Assembly: GCA_905221615.1 (NCBI GenBank)
Contig: CAJNDT010006015.1
Location: forward strand, 98,922 to 162,921
Direction: 5' to 3'
Length of the DNA stretch: 64,000 nucleotides
From: Symbiodinium sp. CCMP2592
Lineage: Eukaryota; Sar; Dinophyceae; Suessiales; Symbiodiniaceae
Notes under the pieces: generated by a model
The model's database searches: none
Told to the model about the DNA's origin: nothing
The model's input: the letters and a program-made list of their open reading frames with translations, nothing else
Translations under genes and position numbers: made by a program
In this document: positions 1-64,000 of the stretch, piece after piece
Numbering within the stretch: the stretch's first letter is position 1
How the letters are laid out: each line of letters starts with the position of its first letter

Positions 1-865
1 TCAGCAGTAGGTGTCGAGAGTGTATTTACCTAGATACAGTAGGCATTCTGACAAGCACAGAACAGCCAAGTGTCCAGATGACCCGAGATGGATGCCGCCA
101 GGTTCACAGACGCCTCGTGCCTTTTCATGGTTTCCTTCCGCTGCCAGTTTATGACTCGCAACACTATGCACAAACCACGGCCATCCCACACCATGCCAAC
201 ATCGTCGGCTAAATGCATACTGTACACGCGCATACATACTTGCACGCATCCATGTCTATGCGCATACATACACGCATGCATGCACACATGCACCCAGGCA
301 GGCACAATACAGGTATCCATCCATCCATACATACATATATGAACAAGCACGTGAAAGCACTTTGTATTGTTCCTCTATACTGCCAAGACAGTAATATAGG
401 AGCCTTAATGATTAGACTACGGTTTGGGGACATATCATGCTATTGTGCAATCATACTCGAGGCTCCTGGTGGTGACCCGGCAGCGAGCTCTCTCAAGTTC
501 CGCGCTTGGGGCCGAGATGCTGTAAAAATCGTTCTGTCTGTCCTACGGGGTTTAGGGGACCCCAAGAACAGGTACCCCTAATTTTCGGAACCCCCCTTAT
601 TGGCATCTTCAAGAACGCGCTTTTCCTTCCGGGTTGACCCTGGCAATTCGGTTGCATCTATGCGCAAGGACCTTTGTCAGGCTGTAAGAGGTTGGAAGGC
701 AGGATTTGAGCCATTTCCTCGGGTTGTGGTTTCGTGAATCTGCTTTTGCTTGAGCCAAACCAACCATGCGGATCAGGAGAGCCTATTCAGCAATGCAGGA
801 GACAGAAAACAGCGGCTATTGAAGACAAAACGTGACTTCGTGTCGTTTGACTAGATGGGCAAGCC
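1..865. other. Unassigned 5' flank with a CATA/CATC-rich simple repeat
   Basis: No coding region can be supported here. Positions about 210-345 are an impure CATA/CATC/CATG microsatellite; the open frames crossing it on both strands are repeat artefacts rich in His, Cys, Met and Tyr. Around 545-600 there are short runs of the type GGGGTTTAGGGG and GGTACCCC, vaguely telomere-like but too short to call. The stretch directly upstream of the kinase gene at 866 shows no recognisable promoter, as expected for dinoflagellates, which lack typical TATA boxes. Confidence 0.5.
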
Positions 866-2563
866 ATGCCCTACGCCAGCTTCAGGCTAGTAGCACCTGC
901 CGTGTCCTTGCTGGGTTGTGGCGGCACTGCTTTCGTGTGCACAGACGAGGACAGGCGACGCTTGGCCGTGGAGAAGTTGTTATCGTTGCGCAGAGCCCTG
1001 CATGCTGCAGCATGCGTGGGGAACATGGCCGTTCGGTACAAGACCTTGTCATGGTGGCACAGTGCGCAGCCCGCAGATACTTACAGGGAGCTCTTGAGCA
1101 AAACCCACGAGGACTGTGCCCAGCTGGCCCTGAAGATGTGCCGGGGCAATGGCGGGCTGTTTGTGAAAATCGGTCAGCACGCTGCTACGCTGGCGCCGGC
1201 TGTGCCATCAGAATATGTACAGCATTTAGCACAATTGCAAGACCGCGCCCCCGCCGGAGACTGGGAGGAGGTGAAGATGGTAATCTGCTCCGAGCTCCAC
1301 TTGCAGCCGACAGATTTGCATGATGTGTTCGACGAGTTTGATGTGGAGCCAGTGGGAAGTGCGTCCTTGGCACAGGTCCACCGCGGGAAGCTGCATGACG
1401 GGCTCGAGGTTGCTGTGAAGGTGCAGCATCGCCATATCGAATCGGTTGTGGCAAGTGATATCTTCATTGTTCGCTGTTTGGAGCGGATTATGAGTTATGT
1501 TTTCAAGCAGGAGAACTTTTCCATGGCGTGGGCCATCGACGAGTTCGAGCAAAACGTGTCACATGAGCTGGACTTTCTTGAGGAAGCGAAGCACGCAGAT
1601 CGCAGCCGAGAGCTTTTCGAAAATAACCCGGACCTTGCGTCCTGCATCTGGATACCGAGAGTGCATCGCAAGTTATCAACACGAAGGTTGTTGGTGATGG
1701 ACTTTTCGCACGGTGTTCCTATCAGTCGTGTAGTCAAGTCCGCACAAAAGAGCTCGAACAGGCTAACGATGTCCCCAGGTGAAGAGCGAGAGGCACAAGT
1801 GGCTTCTATTGCAGCCAGATTGCTTGTCCAAGCCTTCGGCACCATGGTCTTTTCGTTTGGATACGTGCACTGCGACCCTCATCCAGGCAACCTGCTCGTT
1901 GAGATCGGGAAGGAAAGTAAGAAAGCTCGCCTAGTGATCTTGGACCACGGTCTATATCGGGAGCTTTCGGAGCGGCGGCGCTGTGCCAACTGTGGACTCT
2001 GGCAGGCCATGGCATTGCAAGACAGCGAGAACTTGAAGAAGCACTGCAAGAGCCTGGGGATCGATAGCAGCACCGCAGAGCTGCTTCCGCTCTATTTCAC
2101 GAACCGCTCCCTCGAGACGAAAGCTGGTTTGGGACAGAAGATTACGGCCGCACAGAAGAAGGAGCTGAAATTGAAACTGCAAAACCTTGGAATCCTTCCG
2201 CAGAGAGCCAGTGCGGCGTCTTTCGCAATATCTGGTTTGGGTCTGCTTGCCGATCGCATTCCTGGCGACATGCTCATGGTGATGCGTACGATGCACCTTG
2301 TGGCATCGTTGCATCGCGACCTTGGGGGAACGCCGGCGGAGAGATTTGCTACCTATGCTGTGGCGGCTGCTCGAGGCGGTGCGGGCAAGTGCATGTCCTC
2401 GAGACGACTCTCGCAGGCACTTGCGTATTTAAAGGTATTGGCTTTCAAGGCCAGGCTGTGGATGAGAGAGCTGTGCCTACGCATGCAGTGGCCATGGTCG
2501 GGACAGGCCACAGAAGAGTTCTCAATCGCTAGGAGTCTCGCAGAAATTGCGAACCACGAATGA
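866..2563 (+). CDS. ABC1/UbiB family atypical kinase, ADCK1 type, intronless
   Basis: A single uninterrupted frame of 565 residues carries the full ABC1/UbiB atypical protein-kinase-like domain. Visible motifs: the N-terminal NGGLFVKIGQ segment with the diagnostic KxGQ (residues about 101-104), ASLAQVH, the VAVKVQ lysine (about residue 185), ELDF, the catalytic HCDPHPGN (335-342) and the metal-binding LDHG with Asp at about 360, followed by LYREL. The NGG before KxGQ and the DHGLYREL after the metal site are typical of the ADCK1 branch. Known members sit in mitochondria or plastids and support lipid or quinone homeostasis; the substrate is usually unknown. The start at 866 gives a family-sized N-terminus; a further ATG lies at about residue 54. 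It is the only recognised gene without introns among intron-dense neighbours, which suggests a retroposed copy. No 3' poly(A) tract or spliced-leader relic was found to confirm this. Confidence 0.93.
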   Translation: MPYASFRLVAPAVSLLGCGGTAFVCTDEDRRRLAVEKLLSLRRALHAAACVGNMAVRYKTLSWWHSAQPADTYRELLSKTHEDCAQLALKMCRGNGGLFVKIGQHAATLAPAVPSEYVQHLAQLQDRAPAGDWEEVKMVICSELHLQPTDLHDVFDEFDVEPVGSASLAQVHRGKLHDGLEVAVKVQHRHIESVVASDIFIVRCLERIMSYVFKQENFSMAWAIDEFEQNVSHELDFLEEAKHADRSRELFENNPDLASCIWIPRVHRKLSTRRLLVMDFSHGVPISRVVKSAQKSSNRLTMSPGEEREAQVASIAARLLVQAFGTMVFSFGYVHCDPHPGNLLVEIGKESKKARLVILDHGLYRELSERRRCANCGLWQAMALQDSENLKKHCKSLGIDSSTAELLPLYFTNRSLETKAGLGQKITAAQKKELKLKLQNLGILPQRASAASFAISGLGLLADRIPGDMLMVMRTMHLVASLHRDLGGTPAERFATYAVAAARGGAGKCMSSRRLSQALAYLKVLAFKARLWMRELCLRMQWPWSGQATEEFSIARSLAEIANHE

Positions 2564-2975
2564 TGAAGCAGACATGAAACGCTGTCAAATGGAGACTTGC
2601 TGAACTTCATGTTTGGAATCTGCTTCCATGAAAAGCTCGTTTTTGCCACGCCTTGCACATGAATGAAGAGTGCGTAGAGGATGCTTACCGTAATGACCAA
2701 ATGTCATTAACAGTAGTTTCCTGAACTCACCCGCCGCAGCGAAAGCAAGAGGCACCACCAAGGCGAATTCAAGCGGCAGTCGCGCGCAGAATCTGAAGCC
2801 TGCTACAAGTAACGCGCGTGAAGTCTCGTGAGCGTGTCCACCTCCCCAGCACCTCGTCTTTGTCTTGCATGGGTACCAGGTTCAGCTTCGGGGGACGCCT
2901 CAGCAAAACACTGCAACCAAAAGGGGGAACGCGTTGCGAAGGCTCTGGGAGTGCCCTTGGACAGACTTTCAGTAG
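2564..2975. other. Intergenic spacer
   Basis: Spacer between the stop of the ADCK1-type gene and the first coiled-coil-like exon. I see no conserved protein segment, RNA gene or clear repeat. It presumably holds the polyadenylation region of the upstream kinase gene and the trans-splice acceptor of the next gene, but neither can be pointed to from sequence alone. Confidence 0.35.
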
Positions 2976-4395
2976 GTGAATGCCTTGGAGCAGCAAGCGG
3001 AGCTGGCAGACCTCAAGAGGCAGCTGGATGCCGCCACCACGCCAGGGTCTGAAAAGGACGCAGGAGAGGAAGGGGCCAGCAGGGGGCCCAATAGGGGGAT
3101 CCGTAGGATGGCAGTTTTCAGGATCTCTCCCCCCCTCTCTCATGGAATGACGTGCCTGCAAGCCAAAGGTTGGGTCAGCGCCAAGAGCAGCGGCTTCGAC
3201 AGCGCAGAACCCAGGAGCACATGCATGCGCGGTGACCACGGACCTCTTCCCTCAGACCACAGGGGCATCTGCATGTTCGCAAGGCATCGAACGTCAGTGC
3301 GAGATTTATCGCATCAGCTTGAGGAGCGAAGCGGCGAAGCATGGCTTCTCCCTTCGGTTGAGCTTACTGGCCGCCCTCGGCAGGAGTTGGAGCAGCGCGT
3401 GGATGGTGCAACAGGCTCAGGAGTTCCGGAGGTGCTGAGTTTAGCTGTGCGACCGCGAGTTGTTGCAGCTTCTCAGGTACAGAAGCGAGTGGATACTGTG
3501 AGCAGAAGCATAAGCCGTGCCTGGCCAAGATGCGATTCGCAAGCTGCTGCTGTTCCCCCATGTGTTGGTTGCAACAGGTTCTGCAGAGGCAGTGGGTGTA
3601 CAGGACTTGCAGCTGTCATATTCTGAAAGCTGTTGAAGTGGAATTCTCGATGATTTCTCGTTGATCATGTTGAGGAGAAACGGGGACAGCAGCTTGACCA
3701 GCTGGCACCAGCCCGAGATCCACAAGCGCAGCTATGGTTTTCCAAACTTTCAAGGTAAATGTGAAACCCTTGCCTAAGGCCAATTCTTCTTCACTCAAGC
3801 GTCTTCACCTCGGCCCAGTCGGCAACTGGCAAAGCCTTCAACGATTGCTCACTTCTTGCGTTATGTCAGGTGGTGCAGCCTCGGCCCTTTCTCATGGCTC
3901 GCCCAATTCCACGCGTGTCTCAAACTCCAGACCGGGGCCCGGCTTGGAAGTGCACATCTAGCAGGGCCTTCGCAGCGACTCAGTCGAGGAGCAGACATCA
4001 AGATCGAGGACAAACTTGAGGAACTGGAGAGGACGGCCGGGCCAATGCTGGAAAAGCAATGATGAAGCGAGCCTACCACGCTCCACAATGCGTTGGAGCC
4101 TTGCAAGGAGACTCTGGCAAGCCACACAGGACTCAGCCAGCGCAGAAACCGAGACACCGGCAAGTTCCTTCCTTTGCCGAGTCGCATCTGTACACTTGTG
4201 TGAAGTAGACTTCGTGACATATTCATTGCAGCAGTCTCTTGCCTTCTGCTTACGGGCTGTGCTCCTTTGGTCATTTATGCTGCTACTGTTGCCATTGCTT
4301 TTGATCGTGACCGCGACCGTTGTGACATTCATTTGCGCGTCGTGCAGGAGTTTGACAGGCGCTTGACGGAAGAGGTTCGGCTTAGTGTTGCTGTA
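2976..4395 (+). CDS. Putative coiled-coil protein, scattered exons
   Basis: No family recognised. Several short + strand stretches have a heptad-like, Glu/Gln/Leu-rich composition and begin after an AG|G, as the exons of the better-supported genes do. The clearest is 2976 to about 3050 (VNALEQQAELADLKRQLDAA). Others are near 3290-3345 (RDLSHQLEERSGEAW), 3383 onward (ELEQRVDGATGSG), 3667-3730 (EEKRGQQLDQL), 4000-4062 (IKIEDKLEELERTAG) and 4349-4395 (EFDRRLTEEVRLS). They are in different frames, so they would need introns between them. I could not join them into one model or find start and stop. They may be one structural protein or exons of two genes. Confidence 0.35.
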
Positions 4396-6600
4396 CCAGG
4401 GCTTATCCGGGATTGAAATTGGTGAGGCACACTTGTGGGTTCCACAGTTCGCTGTGGAATCTTAGGGTGTGGCGCTCCAGAATCAGGGCCAGGAGCAGCC
4501 GAAGCATGCAAGGACTTGACGTGGAACGAGAGGGAGGAAGACAGAAAGGGAGAAACGACGATCTGATCCTGGAAGTGTCCCTTGTCTGTGAGACTGCCCA
4601 AAATTCTGGTTTTTGTGGTGGGAGGCTTGCCGATCCGATTTACTCGGAACATGAGCAAGGGGCATCCCGACGCATGTATGCACCCCCTGTCGGCTTCCGT
4701 CCAGAGCGCACTGTTGGCTCGCGATGCCCCGGGCAGACCCTGCTCTCGATTTGGAACTTGCCATGCATGGGGCTTCAGGACTGCGCAACTTAGGAAGGAA
4801 CCCAGGAGAAGCACGACCAGAAGGAGAAGCAATACTTCAGGGGCCTAGACGGCACACTTCGATGCAGGAGGGTGATGTGTGCATCAGCAAGCTCAACATG
4901 TACGCCCGGCTTTGGCATTCTTGCGGCTCGAAATAGTAGCCTCACATCAATTGCCCGAAGAGCCCCAAAGCCAGGGACTTACTTCAGCTTGAGCTTGTGG
5001 AGTCTACCACGTAGTGATGTAACGAGTCAGGTGGAGGGCAGGGCCTTGCCAATGTCCTCGGCGTCTTCGGATTCTGCATCCAGCTGAGCAGTGATAAGCC
5101 GCTTTCGCCTCTCTAGTTCAAGCTAGCCATCAAAGGCCAGTGTCCCCTTCACGACCGTGCTGAGCTGAGCTGACCAGCAAATCTGTTGGCCTGGCAGTGC
5201 AGCGAGTTTCATCTTCGTGAGGCTGTACTTGCCAGGGCTCGCTGTCGCTGTTCATGGAGAACCTTCAAGAGCATAAGCTCTAGGTTGCTAAGGCTTGTGG
5301 TTCCAGGTTCGAACATTCGATGCACTTGATTTGTGCAACTCATGAGTTCGACAGTTCCAAATTCTACATCATGGTTCCAAGGCTTTTGTCGTTCAAGCAT
5401 GCTTGATGTATCTTGATGGCAGCAGAGCTTGACGACCTTCTAAACAGGTACCGGCTGCCTGATACTCCAGAAGCCCTCATGTCGGTTCGTGCGTGTGATC
5501 CGAAAACATGAGGTTGCTCCGTCAAGTCACCATGGTGAAGGTCATGGTGCTCTAGCTCAGCTTGGATGGGCATCATCCGCACGCAGACCCGCAGGAAGGA
5601 CGGAAGATGCTGACCCACCTTTCGGTTGAGGTGACCACTCTCACGTTCACATCCATGGCCCGCTGGATCGTGACAAGGCATGTGATCGGATGCATAGACA
5701 TGTCTTTGCATGTCTTCTGGTCTGCACACCCGAACAAGGCCCTGGGAATTGGAAGCCTCAGCTTTGAGCCGGTGACCTGGAGCTCCGCGAAACGCCAGTC
5801 TTCCAGCCTGCGCTTTGCATCTGAAGGCCCATCTTCAACGAGCGCTACAACAAAGATCGGGTCCGGGCCCGATTCTCCTCGCAGACGGCAATCTGGCAGG
5901 GTTTGACGTCAGGTGGCTCAAGAGACGAAGGGATTCCTCTTCTTGCAGCGAACACTGCCCATCATGCCTCTCGGTGATGATGGCCGGAAGCCGGTAGGAA
6001 GTGTGGACGTTGCAACTCAGTCAAGCTGATGATTGATACATTGTTTACCATGATACAGAAGCCTCTGGAAGAAGTCATGGGACGAGGATCGGATTGCTGA
6101 CGGCAGGGACTGCATGGGTGGTGCCGTGTCTGCAGCCACCACGTTCACCAGGACACATTCTAATGTTTGTGCTGTAAGTGTTGGAAACGACGAGGTGGGC
6201 CAAGCCAGCGAGTTTCTTGGATCGAAGCGCACAGAGATAGTAAACCAAACCATCGTCCGGCTCTTACCTGCCGAGACGAGGGCCAAGCAGTAGAGCGGGG
6301 AAGCTCTCAGCAGAACTTGAGGTTGAGCGGGGATGGTTCTGGGCTTGGTGTGCAGGCCGGTGTGGGTGACACTGACGTCTGGCTTCTGCCCTCTCGCATC
6401 ATTGCATAGGCAAACCAGTAACCAGGTTCTTATGGGTTCCGGTCGGAACATGAATGAAGGCGTTGACGCCTTCGTAAGGCTTTAACAACTTAACATGTGC
6501 GAAATAGGTGTGCGCGTGCATAGGCCCATAGGCCAGCCGTTTGGCCAATCGCAACGTCTCGGCGTATCGGTGGTCTTGCATCAAAACCACGCGGTTGCGA
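4396..6600. other. Unassigned region between coiled-coil exons and the CLC gene
   Basis: No conserved domain is visible. One coding-like stretch at about 5828-5900 (PIFNERYNKDRVRARF) follows an AG|G and could be an exon of an unknown gene. Another weak one is near 6050-6110. The remaining open frames are short, overlap on both strands and lack family signals. The region may hold 5' exons of the CLC gene or the 3' end of the coiled-coil gene. Confidence 0.3.
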
Positions 6601-6610
6601 CTTTGTGCAG

Positions 6611-9600
6611 AATTCTCCTTGATGGCACTCCTTGCCTTGGTGGGCGGCTTCTTCGTGTGCTCCCGGGTTCAGATCTTATGAGCAGGCATGACTCTGTAAG
6701 AAGCTTCAAACGCAGGTACTGCGGCGACATCTCCGGAACAAAGACCGCCGGGTCTGAGACACAGCACTTGCACCTTGCTGTGATGCCGCTATGCACGCAG
6801 ATCCGATCTGGCACGGAGTTTGAAGCTTGGGGCTGCAAGCTGCAACCGTTTCTGCCATGGCTCAAGTGCCAATTAGCCAAAAGCTTACTGGGTTGTGGAA
6901 GTGGAAGCTGCAGCATGGCGCCCTCGTCGATCTGCGTCGCCGACTGTGTTCTCGGTAAGCCCCAGGACGAGAGCCCCCGAACACAAACGCCTACTTCCAC
7001 ACGCAGTATGCTGGAGTGCAGCGCAGGTAGTCAGGCTACCACCAGCAATGCCCCGAACCCTGTGATGCTGGGCATGAGCAGCACAGGACAGGAGCAAAAA
7101 CCCGCTTCATCAGAGTGCTGTGTTCCGACTCCCCGAGTTGCCGTGACCACGTCTCTGCCCGTGCTCCTGGGACGATCCCACGTGACTCAGACTCCACAGC
7201 GTCAAGATGGTGAAGCAGAAGCTTGTGCTCGTGCAGCTCGCGAAGCTTTCCTGGCAAGACAGGGGAGACGAGCCAGCAGATTCACAAACTTAGTCTAACT
7301 CGGCCGACAAGAGGGGCAGTTGCGGGTAAGTGCGATAAGTGAGCCGGATGCACAGACCCCGGCTCGGATTTAGCAGTGCATGCTTTCTTTCGGCCCCTTC
7401 TACAAGGAAATTACCTCAAGGGGCATCTAATTCGAGCAGGCTTCCTGGCCGTAGCGTGCAACAGTCACGGGTGGCTTGAGGTCATGGCCTGACTGGCCTA
7501 CTCACGGTGCGAAGACATGTCAGAGTGCCCAAACAAGCCTAAACAGCAGTTCGCCAGCGTCTGCAGCGTGTGCAGCCCAGCACACTGCCTGTGCAGGTCC
7601 TCTGGCATTCCGCAACTCATCGGCTTGCTCAACGGCTGCGATTTGAAGGGCGAGTTCACTTTCAGGATCGCTTCGAGTGCTTTCTGGAACATCAAGTCCC
7701 CCGGGGCGATTCGGGCGGAAGAAAGCTGTCGTGCAGTCTACCTTGCATCTTTCGGCCCGTATGTCAGCTTGCTATTATGTGCCTCCTTGCAGGCATCTGC
7801 TGGTAAAGTGGTTCGGCGTGTGTTTGGCAGTGGCTTCCGGCTTGGCCGTGGGTCCAGAGGGCCCTATGATTTTCATCGGCGCAGATCTCAGCTGCACGGC
7901 GTAGAGTTTCATCGGGCTCTGCCGTTTCCGCCGAGGTGCGAGCATTGGATACCTCTTCTCCAGGCTCCAGGGTCATCCGAATATTCAGTGTTGACATGCT
8001 GACTACCAGTAAAACAAATCGAGTGAAAGCGAAGTCTTCCTTGTTGGCGATGCTTCAATTCTGAGCCTTGCCTTGTGCAAGGTTGCCACAGAATCCCACT
8101 GTTTGGCGATTGCTGGGCACTCCGCCTGCAACAGTGGGTGCCGGCCCCAAACTGTTCTTCGTGGACAGCCCCTCACCACAGCTAGATGTGGCAGGTGACG
8201 ATGTGTTTACCCGTGACTACACATCGATTGGTGCTGCTTGCGGAATTGCTGCGGCGTTTCGAGCACCAATTGCCGGGTGCACGGCCAAACTCCGTGTGCG
8301 GATGTCCCCTTACATGTCATGTTTTCCTTGGCCTGCTTCCTCGGCCTCGGACGCTTTTCCTTCACATGATCCTCTGATCTCATGAGGGGTCCGGGTAGCT
8401 GCTCTAAGGCTGGCACCCTTTTCATCGTTGAGGAAGCAGCTTCCCATTTTAAGAAGGACCGGGACTTCCATCACCCAGCATGATGTCGCCCGAGTCCGCA
8501 CATTTCGTGAAGTAGGAGCAGATGGCCAACATCTTTTTTGGAGGCTCAGTTTTCCGAAGTGGTGTTTTCCAGGTAGGTTGTAATTTGCCAGGCCTTGCTG
8601 CTCTGGAGGCTCTTACTTTTCCCCCAATGCATCGGTTCCGCCCAGCCACACAGAGTTCTGTCAGGTCATCCTCCTAACAGGCGGTGCAGGAGCAGTTCTG
8701 GAATACAAGGCCCTCCTTTTGGTTCTCGCACTTGTTTCTTGCGATTCATGGTTTCATCCTGCAAGGTCCAAGTCGGCCCCGGCTGCAGTGACACACCCTA
8801 CTGGCAGTGCCCTCAGTTACTTGGCTCCTTCTTTCTGCACAGAGTGACCACGGAAGGACGATTCTCTTCTGCGTGGTCATCGGGCTGCTCTGCGGTGTCG
8901 TCGGCGCGGCCTTCAATGCATTGAACATTCAGGCAGCTCGGAAAAATTCACATACAGCCGTAATGCAGCCGAAATTGCCAGGTCATGGTGTGGCGCTCGC
9001 GATACTGCAGTGCCGCGAGGCTAGCATGTCCTTCCAGTCGAAGATCTGAGAGATGGGTTGTCTTTTTTGGTGATATCCCTCGGTCAGCCCTAGGCCTGCC
9101 CGACGTGCCATGGAGATCCTGATCCTGTGCCTTCTGAGTTCCACGGCGCGTGGTCCTGAAATGGCCCATGTGTGCCACCTTGGAAGGTTTGGGCGGTTTT
9201 TCGCTGAGGTGGCTGGGTGTTGCCACCTTGTTCGGCGAGCGGGAAGCTGCCTGGCTTTGTAAGGCCGCCTCAGAGCATGGCTCCTTTTCAGAAAACGTGA
9301 GGCCTCCTCCTCCACGCTCTTCGCTCAGAGCAACGGCTGCATTAAAGATGATTACAGAAATCAGGCCCGGGCATGCGCCTTCGTGCAGTAAAGCCGTGCA
9401 AACAGCTGCCTCTGTGTAGCTGTCGCCCAAGCCGTTCTCAAAGCCGTAACCTGATGTCCATGCGCCCTCAGATCATCAACGGCTCTGTGATTGAGCGTCA
9501 GGGACGGGTGCACGTTGCAGTCTCGGCTTCGACTGCCAAAATGGTGCCAGGGATCCACTCACTGCTCCGAGGTTCAACGTTATTTCCCAGCTCCGTGCTT

Positions 9601-12600
9601 GTATGGCAGGGGTCCCACGGGTGGCCTTAGGAACCGGCACGTGCAGAGACTTGGGACTGCTATGTTTTGCAGCATCCGCAGCTGCGATGAGACAACAACT
9701 CATCTAGTCTAGTATGCAGCTGAGGCGTCCAGTACGGGAAGATGTGCAACGAAGCGCCTTTGACAACACCAGTGGGATTCCGCGCTCACGTTGAGCTGAA
9801 AGCCTCATGCCTGCCTGACCTTGACATAGGTGCATGCTTTGGCTCCAAGCAATCCTTTCGCCAAGACTTGTGTCCAAGCAGCCACAGCCTCGGCATACTG
9901 TTCTCCTCCCGGAAACTCGTGGAAGCTGGGTAAGTAGTTCATGCTCTGGAGTCGTTGCGGGCTCTCGATAGTGGTCGGCTGCCTGGGCCATGGACAAAAC
10001 AGAGCCGTGCCTTTGAGAATGAGAAAGAGGACGTGGAACTAGATACTATGGATACAGTGATACTAGTAGCCCTTTGTTCGCCTTCATGAAAGCCTGTCGA
10101 AGTTCTCTCTCTTTGCTCCTGTCATTTCGCCTTGTGCTCATTGATTTTTGTTGTATGCATACGCACATGAATACGATCAAAACGTGTCAAAACCAACGGT
10201 GCATGCGGCGAGCTCTCGGCTCGACGGCCCTAGCCTTGAAGTTGTTTTGTGCCGAGATTGCAATGGCAATGTTGATCATGACGCACGTGTTGCATACAAC
10301 AGCAAAGAAAAAGTGTGGGAGCAAAGTGGTATTCGGTCGGCTTCGTGCAGCAGAGCAGAACGAGCAGCAGGAGCAGCAGGAGCAGCAGGAGCAGCAGGAG
10401 CAGGAGGAGGCGGGGATGGTGGTGGTGCTGGTGGTGCTGGTGGAAAAGGACACAGAGAGCAACACCAATTATGCTCGCAAGCCTCATGTTTTTGCTGCTG
10501 TTTGTACTGTTGTTTGTCGCTCGGTCGCCGGCACGCCTTTCGATAATCAGGTGACTACTCCGGACATGCAGAAGCTCACAGATTTCCAGGCAGGCGTCTC
10601 ACACACAACCAACTAAGCAATAGTCTGCCCAAGCTTTGGGCCTCTCCTCAGTCAGGACTACTGCTGCAGTTTTAGCAGCTTGCACGATTTGAAAGCAGGG
10701 AGTTTTTCCGTCCATACCTCAGGCAAATTGCAGTCAGAATGTTCGGTGACATGCTGAAGCGATTCTCGGGTTGAAGAGCAGGTGCCTGGCAACGCCTCCT
10801 GTCCGATTGACCTCGGAGAGTTTGCTCCGAGCCTGAAGAAGGGCCAGGAGACCTCCGGCCTTTCAGAGTCTCCCGACGAGCATTCCAGCCAGGCCCCCTG
10901 GACTGTACCGCTTGAAGGAGCAAGGCCAGGGCCCCTTAAACTGTGCACAGCTCTGCGCCGAGGTTTCAACTCGGTGGGCTTGCTCAGCTTAGTTCCTTTC
11001 AAAACGGCCTGCGAAGACCTGAGTCCAGTGTTGAGACTTTTTGGGCTAAGTAGCTTCGAAAAGGTTAGGCAGAGCAGGCCACTCCCTGTGGATTGCGGCA
11101 CAGAGGCCAAAATCTGTTTGCCCGTGGGATGCCGAACCTGGTCAGAGCCTGACTTGCTGTGCGGGAATGATGCGTGGTGCAGGCTTTTGCTTTTGATGAA
11201 AAGCCTGTGCGCAGCAAATGCCAGGCAGAGTGGCATGGAGGGTACGGTTGATCCCCGATTCTTGACCGCCCTTCGCCCCCCGTCAAGGCCGTCAAGTTCG
11301 CCTGACCGCCCGATGAATCCGAACCCGAAATCTTTACCTGTGCCATTCCGAACGCAAACCAAAACATCTTTCAGGCGTCTGTTCAGCGACCAACTCCACA
11401 CATGGCACTCCCGCAGCCGCAAATTTCCAGCAACGGCCAGAACATGCTCGGGTTAATTGCAGGGCTCGCAAGCCTTATTTGGGTGCTGGTGTTTCTATCA
11501 CGAAATGGGCGGGAGACACAGACACAGGTTGCCTGTAAACATGGGCAGCTTACTACTCGCAGCTCAAGATGAAGATGCCTCCTGGCATCTCGGTGGGCTC
11601 AGCATGACGCAGCATCCCAAGGTCACCATCGAAGCCATGGCAGCCTTTCTCGCCGGGCACTTTGCCTCCTCGTGGGCTGTCGTGTGTGTGCAAAGCACGA
11701 AGGTGCTGTTCTTCGTCTTGGCCGCGATCACTGCAGGGAGTTGGCCTCGGCTGGCTACTTCGTAGTTGAAGAGTGCGAGACACCTCGCATAAACGTTTGG
11801 TGTGTTAGTGGTCCGGAGTGCCGTGTATTTTTGTGGGCACCCAGGTCTGCCATTCCGTCCGGGACGCTCATGCCACAGATGGCCCGTGGCTCATTGCGCA
11901 TCCTCTGGTGCTGCCCACTTCCCGGCAAAAAGTTGCCTTGCAAGGTGATTGGAGGTCTGATTGGGCGGATCTTGGTGACACGGCCCAGCAGAAAGAGAGT
12001 GAGGGAGTGAGAGAGAGCGACAGGCACAGTCGGATTGAAGTGCTTTCATGAGGGGGAGCAGTTAGGCCCTGTGGAGAGAAGCGTCAGGAACAAAAGGCAG
12101 GGATCATGGTGCAAAGCGAAGTGTGACAAGGCCCGGGGAACCCTCTTATGTGTGATCACACCGAACCGGCGCACTGCCTTAGGGGGGGTTGCTCCTGTTT
12201 CCCTTTGTCTGAGTGTCCCCTAAGTCCGACAGAAAGAAGGAACAGAAGACAAAGAACGAAAGTAATAAAGAACGGAAGATTAAGCTTCAGAGAAGAAGTC
12301 ACGGGGCACCCTCTTGCCCGGGATGCTCCATGATGGTCCTCGCCCTGAACTCGCAGGGAGAAAGCTGAAATAATGTGAGAGAGTCTGTGTCTGTGTATAT
12401 GTGCGCAGTCCAGTGCGGAGCACATGCTGGGATGCCTTCGACCAACGACAGCAGTAAGGCGGTCGTCCTGATGAATATCCAATCAGCAACAATGCCCGGG
12501 ACAGGACTGATCAAGATTTTGCCAGGCTTGTCCACACACAGTCTGAGCATGGGTGCAGACCCTGGGCAGTGAGGCGCAAAGTCTATTGTGATCTGCAGGA

Positions 12601-14660
12601 ACGTCTTGGGCGCAGCCGCCGAAGGCTCAGTGGCAAGTGCTGCAAGGAGCAGGGAAAACAAAACCGGGGATGCATGCAGCACTGCCCTCCAGGTACACAG
12701 TGCTTTTCGGATCTGGAGGCTGCGGTAAAGAGTCAGAAGAAGGTCGAAGACCGCAAGTGCCAAGAGTTGAAGCGCTGAGGTGTGTTCCCAGATGGCTCAC
12801 CGGTGACTCTGGAGCCGAACGGTTTCCTGGATCCAGGGCCCTTGGCTCAGTGGTCGTTGCTTGGCCGCTTCCAGGCCGTCATGTACCTGGACAGGATCGC
12901 CGCATTGATGGGGGCTGCAGCCTTCCTCGGAGGGAGTGGGCGAGCCCGCGCCTTGGTCTTCTGGGGCGGGCTGGCGCTTGGACGGGTTGCTGGCATAAGG
13001 TCACTCTCTTCACCACCGTCATGATGGTCGAGATTACAGGCGATCCAGCAACCTTCCAGCATCAGTTAAGGTTACAACAGGCACTATAGGGTCGTAGCCC
13101 AGTTTGCTCTTGCAACAACTTGCTGCTGGTTGCTGCTAAACCACTCCTCAGGTCATGATTTTCCCTGTGGGTTTCTCCACGGTCTTTGCCGTGCTGGTGG
13201 GAAATCTGATCAACCACGGCCTGTACCACTCATTGATTGACGCTGGAAGCCAAGTGGTTTCGGTCCCTCGCGGGCTAAACCAGCGCTCAGGTAGATGGGA
13301 AAGGGGTGCAGCGCGATTTCGATGAGCTTGCGTCACAGTGAGCAGCTAGATTTTTGTTCCCTTGGCGCAGTGTTTTCTCGTGCTTCATCATGTATGTTTC
13401 AATCGGAAACCTGGTTTTGCTCATGACACATGAAGCATTGATCACTCCAAACTACTTACTGGTAGCTACTGAGGTCCAATCCACGCCGTATCTCCCGGAC
13501 ACGTGGCAAGCGGACCAGCTCCCGCCCGGGATTGTTGCCGGGAGCTTGGCTGCGCAACGCGTCCTCAGCTTGGTTTGTCATGGTCTGAAGACCGAAGCTT
13601 CAAGCGGAGCAGCGAAACCCTGCCCGTGTGGACACAGAAATTGAATTATGGTCGCCGGCATCCAACAAACAGTCGCATGCGTTTACTCCCAGGTGGGTGT
13701 GATACATGTTAATCAATCAGTGGGCAGACATGGGCTGCGGGCCTTCAGTATCGCTCACTCGGGAACAGTCCGGGGAGGTAGAAGTCTTCTGGGCAATGCT
13801 GAGAGGTTCGCGACATGATGCCGAAGAACAAACCGATTGAAATTAAGCTGGCTGGTGGACGGGAGGGCATCAAAGATGCCCTGAAAGGCTCATCTGCCGT
13901 TTTGGGTTGCTTCAGACTGCAGCGACTCTTTGTTACAGCGGAGAATCGAAGTGTCAGGCAACAATTTCTCCGGATTCCCTGTGGTCGATGCCAAGCGAGT
14001 CGTCCAGCACCCATCACCGCTGTAATTTCCTATGGCTGCTGGCGGTCTGTAGCAATCGAAACGTAGCCGCCCTCTAAGCACACAACCCTTTTCTTCAGGT
14101 CGTGGGAATGGTGGACCGGAAAGATCTGGAGGAAAGCCCTTGTTGCCTCATGTTGCATCCGTATGAGACTTGATCCGCTGGATATGTATCTGCAACCATG
14201 CCCTGAGAGAGCGCAGCTTAGGAGCTCTTGGACCAAGATGATGAGATCACGGCTGAGGAGCGTGGGCCTTAGCGAGGCGACTCATGTTGCCAGGCCGTAG
14301 AAATCGAAAGGCGCGACATGGGAATTTGGCTCGACGCTGACGGACCTGTGTCAACTCTTGCAATGCTGAGTCTGAAGCGCTGCTCCAGTTTGTATCCAGC
14401 CGGGAGCTCATCAGCCTCGAAGGTGAATCACCGATCTCTTTGTGAAAGACCTTGGGAACAATGGTCACATGAGGTTACTGTTCGGGAGAGCTTCCCGCTC
14501 CAAAGCGCCTACCAGCTCTTCAAGAGCATGGACTGTGTTGTCCTTGCCCACAGGTGCCCCTGCACTGTTGCCCCTTCGCCTCAGCAGGACATGAAAAATC
14601 TCGTGGTCGTGGATGACAATCACGCGCCACTTGCGGTGTCGCTGGCATGCGTTTCCCTCA
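6611..14660 (+). CDS. CLC family chloride/proton exchanger with tandem CBS domains (multi-exon)
   Basis: Exons in order rebuild a CLC transporter. 7597-7665 encodes SSGIPQLIGLLNG (anion-site helix D); 7793-7885 LLVKWFGVCLAVASGLAVG then PEGPM, holding the gating glutamate; 8195-8271 ends AACGIAAAFRAPI; 8409 to about 8456 AGTLFIVEEAASHF, with the proton-glutamate position filled; 8843 to about 8945 GLLCGVVGAAFNALNI; about 11690-11737 VLFFVLAAITAG; 11845-11881 AIPSGTLMPQM; 11945 on VIGGLIGRIL; about 12875-12943 ALMGAAAFLGGSGR; 13000-13047 VTLFTTVMMVEITGD; 13152 to about 13241 with GLYHSLID, the anion-site tyrosine. CBS1 lies at about 13930-13998 and 14099-14140 (FPVVDAKR + VVGMVDRKDLE), CBS2 at about 14473-14530 and 14588-14655 (QLFKSM + DMKNLVVVDD). 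Gating plus proton glutamates favour an exchanger over a channel. A hydrophobic stretch at 6611-6678 (LMALLALVGGFFV) may be an early helix. The N-terminus and final CBS strand are unresolved. Confidence 0.9.
9400..11600. other. Long repeat-bearing intron region within the CLC gene
   Basis: Between the CLC exon near 9329-9370 and the one near 11690 I see no convincing CLC segment, although some CLC exons of this part of the fold must lie here or be very divergent. The frame 10782-11456 is open for 224 codons but has no recognisable domain and sits where an intron is expected, so I do not call it. The frame 10074-10616 is interrupted by the GAGCAG repeat and looks spurious. Confidence 0.4.
10358..10440. 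repeat. GAGCAG/CAGGAG hexanucleotide tandem repeat
   Basis: An array of about seven GAGCAGCAG/GAGCAGGAG units lies at about 10358-10410 and grades into GGTGGTGCT-type repeats up to 10440. In one frame it reads as alternating Gln/Glu, in others as Ser/Arg or Ala/Gly, so all frames stay open. It lies between CLC exons and is therefore most likely intronic. Confidence 0.8.
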
Positions 14661-17010
14661 GCCTCCCTGGCGCTAGGAGTATCAAGCTGCAACTGCAGGT
14701 GATGACCCGCTTTGCCTTCCTGGCTTGGCGAGTGGCAGACAGGCTCGCTTTTGCCAAGCAACGCGCGCCGTCCATCTCTAGCCCGTCCATGTACAGCTTT
14801 GCCACGACTAACCCCACACGATGGCCATAAATCCTTCGCGGTGTCAGGATGGGCGGCCGAATCCATGAACTCCACGAGCGCGAGTTGCAGAGGTAGCTGT
14901 TTGGTAGCGTGATAGAATGCTGCAGGGAGTTCCGCATCCTTTCGCTGTTGACCGACCACCCAAAAGCAATAGATTCGGCCGGAGGCGACGATCTCGTCGC
15001 AGAAGCTTGGCCTTAGCATCATGCCAAATCTTGGAAGCCGGCGGTAGGCTGAACGTGATTCTGTCCAAGGATCAGGCCTTTCGCCGGCTAATCAAACTTC
15101 ATATGTGGCGAACCTATCTTCACATGTGGAGAGCAACGACGAAAGCCGAGCCTGACGCTGGCAGGGAGGTGGTTCGTGGTTCTTGCCGTGATGGTTTGTG
15201 CGAACATGCTTGCATAGCTTCGTTCAGCCGAAGTGAAGCTCCTGGCGGAATGATTTGATTCTGAAGGGCAGGACCTGAATGCGCACGGCTCACCGCGAAT
15301 GCGGCATGTTGAGCCATTTCGCTTTACTGAGGGACTTGATGTCTCAACGCTGGACATTACAGCCCGACTAGCAGCATCCTTCATGTCCTGGTGCTATGCC
15401 CTACTTTCCATCCAGCATCCAGAGCGATGGTGTAGTGTCTGCAAAGGTAGATAAAGGTCGTTTGTCGGTGTTATCTGCACTGAGAAGGCTCTTGCACCAG
15501 ACATGCTGGGAGTCTGCTGTGCTTTATCCGCGAGTAAATGTTCCGTGGCATGTAATGCGACCATGTCGCGTTTCTGCCAAGAGCTGCGGTGCATGCTTTG
15601 GATGGCTTGGAGACTCCCGTGCTTCATGTGACATTTGAAGAAGGCGCGGCTTTGAGAGTCGACTCGCTTCCGAAACGTAGTGGATAGCTTTCATCAAGGA
15701 CTGGCTGTGAACTCCTGGAGCCTTCCAGCAGAACCTCGCATGCCTTCGCAGCTCGTCGTGTTGTGACCTTGCGGCCTCAGAAGTCCTAGACCGGCAATGG
15801 AAAAGGCTTTGTTCACTGGATAGCAATCAGATTGGACTGAATCGGCTTGCAATGTCATGTCGCCATGACAATGAACCGTTCTACCTTGTGTTCAGTTTCT
15901 CGGCAGCGATGCTGTGACCTTCGCTCGGAAAGATGCTGCTCACGCGGACAACTGGATTGATCGCCCAGCCTGTTCCGGAGAAATTTGAGCAAAAGATGTT
16001 GCAGCCGAAGCTCTCCGTGAAAGTCCCTCCAAAGTGGTTCTCTCTCTTTGTCTGGCAGCAGACCTGGCCTTAGAACGGTCTAGGGCAAAGCGAGGTTTAC
16101 GGTATTTGCGGGTCCCGTCCGACTTGGCCGCTGCCCATAGCCACACTCGCAGCTGTTGTGGATCAAAGATGGGGAATGCTGTCTACAGTTAAGAAGGGTC
16201 TGCCAGTCAACAGGACTCGTCTTAGCAATGCACCAGTGCAGTGTGCTCCTTTGCATAGAGTTCGGTCTCCTCTTTCCAGGACACCCAGTGCATCGCGGCG
16301 AAAGGAAAAGAATGACGCAAGGCTTGTGGTATCCTGACATGCCGAAGCTTGCTCTTCGCCAACCGCTTGAGTCGTTCCTAAAACAGTTGTACGTAGGTTG
16401 TAAGCATGCCACCACAGTAGATCAGCTGGCAGATGCCCTCACCCTGCCTGATTCCCTGCAGGAACACATCGGTTATATTGAGGTGGAAAGAGAGCTTGAA
16501 ACGTCTGTGACCTTGACTGAAGTTGGCGCAGACTATATGACTCTTTCATTCTGGGTTCTGACTGTTTGTTTGCTGAGCCGCTGCAATGAGTTGTATTGTG
16601 GTTGTTCGGTGTACTGTAATCGGGAGTGAATCGAACTCCTGACCTTCACAGAGTTTGCCTAGCTTCCTCTTCGAACCTTGCCTGGACTTGTCCGAGTGTA
16701 AGCGTGAAAAACGGAAGCTGATGTGCAGGGACTTTCCCATAGTTGTAGAAAGGGATGGGGCCACCTGCAGACCAAGCGCCTTTTGAGTTCTTACCGAGGC
16801 GAGAGCTACCCTGGATCACACCATCTGTTGTGCCGATTGATTTATTCTTTTTCCGTCGCATCTTCTCCAGGCAGGGTCTCATGAATTGAAGGCACCACCA
16901 TCATAGTTGCAAGTGTCCTGCTTGGCTGCTGAGGCTGTACAGCCACAAAGCTGCACCTAGTGGCGTTGGATCGTTGTATCCTTGTGTTCAACCGGACATG
17001 TGGGGCAGTA
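14661..17010. other. Unassigned region between the CLC and EF-hand/Kv genes
   Basis: No family-level match. The - strand frame 14465-15022 overlaps the CBS2 exons and is judged a shadow. A + strand stretch near 16365-16500 (LKQLYVGCKHATTVDQLADAL) looks protein-like and may be an exon, but neither its family nor its splice partners can be named. A GTTCGATTC match on the - strand near 16629-16640 has no matching tRNA cloverleaf. Confidence 0.3.
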
Positions 17011-17022
17011 GCAAGTTTTGCC

Positions 17023-17400
17023 AAGGTCAACATGGCGATAGCCACGGAGAAGTTCCTGTTAGCGTATTTCAGCGAAGTGTTGTTCGACTCTTTCGCTTGA
17101 TGCAGATGGATCGGCAGGCTGCAGCCATTGTACAACCTCCCGCCCGCGATTGTGTTTGCAGCAACATGACATTCTGAACAGGTGATCTGAACAACGCGTA
17201 GCAGTGTAGCTGGCAGGCTGAAGAGTTCTCGGCTGACGAGTACGACGTGGATGGTTCTGGCGCGGTTGGGTGGTATGAATTTGTGACTGTCTGGCGAAAA
17301 GCCGATCCTTCGTCTTGCATTTTGAAACGGGCCGCACGCGACCAGGCTGTGCCAGGAGTTGCAGCAGGGACAGAGGTTGCTGTAATGTATCCTTTAACAG
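17023..17400 (+). CDS. EF-hand calcium-binding exon (possibly N-terminal part of the Kv gene)
   Basis: The exon beginning at 17217, directly after CAG, reads AEEFSADEY then the 12-residue loop DVDGSGAVGWYE (17244-17279) and FVTVWRKAD. Loop positions 1, 3, 5 and 12 are Asp, Asp, Ser and Glu, which is canonical for Ca2+ binding. A plausible preceding exon starts at about 17027 (MAIATEKFLLAYFSEV). About 200 bases after the EF exon comes the first Kv-like exon at 17602, with no sign of a gene end between. EF-hands fused to ion channels are common in dinoflagellates, so a Ca2+-regulated channel is likely. A separate small EF-hand gene is the alternative. Where the exon ends is not clear; the frame stays open to about 17420. 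Confidence 0.65.
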
Positions 17401-17601
17401 CCCGCATCGTATCGACTTAGTGGATGTGCACCTGTTTTCTGTCAGCACGGGGCTGAATCGGACCGTAGTTTCATCTTTAGTGCAGTCGCTGCATACGGAA
17501 GCTCCAGAGTATCTCAGATAGACTCGTGTGCCTGCTGCCTGTCGTGACCAAGTGTGTGCTGAAGACGATAATGTCCCAAAATGCACTTTTGGCATCCCGA
17601 G

Positions 17602-20600
17602 GATGTCTCCGTCAAGCTCTCGCTTCCTGAGCGAATTTTTGTGTTAATGGAAGAGCCTACATCGTCTTTCCTCGGTGTCATGGCAAGTGCCGCACCCCAA
17701 TTTTAGCTTTACATAACAGGTGCTTCTGCATTTGAGGGCTTGATGCTGTGGCTATGTAAACATACTCAGCATTGTGGCCGCGAGAACTAAGGTGCCCTCC
17801 TGAATGTCTTGATTTTTCTCTCGTGCGCGGCGTGGCTGTGAAGATAAGCTGATCCGCACTTCTGCCGTTACGAGCGGATCAGAGTACCGTGGAGTTTTCG
17901 GGTGGTCAAAGAGGGGATGAAGATTCATGCAGGATTGAGGAAACTGCGAGGGAACATGCCGACGGCATGTACGCATGGTTGTGCAAGCTTCGTTTGCAAC
18001 CGAGTAACAGTAGGTCAGTAGGCATTACTGTAATGTGAAGGCATGTGAACACTGCTAAGGCAGGATGCACGCACAGACTACGCTTCCCCTCCGCTTCTGC
18101 CACGCACTCTTTCACCATCTTTACCATCTTTCACCCTGGTGTGCTCACTGGCCCACTCCCTTAGTCACACACATGTTCGCGCCTGCTTCTATTGATGTAG
18201 ACCTCTTGTATTCTGGCCGCTACTCGTCGCCTGCACCATGTCAGCTTGCTTTCGTTGGCGCCTGTTACGTGAGTGCATATGTTGCGAATGGCCTCGTGTA
18301 CGGTACCTGGACCTACCATGCAGGTTTGCTTCATGATTGCAACCCTGCCGGAGATGAAAGAGACTCCGTGCGACGGGTGTGAGCCGGAGCAGAGGAGGCC
18401 TTCTTACGTCGTATACATATATATCTATACTCAGGCATGCATCATCCATCCATGCGTCCATCCATATGTCCGCCCGTCCATCCATCCATCCAGCCAGCCA
18501 GCCAGCCTCCATCCATCCATCCGTCCCTCCCTCCCTCCCTCCATCCATCCTTCCTTCCTGCCATGCCAGGGCAGGCCATGCCATGCCATGCCATGCATGC
18601 ATATACATGTATATATATATATATACACAAATGTACAATACCATCATAAATAAGTATAAATATCAAAAGACATATAAATGCAAATATATATATATATATG
18701 TGTGTGTGTATAAACATATGTGATGCATGGTGTTCTTGGTTGGCCCCAGCCCGGCTTTGGCGTGGAGCCTGCGGTCTTGCTAGGTTTGTTGATCGCTGGT
18801 CGTCTCAATTCTCCCAAGTTGTGTGTTGCTGCTGAGCAGTTAGCAGACTAGGGCCGGGCGGCAGTTTGTTCTACAGATGTATGATTGCAGCCGTTTGCTA
18901 GTAGTAATGTGATCGTTGTGGTGCTCGTTATGATGCTTCAGGATTTGGATGTTGCCCTTTTCTCCTTGCAAGCGGTGCACCCGTCCCGGCTCTCACGTGG
19001 TCCTCCCTCTACGCATATGTCGTGCTGCGGACAATTGCAGTGACGCCCGTCACCTCCGTCGTCCTCCATCCCTTTGGTTTGCATGCTTTTGTTCCGGTTC
19101 GCGGTGGCGATTCCATCTTCCGAAAACGATGACTGTCACCAGGACGCTGGGATACCATTGGGGAGTAGGGGCGGGACCCTAGACCCCATCCCCCCCGGCG
19201 CTGGCCCAGGTCCAAACGTGCCGACTCTTTGTGACTGTGTGCACTTCTCCCACGGCGGCTCCAAAACCGTTAACTGTCACGAGAATCTCGTCCCAAACGC
19301 ACCCGATCCTTGTGACTTGGACACTTACCAACCACGACATGAGAGTATTCAAGAATGCAGGCCTGTCACGACGTTCCCGACAGGCCCGGTTCCCGTGACA
19401 GTTGACCCAAGAAAGGATGATGATGATGATGATGATGATGGTGGCACCAACTCCCCCAAGCAGACGCCTGAGGCACGCCAGACCCCAAGCAGAAACACGA
19501 ACCACACCAAACAACTTCGCCCCTACCAGACCATACCAGGGGGGGGAACGCCAGACGCTTGACCATACGTACATACATATATATATATATATATATTTAT
19601 AATCTACACACACATAGATATTCTTTTATCGATTTCTCATTGAATCGAGTCGCAAGCGAAGCAACAGCCATGAAGGAGGTTCAACATTGCCAGAGACTGC
19701 CGCACCACGTTTTGTTCTTTGTGTCTCGATGCCTTCGACCCTGAGGGAGTTCCAAGCCTTCGAATCATTTTGTGTTGGGATCTTCGCGCTGGAGCTTCGT
19801 GGCAGCAAGTTGGATCCAATCTCACCAGGAACAGCATCGATCGACTGAGATATGCCATCTCAGGTATATCGTGAGGGTGTGCTCCGCGCCATTTACGAGA
19901 TCCGAACTCTTGCACTATGAGCAGTTTTTGGAGCATGTCACAGACAACCAGGTTCGGACAGTGATGGGGACCATGTAGGTGTCATGTCATAGCCATAGCC
20001 GTCTTTTCTGACGGCAGCCGCGGGAAAGTGAGTGATGCTTTTACTGGGACTGGCCATAGGCTGCTGCCAGATGTCAAGTGAAGCCGTCTGTCCAGGCCAA
20101 CTTTAGCCCTTCCCGCTTCGTTCGTTTCATGGTCTTTGTCATTCAGCCCATGAACCTGATCGACCTTTTCGAGACTTGGCTGGGTACTTCCGAAGCCTGA
20201 AATGAAAGTCGTCCCCTCGCATCTGCGTTTTCGCGTGTCCTTTGACCAAGGTAATCATTCCCTTTGTGGTTGAGTCGTCCTTGAGGATCACGACTGCAAA
20301 CTTCACGGTATTGCGTGTTCTGCGGCTGACGCGACTATTTCGACTGGTAAAACTGGGTAAATCCTTTGAAGTCCTGCAGATCATCGGCAGAGTCTTTCAC
20401 AAGTCCATTGCCATGTTTTGGGTTTTTGCTGTCAACTTTTCATTGGCACTTTGCTTCTCTGCTGCGACGATCTACTTTGTGGAGGGCGGTGAATGGGATG
20501 ACCAGATGAAGACCTACATGCGAACCGGGCATAACGGTGAAAGGTCTGAGACTCCTTTCCTGAGCATTCCACATTCCTTCTGGTGGGTCTTCGTGACCTT

Positions 20601-21135
20601 CACCACGGTTGGCCGCTGGCTCAGTTATTGTGCTGCGGAAGGGTTCTCTGCTGTTCTATGTCCGGCGCAGTGCCAGCGGGAGCGAATCGAAAGGGGGGGG
20701 CGTGTTCTGGATCTTTTGAGCTGAGGATACGGTGATGTCGTTCCGGAGACTTTCTTGGGGAAGCTGATCGGGGCGAGCAGCATGCTGGTTGGCATTTTCG
20801 TCTTGGCACTGCCTATCAGCGTAATCTCGACGACTTTTGGGGAAGTTTGGCACGAATGGAAGGAAGAGCTTCGCCTCGAGGCGCAATCCCGTGAGGAGGA
20901 CCTGAGAAGCGTTGAGCTCGCCCTTCAGATCATCGAAAACCGCACACACCTCACGATCGAGATCTACGATCACTCTGATCGTTACCCTCCAGAACTTCTG
21001 GGACACGTGCACTGGCGCACTCTCCCTCTGGACTCGCAGGAAACTGTCGAATGTCGCGATGATTCCTTTCCCATCAAGAGCCTGGGCTTGCGCAGATCAA
21101 CCAAACGCTGTTTTCAGCCACGGGTTATCCTTTAG
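17602..21135 (+). CDS. Voltage-gated K+ channel, Shaker/Kv type (six-TM, multi-exon)
   Basis: Exons rebuild a six-transmembrane K+ channel. 17602-17682 is the pre-S1 segment (LMEEPTSSFLGVM), ending at a GCAAGT donor. 18324 to about 18385 gives the end of S1 (VCFMIATLPEM). About 19735-19793 plus 19863 onward joins as FESFCVGIFALE + YIVRV (S2). About 20119-20170 plus 20251 joins as PMNLIDLF + VIIPFVVES (S3). The 20251-20611 exon holds S4 (TVLRVLRLTRLFRLVKLGK, a basic residue every third position), S5 and the pore helix. A GC-AG intron at 20612-20725 cuts the selectivity filter, which rejoins as TTVGYGD. The last exon has S6 (VGIFVLALPISVIS) and an acidic/coiled tail with a C2-like half-motif (LTIEIYDHSD). 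The filter predicts K+ selectivity. Part of S1 was not located, and the stop at 21133-21135 is provisional. Confidence 0.92.
18430..18720. repeat. Microsatellite cluster in a Kv intron (CATC, CCTC, CATG, TA, TG)
   Basis: A run of (CCAT)n/(CATC)n with CCAGCCAG and CCTCCCTC patches covers about 18433-18560, CCATG repeats lie near 18560-18600, and TA and TG dinucleotide runs cover 18603-18715. It lies between the S1 and S2 exons of the Kv gene. All open frames over it on both strands are repeat-coded. Confidence 0.85.
19416..19440. repeat. GAT trinucleotide repeat
   Basis: Eight consecutive GAT units sit in a Kv intron upstream of the S2 exon. The surrounding frame 19074-19562 would encode an Asp run followed by a Pro/Thr-rich tail; I treat it as non-coding because it lies between two parts of the same channel. 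A short TA microsatellite follows at about 19570-19600. Confidence 0.7.
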
Positions 21136-21139
21136 TTTT

Positions 21140-22255
21140 GCTGCGATTTTGTCGGGATCGATAAAACTTCTCTCATTGGGCCTATGCCTTCGATAGCAAG
21201 CAACCAGTCATCCCACCCGCATGTCTGCCTACTTCCGCTTTTATGGCTATTTGTTGGAGTATGCTATGTGTTCTAGGTGTTGCCTGAGGGGCTTCTGCTT
21301 TTTGATGCACAGCGTTTCGGCCTTTCCAATGACGGTGCTCTGAGGAGCTCGGACAAAGTGCACGCAGATCCCTGGCAGCGTGGTACAGGGTCTAAGTCGA
21401 AGAAATACCTGTTAATGATGTGAGGGCTTCCGATGACGGTTGTTTTATTGTTGGGAGCGTGCGAAATGCCTAGTATTTGAAGTCAGGTTCTCGACTTCGC
21501 AGCCTATCAGCTTGTTAACACCCGTCATCCCAAACAACCCTGATGACGGGAGCTTGAACCAGAATTTCAGTCCACAGTTCTGCCAGGATCTCTCACTTGG
21601 AGAGGCAGTTGTGGGGTACACTTGGACGCCTTCGGATGAGAAGGACGTTTCAAGGTATTCTGGAACTCTCGAGGCTCGGGAAAGGGGGGGGGTGGGCATC
21701 TCTCGAATTCGGGGTTCTTCATTAAAACAGTAGTCACCTCGTACTCGCATTGGCAGTGGGTAATGTGCGGTGCAGATCCAGAAATACTTTAAGCTAAACA
21801 CATGCGGACTGCCCCGAAAGAACCATACACGCCACCTCAATCTTTCATAACGCTTCTGCTTGTCCTCGTTGTGGCACTGATATCCTCGCCACAAGCAACT
21901 CGCATTTTTTCAAGGGGGGAGAAGGAGGAGGAAGTGGAGGAGGCGGAGGAGGATGGGGGACGGGGAGGGGGAGGGCGCGGGGAGGGGAGGCAGGGGTTTG
22001 AGTCGCCTGCTTTCATAATGCCTTCGAAGCGTTTTGTTCTACTGGTTCCATTGTGACCAAGCCTACGGGTGTCGGGACGAACACCAACGTCGAAGGGATC
22101 CATCCTCGGGGCAAACCCGGCTTCAAGACGTAACACTGTCGCAAATACTCGCATTTGCTTCGTTTTAGGGTTGCTGCTTCACAGCTTTAGCCTATGAGTC
22201 CTCATCACCAACTACCACTGCTGTCACTGATACTCACCTCATGGATGAGCACACC
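21140..22255. other. Spacer after the Kv gene
   Basis: No gene can be supported. A purine-rich GGAGGAGG block lies at about 21915-22000. The short frames here have no domain signal. If the Kv gene continues past the provisional stop at 21135, its 3' exons would be in this stretch. Confidence 0.35.
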
Positions 22256-22470
22256 AGAGGGCCCAATACCCCATAATTAAGGAATATACCTTGAATACTA
22301 AAAGGGTTCATATGTGGAGCCTTGCCTGCCTTGTGCGAAAGTGCGTCGAAAAAGGGTTCATATTATGATTTAAGCTCTATTCCTTAATCAAGGAATACAC
22401 CGTAAACTAATAAGGGGATTCATATTATGGTTTAGGCTCCATTCCTCAATGCAGGGGTATTGGGCTCTCT
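22256..22470. mobile_element. MITE-like 215-bp element with 30-bp terminal inverted repeats
   Basis: The left end (22256-22285, beginning AGAGGGCCCAATACCCC) and the reverse complement of the right end (22441-22470, beginning AGAGAGCCCAATACCCC) match at 25 of 30 positions. The inside is much more AT-rich than the surroundings and is itself repetitive: AAGGAATA(T/C)ACC near 22280 and 22395, and TTCATATTATG near 22357 and 22420. No coding capacity and no clear target-site duplication are seen. This is the form of a non-autonomous inverted-repeat element; a foldback satellite is the alternative. Confidence 0.6.
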
Positions 22471-22539
22471 GCGCCCTAGTCAGGTTCGGATCCGCCGGGC
22501 CCAAGGACTGGGCACGGGGAAGTGATGGCAGAGCTTTGG

Positions 22540-22635
22540 GGATGTTTAGGGTTCCTTTAAAGGGATCCATAAGGGTACTAAAAGGGATCTATGGGGGTTT
22601 AGGGTTTAGGGTTTGGGGTCCAGGGTTTGCGAGTG
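22540..22635. repeat. Degenerate TTTAGGG telomere-like repeats
   Basis: Contains GGGTTTAGGGTTTAGGGTTTGGGG near 22592-22616, preceded by scattered GTTTAGGG, AAAGGGATC and AAGGGTACTAAAAGGG units. TTTAGGG is the plant-type telomere unit also used by dinoflagellates. Only two to three perfect units are present, so this is an interstitial, decayed tract rather than a chromosome end. It lies directly downstream of the inverted-repeat element. Confidence 0.65.
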
Positions 22636-22734
22636 AGCTGTCGTGGCGTGACGTTTTCAAGCCAGTTGCAAAAGGGTTTGCGGCTTCGAGGGTAGCTAAG
22701 GGTGCGCACCACGTGCGAAGATCGTGCTAGATTA

Positions 22735-24110
22735 TGCTAGATTATTTGAAAGTCTGCAGCTTTGAGACTTACTTCGGATCCAACCTCGCGAAGGACTTCT
22801 ACCGAGCGACTGGAAGAAGCATGGGAAGCGAAATGTTTATGCTTTGGTTCGCTGCTGGCCCAAGCCACCAGAGTCCCAAAGGCTTCTTGGATTCCGTGCA
22901 GCTTCTGTGCCTGGTTCAATTTCCGTTTTTGGCGCGCCAGGCGCGAGAAAGGGCATAATTCAGCATATTGGCAAGCTTATTTCTGTCGAGTGATGGTTCA
23001 TATCTCAGCACAAAGACTGGCATGTATCCCAGATGAAGCTGTTTGTTTGACATGGCCTACGCAATGCAATACGCTCGGGGGCTTGTGCAAGTGCCTACCA
23101 CACTCTGAACGATGAATTTGGTGCTTGGCAGGTCTACTTAGCTTGCATCTTTCCCGTGAAGTATCGTGAAGCCACGTTTTCTCCCCCGACCTCTGCCATC
23201 CATGTTTCTGGAGCAGCCCTGACGCTGATGCGCAGGCTGTGCGTGCTTTCGACTGCTCTGCCAGATGCTTGCTACTTGAATGCCTGAAGCCCAGGCTCGG
23301 ACAAGATTTCGATGTGACGTACTACACTCGGATTGCGAAGCTTGCTCAGCAAGGAGTGCAAAGGACCTGACGATTCACTGCTCAGATTCTCGTGCAAAGA
23401 CAGCATTTTTATCCAAGGGATGCCACCTTGGACCCTGTCTGGGATGAGACTTTCGAGTTTGACTTCGACTGGCCGTGCGACTGGAGACCACAAAAAGAGC
23501 CGCCACCAGCCCGTGTGAGTTGCTTGACCGAACAGTTCTTCCGGATTGAACCTTGGGGACGGAGTATAGCTACAATGTGATATGGCATGTCTTTCATGCC
23601 AGGTGGCACGGAACATCAGCTGCTAAGGCAAATGACCATATGATACATGAACGCAAATATGCACATAATCACAAGTATAGATACAGACAGAAACATACAT
23701 TCAGATAAAGTCAAGTGAATAATGAGGCATATACACATACACACAGTTATACACACACATACACATAGTTGCCCACATATGTAGGTATGTACGTATGTAT
23801 GTGCGCATGTATGTATGTAGGTACGTAGGTATGCATGTATGTATGTATGTATCTTAAAACATGGAAGAGGGAACGATCGTGCGTTAAAGGAGCAGCAGTC
23901 GGCGGCCCTCAGCAAGTCGTTTGCAATCTGATCTGCCTGAATTCCAGGTACACGCTTTCAAGATTCGCCGGCTTTGAGGATTTTGCATCGATGCCACTGC
24001 ATGTCTTTGGCAATGCGATCCATTTAACGCATGTAGCTTCGGTCACATGACTTTGCTCGGCTGCGAAGGAGAGCAAACTCGGTGAACTCTGCGGCATCAT
24101 CATCGCTGCG
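22735..24110 (+). CDS. C2-domain exon(s) of an unresolved gene
   Basis: The clearest part is about 23384-23520, which reads QRQHFYPRDATLDPVW then DETFEFDFDWPCDW. This is the signature of the first half of a C2 domain (T-L-D/N-P-V-W-x-E-x-F-x-F). C2 domains bind phospholipids, often with Ca2+. An adjacent stretch at 23334-23395 in another frame (LLSKECKGPDDSLLRF) resembles the strand just before it (L..K...G..D....F), suggesting an intron or frame change between the two. Further coding-like pieces are at 22790-22960 and 23950-24030 (YTLSRFAGFEDFASM), of unknown family. The last Kv exon, 2.4 kb upstream, ends with a C2 second-half-like motif, so a link to the channel gene cannot be excluded. 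Gene limits are not resolved. Confidence 0.5.
23628..23860. repeat. ACAT/GTAT microsatellite
   Basis: Impure ACAT-, ACAC- and GTAT-type tetranucleotide repeats cover this stretch. The palindromic mix (ACATAC... then GTATGT...) could fold back on itself. It separates the C2-like exon from the next coding-like piece and is presumably intronic or intergenic. Confidence 0.75.
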
Positions 24111-24339
24111 GAAATCCCGGTCACAGGCCTCTGCCATGTAGTACATAAGTGCAGCTCAACAGACCAAATGCATTGACACTACACCAGCCGGTACCATCGA
24201 CACATGTTGTGACGCTGCAGGTCTTTGCTTCCAGAACCAGCACCATCGCTGAGGCATCGTTCCGGCATGGGTTGGAGAGCAGGGCAATAGGCACAAAGAG
24301 CCAAGCATAGGAATCTCCGACATTGTGTGCAGGAGACGC

Positions 24340-24965
24340 AGGACTTGCGCGAAGAGCTTCCGGGGACTCCAGCCATGTGGCAGGTAGTGGAAAAGCAGGC
24401 AGCAGAGCTGAGGCAATTGCGGCAGGAGGTGCCTCAGCTGCGGTCGGCGTGGTGGAGAAATTATGAGAAATTCAGCAGTAAATTGTAGCCAGTTGGCAGG
24501 TTGGGACTTTATCACGAGCGATGGGAGATCTTCTTCCGCTTCTGCAAGGAATATCTGGTCAGCAAGACGTTGGCGTCAGCACCGCTGCAGCCGATTTCCG
24601 GGAGGGTGGCACCGGCAACTCGGCAAAGCCTCAAGTGTTGCAGCATCGTTGCTTGGCAGCTTGTGAAATTCTGTTCTCAGCCGGGATGCGCTGTCGGAGC
24701 TACAGACCAGGCTCCAGACCAGGCTCAAGACCAGCTTCACGGTCATCGTCGCGACCGGGCTCCAGGTCAGGATCTATATGCGCGAGTCCGCCCCCTGCGG
24801 CATTCTTTGCGTGCCCGACCACTCCACTTGTTGCGCCTCCAGTTCTGGACGAACGGACTGTGCCTCAGAGTTTCCCAAGTCAAAGCTGAAATTGCAATAC
24901 TCACGGCAGGATTCGCTGCGACTCACGCAGATATAACGGTGCTAGGGACCACAGCCAGCTTCTAG
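24340..24965 (+). CDS. Putative coiled-coil exon followed by Ser/Arg/Pro-rich segment
   Basis: No family recognised. The stretch 24351-24455 reads as a coiled coil (QVVEKQAAELRQLRQEV) after a short Pro-containing leader. About 24505-24560 gives WEIFFRFCKEYLVSKT in another frame. In a third frame, 24700-24780 encodes a striking RPGSRPGSRPASRSSSRPGS run from a 12-bp direct repeat (CCAGGCTCCAGA type). These may be successive exons of one protein with an SR-rich linker, or the last may be a non-coding repeat. Start, stop and splice sites were not resolved. Confidence 0.3.
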
Positions 24966-25104
24966 CAATACTGCGTGCAGTGGAGCTAATTTCATTTTTG
25001 TGCGGATTATGCCAGCTGCTGCTATTGCTGCTGCAGCTACCACTATGGACAATGACATTTCATCACTGGTTTTCGTCGCAATGCTAGTTGACAGTAGTTG
25101 ACTA

Positions 25105-25145
25105 ATGGCAGGAGCAGGAGCAGAAGGAGGAGGAGCAGGAGAGGA
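25105..25145. repeat. GGAGCA/GGAGGA repeat
   Basis: Short imperfect GGAGCAGGAGCAGAAGGAGGAGGAGCAGG-type array. A CTAC tetranucleotide run follows at about 25524-25554. Neither lies in a supported gene. The region from 24966 to 25960 otherwise shows no recognisable coding sequence. Confidence 0.65.
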
Positions 25146-25523
25146 GCAGGAGGAGGCTTCGCCCACGGCGTTTGCCCAGACTTGCGTCCATGGCCCAGCG
25201 TTGTGGGTTCGCAGCATCCTGGCCCAACATGGCCCAATCATAATGACGTGCAGGTCTAATGTGTGGCATCCTGGCCCAACCATAACTTGTTCAATGCATT
25301 GTGAGTTCACAGCATCCACCACACTCACATTTGTGAGCGTCCACTTCTCGCTGGAGCACTGAGGGCTTGAAAAGATAGCTCCTGCTGCAATGGCGTATCA
25401 GCTCTTTTACCGCTGGAGAAACGCGAAATTGGGCCAAGCGCGTTTGTCCCTCGCACTTTCTGTTTCCCCATGGAGCTGCCACAGGCTTCTTGGGTGACGC
25501 ATAACTGCTACGATTGCTCCTGC

Positions 25524-25554
25524 TACCTACCTACCTACCTACCTACCTACCTAC
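25524..25554. repeat. CTAC tetranucleotide microsatellite
   Basis: Seven or so consecutive CTAC units. It sits in sequence without a supported gene. Confidence 0.85.
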
Positions 25555-25960
25555 ATGCAGCACCACGACCCCAACTAGACTTGTCACTTCGACGACGACG
25601 ACGGCTACGAATTAGACCACGAGCTTGACGGCCATCTAAGTTCCAGTAGCGTAAGTGTCTTGTATTTCTTCGCTGTAGCACAGGACAACGAGCATGTTTT
25701 TGTAGAGCAACACGAGCATCGCCATCGCCGCCACCGCCACGAGCTCGCCCTTCCGCCTCCACCGATGTGGGTGATGGTACATACGGTCACTGGAGTAAGG
25801 TTTTAACAGTGGGTAGCATGCCACAAGGTGCTTCTCTTCCGTGCAGTGCAGCCAACCTACAAGTCTTAATTTTAACGCTACGCCGCCCGCCTCGGCTCTG
25901 TAGCGGCAGGGCGAGGCGGCAGTGGATGTTGTATACAGCATGCTAAGCGGGAGTGTCGGG

Positions 25961-26314
25961 GAGGGGGGGAGCCGGACAAGGGGTGGCAAATGAGCGCAAA
26001 AAACGGGTGTCCCCAAACATTTGGACTGCAGGGAGGAGGATTAGGTGGAGGGTACCTGAGGTAACCACCAAGACGCCTGGGCCTGTAACCGAGCCATGCC
26101 GCCCGGAGCAAGAAAAAACAACACAGAAAGAGCCTGAAAAGAAAGACAGGCAGTGGATTGACGACGCAAAAGCCAAAGCGGGGGCGAGGAAGACGAAACG
26201 AGGGCGGGGAGAAGAAGTGGGAGCAGGAAAGAGGGAAGAAAAAAGGGGGGAGGGAAGCGGGGGCGAGGAAGGGGGGAAACGAGGGCGGGGAGAAGAAGTG
26301 GGTGGGGGGGGTGG

Positions 26315-26354
<40 letters not shown>

Positions 26355-26634
26355 GGGGGGGGGGGGGGGGGGGGGGGGGGAGGGGGGGGGGGGGGGGGAG
26401 GGGGAGGGGGGGGGGGGGGGAGGGGGGAGGGGGAGGGGGGGGCACGGTGGAGGAAAAAAAGAGGGGGAGGAGGCCTGGGAGGGGGCGGGTAGGCAAATCA
26501 AAGAAAATGAGGGGAGGCCGGGCAAGGGGGTGGCAAACGAGCGCAAAAACAGGGTGTCCCCAAACATTTGGACTGCAGGGAGGAGGATTAGGTGGAGGGT
26601 ACCTGAGGTAACCACCAAAACGCCTGGGCCTGTG
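25961..26634. repeat. Direct-repeat pair of about 125 bp flanking a poly-G region
   Basis: Copy 1 (about 25961-26086) and copy 2 (about 26510-26633) are nearly identical: both run from GGGGAGCCGG/GGGGAGGCCGG through GTGTCCCCAAACATTTGGAC and GGTGGAGGGTACCTGAGGTAACC to CGCCTGGGCCTGT, with only a handful of differences. Between them a second, roughly 45-bp duplication (26177-26222 and 26255-26304, GCGGGGGCGAGGAAG...GGGGAGAAGAAGTGGG) leads into the poly-G tract. The layout looks like nested tandem duplication, possibly by slippage or unequal exchange. LTR-like use is unlikely because no element-type ends or coding sequence are present. The long Pro-rich - strand and Gly-rich + strand frames here are repeat artefacts. 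Confidence 0.8.
26302..26442. repeat. Near-pure poly-G tract
   Basis: About 140 bases that are almost all G on the + strand, broken only by isolated A, T or GA. The longest pure runs are 36 G (26318-26353), 26 G (26355-26380) and 17 G (26382-26398). Such DNA would form G-quadruplexes and is prone to polymerase slippage, so the exact length may be an assembly approximation. All long open frames through it are compositional. Confidence 0.9.
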
Positions 26635-26639
26635 GCCTC

Positions 26640-28430
26640 GGCGGATTCTTGCCTCATCGTCCTCCAAGGGAATGGAGTATCTCATCAATTGGGGGTGCGG
26701 TACTTGCCGCTGCTGCTGTTGCAGATGTTGACAAGTCGCTCAATGGGATGGAAGCCTACGACGATGAAGGCCAGACCCCAAAAACGTTGCTGCTCAGCTG
26801 CAACGTCAAGAAGGCGGTTGTTGGGCTCGTGCAGCCAATTTTTGCGACGTTTGGGATAGAAAGGCTCGGCTGCAGAGAAAAGTAGGCACCCGACCGGGAT
26901 CGATATTGGCAACTCTGTTCCGTTAGCCGACTTTGTCAAGGCGACTTCCTGGATGTCCTGAGGCGACTGATACCGCGGACTGCTAGATCAATTTCCGAGC
27001 CTCACAAAGGTTCCCACACATATCAAAACATGAAAAACAACCTTGTGAAATGAGGGATCTGTCCAACACCTATCCTAACTACACTCACGACTTCATTTGC
27101 AAATTGCATCTCATAGCTGACCAACAGCTTAGCCCCGCGTTTCACGGATTCTATGTGGGGATTCAAAATCTCCCCTGGTTAGACCGAAGACCGATCTGTT
27201 ACCTGAACGAAAGCAAGGGATCCGCACCGGGAAGCCCGGCCATGTAGACTCGCACATGCACAGTTTGACGGACCTCTGCTGTTCAGAGTACCACTTCGCA
27301 CTTTGGTGCGGGGCTCGGGTCTGTTGAAGAAGTCCGATTTCCCTGCTCCACAGGAATGCTGACTGGAGGCCTACTACCTCCGAGAGTCAACCAAAGTTGT
27401 TGTGTCCAGCAGGCTCCTCCCTTTCCAAGAAAGGAGAGTTGCGCGATGCAGGTAGCGAAGGCCTGCGGCTCCGTTGGATATGTATCGCCTGCCGCGATGC
27501 CTGGTACTTTACTGGTGGCATTTGGTCATCATACAGTCACATCCACGGCCCAGTAATCGAACAGTCCCAGCAAAAGAGCCGTGTCACGATGTCATTCTGG
27601 CGCAGGCTGCCCCTGGATATGAATATTTCATCAAAACTGAACCCTGGGACAGCTTTGCTGTGCCACGGCAGTGCTGCAGGCACACAGGCAATCAGAGGCA
27701 GTCCGACCAACCCCGATGCAAGAAAACAAAACAGTCTGAGCCTTGCGCTTCTGGGATTATTTGCCTGAAGATAGTTGGTAGTTTTTGCGAAACAGCGGAC
27801 CCTATATAGTAGCATCCTCATAATAAGGACCCCAAAATAAGGTACCCTTGTCGGTTCTGCTGCCCCATAGCAGGCAGAGCGACGATCGGCAGGACACGAA
27901 GAGGTCCTTGGTGTGCGCTGAGCCAAGTGGCTGCCCGCTCCATTCTGCGAGACCAGACCAGGGTCCGAAAGTGTAGTGGTTTTCATGAAGAGAGCACCTT
28001 GTGGAGATCCGCTGTAAGACGTCCCAGGTTGGGGCAAGGTGTGCAACAGCTGCGTTCAGAACAGGCTGGAGCTCTGCAGCCAGGGCTGCACTTCTTGCAC
28101 TTGCCCATTGCTGGAACCGGTTGGAAATCTTGTCTGCGGAGGCGAGACACGCCAGTGAGCTAACAGAGAACTGCCGCGTAGCGATCTTGGTTTCCTCTGG
28201 GTTCTGAAAAGGTGTGTATCAGCAGCAACAGCAGCGTTGCAGCAGCTCCCTGCATGTATTCGTGCTGAATACTGAGACGGAGCAAAGACGTGTGCGCCGC
28301 GCCGCCAGGGAGTCTTCGAATGTCAGCAGCTTGGAGGTGTCGCGCCTTGTGGCACTGCGAGGTCAGAGCATCAACGACTCGCATGCCCAGCCGCATCCCA
28401 GCATCTGGAATGCCTGAATTATTCTTGTGC
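26640..28430. other. Unassigned region with a few coding-like stretches
   Basis: No domain recognised. Protein-like + strand stretches are about 27600-27690 (LAQAAPGYEYFIKTEPWDSF), which follows normal codon-like composition, and about 28035-28150 in either of two frames. They may be exons of the putative coiled-coil gene on either side. The short CATAATAAGGACCCC segment at about 27815-27845 is AT-rich and repetitive-looking, but no partner copy was found. Confidence 0.25.
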
Positions 28431-28435
28431 CCCGG

Positions 28436-28507
28436 CTGAGAAATCAGGCACCTCGAGCAGCAGCAGCATCTGGAGAGGTTAGAAAGTCGCATGGACACGG
28501 CCATTCA
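28436..28507 (+). CDS. Coiled-coil exon of an unknown gene
   Basis: The frame reads EIRHLEQQQHLERLESRMDT followed by AIQ, ending at CAG. This is a strongly helical, heptad-compatible stretch, preceded and followed by stops in the same frame, so it would be an internal exon. It may belong with the coiled-coil pieces near 24.35 kb. No family can be named. Confidence 0.35.
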
Positions 28508-28879
28508 GGTGCTTCGATGTGTTTCTGTTCGAAGCGCCTGCTTCTCTTTGTGGATAGCTGGGTGACACGCAGGCCCTAACTTTCGAGTGCCAGACGTTGC
28601 ACAAATCCTTGCCGCGGATAATGCATTCCTCGGTACGTTTCTCAGTCATGTCTGGAGAGAGACAGCCTATAGGCGGTGTACGAGCCTAATCCTCGACACC
28701 AGAAACAGGCGTCCGATTTGCTGGGTGCCGAAGGACGCATTGGCGGGAAGGCGACGGCGAGGTTTGAGACTGGATGCTATCAGTTTTCATGAGGAGATTC
28801 GTCGGGGCGCATGCGGTCCACTTCTGTGCGAGACGAAGCACGGCCTCGACGAGGTTGTTGAATTGCATGGGTTAACTTT

Positions 28880-29335
28880 ATCAGCAATCCATCGGCTGTG
28901 TCGCCGCTAGGGGCATTGAAGCCATCCTCTTCCTTTCTCAGTGCCGAAGAAGGACCTGCGAATGGGATGCTTGCAGAAAGGCTGCCTCGAGGTTCTCGCG
29001 CTGCGCAGTGTCCCGCTTCGTCAGGAGATGCATCTGGGCGGGTGCGGTCCTCCAGCAAGGGCCTAAGGACTGCTTTGGTTTTGACGGCTGCGAGAGCTTC
29101 GAAAGAGTTGAAAGCCAGGCCTTCCGCCTTATCCCCCTCAGGAGCCAGCCTCTCAGACCCGACAGCCCGAGACCATCCGAGACCTGATTTTTCCATCCAA
29201 GGTTGCGTCGCGTCAGGACCGCATCCAAGACCGAGGAGCCAGCACCAATCTCAGAGGCCAGGCAGATTCGATGTCTGTTTCCGACCACAGCACAAGTGCT
29301 ACTGCTACTCGTGAGGCTGCATGCCACGGCCACCA
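28880..29335 (+). CDS. Hypothetical Ser/Arg/Pro-rich open frame
   Basis: The frame 28898-29314 stays open for 138 codons and reads as a low-complexity Ser-, Arg- and Pro-rich protein segment (for example SGDASGRVRSSSKG). The opposite strand is also open over most of it. There is no domain or splice evidence. Lower-complexity linkers are common in dinoflagellate proteins, but this could equally be GC-rich non-coding sequence. Confidence 0.2.
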
Positions 29336-29337
29336 CA

Positions 29338-29530
29338 GCCACCATGGCCAAACTCACCGCCCCCCGAGTCACCACAGTCATCACAGCCACCACACCCACA
29401 GCACTCACAGCACTCACAACAGTCACAACGCCCACAGCACTCACAACACCCACAACAATCACAACACTCACAGCACTCATCACCCGCACCAAACTCACCA
29501 AGCTCACCACAGTCACACTCACCCAAACTA
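29338..29530. repeat. CACAAC/CACAGC-type tandem repeat array
   Basis: Imperfect 9-bp units of the form CACAACACT, CACAGCACT and CACAACACC are repeated for about 190 bases. On the + strand the three frames read His/Ser/Thr/Asn-rich, Thr/Ala/Leu-rich or Pro/Gln/Ser-rich; none resembles a known family. The strong strand asymmetry (C and A on +) is notable. It could be a coding low-complexity linker or a minisatellite. Confidence 0.8.
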
Positions 29531-29989
29531 CGGGATCCCAGCACCTCCCCAACCACCTCCCCAGCATGCCTGGACGTCTGCGGCTCAATGCAAACTGGGC
29601 CCTTCGTGCGCTGCAACTTTACGCATGTTTTGCACATCTCCATTGAGGCACTTGGCGACACCGCTGCCGCCACCAGGCCCCGGAGCACCAGGCACCCGCC
29701 CCGGCCCCAGGCGTGGGCTCACGAACGCGCCCGGCCCTGCAGGCCCCGCCACGTGGCCCAGCGTTGCGGCCCTTCCAAGGCAGATCCCGACAAACTGTGC
29801 CTGGGCCTACGTGCTGTGAGTTTAAAGTTTGAGATGAGTTGGCAGGCAGTTGCCGGGTGGCCTGGCTCCTGATGCCCAGCTTCGCACCCAGCGTTGCAGA
29901 TGGCAATGCTCACCGCCGAGATGGGGATTTCCACGGAGGTGCCACCATCCGGACCCGGACGTGATGAAGCGTTTAGAGGCTTCTAGCTC

Positions 29990-30480
29990 AGCGACAGCGA
30001 AGACACGTATGCAGCGGTGTGCTTCGGCTCAGGCCCTGGAATGCCGCTTCAGAGAAGATCGAAGAGGCCGGACAGCATCTGGTCAGAGCAGGAGGTGTTC
30101 AGAATTCGCGTCAGAACTCAGGCCACGAGTCTCCAACTTCGCCGAGGAGTCCTGGCACTGCACCACTTGAGGTGCACGAAGTCATTCAGCCCACATTCTG
30201 TGCATGGCTGCTTTGCTTCAAAGGCTTCGCTGCCAGAGTCGGGGAGGCCCCGCGGGAGTTACAAAGGTTCTGTGCGGCAAGGGCAAGCTGCAACATGCAT
30301 GGCGCATGGCAGTTGCACGCAAAGAGAGGCTTGTCAAGCATCTCTTGAAGTGGACGAGCCGGTGCAGACACCCACACTGTTCTCTCATGTTCGGCAAAGC
30401 TTAAAGAATCGTGGCGTCTGCATTCACAAGAAATCTTCTCGGTCAGTCGGCTCACAGGGCATGTAGATAGCTCTGCTTTC
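29990..30480 (+). CDS. Hypothetical coding-like frame upstream of IFT54
   Basis: The frame from 30019 to 30348 gives a natural-looking sequence with a helical start (SEKIEEAGQHLV), a Ser/Pro linker (SGHESPTSPRSPGTAP) and a Cys/Phe-rich end. Two other frames are open over the same bases. It ends about 245 bases before the IFT54 start codon. No family recognised; it could be the last part of the preceding gene. Confidence 0.3.
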
Positions 30481-30594
30481 AGCAGCGGTCTGTGAGCGCC
30501 GGGCAACCCGCATCAGGACGCAGCACCTGACGGAAACGTCAGAACTTCACGAGTCGAGTCAAAAGCACTCTGTCAGGAGGAAGGCTCGGCGGCC

Positions 30595-32668
30595 ATGACA
30601 GAAGAGTATGTCGTGGCTACTCAACAGACCATCGGTACTCTAATTACCAAGCCAAAGATGGCTGACAAGTACCTCAAGAAGCCGCCATTCAGGCTGGGAG
30701 CATCAAGACTCAAGACGAACAAGAGTGGCAAAGTGTTAGTTCTGAGTACAGACCTGCCGCAGGTTTCTTCATGACCTCGTCATGGAAGTTACGCGAGCCA
30801 CAAGTTTCGCGCAAGGGCTCTACAATACAGAGGAGAGCGATGCAGAGCAGCTGAAAGAGAAAGGTGCAAAGCTGGACTTCCTAAACAAGGCGATCAGCGC
30901 GACATGCTTCGCCTTAGGAGAATCAATTGACGTCTCTGCACCTCGTTTCAAGATGTAGTCTAGAGTCTGGAAGTTGAACATTGCACAGCTGACAAGTTTT
31001 GTCTAGCATGTACAGTCTGCAGCCGAGGCAAGCAAGATTGTAGCCGGATTGGAGCCAGAAAAGACGAATGCTTGGCTTGTGAAGCTCCATCAAGCTGCCA
31101 CGACCTGCGTCGGTGAGAAGTCTGATGCAGCGGTGCAACGCGTGCTGAGCGGCGACCTCATCGGTGCAGCAAAGGAGAAGAAGAAGAAGCCGAAGGAAGA
31201 GGGAGCCCCTCCGCCTCCGCCGGACGGTGGCGGCGCCGAGGAAGCCCCTGCAGCACCTTCAGCACCTCCCGCAGATGATGAGGCCAAGAAGGAGGAGGAG
31301 CGAAAACGGCGAGCAGAGAAGAAAAAGAGGGAGGAGGAAAGAAAGCGCAAAGAGGCCGAGGCAGCGGCAGCCGCTGAGCAGCCGCCCGCCCCGGAGCCGC
31401 CAGCCCCTCCGCAAGACGATGCCGAAGAGGAAAGGAAGAAGGAAGAGAAACGCCGGAAGGAGGAAGAGCGCAGGCGTCGCAAGGAAGAGGAGAAACGGCG
31501 AGCTCAGGACCACACTGTGCAGAGCACCTACTCTTACTGTAGATTTGCCAGGTGCCACGTTTGCGTTGAAGTGCAAATGACCGGATGGTCTCGACCATAT
31601 GGAAGTAGCAGGTAGAGTCACGTGGGTCAATTGAAGCCGGATGAAGAACGTGTTTGGAGAACGATAGGCCTCCAGCACCATAGATGAAGCTGAGTGAAAC
31701 ATGCTCAAGCAATGCTTGCCGCACGTTGACAGGAAGAAGAGCAGCGGCGTCAAGAAGAAGCAGCCGCGGAAGCTGCCCGTGAGGATGAGCGGCGTGCAGA
31801 AGAGGCACAAGCGGCCATGGCACAAGCGGGTATGGCAGATGAGGGCTTGCAGGATGCCCCACCTGCTCCCCCGGGAGCCCTCTCAGAAGGTCCTGCTTCA
31901 GGGCCAGACGAGATCGCTCAGCGAGCACAGGAGATGCTCGCTCAACAGAGAGCTGCCGACAATGGCCGGCCGCGCACTGCCGGCAGAAAGCCTCCGAAGG
32001 TTACCTCCAAGGTGACCACCACGGAACAGTCCACCGCTCCAGCCAATGTGCCAGCCCCTGTGGTGATTGCCGAGGGCACCGGCGCGGAGGATGAAGAAGA
32101 CATGTTTGAGGCGGGTGGCCCTCCACCAGGGGCTCCACCGCCGCCACCGCCTCCAGCAGATGATGGAGGTCAGCACGGTGCCCTGGTCAGCGACCTCCTG
32201 GCGGAGAAGCGGAAAGAAGAGGAGCGAGAACGGCTGAAAAAGGAAGAGGAGGAAACACGCGAGGAGTTTGATGACGGCTCCAAGGGCATCAAGATGAAGC
32301 TCCGCCGGAAGAAAGACACAGGTAGCGCCATCGTCGAAGTGGATCCGGTTAAGCTCGGCGAAGCCATACAGAGCTTGTGCCAAGCAGCAAATCCACTTGG
32401 CAAGTCCATCGATCTGGTGCACCAGGACATAGCCAACATGGGGAAGGAGCTTGACCATTGGAAGCAGGAGTACCGTGAGTCAAGCGAAGCCTACGGCCAG
32501 CAGCTGAAGATGACAGAGGATCTTTTGCAGCCGCTTTACCAGAAGATCGCGGAGTTAGATGACAAGATTGCGGAGCAGCAGGCGAAAATCCGCAACAGTA
32601 GATCCCGTATTTCCAAGAACGACTTGAAGATACAGCAGCTTCTGGAGTCTGTGGTGATGGTGAGATAG
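30595..32668 (+). CDS. IFT54: Intraflagellar transport protein IFT54 (TRAF3IP1/MIP-T3 family)
   Basis: Four exons give a protein of about 565-570 residues. Exon 1 (30595-30692) starts MTEEYVVATQQTIGTLI and ends KKPPF; exon 2 (30763 to about 30937) continues RFLHDLVMEVTRATSFAQGL. Together these form the N-terminal CH-like microtubule/tubulin-binding domain (LxKPPFRxLHDxxxE). Exon 3 (from about 31016 to 31507) has the conserved KIVAGLEPEKTN motif, then Lys/Glu-rich and polyproline linkers. Exon 4 (31733-32668) ends with the C-terminal coiled coil used to bind IFT20 (SLCQAANPLGKSIDLVHQD onward). IFT54 is an IFT-B subunit needed to build flagella. Introns: 30693-30762 GC-AG, 31508-31732 GA-AG (RRAQ|EEEQRRQ joins in phase). 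The exon 2/3 border is less certain; a GC donor at 30938 is the best fit. The start is well placed for the family. Confidence 0.93.
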
Positions 32669-33867
32669 CTTCCGGGCAAGATGTTGTACAGATCAAGTTG
32701 CCGCAGCTCCAGTTCTCATCTTGAAATTGATACCATCGCAGCACGCAGCCTCGTAGCAACCTAGAACGCTTTGCCGGCAGGCTGTCTAAAGAAGATGCAT
32801 GCTGACCGTGCAACTTGTCACCCTGGCTGCAGACTGCCAACTCCACTGGCGTTGCTTCTGCGTAACTTGTGCACGCTGCTGCCCCTCGACAGTAGTGGAG
32901 AATTTGAGACTGGACTGAGCATGCAACAAAAAGTCGTGCGGCAATAACACTGCAGTAAGGGTTGGTCGGCGAGAGGTATGAGGGACATCAGTGGAGCAAT
33001 TGCGGCAGATGCCCACACGGCAGCCTGCAACGAAACATCACAGACGTAATGAACTGGAGCGTCAGGACGACTGTTGTCGACGTGCAAGCTGGGCGGAAGC
33101 CTCAACGGGCAAGCGAAACGTGTTTGCACCATGGTCCATGGTGGGTGATACTCCAAGTCTGTCCTCGGAATCCCTAAAAGCCTGACCCAGGCGTGGGCTG
33201 CTTCCGCCTGCTGGTCTCACTGTTGAGTTTGCCCCCCGGCATGTGACGTGTCGTGCTCCGGAGGGTGACCCTTTGTATCAAGGGAGGATCACGAGCCACA
33301 GAGCGCTGAAGCGAAGCAGGCCGATGCTCCTGGGCCAGCACAACGGGCTGAGTGCAGTGTCTCAGGCTCATGCCCCAGAGTTTCACTCATTGACTCGCTG
33401 ATAGCCTAGTCATGATCACGCACTACATCGAGCCAGCGCCATGCAGCTCTGCATTTGGAGAAGAGCTGCCAGTGGCTGTCTTACTATGATGCGACTATGA
33501 CAAACCATACCATGTCGCACAGTAGTCAGTGATGGATGGTATTGGTGCCGAAACAGCAGCGTCGACAGTGCCAGGTGAGTGCTAGCTGCTAGTACGCTCT
33601 GGTAGGTAAAACAGCTGGCCGGCTGCAAAGAGTTCGTCCACAATTTCTGATATCGTCCGCACGCCCAACTTTTAAGGAAGAAGCTTCTTTCTCCTTACCA
33701 CTGTTTTTTTGCGTTCAGTAGCTTGGTATCCCGGATAGACTCGCGTGAGCCGATACACGGCATCCAGACGAACGGCGTCGGTGTTGTTCTCGAACAGCGG
33801 CGATGATGTTCCCGAACTGATCCGTACTGAAACGACCTTGTACACGTCTGCATGCGGTCTCTCTCCG

Positions 33868-33960
<93 letters not shown>

Positions 33961-34560
33961 AACACTGCAGAACACCACCGTGAGAGAGCATTGGGAGGAG
34001 CTGGACCCCTGTGGCAGATTTTATGTTTTGGACAGCACGTTGACCACAAGGCTTCGCTGCAATCATCCTTCACGCGGCAGGTGACCGGAGGGGTTTGGAC
34101 GACGCCGGACCCGCCGTGGAAAGCACAGCAGCAGGACAGGCTGCAGATCGACCCTTCTCATTCATTCACACACCTCGTAGAAGCGTCTCGCGCTGCAGGT
34201 GAGACTCGACCCTTCTATAGTGATCTCATAGCTTGACCGCCTGCAGGGAGCAGCCGCTCCCGTAACTTCATGGTCAGGACCCCAGCAGACGCAGTCACAA
34301 GCAGACAACTTTCGAGCGGGGAACAACTTCCGAGCGGGGACTGCTAGAGTTCGGTTTGTCTGTAATCCCACGCCTAGCATGCCTAGCATCTAGAGTCTAC
34401 AGGGGTTCGCCACAACTCTGCCGGCCTCGGCCAGATGGGCCGATGGGCTGCTTGTGAACTCGTTGAATTCCGATAGTTGCACTGGCTGGCAACTGGAGAT
34501 GTGTGAGGTTGAGCCAAGGCTGCGAGGGAGATAGGAGGAAAACGCCTCTGCTCGCTTCAC
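32669..34560. other. Intergenic region downstream of IFT54
   Basis: No supported gene. The sequence contains the CT-repeat at 33858-33957 and otherwise shows short overlapping frames on both strands with no family signal. Confidence 0.4.
33858..33957. repeat. CT dinucleotide microsatellite
   Basis: About 100 bases of (CT)n with few interruptions (TCTCCGTCTCC, CTCGCTCTC, TTTGTCTC). The long Ser/Leu-rich + frame and Arg/Glu-rich - frames through it are repeat-coded. Confidence 0.92.
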
Positions 34561-36860
34561 AGGGCAGCGTCGGCGCTCCCGGCATCACCAGCTTCGCCAA
34601 GGACTCCCAGGCCCCGCGGGCCGTTGGACTCCTGGAGATTTAGACGTTTAAGCTGTGTGGTCCCGTCCAGTCCGGGTGAAACCGGGCCAAACCATTCCAG
34701 CACCAATCGCAAGCTAGAAGTTGACAGTTGCAAGGGTACCGGACTTGCCCCGTCTGGTAGTGCAAATAGTTGATGCAGGCCACTCGCGGCTGCAGAGGCT
34801 GGCCAAGCGGTGGGGGTCTCGGACGAGTTCATGCCGACTTCAGGTGCTCAAAAATATGCAATTTCATGGTTTCGGCGTTCGGATGTGCTTTTTTCTGGGT
34901 GAACTGTGAACTGTTGGGGTCTGTCTGCAGTGCCAGCGCTTTGAGGTTTCTGGTGCGGCCATGGTCTCGATGGCAGAAGCCCATGCGCGAAGCTTGCACT
35001 TCGGTGACAGCGAACCTGAGCATCTGGAAACTGCCTAACATGAAAAAGATACCATGCGAGCAGACGTTTGGCATCGTTTGGCACTAGGTTGGATGCAGGG
35101 CGCCCGCTGCCGTGCAAGTTCGACAGTGACGGCCCTAAAGTGTGCAGCAGACCTGCTGTTGAGGGGATGCATCCAGTTTCGCATCCGGTCGAGGCCATCC
35201 CCGAGCAGCCCACCTTTGCCTTGGCTAAGAACTCAGCTGCTTCGGTGCCGGGATAGCCTCTCGCACTGCGGTGACCGCAGGTCACCAATTGGTGGGTCCT
35301 TGACTCCCACGGGCATCCAGCAGCCTGGCCGGTGCCTGAGAGATGGAAAGGTTGCCTGATCCTTTGCTGTGCAGAGAGGTCAGGACCAGAGCCCTCCAAG
35401 CCCGGGCCGTGGCCCCAAAGCCAAAAGCAGCGCATGTGCGGCAGAGAGACGCGACATAGTGAAGCTAAGTTTAAGTTTCGCATCCGAGGCCCGAGCACAC
35501 CGCCTCAGCACCTCGGACCGGACCGTTGTGCGAGTTGCATGAACGAGTGCCCAACGTACCGGATATTAGCTATAGCTACTGAACCACCTCTAGCCAGCCC
35601 AGCCTTCCTGCCTTCCTGCTTTCCTGACTTCCCGCTTCCTACTGCGCTGCTACTCCTACTGCTACTCCTACTGCTTGCTACTCCTACTGCTACTCCTGCT
35701 CCTGCAGTTGAGTGCACACCAAGTGCCAAGCGGCCAAGGCCGGCACTTCAGGCATTCTCACTGCGACTTCCAGCGCCGCCGGGCAAGCCCGACTAAGCTC
35801 TGTGGGAGGGTAGAGAAGCTACGTGCAAGTGCAGCAAAGAGAGTCCTGAGTCCTGGGTTCGCCCAGTTGTTTGAAGTCGTCTCACGATTGTGACAGCGGG
35901 TTCCAGTCAGCATGCCCCAACGGCTTGGATTGCAAGCGACATGTTCAGAGGCAGCCTGGGGCGAGCCTGCTTTGCTTGAATGATCTTGACGACTTCTTCA
36001 CCAGTCTGAGCCACCAACAGAGCAACAAAGCATTGCTCCAACGTCTGATCTTACCACCGGGCCAGTCTCGGGTGCCGTTCGGGCGGATGTAGATTTAGCA
36101 AGTTTCTCTGGCAGCCTGCCAATGGGGCGCCGCTTGTCAAAATCCTGTCCTGCACCTACGAACCCTCCCATGCCATGATCACAGCCACATTCGCGCTTCT
36201 TTGGTGGAGCTGCTCAGATGTCTCACTTTGCCAATGCCCCATCGACCCAAACCACTTGCGATGCTCGTGTCCGATGTTGGTAACTACCTTTCGTCTACTT
36301 TCGCCTGGGTCTGTACACACAGGCAGATGAGGCGCGTTCACCGGGTGCTGCAGAGCCGCGAGGTCAGTCTACAGGTGCTGTCGTTGGATTACGTGAGTTG
36401 TTGCTGCAATGCTTCTGCCACATGGAGCCGGCATCGCAGCGCCAGAAGAAAAGGAGACGTCACTGTCAAGCCCAAGTCCTGGCTTGCAGGCATGCTGTGC
36501 ATTACAATTCGAGCCTGCGACTTCGCGTGTCAGCTTTAGATGACTAGCCAGCTGTTGCGTTTGCCATGAGAACCGCCGTGCACTTGCATGTGCGACTTTG
36601 CTGATGACTGTCGTGAGACACCCAGTCCTTCTCCCGACGTGTGCTTTGCGTGCAGCTGCTACCTCGGCGGTGTTGTTGCCCAGTCGCTCCCGATTGCGCG
36701 GGAGATTCTGACAGATGCCGCTCGAGCACAGGCCGCGGCCTTTAAGGTTTGTGGCTTTGGGAGACACTGGTGCGATGCAGGCTGGCATAGGCATAGGAAG
36801 CATCGTAGCGCAGTGTCGCAGGGTTGTTATCAGGATCCCGACCAAGGGAGAAGACCCGTG
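34560..36860. other. Unassigned region with possible exons
   Basis: No domain recognised. The stretch 35099-35256 reads as protein-like sequence (CKFDSDGPKVCSRPAVEG, then VEAIPEQPTFALAKN) and may be an exon. About 36740-36850 gives ALGDTGAMQAGIGIGSIV, a Gly/Ile-rich stretch of possible membrane character. A CTACTCCTACTGCT-type repeat lies at 35640-35700. Neither start nor stop of any gene can be assigned. Confidence 0.25.
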
Positions 36861-36864
36861 AGCC

Positions 36865-37806
36865 GAGGTGCAAGCTTGGGACGAGCGATTTGGAACTTCA
36901 CCGGCTCCTCGGCTTCGACTCTGTGGAGCTTCTCAGTCTCTCGGACCTGGTGTCGCAAGATTCCATTGCTCACATCTACATCGCCTGGGCAATATACCTA
37001 GTAAATCAAAGGCTACTTGTAGACCGGCGGTCTGGCGGGTTTCTCCGGTGTGGGGGTAGTTACCCTCGTGTGTGCCTTTGCTTGGTCATCGTCTCTTCGA
37101 GCTGCCACACTGTGGCTGAAGGCCTCGAGCCAAACAGTCAATGCCAAGGCGCCAGCAAGCATGTTTGGAGTAAGAACTTCCTTCGGGATCGTTTGGGAGA
37201 TGAGCCTGTGTGATGTATCACTTGAGCTGGAGTTGCACGTTGCGGCAGGCACAAACCGAGGCATTTGCCAAGAGAGATGCAACCGGAGTCGAGGCAGGCT
37301 GCGTCCAGTGCAGCATATCGTGATTCTAGCCTGTCTCCTGTATCTTCCTCTTTAAGTGATACATCTTGATCAAGACCAGCAGCTTCACACTTGGGTCTGA
37401 GCCCACTTTGACAGTGTGACTGGCAGGTACACGTCCTGTCTGTCAGAGTCATCTGTTGTCGACAGACCTCGCTTGGTATCGCCGAGTCTGACTGTCGAAA
37501 AGCTGCACAAGCCACCCTCAAAACCCTGTGCATCGCTTGAGTCGAGCTGTGCTACTTCGTTGGCCAGGCAGTCCATGACGTAATGCCCACTGAGCAGCAG
37601 ATCTTCGAAGACTTTCTGTTTGAGGCTGCATGATGGATATAAGCAATGCTCTGCCAACAGTCGCAAGAGCCGAAAGAGGCTGCTGCCACATCGACCGCAG
37701 CCGCATTGCAAGCGGCTAGCTCGGCTGCAGCTGTTTCTGTTGCTTGGGCGGTCGTAACCAAAAGAAAGTTGGTAGCATCAACAACTGCAAGTGCAAAGGA
37801 TTAGTG
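36865..37806 (+). CDS. Unknown multi-exon gene upstream of the Na+/H+ exchanger
   Basis: Three coding-like stretches on the + strand lie between unassigned sequence and the exchanger. About 36880-37035 reads LELHRLLGFDSVELLSLSDL and HIYIAWAIYLVNQRLLV, amphipathic and then hydrophobic. About 37045-37170 reads VVTLVCAFAWSSSLRAATLW. About 37657-37806 reads QEPKEAAATSTAAALQAASS with an Ala-rich stretch and ends at a stop codon (37804-37806). The composition is consistent with a membrane-associated protein with a short Ala-rich tail. No family could be named. All frames change between pieces, so introns are required. Confidence 0.35.
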
Positions 37807-38174
37807 AACTATCGCAGACCGTTACCAGGTGTTGGACTTCGGCTGTGGAGATGGACGGTATCTGCAGTGGTCTTCCCGGAGGGCGTGATGCAACTTTGGT
37901 GTCCTGCCGTGGCATCATGACATTCCAAAGTTGACTGAGGCAGTTCTTGCGCAGCGCAGAGGTGGCCATGGGGCCATGCATGTTCAAGCTCGGAAGACCT
38001 CTCTCTCGACTTTTTCAGTCGAGGCGCTTCGACCCCGTGGAAGAACACTACGGGTGGTTGCTTACGAAGTTTCGGTGGGCCCCCCAAGGATCAAGACGTG
38101 CAACTGTTGCAGCCTGATGTCCGTGTGACGTCAGGCAGAGGCCCTGAGAAGCTTCCATGCACAGGAACCCGAGC

Positions 38175-38295
38175 TTCAAGGCTCCTGCCACTGCCGATTC
38201 GAGGGATGCCGCTATGCAGGCACTCCAAGAGGGACTGGAGAAGACAGAAGGGCTGCGGAAGGTGGGGGAAAACAATCACATGGGTCCAAGCTGCC
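38175..38295 (+). CDS. Possible helical exon
   Basis: After AAG, the frame reads APATADSRDAAMQALQEG then LEKTEGLRKVGENNH, which is helix-forming and charged. It lies just upstream of the putative exchanger start and may belong to the preceding unknown gene, or to a 5' part of the exchanger gene if its true start is further upstream. No family assigned. Confidence 0.25.
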
Positions 38296-38631
38296 CACCT
38301 CCGTTGCGTATCAGGACGACATCCAGCTAGTCCCCCTTCTCGGAAGAAACTTGCAGCTCGAGTTGCGAGCTCGGCGCAATGTGCGTCTTGATATCATGGG
38401 GCAGAGTTGGCGGCGGATGTTGGTGATCGATGTATCATGTAAGTATGTAAGTGATTTCGGAAGGTGCGGTCGATTCGGAGATTTTCTGTGCAGCGTGAAG
38501 CACCGATATGAGGTCGACATGGTGGAAGGTCCGATGGAACAAGTAGCCCATGGTAGTTATGTCAAAAAGCCGGCACGCCAAGCATAATGTGAATACTGCT
38601 TTTGATTCAGCCAGACGTGTAAAGTCCAGCC

Positions 38632-41600
38632 ATGTCGCCGCCGCGGCTGCGGCTGGCTTTAGTCGTCGGATTAGTTCTGCAACTGGGCGCAGGCGCCTGC
38701 AGTTTGGATTGGTCAGCTGCAAGCCCGTGTGTGGGCAGTGTGTTTTTGAGCACAAATTCCATGATTCCGTGCCCTGCTATAGGCATAGCGAATGTCTCGG
38801 AAGAGTCGGATACAGAAAAGTTCAGGACCATCCAGGACAAGGGTCGACTGTAGTCTGCTTCTCAAGTAGTCAGGTACAGACAAGCAAAAACGCAGCTGCA
38901 TGCAGCTGCAGGATGCCGTGAAAGAAGAGGGCACCGAAGGGATCGTACACGAGTGGAGCGGCATGATGGTCTGCTGCTCTGCATCCGTGATGCTGGCGCT
39001 GCTGGTGGGCAACTTCCTCCACGTCTGCGAGGCTTAGGGCCCTCCCTAAACCCTGAAACAAAAAACCCTGAGCCCTGAACCCTATAGTAATCGAGTCACC
39101 GCCCTCCTCTCTTTTCTCCAGTCTTCCCCAGCTTGCCGGTGTTTGTTTGCGATTGCAGTCGGACTGGCTTAGTCTGGGGTGAGCAGCTGGGACCCGCTCT
39201 TTAATGAATCACGGTGTGTGCCAGGTAAGCATCATCAGTGAATCGAGCGTTATCATCCTAGTGGGTTTCCTGCTGGGCCTGGCTCTGCCGACAGATGGGT
39301 CTGTACTTTGTTGGGCAATGGGAAGTGTCGACGTCGAGACGGAGGGCTTGGTGATGGCTACCTTCTTGAACCTTTTCCTGCTGCCAGTGATCATTTTCGA
39401 GGCTGGTTGGTCCATGATGCACCGGGACTTTATCAACCAGCTGAGACTTGAATGAACCACGAGCCTTTCTGGGGTGTGTCGACCGGTGCAGAGCTATCCC
39501 AAAGCGTAGACTGCTAAGGCTTACCATTCTGACGTTTGCAGTGCTTGGCACGCTGATCTCGATGGTAGTGGTTGGAAGCCTCATTCTCTCAACCTGCCAT
39601 ATTCATGGGATTTGCAGCGCAGCTTTGTTGCATGCAGCTTCGATGGATCTCGATGGTAAGAGGCCGTCTGCTCGTTCTTCAGGACAGGTAGCAGTAGCAC
39701 ATTCGGTCGTGAATTGAGAATCCTTTAGTTGAGTAAGCAAGTGTATGAGAAGATCACCGAGTCGTTGAGTGTTTTGTGTCCAGACATGTGCATATGTCTA
39801 TTCAGTGCGTAGTTATAAGTTGTGGGCTGACCGTTTAACCCCGCGAAACCACTGCGAAAGAACAAAAGAAAGACGGCAAACATCAGTCATCCGCCATCGG
39901 AGCCACCACAAGAGATAACCTCATCACCACCAACGTCCCGACCACTCCAAGCAAAAATCCCCATCAGTTGCATTTTAGGCGTAGTAGCCGCAAGCAAAAG
40001 GCACATTGTCAGATATGTCGTTCCTGAAGCACCTGTGAATTGTAGAATGAGAGCTTGGGCAACTTCCGATAGCTGCTAGTTGAAACCACATACTTGTACC
40101 AAAGTCTTCGGCCGTCGCTTTCAACCTGTTCTGAACCTTTCCCCCAATGTTCAGTTTTGGATACCCACAAGTCCGTAAAGCCACGATGGAAGAGCATTTG
40201 GTCCGCCTTCGGGCTTCAGAAAGCGAATCCTTGCCCCGCGGGCGCTGCACCCTTATGCCATGATTCTAATAAGTAAAGAACTACAGCATTTGTAGTAGCG
40301 ACCGCCTTAGGAGGTCAGAAAATCTGGTGTTGTCGAACCGTCCCCTTCTGTCTGTTGTTTGCGCACAATGGTGTGTTGTCACGGGCGTTGTCTTCACGCT
40401 TGTTCTTCCAACCAAGGCCATTTACGACTTGATTCGTTGGTCTTGTTCTTGTTTGATTTGCCTTCCTTCCAGCAAAGCCCTTAAAGACTGCACTAAGCGT
40501 TTCTATCTATCTATGTATGTGTCTGTCTATCTATCTAATTATTTATCTATCTGATAGTCTAATTATCTATCTACCCATCTATCTGTCTATCTATCTAAAT
40601 CTATCTACTAGTTTATCTATCTATCTATCTATCTATCTCAGAATACATGCATACATACAGGTATACGCATGTCGGTTTTGTTTCGTAACTAGCACAGGCA
40701 CGCACGGCGTTCACCTACGCAGCCCTGATCTCAGCAGTAGATCCCGTGGCGCCTAAGCTGCGTTCAGAGATTTCGAAGAACTTGCACTTCAAGTCGTCAG
40801 TTGCTCAAAGCAGCCAAAAGCCTTCAGGCCACCCTTGCCACATATGCTCATCTGCAAGTCGACCCTCTTCTCAACATCATCGTGTTTGGAGAGTCTGTTG
40901 CGGCTTGCCTGCAAAGTTGGAGGACCTTGCCGAATTTGAAATGAGCGAGGGCAAGAGAGGAGCTAGAGACAGAGAGACAGAGGGGGACTGCCCCCGCCCT
41001 ATGCCCCAAGCAAAGCAAAGGGAGAGAGAGCGAGCGAGTGGCCCCCTCCTAATCGCAGTGCTGAGTTACGTTTGAGCCGACAAAGATTTTTGGAAGGCCC
41101 CTTCAGCAAGCCGGGCGCACCGTTTTCTAAGCAAGCCGTGACGAGCTTGAAGGAGGTCCAGCGTGTGACAAAATCCTTGCAGTTAGCCGCTGAGGGGTTG
41201 AAAAGTTGGTCAGGGCAAGCCGTTCTCGCTTCTCCGCTACTTGGAGCTAGGCACAATATTCTCCATGGCCATGTGCACCTGGTTCCCCAGTGCAGATCGG
41301 CCCCTGACAACTAAAATCGTAGATCTCAGGAGCGGACGGGTTTGAAGTCCAAACTAAAGGGGGGTCAAAAAGAAGGACTTCGTTGCATGACCTTTGAGCT
41401 TGCTTTATAATGGTAACAATATTAATAGCAATAATACAAGTACTGGTAATAATAGCAGTAATAATACCAACAACAATAATAATGAGAACACTAATAATGA
41501 TAATGATAATAAACTCGCCCGAAGAACTGACCAAGCCCGGAAACGAAGTGCACCTGCACAGGTCCAAGTAACTAGCATGTGTCCAAGTCAAGAATTTTCA

Positions 41601-44600
41601 CGCATAAATCACTCATCCCTGCATACAGACCAGAGGTTTTCTAAAGAGAGATCCGACCGAAGCTCGCCAACCTTGGGTATATCAGGATCAGTGTACAAGT
41701 AAGTGAGTGGGTGAGTGAGTGAGCGAGTGTGCGTGTGCGTGTGCATGCGTGGATGCGGGTGCGTGCGTGCGCATGTGCGCGAGCGCTAGGCGAGGGAAGT
41801 ACGTTCCTAAAGCTTAGCTCGCGGGTGAAGGGTCGCAGCCTGGGGACCCAATATCCTGCTTATCGCTTGATTTTAGCGGCAAATCATGCAAATCCTAGAG
41901 CGAAGTGGATAGTGGGACTGTAAAGATCCTTAACTGCTGTAATGTCCTGCTACCGTCTGAGTTGGCTGATCTCTTGTGGATGATTCATGTCGCGCAATTC
42001 AAGCCGTGGGTGCCATGCCACATACTGAGACCTGATCCGGACTCAGGTCAACGATGCAGTTGCCATCGTATTATTTCGCGTCCTGAACAGAATCTTGGAC
42101 TGACTGTGTGGTCCAACAGGAGCTGTATACTAAGCCGAGAATTCGCCGTGGTTTTCTCGCACTGTTTCTTCTTTAAGGTTCCGAGAGTTTCGAGGACCTG
42201 AGCGTTGGCCAAGTGAGTGGTCGCGCGGGCCTTGAAGCGGCGGAGTGGGAGCTGGTGAATCGTGGTGTGTCTCCCAGGCATCGGATCCCAGACTGCCTTG
42301 CTGCTCTTCGGCTCTGTCGGGCTGGGTATCGCTCTGGGCTTTGTGCTCATGTGCCGTGGCTGCAGATCTGGGCACACCGTACCGAATGTCGTTGCGGATC
42401 TGCCCGCCATACGGCATGCTCGAGCGAGAGAGGATTCTTGTCCTGTCTTTTCGAGCTGTGGGTTTTCTGGGACTGAAGCCGCTGTCAAGTTGAAGTTAGA
42501 AGAAGGTCGCATGCTTTTTGGCCTCGGCCTTCAAACCGGTTGATCACTTCCACATGCAAGTGCTGGCCCCGGAAAGCACGTCATCTTCCTGCCCGGGGAT
42601 CTGACCATCAAGCCTGGGGAGAGAGAACAGAGAGAGAGCCTGTCCCAAGCCCCAAGCAAGGCAAAGCAGAAAGAGAGAGAGAGAGAGAGAGCTTTGGGCC
42701 AAGGGTCTCTCGAGGCCCTAGACCCCTCAGCAAGCAAGCAAGCAAGAGCGAGAGAGCGAGAGCGAGACCGAGAAAGCCAGCGCCGGATGCCTTCCGCCTG
42801 TGCTGAAGAGCGCTTGCGAATCCCACAATGCGGGCCCCGATCCTGTCGAGGCTGACTACTCGCTTCTGTCGTGCCAGCCTTAGAACCTCAACTTGGAACA
42901 TCAGCAGATTACAAGCCACTGAGTCGTACGGAAGGGAGCCATATGGCGACTGCGCTGCCCACTCTGTGATGAGGTTTGGCGGACCAGACCTCTCCTTGTG
43001 TACTGTTCGTGTTTGTGTCCAGCTTTTTCATCTACTGCTTTGCGGAGCGAGTGTGCCGTGTCTGCATGGAGCACCGCGGGTTGTTTTCTGTAAGCGAAGT
43101 TCTGCCCTAAAACACCTTGCAGACTTTGCCCCCAAGTCCAGAACCCTGCCCGAGGTGTTCGATGTCAGGGATTATCACCGTGCTGTTCGCTTCTATGTTT
43201 GCTAGCGCTTTCGCAAGGGAGCAGTTCTCCGCAGAGGCCACCATGTTCTGCACCTTGCCCTGTTCAGAAGTTGTAGCTAGTGGCCTGCGGCAAACATGAT
43301 GGGGCACACGCAACGCATGCAGAATCTCTGGAGACGGGTTGGCAGGCACATTGGTCGATCAAGTTCAAATCCGAGGTGCTTTTGCTCTGAAGCAGGCAGC
43401 CACTCTAGCCGACATGGCCACCTCCTTATGCAGGAAATGGCAGCAAACTCGCGGTTCCATTCGGTTAGGTTCAAGTGAACCGCTCCGTGGCGGTTCGATT
43501 CTTGTGCGGTTCGCGGTTCGGGATTGAGCGGTTCGTTGGGCACACCGTTTCGCCGGTTCGGCGGTTCGAGGATGAACCCCAACCTCCAGCACGAAGGGTG
43601 GTGTCCACAAAGAGATGCCAAACCAGGTACCTTTTTTTGTATTTGTCGTAAGTGGCAAAAGGACCGGCTTGGGTGTGGCCCACTTTTTGGTGGCTTTGCC
43701 CTATCCCATTTTTGCTTCCAGCATCCCCAGGCCCAAACCCCACGCTCGGAAGTTCAGGCAGCATTTCTAGGCCAGAACTGGGCCTGGCTAAAGTGATGAA
43801 CCACGTAGTTTCGGTGCTCTACGGCTCATCAGTTTGGAGTGGTCAGGCCATGGCCTATAGCACCAGCTGTTGAAAAGCAAAAAGCCTTCAATAGGCGGCC
43901 CCGGCGAATCCTTCACGGGGGTAGTGCAAAAGCCTGTTCAGCTGCCTGAAGATTCGGATGTTAAAAAGCGGTGCCATAAGTCATGTTGAATCATAAGGTA
44001 TTCAGTGTTTAGGTTGGCGCCCTCAAGTCCATGAAGAGCTTGCGGTTCTGGTTCGGTTTGTGGCGTAGTTGGGTTCGTTCTATTCGCGGTTCGTGCCAGT
44101 CCGGATCTTTGCGGTTGGCTTCGGTTCAACGGGCTTCCTGTAGCTAACACGTATCGGGGCGTCGCAACATTTGCCTGCAAAGGTCGTTTTCCTTTTCGTT
44201 GGCATCACGGCCGTGTACTGCGATCGCAGAGGTGGGACTTGCATCCTGCAAGCCATCCGACAATACCAGCTTCTGCACTCTAATTCCCTTGGGCCTCGGG
44301 TAAGTCGAGGCCTTGTCTTCGGAAGTCTCGTCATCGCCTTCTGCCTTCTCGGAAGAGCAGCTGCCGCCACATCCTCGGATGGTGCGCAGCCGTCGGGTGC
44401 ACAACTGTGGTATTTCGATCAGTGCGAGCGAAGGTGTTGCCGCTTGCACTGCTAACAAACGGTTGCAAGGCCGCGTGTGCTGAGTGGCGGTGCTTGTTGC
44501 TGCATCAACATCGGAGCAATTCTGCCTGCAGTCTGTGGCTGGCCACTCCTTGAGCTGGGAGAAGAGTCTAAGATTGAACTGGAAGAAGGCGCGATCTCAC

Positions 44601-45253
44601 CGCGGTCCCTGCAGAAAATCTTCCTATCTGGATTTGTGAATGTAGCCATGCCTCGTGTAGTGTGCAATGTCCTGCAGATCTTCATGATGTGGCACGCTGG
44701 CTTGCGTGGGGGCACCTTGGATTGAAGGCTGTGCATTCAAGTGACGGCGCATGGCTTGAGCGCCGCATTTGGACGATGCTTATGATAATGTACGAGCATG
44801 GAATGGCGAACAGCCGAAGAGCTAAATTACAATGACTTGCTGTGTTGCAAGCTTCGTCAGCTTTTGCAGTGTTCTTGTCAGCTGCTGTGTTCGAGATCTG
44901 CTCAGGAATAGCTTTGGTCCTTACGCTGGAGCTAGAGCCGTGGGTCGATGAGGGTTCACCTGGCACCAGGGATACCCTCCGCAATGCTACAATTCTGATC
45001 ATAGTTGCTTGCCTCAAAGTTGAACAGATTCTGCTTTCGCCGGCGGTCATGCGAAAGCTATTCTCCTTCACCTCAGGTCTTTTTTCTGCTCTTTTTCGGC
45101 GGCTTGGTGGCATGCTGCATGCGTGGACGAAGTGCAACCATGAACCGTAACAGCGTAGCGCAAACGGTTCTAGCATCTGACGCGGCATTGATCCGTCAAC
45201 TTGCGCATAGCCGAGGGGGCACAACCAAAGTGCTGCTGAAGCCAGAGGCTTAG
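38632..45253 (+). CDS. Na+/H+ exchanger, SLC9/NHE family (multi-exon)
   Basis: Candidate first exon from 38632 has a signal-like start (LRLALVVGLVLQLGAGAC). Later exons follow the SLC9 fold. About 38880-39031 TM (SASVMLALLVGNFLHVCE); 39225-39439 ISESSVIILVGFLLGLAL and PVIIFEAGWSMMHRDF; 39519 onward LTILTFAVLGTLISMVVV; about 40697-40748 ALISAVDPV; 40828-40899 VDPLLNIIVFGESV; 42047-42089 VNDAVAIVLFRVLN; 42178-42209 SSESFEDLSVGQ; 42278 on FGSVGLGIALGFVL; about 43169 on GIITVLFASMFASAFAR; 43375-43430 LKQAATLADMATSLC; 44183 on VVFLFVGITAV and LVFGSLVIAFCLLGRAA; up to 44711 QIFMMWHAGLRGG; 44906-45006 IALVLTLELEPWVDEG; 45077-45253 VFFLLFFGGLVACC and a short tail. The restored GESVVNDAVAIVLFR motif carries the Asn-Asp pair typical of electroneutral exchangers. 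At least six of its introns are GC-AG. The first-exon join and the exact tail are uncertain. Confidence 0.92.
39043..39088. repeat. CCCTAAA/CCCTGAA telomere-like repeats in an exchanger intron
   Basis: CCTCCCTAAACCCTGAAACAAAAAACCCTGAGCCCTGAACCC is a degenerate tract on the opposite strand sense to TTTAGGG. It lies within the GC-AG intron 39032-39224 of the Na+/H+ exchanger. Only one unit is perfect. Confidence 0.55.
40498..40650. repeat. CTAT tetranucleotide microsatellite in an exchanger intron
   Basis: (CTAT)n/(ATCT)n with interruptions, then a CATACATACAGG patch. It lies between the exchanger exons ending near 39655 and starting near 40697, so it is intronic. The Ile/Tyr/Ser/Leu-rich frames over it are artefacts. 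Confidence 0.88.
40900..42046 (+). other. Large exchanger intron (1147 nt, GC-AG) with several simple repeats
   Basis: The exon before ends GESV (GTT at 40897-40899) and the next begins VNDAVAIV (GTC at 42047-42049), so phase and motif define the intron. It starts GCGGCT and ends CAG. It contains a GAGAGAGA patch near 40965-41040, an AATAATAAT/AATAGC-rich tract at about 41400-41515 and a GTGAGTGAGCGAG/GCGTGCG tract at about 41700-41790. The frames open inside it show no domain. Confidence 0.8.
42625..42775. repeat. GAGA and AGCA repeats in an exchanger intron
   Basis: AGAGAGAGAG at about 42672-42692, AGCAAGCAAGCAAGC at 42728-42745 and GAGCGAGAGAGCGAGAGCGAG at 42745-42770. They lie between the exchanger exons near 42350 and 43169. 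Confidence 0.8.
43440..44135. repeat. Two GGTTCG-rich repeat clusters within one exchanger intron
   Basis: Cluster 1 (about 43447-43570) contains many copies of GCGGTTCG or CGGTTCG, including GGTTCGCGGTTCGGG and CGCCGGTTCGGCGGTTCG. Cluster 2 (about 44040-44130) repeats GCGGTTCTGGTTCGG, GGGTTCGTTC and CGCGGTTCGTGCC. Both lie between the exchanger exons ending near 43430 and starting at 44183. The units resemble a tRNA B-box (GGTTCGA), but no tRNA fold is present. Confidence 0.55.
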
Positions 45254-47700
45254 ATCACTTGTAGATCTACATCGCAGGATAGACGTAGCCGCAGCCCTTG
45301 TCCATGCACTGTAGGCTCAGCAATGCGCGACGGGTGATGGTGCAGTGTCCTGCCTAGTTGTCGCACCGAAGGTGTTTGGGAATCCCGATGGAAGGCCCTG
45401 CAATGCCTTCGTCTAGTATTGGCAGCGGGATGCTGCAGCTTCGTATTTCCAGTGCACCTGCTAGCAGGCAAGGCCAAGCCAATGCACATCCACCATGACA
45501 CAGTCTGGCGCTGCCTACACCACATAAAATATCGAGTCCGGCACCAAGCCGTCTGAGCACCAGTCGCCCCTGCCGTCACTGTTGCGAGATCTAGTGTGGG
45601 CCGTCAGGTTCTGTCCAAAGCCTTAGTTCCGGATAGCGGCAAAATGATGCTTGGCCGGCACGGGTCAAATCCAACGGAGCACACGTCCGAGCATTGCGGG
45701 CTTTGCAGCAATGAGCTCTACGCAAAAACTCTTGCCTAGGAATGAGGGCGCCCTTCCTCAGCTGATGGTCTTGGCCTCGTTTGGTTTTGGTGACACTGGA
45801 AGAAGCCTGAAGCCAGCAAGCAATAGTCTAGATGATCTGTCTGTTAATTACCTCATGCTGACGAGGCGGACTTCGCCGCTGTTGAGAGGAAAGGGTCTTC
45901 CGTGCCTGCACTGCAATCTCACAGAACTGCTTTTGAAGACTAAGACTCTAAAGCGGAAGCACATTGGTCGCAAGGCTTCTCTTCCCGGCGGTATCCGCTC
46001 CTCGAGACTTCCGGCTTCTCGAACTGAAGACAACCCGTGCCAGGAACATGCTGAATGTGGTTCTCCACAAAATCATGTTCAAGCTTGTAGTGACCGTTCG
46101 TTATCTGGCAAGTGATATATTCCTGAAGGGCTTGTCCTCGATCGCCAAACCGTTTAGTCGTAGATTCGACGGACAGGTGATCCCATCGCAGCGTTCAGTG
46201 GATGCCCGGCGTGGCGATGAGATGGTCAGCCTCTTCGGAGCCTCGCAGGTGCAGTTGTGGTATGTTCTGATGCAGCGCGGCTTTCCTTTCAAGATCTCTT
46301 ATTCGGGTTCAGGGCCCGCTGCCTCCAGAACCGAGGAATGGTGGACCCTTTGAACGCCAATGATTCTGGCTCAGAAGCGGACACGAACGAGACCGAGGCC
46401 CTCTGAGGATTTGGGTATGCTTCACGATGCTCCGCTGTGCCGCTGCATGTCTTCGGCTAGACTACGGATTTGGCATGCATGCATAAGCGAGGTGTAGTTG
46501 AGTCGGATGCTTTTCGCAGCTGCGAGTCTTGCAATGCAAACCCCCCCTTCTGTGCCAGGAGAGCGGCACAGAAACAGATGAGTGAGCAGCCCTTGCTGCA
46601 GAACAGAATGTTTCTTATCGATTCGATATCATCCTTCCAGCTGGGCTGGTGCCAGTTGCTTCGGGTGTGGCTCGCGGGATGCGCGACACACCAAGCGCAT
46701 GCCAGTCACGAAAAGGCCAAATTCCTTCTGATTGCATGCGCGGCATTTGCCGCTCGCGAGAGGTTTGTACTCACGTTATTGACGTCATGGTTTGATATTG
46801 TACACAAGCTTTGGACTTGTGAGCGATGTCCATGATCCAGTCAAGCTGTCTGCTGCCGCGCTTGTTGCATGTCGCGTTGCATGGACGGCAAGCATAGGAT
46901 AAGGCAGAGTGCGGCCACCTGGATTTGATTATGTAGATGTGGTTGGCCAAGGTTTGTTCTGGGCAGCTGCTCCATGACGGCTGTGGAGGTTGGTGAGGCC
47001 ATGTGTTTTGCTTCATGACCGCGCAACCTTGAATGCTTTCGAGCATTCGGCTCGGCGGTTTTCCATGAGCACCGCCAGGTAGCATGCCTGGTATGTGTCC
47101 ATTGCCGTAGCAGCCCTGACAAGAAATTCAAAAGCGACAGTCTGTGTGAGAGATAAGACTGCGCGAGGTTGGGTTTCGTAGGTGGAGGCCTCCCGCTTCT
47201 CGAAGTCCTGCATGTCTCGGCTGAGCTCCGTGAGCTGATAGCTCGGATTTGGGTGATTGGCGAACGTCCTGGTACGTGTATCTCGGATATCTACGGCGAG
47301 ACCCGGCTTTCAGAGCCTTTTGCTCGGTTCTCCGGCGGTCCAGACAGCAGCATGCTTCGAAGATCGTGTTGGTGGCCAGCAAGGACAGCCAAGACCGGAG
47401 GTAGAAGTCCGGCACTGGCCGAAAAGTGGGCAGCGGTGGGCGTACTGTACAAAACAGGATTTTCGATCCTGCCGGTCGTTCTCATGTTCAGCGCAGCACT
47501 TTTGGCACTCTCAGGTACAGCGGGGAAGGGTTGCCACACAGACGACGAGAGGGTTTGCCAGACGATTGTTAGAAGTCTCTTCTTCTCCATGTTTGCCCGC
47601 TCCAAGTCTCTAAGGAAGTATGAATAGATTTTGACAGATGTCCATGTTACAGTATCACTTCGCATGTAAATATTTGATCATCATGATTTTCATTCATGAA
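45254..47700. other. Unassigned region after the Na+/H+ exchanger
   Basis: No family recognised. The frame 45964-46353 (129 codons) looks protein-like, with a basic/hydrophobic mix (LNVVLHKIMFKLVVTVRYLA), and could be an exon. The frame near 47430-47625 contains a hydrophobic stretch (VLYKTGFSILPVVLMFSAAL) that could be a membrane segment. The rest shows short frames on both strands. Confidence 0.3.
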
Positions 47701-47717
47701 TTTTTGTAATTCATGCA

Positions 47718-47890
47718 GTTACACGTTTTGGCCCATCTGCCGATTGGCTTCCTGTGCTTTCTCCCCTGTCATGTCCTGACCGAGATGCTGCGAAGATGGG
47801 AGCCCGTGTTTGACCTGGCCGTCATCGGCATTGGCCTTGGATGGGCTGTTGCCTTGAAGTTGTATCTCGTCGAGCGCAGTTTTTGCTAAA
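47718..47890 (+). CDS. Hydrophobic coding-like exon
   Basis: After CAG, the frame reads LHVLAHLPIGFLCFLPCHVL and then FDLAVIGIGLGWAVALKLYL before stopping at 47887-47889. The two hydrophobic stretches separated by charged residues (TEMLRRWEPV) look like a helical hairpin in a membrane protein, perhaps the last exon of a gene whose other parts are near 47.4 kb. Family unknown. Confidence 0.35.
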
Positions 47891-48104
47891 GTGACTGGTT
47901 TCAACAGGGCTGTCTTCTAAGGCTGGGGGTCCCGTGCTCAGATTCTCCCCAGTTCAATCCAACCGAACTGCAGCAAGACGGATGTTGTACAAAGCAAGTA
48001 CGAAGCATGTTCTCTTCTCCCGCGATCTTTTGTTATGAGTTCTGCTATGTCACATCCGCATTCCGCGGCAGTTTTCTTCTTCTTTCGTCCTTCCTTGTGA
48101 TGAC

Positions 48105-48300
48105 TTGGGAGAGGATGATGGCGATGCCGACGAGGATGGCGATCGTGTGGTGGCTGATGCGCCTGATGATGGAGGCAGAACTGGTGTTTCTATACAGCGA
48201 AGCAGCGATGTCCAGGACACTCTCATCCATCCCGCGTTTGCCTGGACTCAGTGCGGAGGACAGACGGGTGAGCAGCTGCCAAATCGATTGGGATGGTTCC
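48105..48300 (+). CDS. Acidic coding-like exon
   Basis: The frame starts with a strongly acidic run (EDDGDADEDGD) followed by VVADAPDDGGRTGVSIQRSS and DVQDTLIHPAF. Composition and phase suggest a linker exon; it remains open past 48800 but becomes Phe/Cys/Leu-rich from TTG/TGT-rich DNA after 48650, which is probably not coding. No family assigned. Confidence 0.25.
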
Positions 48301-48649
48301 GTCCGCACGGCTGCTGCATAGTCGTGCGAGTTTCGACCCCGGCCCCGGCCAGCTGTCTCTTTTCGAACGTGGCAGTTTTGGAGATTCTAAGTGCTAGGCT
48401 GCTAGGCTTTCAGGTGTTTCCAAGCGTGGTATGTTGCACCGTGCGGCACGAGCTCCAATCACAAACTCACTGCAATGTCGTAGAAAAAGACAGGGGACTT
48501 TGCGTCCTCCAACCCCAGGTCAACATGAAGTCCAGAAAACATGACATCAACAGAAGTTCTATGAAGCAGGCAGTGTTCCGCGAAGGCTGTTTTCCAGATG
48601 GTGGATTGATTTTTGATGGATGGCATAATTTATGTCCGGTTTTCGCGAG

Positions 48650-49385
48650 GCCGGAATTATCTGGAGATGTCCCGTTGTTTTTGTGCTTGCTTTTGCTTTC
48701 CGCGGTTCTGCTTCAAATATGCTTTAGTGTGTCTTTCTGTTGTTTTGCTTTGTTCATGTGCAAGCCTGATTGTTTTGTGTTTTTTTGTATTTTTACTGTG
48801 TGTTGCTTTGTGTTGCTGTTGATTGTTGCTTGTGTTTTGTTTGTTTGGCTTCTCGCTTTCTGCTGTTAGGAAGCACCTGTTGATATTGAATATCAAATCT
48901 GTCCTGTGTCACTGTGGGGTCCGATGTTTTTTGCCGGCAAATCAGCGGGAAAGCTGAAGAGAGATGCTTGCACTGCCCATATACTACTACTTACGATTAC
49001 CTGCACGGTATCGTCACCAACACTGGGTAAACGCAGAAGTGCAGAATTTCCCAGAACTCAGATCTGGGAAACAGTCCCCGAGTCGAAGACAAAGCTCGTT
49101 TTGTCCTGTTCAAAGGGGTTAGAAAAGTATGGCTTAATTGAGCTTTATGGTTCGGGGCAAGCTTATGAGTTAGGATTTATTTGAGGTTTTTGGCCTTAGG
49201 GGTTGTGGGATGTTTAAGCAAACGGTTATAGGGTTGGGGATTTAGGCCCTAAGCCATCGGCAAATCTCACGTTGTCGGTCATTGCCAGTGCAGGCGCACA
49301 CGTCTTTCTCAAAGCCCTCAACCTCTTCGAGCCCAAACCTGAAAACAGATGACTAAACAAACACAAAGCTGAATCAGTATGTAGA
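48650..49385. other. T/G-rich stretch and decayed telomere-like sequence
   Basis: From 48670 to 48860 the + strand is rich in TTG/TGTTTTGC and has little complexity. About 49115-49250 contains GGGGTTAG, TTAGGGGTTG, GGTTATAGGGTTGGGG and ATTTAGGCCC, a decayed TTTAGGG-like tract. No gene can be supported. Confidence 0.45.
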
Positions 49386-49427
<42 letters not shown>

Positions 49428-49930
49428 GCATACACATATATCATAAATCTTATTTACTGTATATTAGATATAGTATATTATATATGCTATATTATATATT
49501 ATGTATAATGGTATATTGTATTGTGTTTTAGTATATTATAAATATTATAATAATATATATGTATATTATATTATATTATATTATATTTTACTATATTATA
49601 TTATATTATATTATATTATATTATATTACATTATATTATATTATATTATATACATATAATATTGAATATACATGGGTGGTTGTCAAAGTACTAGTTTAAT
49701 GCGGCACCTTTTATTCAGGGTACCCAACAAGGGACATTAATTTGACAACCACCCATATGAATATCAGAAACATAAAAACAGAAACATATATGTAAATATA
49801 TATATATATATGTATTATATTATATTATATTATATTACATTACATTATATTATATTATATTATATTATATTATATTATATTATATTATATATATTATATA
49901 TATATATTAGAGATATGTATATTTGTATGT

Positions 49931-49974
<44 letters not shown>

Positions 49975-49975
49975 T
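49386..49975. repeat. AT-repeat island (CA, TA, TTATA and GT arrays)
   Basis: (CA)n at 49388-49404, (TA)n at 49404-49430, a long imperfect TTATA/TATAT array at about 49440-49665, another at about 49795-49915, and (GT)n at 49934-49970. An 85-bp inverted-repeat element interrupts the array. It is by far the most AT-rich part of the window. Confidence 0.9.
49672..49756. mobile_element. 85-bp element with perfect 16-bp terminal inverted repeats
   Basis: ATGGGTGGTTGTCAAA at 49672-49687 is the exact reverse complement of TTTGACAACCACCCAT at 49741-49756. The 53 bases between are not AT-repeat (they contain GCGGCACC and GGGTACCC), and the element sits inside the TTATA array, splitting it. There is no coding capacity. 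Flanks are too repetitive to judge a target-site duplication. A very small non-autonomous element is the best reading; a stable hairpin of other origin is possible. Confidence 0.6.
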
Positions 49976-50349
49976 ATGCCTAAAACATGTACATACATAT
50001 GTGTGTGCGCACATGCAAGGGCACATGGCAGTGTAGATTTTGAAGAATGCAGCGGCACGGCATCGGGAGCAAGCCGCACGCTTTGGACTGCAGGAGAAAA
50101 AACCCTGTTGAACACATGTCATGATTCCAAGAGACGGAACTCATGCGGTCAACATAACCTGCATGCTTGGTTGGTTGCTTGCATTCCTGCTTGGCTTGTG
50201 GATGGATATTGGTTGTGCAGAGATGGGTAGCGAATGGCTTCAGGGGTGGAGGGATGCACGGATGGATGAGATGATATTCGCGTCGCGGCGCTTACTGCTT
50301 ACTGCATCCTAGTTTCAAGAATCAGCTGATGTTCTTGAGATGTGCCGCA

Positions 50350-51394
50350 GCTTCAGGGATGCCCGGCATGGGTTGCAGAGAAAGTTCGAATTTGTCGCGA
50401 CGCCTTCGACTCTGAAGCGCACTGTCTGTCTCGGAATGCGTGCTCAGCAACTTCCTGCTTCTGTTGCGGGAGCACCTCATGCATGTTGAGCCTTTGCCAT
50501 GTAATGGATGTGGGAAGGGTGAATCCATGCGAGGACATCATGGCGATGTCCGGGTTCCAAGCTATGTTATGCTCTACTTCGGAGCACTGCTCGATGCTGT
50601 CGGTGAGCCCTTGACCTGTCACCATCAGGGCCACAAAGTTTCTTGCCCAGCAGTCAAGTTGCCGAGGCTTAGCCGGCTCACAAAAAACGTCATGCATCTC
50701 GGGAGCATTGAGTGCTGGGCTAGTCTGGGCCATGCGTTTTCGCCGGTGCCGATCTAGCAAGGGACATGTGCTGAAGCATGCCAAGGAATGTTGTTTCCAG
50801 CACGAACAACCACGTCGTGGCCTTGGGCGAACCTGTGCAGCCACATCGTGTCGTGAGGGATCTCATCTATCAGAGTTGGTAGCTTTGATGTCAAGATCCT
50901 GGCGCACGGATGCGAACCCAGTTTTACACATTCAGCTTTCTTTCGAAGATTGTGTGCCTGCTGAGCCGTCGTGCGCCAGCCGACCGTACGGCAAGGGGGG
51001 CAATGCTGAAGTGACAGCGCATGTCTCTGCTTGGTCGAATGCGCGGCAAAGTGTAGTGACCTCCAAGCGAGCCGTGGCTTTCTGGTCGGCATCTTTTGCT
51101 AGATGGTGCAAGTCCTTTTGGACATGCTCTGAAAGTTTCAACCCAGGCCATCTAGCATACGCCACCCTTGCAAGGTCAAGTTTCAGCGCGTCTTTGAGGC
51201 GATCTCTGCAACCGTGACAGACCGTTGGATGCGAATGGGTGTCCACTTGCTCTCAATCTGGGTATCTCTGCCTGGCCGTTCAAAGAAGAGTGCTGCAAAT
51301 TGGCTCGAGCCTCGCAAGAAGGGCAGGCAACATAGAACACCAAAGGATATCTGTCATTCTCACTTCTGAAAGGTAGTGTCTCATCGTTGCACAT
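50350..51394 (-). pseudogene. Coding-like island on the minus strand, frame-shifted; origin unknown
   Basis: Reading the - strand from 51394 down, three frames in turn give natural-looking protein: FYVACPSCEARANLQHSSLN (to about 51250), then CHGCRDRLKDALKLDLARVA (51246-50932), then PHDTMWLHRFAQGHDVVVRA (about 50970-50754), and GLTDSIEQCSEVEHNIAWNP in the 50844-50353 frame. CxxC pairs occur in the first two. No known domain is visible. The shifting frames could be exons of a minus-strand gene or a decayed copy of one. The + strand also has a 169-codon frame over 50708-51217, so the case is weak. Confidence 0.25.
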
Positions 51395-52098
51395 AGCTCC
51401 TTGGGCCGCGTTGGCGCCGCGAGGCCGGCGGAGAGAGCCCCAGGATCATGGACACCAGAATCCCTTAAAAGTACTTAGTATCTAGATTATTGTGCAAAGA
51501 TCCCCCTCGCACGTTGTACTTCGGGCGCAAGTGCATGGATCTCGATAGTGAGCCATCCTCGTCTGGCAGAGTCCGAGTTGCGAGGGCGTAACATGTTCGG
51601 AGATATTACTTCACTTGCCGCCGCTTGCTGCCACCAAAAATGTCACAGGGCTTATCAGACTTGTCGGGCACGGTTCGAAATTCTGCATGTGGGGAAAGGG
51701 TGGGGGTCGTCGGCTTCTAAACAAGGCCGACTTGAACATTGAACTTCCCGAGTTGCGCCGAGGGTGTGGCCGACATAGACAATGGGAGCTTCTCAGTCAA
51801 GTTGGGCGGTGCCCTCAGGTGAAACCCTCGCAACTGCGCTGCGCTTGTTTCCTTCCTTTTCCCAGCCCTCGATGTTCATTGCTCTGTGAGGGAATTCTGG
51901 CCCGAACCGCCCGGGTCCTACGGAGAGTGGCCAGCTGGAGTGATGCCGTCTAAAGTTTTAACGAAACTTCGCCCGAGCTTTCCTGTGCTGGCAGGCCGAC
52001 CCCGAGAGCGAGCGTCAACAGCGTCCACCTCACGAGTTACTCGGCAGATTTTCCGAGCTGTTCCGTTGCAGATCTGCACTCGGCTGTGACCTGCTAAG

Positions 52099-54159
52099 GT
52101 TGCCGAATGGTGCTGTCTATGAAGGCATTGCAGTTCATGTCGCGCTCCTGCCAACTGAAGCTGTGCTTCACAACGACTGTTTTGCCAGGTCAGTGGGTTG
52201 GACCAGCAAGAGAAGGGTATGGGGCGCGAGCACACAGATTTCTGTGAGTGAAGCTGCATGACCAGTCGCGGAAAGCATTTCACCTTGGAAGCGGTTAAAC
52301 AATTGATTCAGGCCTCCTGCCATCATCCGTACTTGTACCGCGTTTGTTCAGTATCACCCCGTGCAGACCTACGACACACTACAAATAATAGGCCGAGGTT
52401 TTTCATGCAATTTCGTGTTTGCTTCACTGTCAATTTTCGCTGAGATACAAAAATGGCCCGATGGAGCTTCATACACCGGGCAGTGGGTGAAGGAGAGTCG
52501 CAACAGTTGAATGCACACGAAGGCAAACTTCGCGTTGACTTGGCAGGACAAAGCTCAGGGCATGGGGAAGTTTCACCATGCTGCAGGAGATTGGCACGCC
52601 CGGCCAGGATAAGAAAGCTGGAGCCTCCTGAAAGAGTGTGTGTTTTGCCAGGTACGAGGGCAACTTTCTCGATGACATGCAGCACGGCTACGGCGTTGCC
52701 ATGTATGCCGCTGACCAAACAGAGTCGGATCCCAGATGTAGTGGATTGATCTGTCTTCTCTAAGATCGATGGCTCCAAGTACACCGGGCAGTTTGCGTGC
52801 GACAAGCATCACGGAGAGGGAGTGGAGGCCCGGCCTCGCCTGCCTCGCCTGCCTTCGCATGGCTCCCAGGGGGAGCAGACAGGTATGGCCAGACGGAAGC
52901 CGCTTCCAGGGCAGCTATTTCCAAGGCATGAAGCACGGCAACTGCCCCGGCTGATTCTCTGACTGTCAGATGCTGCAACTTCCCTTCTGCTAGGGCTTGC
53001 CCATGATTAGTGGATCAGTCCATGCACAACCAGCAGAAAATAGAAGAAACTTTCACGGAGAGACCCAGGTCACGGTTTGTACCTGTCGGCATCTAAGGGA
53101 TGGCATGCTTGTACACTTGTTGCGGAGACAAGCTTGCACATGCCGCGGTTCACGCAGCAGCAAGGTGGCCAGATGGCTCGAAGTACGACGGTACTTTTGA
53201 GTCCAACAACATGTCGCAGACTTGGAGAGTGTGATCGGCAGAAAGCACTTGCAATCCATCGGAATGGAATAGACTTCATGCGTGGTGTCAGGAGCGGCAC
53301 TGGAACGTACAACTGGTCTGATGGGCGCGCTTATACTGGTCAGTCCTCGGCTCAGAACGTTGGAGCGCCTGGCCCCTGACAGCTCAGGGGGTGAGACCTC
53401 AACAGTTCCCGTGCTAAGGTGGGAGAGGAACACAATGCACGGCTTCAGACTGAGAAAGCTGCAAGTCCTATCCGGCCATATCATATCCAAGCTTAGCAGT
53501 CAGACAGCGCATGTAATCGCCAGCAAGACGAGTCAGTTCATGCACACGTGCTCAGGCAAGGGGTCGTTCAGCTATGGCGATGGTCGCAGCTACGAAGGCA
53601 AGGGGCGCTTGTTGGGAGTCGCTGGAAACGTCACGACTGTTGAATGTGCAACCTGTCGTGCATGCGCTGGGTTAGCACAGGCGACTTCTTCGAGGATGTC
53701 AAGCACGGCGCGGCTCTTTGCAGTCGGTCATGGCGGAGTGGGCAGTCTAATATGGCGATGGTGCGGATGTTGCTATGCCTTGTCGTGCCGCTGAGCGACT
53801 GTTCAAGGCACCGGTGTGTTCCGCTGGCCAGATGGAAGGACCCTACGAGCCCAGCTGTCACTGCAGCCCTTGCATTGCCGGAAGCCCCGGATCCTCACCA
53901 TGAGCAGCAGGAGCTACAACGGCGAATGGCGGAACGGAAAGCGTCATGGCCGTGGCAGGTGTGCCCGCGAACAGGCTCTCAAGGCTGCGCGCGCATCCTG
54001 AGATCATGACACATGCAGGTATACGGCAGCCAGCCACAGGACAAAGACTGGCTTGTTTGAGGCCTGACTGCCGCAGTTGAGGCATGCTGTGAGTGTCGAG
54101 TCAAGTCGACCAAGTACGGGGTGTTGCAGGACGGGAACCTGGTCAAGTGGGAGGACTGA
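52099..54159 (+). CDS. MORN-repeat protein built from very small exons
   Basis: About nine MORN repeats (xGxxYxGxWxxxxxHGxGxxxWPDG) appear when short exons are joined in phase. Exons: 52099-52124, 52189-52229, 52445-52486, 52547-52593, 52652-52709, 52765-52827, 52883-52937, 53069-53084, 53165-53215, 53292-53342, 53419-53441, 53556-53597, 53681-53707, 53808-53838, 53911-53958, 54019 onward, and a last exon ending GNLVKWED and stop at 54157-54159. Examples: NGAVYEG|QWVGPAREGYGA, WPDGASYTGQW|DKAQG, GDWYEGNFLDDMQHGYG, HG|HGLYL|WPDGSKYDG, YTGQ|WERNTMHG|KGSF, DGRS|YNGEWRNGKRHG. Thirteen of the fifteen resolved introns are under 140 nt (54-131 nt); the others are 215 nt (52230-52444) and 55-64 nt as listed by the exon gaps. 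MORN arrays bind membranes or scaffold partners, and in alveolates act in cytoskeleton and cell division. No kinase or other domain was found. Exons upstream of 52099 and the final join are unresolved. Confidence 0.92.
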
Positions 54160-55100
54160 AGTTCGTGCAGATCTGCCAGGCACGTTTTTTTAAATTAGTG
54201 GCGGCTACACGGGCTTGGTAAGCCAACTGGCAGGTGAAACGTACTTATGGTGTTGCGACGGGCCACCAATTTCTAGACAACCCCTCATGCAGCATCGTGC
54301 CACTTGTGCAGGTGTGCCCCTGAGATGTGAATATTCAGGTAGCCGAGCAGTTTTGCGGCTGCTTTGCTGCAGCTGCATAAGTTTCACTGACTGAGAAGTC
54401 AAACTCTTCATGGCCGTTTAGCAATCCAGCCGTGCTTTCGATGGGCCTCAACGTCGCTTCTCAGCCGTTGATGATTTGGCAAAGGCCTACTTGCAGGGTG
54501 AGGTGTTTCGGCCGGGCAAATTCATCGCAGGATACCTGTTTCACTGGGCCTGCTGTCTTATGTGTAAGTAAATACAGACATGAATAAGTACATAAATAGG
54601 TAAATACTTGGATATACATATGTGTTTTATATAAACGTACATACATATCCATATGTATATGTATATGTATTTATATATATATATATATATACACGTGTGT
54701 GTGTGCAGATGTGCCCATGCGTACAAAAAGCAGTAGTTGTGCAAAGTAATGCCCGGTAGTCTCGATGAAGCTGCTGGACACTACCTTGACCCAAAGAAGA
54801 TGTCAAGCATCGTCATTGCGGTCGCTAGATGTTGTGAGAAAGGCTGCTGCGCGCAATGATTCGGCGGGGTAGCCGGAATGTCGTGTTGCTACTAGCAGCA
54901 GCGACAGCGCTACGTATCGTTTGTCCGTTTGTCCGCCCTATGTTCTGGGTGATTCTGCTGCTTCAGGCAATGCGGCAGGCTTTCCGAGAAACCAGCCGAC
55001 CGGCAGTGCAGTCCTGGCTGCTTGCTTAGCAGTTTCTCTGGATTTCTAATCTGGCTTTAATCAAACGAGATGTAAGGCACCTGGGCTAAAACGTACTAGG
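54160..55100. other. Spacer after the MORN gene with a TA/TGTA microsatellite
   Basis: Contains an ATACATA/GTATATG/TA repeat cluster at about 54590-54710. The remaining sequence has no supported coding region. Confidence 0.45.
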
Positions 55101-57040
55101 CTGGAAAGAAGGATTGGGTTGGCCAGCTTCGACAGATCGTGCGCCTTCATGTACGAATTGTCGAACCGAGCAGTGCCCTTGCAGACCTGCACCGGGTGCA
55201 GGTACTACTACACTGTAGACACAAAGCAGAAGATGTTCTACTCGGCGATCACGGCTGACCTAGAGGTGCTCCGAATTGAGAATGTCTGTAAATTTTTCCG
55301 GAGCGGGAATCAATACGCGAGGCAGTTCGATTGAGAGAGGCTGGCTTCGATGATGTGAGGCCGTTGTCAAAACCAGCAAGGACTTGATTTCAAAAGACTC
55401 GCTGGTGCACCAGGATACGAATTTGCAACATAATCAACTTTTTCGATATCAAGACCAAGCCAGGGCCTTGGCAAGCTGGTGTTGTGAGCGATGTCACATG
55501 TTGGCAATGAACAAAGCAAGGCCAAAGGCTGCTCGGATCAATGCTGCGGTCATCCGCCTCCTTGAGCGCCTAGGACTCAGACACCTGAATGAAAAACCTT
55601 TTTCGCGGGCCCCGCACCTTTCTGTTTTTGATAGCGGGCATGAGGTTGCTGAGGGGTGCGCTCTGAGTTCCAATCATGTTTTTATCCACATGCCTCCGAA
55701 TCACAAGTCCATTCCTGCAAAGGGTTTGGGTCTCACCCAGGGTTTGGTCACACACAGCATTACGAGTTTAGGCACTCTTCTGCTGGTTTTTTGGCTTGAG
55801 GCGGAGATGTGTGGGGCGCGCAGTTGCTGCTCAGTCGCGGGGTGGCCGTTAACTTAGACAGATAGCAAGCTGATTGGTGTTGACCGATAGTTTCTGTGTG
55901 CCCTGTTCAAGTTCCTGGTCAGGCGCTGGCTTTCAAGAAGCCGCTTTCGTCCATGCGGGTAGGCTTGGCTTCTGCGATGTCTGCTGTGCTGCTTCTGCAC
56001 CTGAAGCAGTCGCAGAAGTTGTTCCAGCAGAGGCAGTAGCATTTTCGACGCGTCTTCGGAGCACAAGCTCTATGGACAGGCGCGATCGCGAGTTGAGGTT
56101 GCAGCACAGGCAGTGGATGCATTTGCGATTTTTTCATGGCATGCTCAAGTGTGTCGCGCTGCAGAATTTGTGACGGGTTGATCGTCTTGCCGGCTGCTTG
56201 CTTATGGGATGGCCGATGAGCTGACATTTGACCCGGAGGCAATACTTCGTCCAAAGCTGCTTCGCCGCATGTGCGCGTATCGTTAGGTCTGAGTCCAAGT
56301 CTCCGTTTGAGGCCTGTTCAACCCAAGGTTTGCAGTTTTGCGGCAACGCCCAAAGTTGGCAACGGCATTGATCCCGATATGCAGTCAAGCAACACAAGAT
56401 CCAGGTGGAAATGCTTTGCAATCTTTTTCAGATTCTTTCGAAGACCAACTGTAGGCCTGTAGACGTCGCCCAACCTATTTCACTCGGCACCAGTCAAGGG
56501 TATGTCTTGCGTGTACTGCGGCGTGGTCGAGTTCAGCTGAACATATTTCACCACAACGCAGCTATCTCATGCCCCTCGGTCTATTTCGAGCCTTTATGTG
56601 GAACAGCTATCGCCAAAACTCGCCTTTGCTACTTGCCGTTGTCAGAGCTTTCGTATCTTGGCGCAGTCCAGCAGCGATTCTGAGGCTGCCGGCTTTGGCA
56701 ATGGAAGCAGGCAGCTGACATGCTTCTCGGACAGCCGTTTACATGCTGACTTCTTGCCTCAGTCTTTCCGTCAGCGTCAGTGACTCCAAAGCTGGGCAAG
56801 CAGCCGCAGCGGCCGCCATCAAAAGTGAAGATGCTACATACGTTTCTCTGGCTCTAGTTTTGTTTTCCAGGTGTATGTAGTCGCAAAGAAGGCCAGCTTA
56901 GAGAAACTTATCAAAGAAGTGTGCGTGTATGTAGGCAGGACGATGTTCAGGTATTGGGAGGATGCTTGGCATTTCCGAGCCGGATGGTGTTCAACTTGCT
57001 GGTGATGCCACTTGAGCTGTCCCATCAAAGTCACTGACTA
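55101..57040 (+). CDS. Possible exons of unknown gene(s) upstream of the PPR exons
   Basis: The stretch 55200-55285 reads RYYYTVDTKQKMFYSAITAD and LEVLRIENV after CAG, convincing as an exon in composition. The frame 55384-55857 (157 codons) is open but without a domain. About 55985-56060 has an Ala/Glu/Val-rich stretch (AVAEVVPAEAVAF), and about 56780-56825 is Ala-rich (GQAAAAAAIKS). Some of these may be 5' exons of the PPR gene that begins to be recognisable at 57065. No family can be named. Confidence 0.3.
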
Positions 57041-57064
57041 AGGTTTCTTTCCACAACACTCCAC

Positions 57065-58905
57065 ATGGCCGACCCAAACACGGTTACCTACAACACAATG
57101 CTGAGTGCCCTTGACGTTGCTGGCAAGTGGTCCCTGGCTGCTGCTGTTGCTTCCAGTGCAGCGATTGCCCTCGATGTTGTCAGCTCTAACACAGCTTCCC
57201 GCCTCACACTGCACATGACTTCAGCTTTGTCGAGCTGGCGTTCAGCATTAGGTCTGGTTCAACTGTCAGCTTGCTGATCTGAGGTTCTCTCTGCACTGTC
57301 TCGAAGAGCCTTATGGGCAGCAGCTACTTGCTGGCTTTGCAGCATGCGTGTTCTGGCCTAAACTCTGCCCGCTCGCTGCGGCCACGCGGGACATGTCAAA
57401 GTGTAATGTGTGGTTAGTCTTGTTCGACGACCCATAGGCATCCGACGTGAACCCAAAGACAGCATCTCTTTCAACTCCACATTGACCGCCTGGGGACGGC
57501 GAGGATGCTTCCGCCAGCAGACATGTCGAAAGCATGCTAAGCACAAATCGTGTGATGTCGTCACAAACTCTGTGCATCCTGTCAGTCACGAACCGGGTGT
57601 CGTGCACTCTAAAGAGCCTGTAAGGCTCACTCATCTCGGAGCCTGCAGGACTCTGGACAAAGGCGCTATCCTTGTTTGCAGAGCTCAGACGAACGCCCCT
57701 GCAAGCTCATGCGGTTACTGAAGGAGGTGCCCTCGAAGTAATTTCGATTTCTTGTCTCGACCCTGTGCTTACATTGGTGGCGTTGTGCCAATCTCCAAAC
57801 ACACTGTCGTGCACATAGGTCACGTCGCGATGCTGCACGCGATGGAGCAAAAGGGGCAGTGGCAAAGAGCAGCTCTTCGTTTGAACGCCGCCGCCGAAGA
57901 CGGTGCTTGGTATCGCTTGCCGCTTGTCTCCTTCACGATTTGGGCGACGTGGCCGTCATGCTCGATCCTGAGAGCTCATTTTGTCAGTATGAGACGATCT
58001 TTGCTTCATCAGGCGTTCCGTCAGCGCAACCGTCTCTGCGTGCGAGAAGGGGACTGCTTGGCAATTTGCTGCAGCTGTGGTGGGTGACATGACCGGCTCC
58101 AAGGGCATCAGGCCAGATGAAGTGTGCATCAGCGCCATGGTAAGTGCCTTGGAAAACTGCAGTCGATGCCTGGCTGCACTTCGAGTAGCTCCGCCTAGGC
58201 AGCACCTTCTGTGGAGACTGACACGCCGAAAGTTGCTGCTGTGTACAGCATTTGCAGGGTGGCAGGCTGCATTGGCAGCGGTGTCACTGATGCCCGTCGG
58301 TGGCTTGAGCACTGACATGGTCAGCTGCAGCAGCGCAATCAGCGCTTGTGAGAACGCATGTCGCTGGACAGTGGCTGCGGTGCCCTGCATGCAATGCAAG
58401 CAACTGGCGGAATGCGTTCTAGTTGCAATGCTGTCTCTCAGTCCACGCGGCAAAAATGGCTGCATCATGCTGCATCGAAAGCCAGTCCTGGCAGACCTCA
58501 AAGCAGCAATGTCAGGCACTCCTGCGGTGCCTGGCAAGCTTGAGCTTGCTGCCATCGCCCATCACATTCAACTCCATCACGTTGACATGTGCGCGGGTGG
58601 CTCTCTGGCAAGCTTCGCTACACTTACTACGGCTGCTGACGCCTGCTTGCACTCACATGTGCGCGTAATGGTGCCGGATGTCATGATCCGCGTACTGCCT
58701 TCGAAGGACTCCGCACAATGCCGACCAGACAAGCTTCAACGCAGCTCTTGCTTCACTTGCCCCCAATGGGAAGTGGCAGCAAGCGGCAGCACTAGTGACC
58801 GACATGATGTCACAAGGGGAGTTGCCGGATGAGCTCAGCTGCGACTCTGCTTTTAGTGCATGTGCAAGGGCATCTCAGCCACTTGCCGCAGTCGCTTATT
58901 TACGG
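57065..58905 (+). CDS. Pentatricopeptide repeat (PPR) protein, multi-exon
   Basis: At least six PPR-like helical hairpins occur in successive frames on the + strand. 57065-57150: PNTVTYNTMLSALDVAGKWS; 57160-57260: a weak second repeat (DVVSSNTA, SALSSWRSALGLV); about 57790-57875: HVAMLHAMEQKGQWQRAALR; 58096-58190: RPDEVCISAMVSALENCSR; 58255-58375: STDMVSCSSAISACENACRW; 58563-58640: ITFNSITLTCARVALWQASL; 58731-58900: SFNAALASLAPNGKWQQAAA followed by LPDELSCDSAFSACARASQP. The N-T-x-x-Y/F-N and A-C-x-x-x-x-x-W patterns match PPR helices, and roughly one repeat per exon is usual in dinoflagellates. PPR proteins bind organelle RNA for editing, splicing or stability. Codirectional with its neighbours. 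Start, stop, splice sites and targeting peptide are unresolved. Confidence 0.85.
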
Positions 58906-61750
58906 ACTGTGCAGCATTTCGGGGAGAGCCTGTTGCTGAGGGGCGAAAATGGCATCATGACTGTGGCTTCGACAGTTTGTGATGTCACTCTTCCGCCTTT
59001 CTGCCCTCCGGAAGGTGGCGCGCTACTTCATTTCAACCGGACGGCACTGGCCTTGGTTGTTCAGCCTAAGCCTTTGTCATGCACGACACTAAGAGCTCAA
59101 GGTCCCAACCCCCGGGCAAGACCTAGACCTCGCCTGTGCTCTGCGCATGCGGCGAAAAATTGCTGAACGTTCGGTGTTGCAAGGGGTCCAGAACACCACT
59201 TAAACATGCGGATGTGTGACAGTCGGGTCTTGAATCCCTCTCATATACAGCCTTGTACCCCAAAACCGGGATCCTTATGCTTTTTGTTGGGCCTCGTGCA
59301 GTCGGACTCCACCCAAACGGCCGCATTCAATCGTGTAATACACCGGCCATTTGTCTGCTTCTTGTCTAATGGTGCGTTAACCCGAAACAATCAAGTCCGA
59401 GCACAAGACGAAGCTTTTTTTAGGTCTAAATTGCTCCACAGGGCGGGTCGCTGTGCCCGATCATGTGAGAGGCCGGTGAAGTCCAGGAAAATAGATTTTC
59501 CAACACTATCGAATATACGTTCCATGACAAATATGTTGGATGGAGCTAGGAAATTTAAGGTGACATGTCTGCCTACTCAAAGTCGAGCCGAGAAAATTTC
59601 ATTCCCGTAGATCAAACGGGACTCAAACCGAATCCAGCCGAACGGAACCACGGTTTCTCACCAGCCCGAAGCAACCCGACGACGCGCGAAGCAGCGGAAT
59701 GCCGGCAACCTGTCAATGATCAGGTCCTGCCGAGCCGCACGAGCAAAAAGCACAGGTTTCGCCGAGTTGTTCTGCACAGTTGCCGACGGTGTCCGCATTT
59801 ATGGCTCATGCGGCCGCACACAGCAGTCCACCTCGGCGGCCGGGCCTGCCTTGATTCGGCATCGCATGCGTTCTGCATGTCCAGTAGTCTCGTGGTCGTT
59901 ATGTGCACAGCATAAGTGAAGCATTGGCATCTATGCCTTCCTGTGGTTCAGGGCATGCATCGCTGGGCCAGAGACACGCTGCGGAATCATGCTGCAAGGC
60001 TGCAGAGCTCTAGCCTCAGCTAGTCAGGCTAGTCAGCAAGTGACTGGCAAGGCTCCGATGTTGACCCACAGCATCTGAGGCCTGGCGTCCTCGCCAGACT
60101 TCACGTTCGCGCCTCATAGCAAAGCCAAGCCGTGGAATCCGCTGTCAAACCGGAGGCACATGCCTGCAGGCTGCGTGGCGGGCGCATCCATTGCAGGTTG
60201 CGTGCAGGCAGCCTTTCAATCAGTGTCGATAGAGATATCTCTGTGTGTGTGTGTGAGAATATGATCATTGACATTGCTTAGCTAGCAAGACCGATTTTCG
60301 CCATTCCCTGCCACTGCCAGATTTGGCTCGCAGACGGCTGGTGCAGCTAAAGATGCGGTGGGGCGCTTGGCACTTCAATCGTGTTGCAAGGGCAGCTGGT
60401 TTTCCGGCTCTTTCCGATGCCAGGCATGGTCGCATCGAGCCTTCCTGACCTTAGCAGGCGACGGGCGGTCCAAGTATTGCCTTCCCTGACATCATGCAAA
60501 CTTGGCCGAACTGTGCGCATGCTCTCGATGTCAGGTGTGGGACTGGGATCTGCCTTTGCAGTGAACAAGGCCCCGACCATCGCCTCCACTAGCTCTGACA
60601 ATGATATCCAATGACCATCCCTGAATACTTGGCCATTCTGATAAACTTGGGCAGCATGAGCATGCGGATCACTGCAGGCATGTCGAGCCATAGCAAGTGG
60701 TAGAGCCTGGGACGAGCACTGCCACAGACTCGCTCGCCTTTTGCTTTCATGTGCCGCCTTGAAGGAATCGACCACGGCTGGCCACTTAAAGCCCGGTTGT
60801 CATAGAATACGGCACGCGGTGTATCACACCTCTATCAGCTTCACACGTGCTTGCAGTTCCTGTGACCCGGTTGTGTCTTTAGCATGAAATGAAACAACAC
60901 TGGAGCGGTCGCCGGATGCAGAGGCACGCTCGGCAGAGGGAAAGTCGTTCAGACCTCAGCCGCAAGAAGCTGTAATCCATGTCGCTCTCACGTCCAAGTC
61001 CCGGACATGATGGGTTCGAGGCAGGCCAGGTAGATGTGTCCTTGGCAGGCAGAGCCTTTGTGTCGTTGGCGAGGTGGACTGCTTTGCTCTGTGTAGCAGA
61101 TGCATACCCAGAGACCAGGTGTTCGTCCCATCGAGTGCTGCTTGGTGTTGCGTCGCATGTTGGTTCTCGTGCCAGCTTCGTCTTCGTGCGAGCCACATGG
61201 CTCACAGGGCCTGGAGGCTGCCGTAGCTGCTGAGTGCAGAAGGGGAGCTGAACATCATAAGCAACATCCGGCGCACTCCGGCTACAATGGCGCTAGCCCA
61301 TCAGAAATGCTACTTACCCACACGATTAAAAGATCATCACTAGCAGGAGTTTTCCTCGACTTGCAAAAGCCTCCTTCTGCGACTGCCTGGTTTTCCGTTC
61401 GATGCATCACGGCGATGGTCGATACTTCCAATGTGAGCAAAGCACACGAGGCACTGTTCGTTCCAAAGTTGAGCCTTTACCTGTGCTGCTTACGCTACGT
61501 TGAGAAAGTAACAGGTTTCCGTCCTTTCGCTGGCCAGGAACTGGCAGAAGTGCACGAAGTGGCAAAGTCACTGAAATGCATGACTTCTGTCTTGGCCCGA
61601 ACCTAAGACCTAGAGTCATCTGACAACGTGCAGCTCCGACCTGACATGCCACCAAGGACAAGCAATTAGGACGTCTTGAAGCCAAATGCGCGCAAAGTCT
61701 GAAAGGGATTATCGCAGCCGGCCTGCACCTGGCATCTGAGTGGTGCAAGC
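58906..61750. other. Unassigned region after the PPR gene
   Basis: No family recognised. The frame at about 59716-59919 (FAELFCTVADGVRIYGSCGR in one reading) could be an exon. Two - strand frames, 60347-60775 (142 codons, containing FRDGHWISLSELVEAMVGAL) and 60879-61205 (108 codons), and one + strand frame, 61100-61606 (168 codons), look somewhat protein-like but overlap open frames on the other strand and have no domain. A (GT)n run lies at 60240-60255. Confidence 0.3.
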
Positions 61751-61759
61751 TGCAGAAAC

Positions 61760-61915
61760 ATGAGTGTCCGCATCGACCTTCCTGTTTCAAAGCCATACCT
61801 CCCTGCATCCGAGGAAGACATCAATCGATGTTTGCAGAGGTTGGAAGAGGAGGTCAAACAGGCTCGGAGCGCCACAGTAGCCTCTTGCACAGCAACGCAT
61901 TCGACAGCTTTTCAA
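61760..61915 (+). CDS. Coiled-coil-like exon
   Basis: The frame reads MSVRIDLPVSKPYLPASEED followed by INRCLQRLEEEVKQARSAT, a Pro-containing leader followed by an amphipathic helix. It is one of the more protein-like stretches near the end of the window and may belong to the N-terminal region of the ion channel gene downstream, or to a separate gene. No family assigned. Confidence 0.35.
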
Positions 61916-62129
61916 GAGAGCTCATGTCGGCAAAGGCCCTGCTAGGGCACTCGGTGACTCTCAGAACTTGTATTGTTGGTGTTGGTGGCTGTGGCAGCCT
62001 CTGCCCCGGTGGATGGACAAAGTCTTGCACCACTTGTCCCCTTCTTAACATTGGCCGTGTAGGCTGCGGGGCCGGATCTGTCCCAGTGGCCGGAATCTTG
62101 CACTGCTCAAGCAGTCCCAGCTGCCAGCT

Positions 62130-63000
62130 GCAATCGTTTGAAGTATGCGGATGCGTGCAAGGATGGTGCAGGATTCCGTCCATCCACCGACGGGCAGAAG
62201 CACTTTTGCGTCTCTTGCACTCCTTTCTACCAATGTCATGTCCAGAAACTGAAAACTGACAGTGCGTACCCACCCTTTTGGACCCAGGACACACAGCACA
62301 GCAATTTACTTTATCTATAGCCAACGCTACTGCTACAGTCACATTGTCGAAATGCTGGAAAACCAAACATTGTGCTCGACAATAGGAAGCTGACAAAGCC
62401 TGCATATTGCTCGAAATCGAGCAAATGTATACATGCTGAAAATGACAGCCAGCGCTCAGTCCACACCACAGTCAACACTACCGTCACCCAAGTTCTTCTC
62501 TTGAAACGAGTGAATTGTGCAATTTGCTGATTTTTCCTTGGTTCTGGTGGTGTTGCCTGTAGTGTTGACTGTCATTTTGCCTCCATTTGCGGCACCTTGG
62601 GCGTGCAAAGCTTCATCCCAGCAAAGTTAAAGCCGTCGAAGCCACCAAAGCGACTCAGAAGCAATGGCTAATAACTCAGGCTTGTAAGACATACAGGCAA
62701 CAATCCCCGCCCCCACGGCCGCAAGCGCCAGCGCCAGCACACTTGCCGCAGGGACATGTAGGACAATCTAGGAACAACCGCGACGGCGCCACAACGGCAC
62801 TTAGTCTTGCATCCACAACAGTCGCTTCGTAGCATGCGCGAGGCCATCTCCGATCGTGATCCGCATTCTCCACCGGATGCTAAAGGTGAGCATCAGATCC
62901 CGGGCTGTCAAGCTCCGTGTCGCCCCAACCATGTTCCCGTTGTGGTATGCTTGCTCTGCATCTTCCTTTTCAACCTTAGCTTGGGCTGAGGATCTCTTTG
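62130..63000 (+). CDS. Possible exons of unknown function upstream of the channel
   Basis: Coding-like pieces are 62138-62260 (ACKDGAGFRPSTDGQKHFCV) and 62590-62775 (RAKLHPSKVKAVEATKATQK and a Pro-rich tail). They show no domain. Between them lies sequence without a supportable frame. They could be part of the N-terminus of the channel gene. Confidence 0.25.
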
Positions 63001-63089
63001 CCGGGAGTAAGGCATCGGAGCGCAGATGCGGATGAGGAATGCGGAGTCGAAATTGCTTTGTGCTGCAATTCAGTGTAGGGATCTGTCAA

Positions 63090-64000
63090 CACAGATGCCG
63101 ATGATGGAGATCAGGACCACAAGCGATCCTTCGACGATTCAGTGCAAAAAGAAAGGTCTTTGGAGGATGAGCAGGTGATGCTATCAGAAGGCGATACTCC
63201 GTCACCAAAGGCCACTTGGCGATGGACGGATATCGGAGTTGGTGGAAGATCTGGCAAATAAGCCGAATGTCAGGGCCACAGGGTTTTTGAACCTTGTCCG
63301 CGTACAGTCTAAGGCTGATGATGCGGGAGCGCTTGTACCTTTCAAAACGCCGCGAGAAGTCTGCCTTGTGGATCCAAGCTGGACGAGCAAGCTGGTGTGG
63401 GATATTTACGTCATGTGCAGTTCTCAGATCAAGCAGTTCCGACATGGCGACATCATGTTCACTTGGCACTTCGAATTGCAGTATCAACTGCAACTGTTTC
63501 CTGCAATGCTGACAGGCTTGTTGTCCTGATGGATGCAATGGTGCTGCCGTTCCAGCTGTCGTTCAAGAATAGTGACTTGTCCTGCTGAAGCGTAGGGCAT
63601 CGTAGGGCGTAGCTATTGCCATGCCAAGCCACGCGTGGACTGTTCGAGTTGTGAGATTCTAAGAATGAATCCGAAAGCGTTTGAGGAGGTCAAATCGCGT
63701 GTAGTGCAATGTAGTGTCGAGTATCGCATCGGTCCGAAACCTGAATTGACGCAAGAAGGCAGGTAGCACAACCCCTTACAGCCCTTAGTCAATGGAAGGC
63801 TATGACCCAGATGGATTTGATGACTTTTGGTTTTGGCTCACAACGATGACCTTCAGTGCGGCTACCCTTCTGCAGTTGCGACTTGCATGCCAAACAGGTA
63901 AGTGACACTGTCTGCATGCAACATAGCCAAGGATATCCTCGCAAGCTTTAACACGGCCATCCCTCGTGGCGACGATGTTGATGTTGATGACGCCAAGGCA
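63090..64000 (+). CDS. Cyclic-nucleotide-gated/EAG-like cation channel, 5' part (truncated by window end)
   Basis: An acidic linker exon at about 63093-63175 (DADDGDQDHKRSFDDSVQ) precedes S1-S2 of a CNG/HCN/EAG-type channel. About 63240-63410 ends REVCLVDPSWTSKLVWDIYV, the pre-S1/S1 start (P-x-S-x-x-x-x-x-W-D). 63516 to about 63577 reads LVVLMDAMVLPFQLSF (rest of S1). 63799-63858 reads YDPDGFDDFWFWLTTMTFS, and 63932-64000 DILASFNTAIPRGDDVDVDD. The last two join across a GC-AG intron (63859-63931) into the S2 signature FW..T..F..DI...FNTA. This family forms voltage- or cyclic-nucleotide-sensitive K+/cation channels. S3-S6, pore and any cNMP-binding domain lie beyond the window, so ion selectivity and ligand cannot be told. 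Confidence 0.8.

What the first reader, a model, noticed from the sequence alone, without database searches (positions are those of the whole stretch)
7666..63931. Splice dialect dominated by GC-AG and GA-AG introns with an AG|G acceptor rule
Across six recognised genes, 36 introns were placed by restoring conserved motifs in phase: 24 begin GC, 7 GA and 5 GT. 34 of 36 have G as the first exon base. Clear cases: Kv filter TTVG|YGD (20612-20725, GC), NHE LRGG|IALV (44712-44905, GC), IFT54 RRAQ|EEEQ (31508-31732, GA), CLC SM|DMKN (14531-14587, GA). Non-GT donors are known in Symbiodiniaceae, but such a low share of GT within one window is striking. Because repeated bases at junctions allow sliding, some assignments could shift by one or two bases.
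Basis: partly seen in the sequence, partly recalled or inferred. Interest (0 to 1): 0.7.

Follow-up and report, generated by a model that had tools for sequence, protein, structure and literature searches.

The report
Coral-alga genes with non-GT introns
The introns in this stretch of a coral-symbiont (Symbiodinium) genome really do begin mostly with GC or GA rather than the usual GT and end AG before a G, but this is the intron style already known from its close relatives; what stays open is how the cell recognises starts that are so poorly marked.

Summary
I placed introns by a rule that ignores splice motifs: conserved protein blocks joined at the peptide length relatives dictate, listing every admissible cut. 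In 27 junctions of five genes (CLC, Kv, IFT54, NHE, MORN) all 27 have a G...AG cut (5.6 expected by chance) and 25 have G[A/C/T]...AG|G (1.2 expected). Donors: 18 GC, 7 GA, 2 GT; GT...AG is no commoner than chance (2 against 1.3). Exon +1 is G in 25 of 27. Assembly statistics fit Symbiodinium tridacnidorum CCMP2592. The pattern is the published Symbiodiniaceae one: S. microadriaticum has 26% GT-AG and 74% GC|GA-AG introns. Added here: 30 of 42 U1 gene copies were read and all have the standard 5' end, yet true donors pair with it at +2..+6 no better than nearby G's; so U1 genes are not recoded to match. No transcripts were available, and no control outside the window could be made because the genome search stayed unreachable for it.

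The parts
7666..7792 (+). CLC intron, GA-AG|G (C1)
   Evidence: gapless join to ClC-6/7; one G..AG cut of 14
8272..8408 (+). CLC intron, GC-AG|G (C2)
   Evidence: gapless join to ClC-6/7; one of 12 cuts
8965..9093 (+). CLC intron, GC-AG|G (C3)
   Evidence: length as in one ClC-7 sequence, gapless but weak (6.3 bits), with gaps against ClC-6; one G..AG of 55 cuts
11738..11844 (+). CLC intron, GA-AG|G (C4)
   Evidence: gapless to ClC-7 but weak (9.6 bits); one of 19 cuts
11882..11944 (+). CLC intron, GC-AG|G (C5)
   Evidence: gapless to ClC-7 but weak (same 9.6-bit stretch); one of 15 cuts
12944..12999 (+). CLC intron, GC-AG|G (C6)
   Evidence: gapless to ClC-7 (38.1 bits); one of 17 cuts
13048..13151 (+). 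CLC intron, GC-AG|G (C7)
   Evidence: gapless to ClC-7; one of 14 cuts
13242..13473 (+). CLC intron, GC-AG|G (C8)
   Evidence: gapless to ClC-7; one G..AG of 14 cuts
14531..14587 (+). CLC intron in the CBS domain, GA-AG|G (C9); in frame, so retention cannot be excluded
20171..20250 (+). Kv intron, GA-AG|G (K2)
   Evidence: join gapless to Kv3.1; one of 11 cuts
20612..20725 (+). Kv selectivity-filter intron TTVG|YGD, GC-AG|G (K1)
   Evidence: join gapless to Kv3.1; one of 5 cuts
30693..30762 (+). IFT54 intron PPFR|FLHD, GC-AG|G (F1)
   Evidence: gapless to IFT54 CH domain; one of 5 cuts
30938..31027 (+). IFT54 intron, GC-AG|G (F2)
   Evidence: gapless to IFT54; one G..AG of 13 cuts
31508..31732 (+).
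39443..39518 (+). NHE intron, GA-AG|G (N0)
   Evidence: join gapless to NHE; one of 11 cuts
40749..40827 (+). NHE intron DPV|ATLA, GC-AG|G (N2)
   Evidence: gapless to NHE1; one of 8 cuts, none in the tighter first run
40900..42046 (+). NHE intron GESV|VNDAV, GC-AG|G (N3)
   Evidence: gapless to NHE1; one of 9 cuts
44712..44905 (+). NHE intron LRG(G)|IALV, GC-AG|G (N1)
   Evidence: gapless but very weak alignment to NHE1 (0.3 bits); one of 6 cuts
52493..52546 (+). MORN intron, GA-AG|G (Ma)
   Evidence: MORN repeat spacing
52594..52651 (+). MORN intron, GC-AG|G (Mb)
   Evidence: MORN repeat spacing
52710..52764 (+). MORN intron, GC-AG|A (Mc), exception to AG|G
   Evidence: MORN repeat spacing
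52828..52882 (+). MORN intron, GC-AG|G (Md); alternative GG-AG|A at 52824-52878
   Evidence: MORN repeat spacing
52950..53160 (+). MORN intron, GC-AG|C (Me), exception to AG|G
   Evidence: MORN repeat spacing
53213..53291 (+). MORN intron, GT-AG|G (Mf); alternative GC-AG|C at 53216-53294 gives the same protein
   Evidence: MORN repeat spacing
53343..53418 (+). MORN intron, GT-AG|G (M1); alternative GC-AG|A at 53350-53425
   Evidence: MORN repeat spacing
53442..53555 (+). MORN intron, GC-AG|G (M2)
   Evidence: MORN repeat spacing; none in the tighter first run
53598..53680 (+). MORN intron, GC-AG|G (Mg)
   Evidence: MORN repeat spacing
53839..53910 (+). MORN intron, GA-AG|G (M4)
   Evidence: MORN repeat spacing

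Best explanation
These are ordinary nuclear introns of a Symbiodinium, most probably S. tridacnidorum CCMP2592, removed by the major (U2-type) spliceosome, which in this family tolerates C, A or T after the first G of the intron. Shown here: intron borders inferred from protein homology; near-absence of GT; G as first exon base; U1, U2, U4 and U5 genes present, with standard recognition sequences in U1, U2 and U5. Inferred: the donor is not chosen by pairing of intron bases +2 to +6 with U1. The acceptor side carries more signal (AG plus the following G), so the acceptor and the exon borders, perhaps held by the standard U5 loop, probably fix the intron first, and a suitable G-H (H = not G) at the end of the exon then serves as donor. 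How likely: about 0.93 that the introns are as placed and belong to the known Symbiodiniaceae type; about 0.4 for the acceptor-led recognition model.
For: Placement by length: 27 of 27 G...AG and 25 of 27 G[ACT]...AG|G against 5.64 and 1.20 by chance; GC...AG 20 against 1.89, GA...AG 7 against 1.39, GT...AG 2 against 1.33. Joins gapless against solved homologs for 16 of the 27, four of these (C3, C4, C5, N1) in stretches that score only 0.3 to 9.6 bits; the spliced MORN protein has 6 MORN stretches, 96.9 bits, against at most 17.7 bits in unspliced frames. Species: G000 is 1,098,105,373 bp and its contig C1, the longest I saw, is 4,009,728 bp, against 1,103,301,044 bp and a longest scaffold of 4.01 Mb for CCMP2592 (PMC8045281 Table 1, passages read). 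Published pattern. U1: 42 copies over Rfam's cut-off; all 30 fetched carry AAACUUACCUGG; U2 GUAGUA and U5 GCCUUUUAC present in those loci; tandem unit of about 2.1 kb with U2-U4-U5-U1 in the four loci scanned. Summed column information about 3.8 bits at the donor and 7.0 at the acceptor side (my sum; +1 G and the AG were selection criteria, so those columns are full by construction; the unselected exon +1 G alone gives 1.46 bits, donor +2 0.75).
Against: No transcript was available, so every border is inferred. Templates were chosen by me after reading the sequence, not by a blinded procedure, and the cut rule was widened once (17 of 19, 19 of 19). If the protein length may differ by up to two residues, a GT...AG cut exists in 10 of 27 junctions (GC 23, GA 18). 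The exon side of donors does resemble the U1 consensus slightly (-3..-1: 1.11 against 0.78 matches, P=0.02; whole -3..+6: 3.44 against 3.01, P=0.03), so U1 pairing through the exon end is not excluded. U6 could not be read.
Confidence: 0.93

Rival explanations
1. The introns are really canonical GT-AG introns at slightly different places, and the GC/GA borders come from misplacing exon ends.
For: With up to two residues of length change a GT...AG cut is available in 10 of 27 junctions.
Against: At the homolog-dictated length GT...AG occurs in 2 of 27 against 1.33 by chance, while GC...AG occurs in 20 against 1.89. The Kv filter join, two NHE joins (N2, N3) and both IFT54 joins are gapless in well-scoring alignments to solved structures.
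Confidence: 0.03
2. Some placed introns are retained, in-frame coding insertions (best candidate the 57-nt CLC stretch 14531-14587).
For: It is a multiple of three and stop-free, and GAC is repeated at both ends.
Against: Kept in, it abolishes the CBS match that appears without it (itself below Pfam's cut-off). It fits the same G...AG|G rule.
Confidence: 0.05
3. This window (or this species) has a donor usage clearly different from other Symbiodinium, with GT nearly lost.
For: 2/27 against 26% in S. microadriaticum, P=0.016; GT...AG not above chance.
Against: Introns within a gene are not independent and the window was picked for being striking.
Confidence: 0.2
4. The introns are recent introner insertions whose target-site repeats create the AG|G pattern.
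For: Introners are reported for dinoflagellates (PMC11453091 section 12, read). Every intron starting G before an exon starting G has a 1-nt repeat.
Against: None of the 19 introns tested has a second copy (blastn E 1e-3) in the window or the 14 fetched tiles L002-L015, about 197 kb in all, and exact inverted repeats between their ends do not exceed 6 nt. The 8 introns added later were not tested, and a whole-genome copy search was not made.
Confidence: 0.05
5. The genome encodes a U1 recoded to match GC/GA donors.
For: None found.
Against: The 30 U1 copies read, of 42 found, all carry the standard 5' end. A search for variant U1 genes did not complete.
Confidence: 0.03

Closest known systems
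Introns of Symbiodinium microadriaticum (PMC5177918, PMC7789003; passages read)
   Same: GC listed first among donors, then GT and GA; 73.95% GC|GA-AG; AG acceptor
   Different: GT share 26% there, 2/27 (mine) or 5/36 (reader) here; median intron 231 nt there, 80 nt in my set of 27, which is small and biased to recognisable exons
Introns of Breviolum (Symbiodinium) minutum (PMC4083563 section 25, read)
   Same: GC and GA besides GT, G after AG, weak 5' splice site, snRNA gene cluster
   Different: GT about 48% there (PMC7789003); that paper puts all five snRNAs in one cluster, while the units scanned here hold U1, U2, U4 and U5 but no U6 match
sPCP gene introns of Symbiodinium clades A and B, proven by cDNA (PMC4201569, passages read)
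   Same: 5' consensus MWG|gy and 3' consensus sag|GY: G first in intron and exon, no G at either second base
   Different: three introns only; no GA donor in that consensus

Membership tests
Symbiodiniaceae GC/GA/GT-AG introns | G at intron +1 with C, A or T at +2, GT in the minority | tested here: met
   18 GC, 7 GA, 2 GT of 27
Symbiodiniaceae GC/GA/GT-AG introns | AG acceptor followed by G | tested here: met
   25 of 27
Symbiodiniaceae GC/GA/GT-AG introns | source organism belongs to Symbiodiniaceae | tested here: met
Symbiodiniaceae GC/GA/GT-AG introns | borders shown by transcripts | not testable with these tools
   no cDNA or RNA reads held
U2-type (major) spliceosomal introns | U1, U2, U4, U5 genes present, standard recognition sequences in U1, U2, U5 | tested here: met
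U2-type (major) spliceosomal introns | donor complementary to the U1 5' end at +2..+6 | tested here: not met
   1.33 against 1.23 matches at other G's nearby, P=0.23; duplex energy P=0.32; n=27, limited power. The published Symbiodiniaceae introns share this weakness
U2-type (major) spliceosomal introns | U6 ACAGAGA box and Prp8 | not tested
   searches not answered
Introner-derived introns | many near-identical copies, terminal inverted repeats | tested here: inconclusive
   neither seen, but on 19 of 27 introns and about 197 kb only

The most novel reading that the evidence does not exclude
In this lineage the second intron base is read as 'anything but G, C best' by something other than ordinary pairing with U1: for example a U1 whose adenosine facing +2 is changed to inosine after transcription (inosine accepts C, A and U but not G, as at the tRNA wobble position; recalled), or a protein or U6 contact. 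The second exon base after the acceptor shows the same lack of G (0 of 27 at both places), so one reader may check both G-H steps.
Probability: 0.08. Interest if true: 0.75.

Novelty: already known. Interest (0 to 1): 0.27.

Why it matters
It confirms by a cDNA-free route that a gene finder tied to GT-AG would fail on nearly every intron placed in these genes. Because the U1, U2 and U5 genes read look standard, the puzzle moves from 'has the machinery been recoded?' to 'how does standard machinery find donors carrying only about 4 bits of signal?', which PMC4201569 states as open (passage) and which sequencing U1 RNA can test.

Tried and rejected
An unsupervised gene-finding HMM, meant to learn donor usage without homology, degenerated because coding states absorbed non-coding sequence, and a Viterbi pass with preset signals gave implausible models; neither is used. 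Reading stop-masked + strand frames of 7600-64000 against Pfam showed Kv and IFT54 exons above Pfam's cut-offs and CLC and MORN exons only below them; NHE was missed, and the few other matches had E of 0.1 or more. Kv against the PDB at two stricter E-value limits returned nothing; the alignment came at 1e-17. The random tiles gave no usable out-of-window control: ten candidate segments had no match over Pfam's cut-off. Introner signatures: none seen. Exon +2 lacking G is post hoc (one of about 35 columns looked at) and is reported as noticed, not as a result. Donor figures for S. tridacnidorum itself are probably in the supplement of PMC8045281, which I could not open. The junction Mh was dropped before the count because its join held a stop. 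One search was a failed script, repeated with a changed decoy scheme.
Full report
What was claimed. Only four introns were given with coordinates. All four have the stated bases at both ends.

Where the window comes from. The window's own genome is held unnamed: 1,098,105,373 bases in 5383 contigs, the window being C5153:98922-162921; of the contigs whose length I saw, C1 is the longest with 4,009,728 bases. Symbiodinium tridacnidorum CCMP2592 is listed with 1,103,301,044 bp, 6245 scaffolds and a longest scaffold of 4.01 Mb (PMC8045281 Table 1, passages read). I take the species to be this one, as an inference from these statistics.

Independent test. To avoid assuming any splice motif, I chose pairs of conserved protein blocks on either side of an intron and required the joined protein to have the length seen in relatives. 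All cuts meeting this (321 in 27 junctions) were listed, and only then were the bases at the borders looked at. Relatives: ClC-6/7, NHE, IFT54, Kv3.1, each gapless over the join. This covers 16 of 27 junctions (C1-C8, K1, K2, F1, F2, N0-N3). Four of them lie in weakly scoring stretches: C3 (6.3 bits, and with gaps against ClC-6), C4 and C5 (9.6 bits) and N1 (0.3 bits). Ten junctions rest on the spacing of MORN repeats (consensus recalled; the joined protein, which covers nine of the ten joins, scores 96.9 bits with six MORN stretches, against at most 17.7 bits in unspliced frames). One (C9) rests on a CBS domain that Pfam sees only weakly. I chose the templates while reading the sequence, so the placement is blind to motif by rule, not by blinding of the analyst. 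The rule was also widened once: with tight anchors 17 of 19 junctions had a G...AG cut, and when cuts were allowed to fall inside residues that stay the same, 19 of 19 had.

Result. All 27 junctions have a G...AG cut; displaced decoys give 5.64. G[ACT]...AG|G: 25 against 1.20. GC...AG: 20 against 1.89. GA...AG: 7 against 1.39. GT...AG: 2 against 1.33. Cuts beginning with C, A or T before an AG are fewer than chance (2, 2, 3 against 5.2, 4.3, 4.7). Counting one cut per junction (AG|G preferred in the three junctions with two): 18 GC, 7 GA, 2 GT; exon +1 is G in 25, A in one, C in one. If the length may change by two residues either way the test loses sharpness: GT...AG 10, GA...AG 18, GC...AG 23 of 27.

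Is it unusual? GC and GA donors beside GT, and G after the acceptor AG, were described for B. minutum (PMC4083563 section 25, read). S. microadriaticum has donors listed as GC/GT/GA (PMC5177918 table, passage), with 26% GT-AG and 73.95% GC|GA-AG in 1,023,342 introns (PMC7789003 Table 1, passage). A review gives 25-74% for GC|GA in the family (PMC11453091 section 12, read). Three introns proven by cDNA have the consensus MWG|gy and sag|GY (PMC4201569, passages). So the window is an ordinary, perhaps slightly GT-poor, sample of a known intron style.

How it may work. The genome has 42 U1 genes above Rfam's cut-off, many spaced 2136 bp apart; the four loci scanned hold U2, U4 and U5 beside U1. 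All 30 U1 copies I could read begin AAACUUACCUGG, the standard donor-pairing sequence with A facing intron +2. The U2 genes keep GUAGUA and the U5 genes GCCUUUUAC. That dinoflagellate snRNAs are well conserved is already reported in reviews (PMC5029490 and PMC12787238, passages); what I add is the U1 5' end in this genome set beside its introns. No U6 match was found in the loci scanned, and the genome-wide U6 search did not complete. True donors match the U1 consensus at +2..+6 no better than other G's within 100 nt (1.33 against 1.23, P=0.23), and duplex energy does not separate them (P=0.32); the exon side -3..-1 does slightly (P=0.02), and so does the whole -3..+6 (P=0.03). Summed column information is about 3.8 bits at the donor and 7.0 at the acceptor side (my sum); donor +1 and the AG were selection criteria, so those columns are full by construction. 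I infer that the acceptor AG|G and the exon borders carry most of the recognition, in introns that are short here (median 80 nt), and that +2 is loosely read as not-G with C preferred. That the machinery's adaptation to variable junctions is unknown is stated in PMC4201569. The listings of my literature searches showed no paper that by its title tests U1 pairing in Symbiodiniaceae, but most subscription papers are not in the library.

The 57-nt CLC intron is in frame and stop-free; it is probably an intron but is not a clear case. The IFT54 RRAQ|EEEQ join cannot be fixed by any alignment I have. The Kv filter example is sound; the NHE LRGG example has a single G...AG cut of six but only a very weak alignment behind its length.

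Verdict. Observation confirmed; the phenomenon is already known; a modest open question about donor recognition is sharpened by the unaltered U1 genes.

Noticed in passing
window 851-2560 +: A 570-aa open frame without introns carries a near-complete ABC1 atypical kinase domain (Pfam E 5.7e-64, profile 1-243 of 244), in contrast to the intron-dense genes beside it; possibly a retrocopy, but no spliced-leader relict was found in the window at up to 3 mismatches (one 12-mer match at chance level).
   Followed up: partly
the 27 introns; exon base +2 after the acceptor: The second base of the downstream exon is never G (T 12, C 8, A 7), mirroring the lack of G at intron +2; the cDNA-proven consensus sag|GY (PMC4201569) agrees. 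Post hoc.
   Followed up: no
L016-L045 (G000 contigs C2929, C3660, C3790 and others): U1 genes lie in tandem arrays, many 2136 bp apart; the four loci scanned hold U2, U4, U5 and U1 but no U6 match, whereas all five are reported clustered in B. minutum.
   Followed up: partly
L010 1633-2577 -: Long array of near-identical ankyrin-like repeats (about 33 aa, judged by eye) in one open frame, seen in a genome tile.
   Followed up: no
L003 (G000:C5153:162922-172921): Half of this tile just downstream of the window reads N (5000 bases).
   Followed up: no
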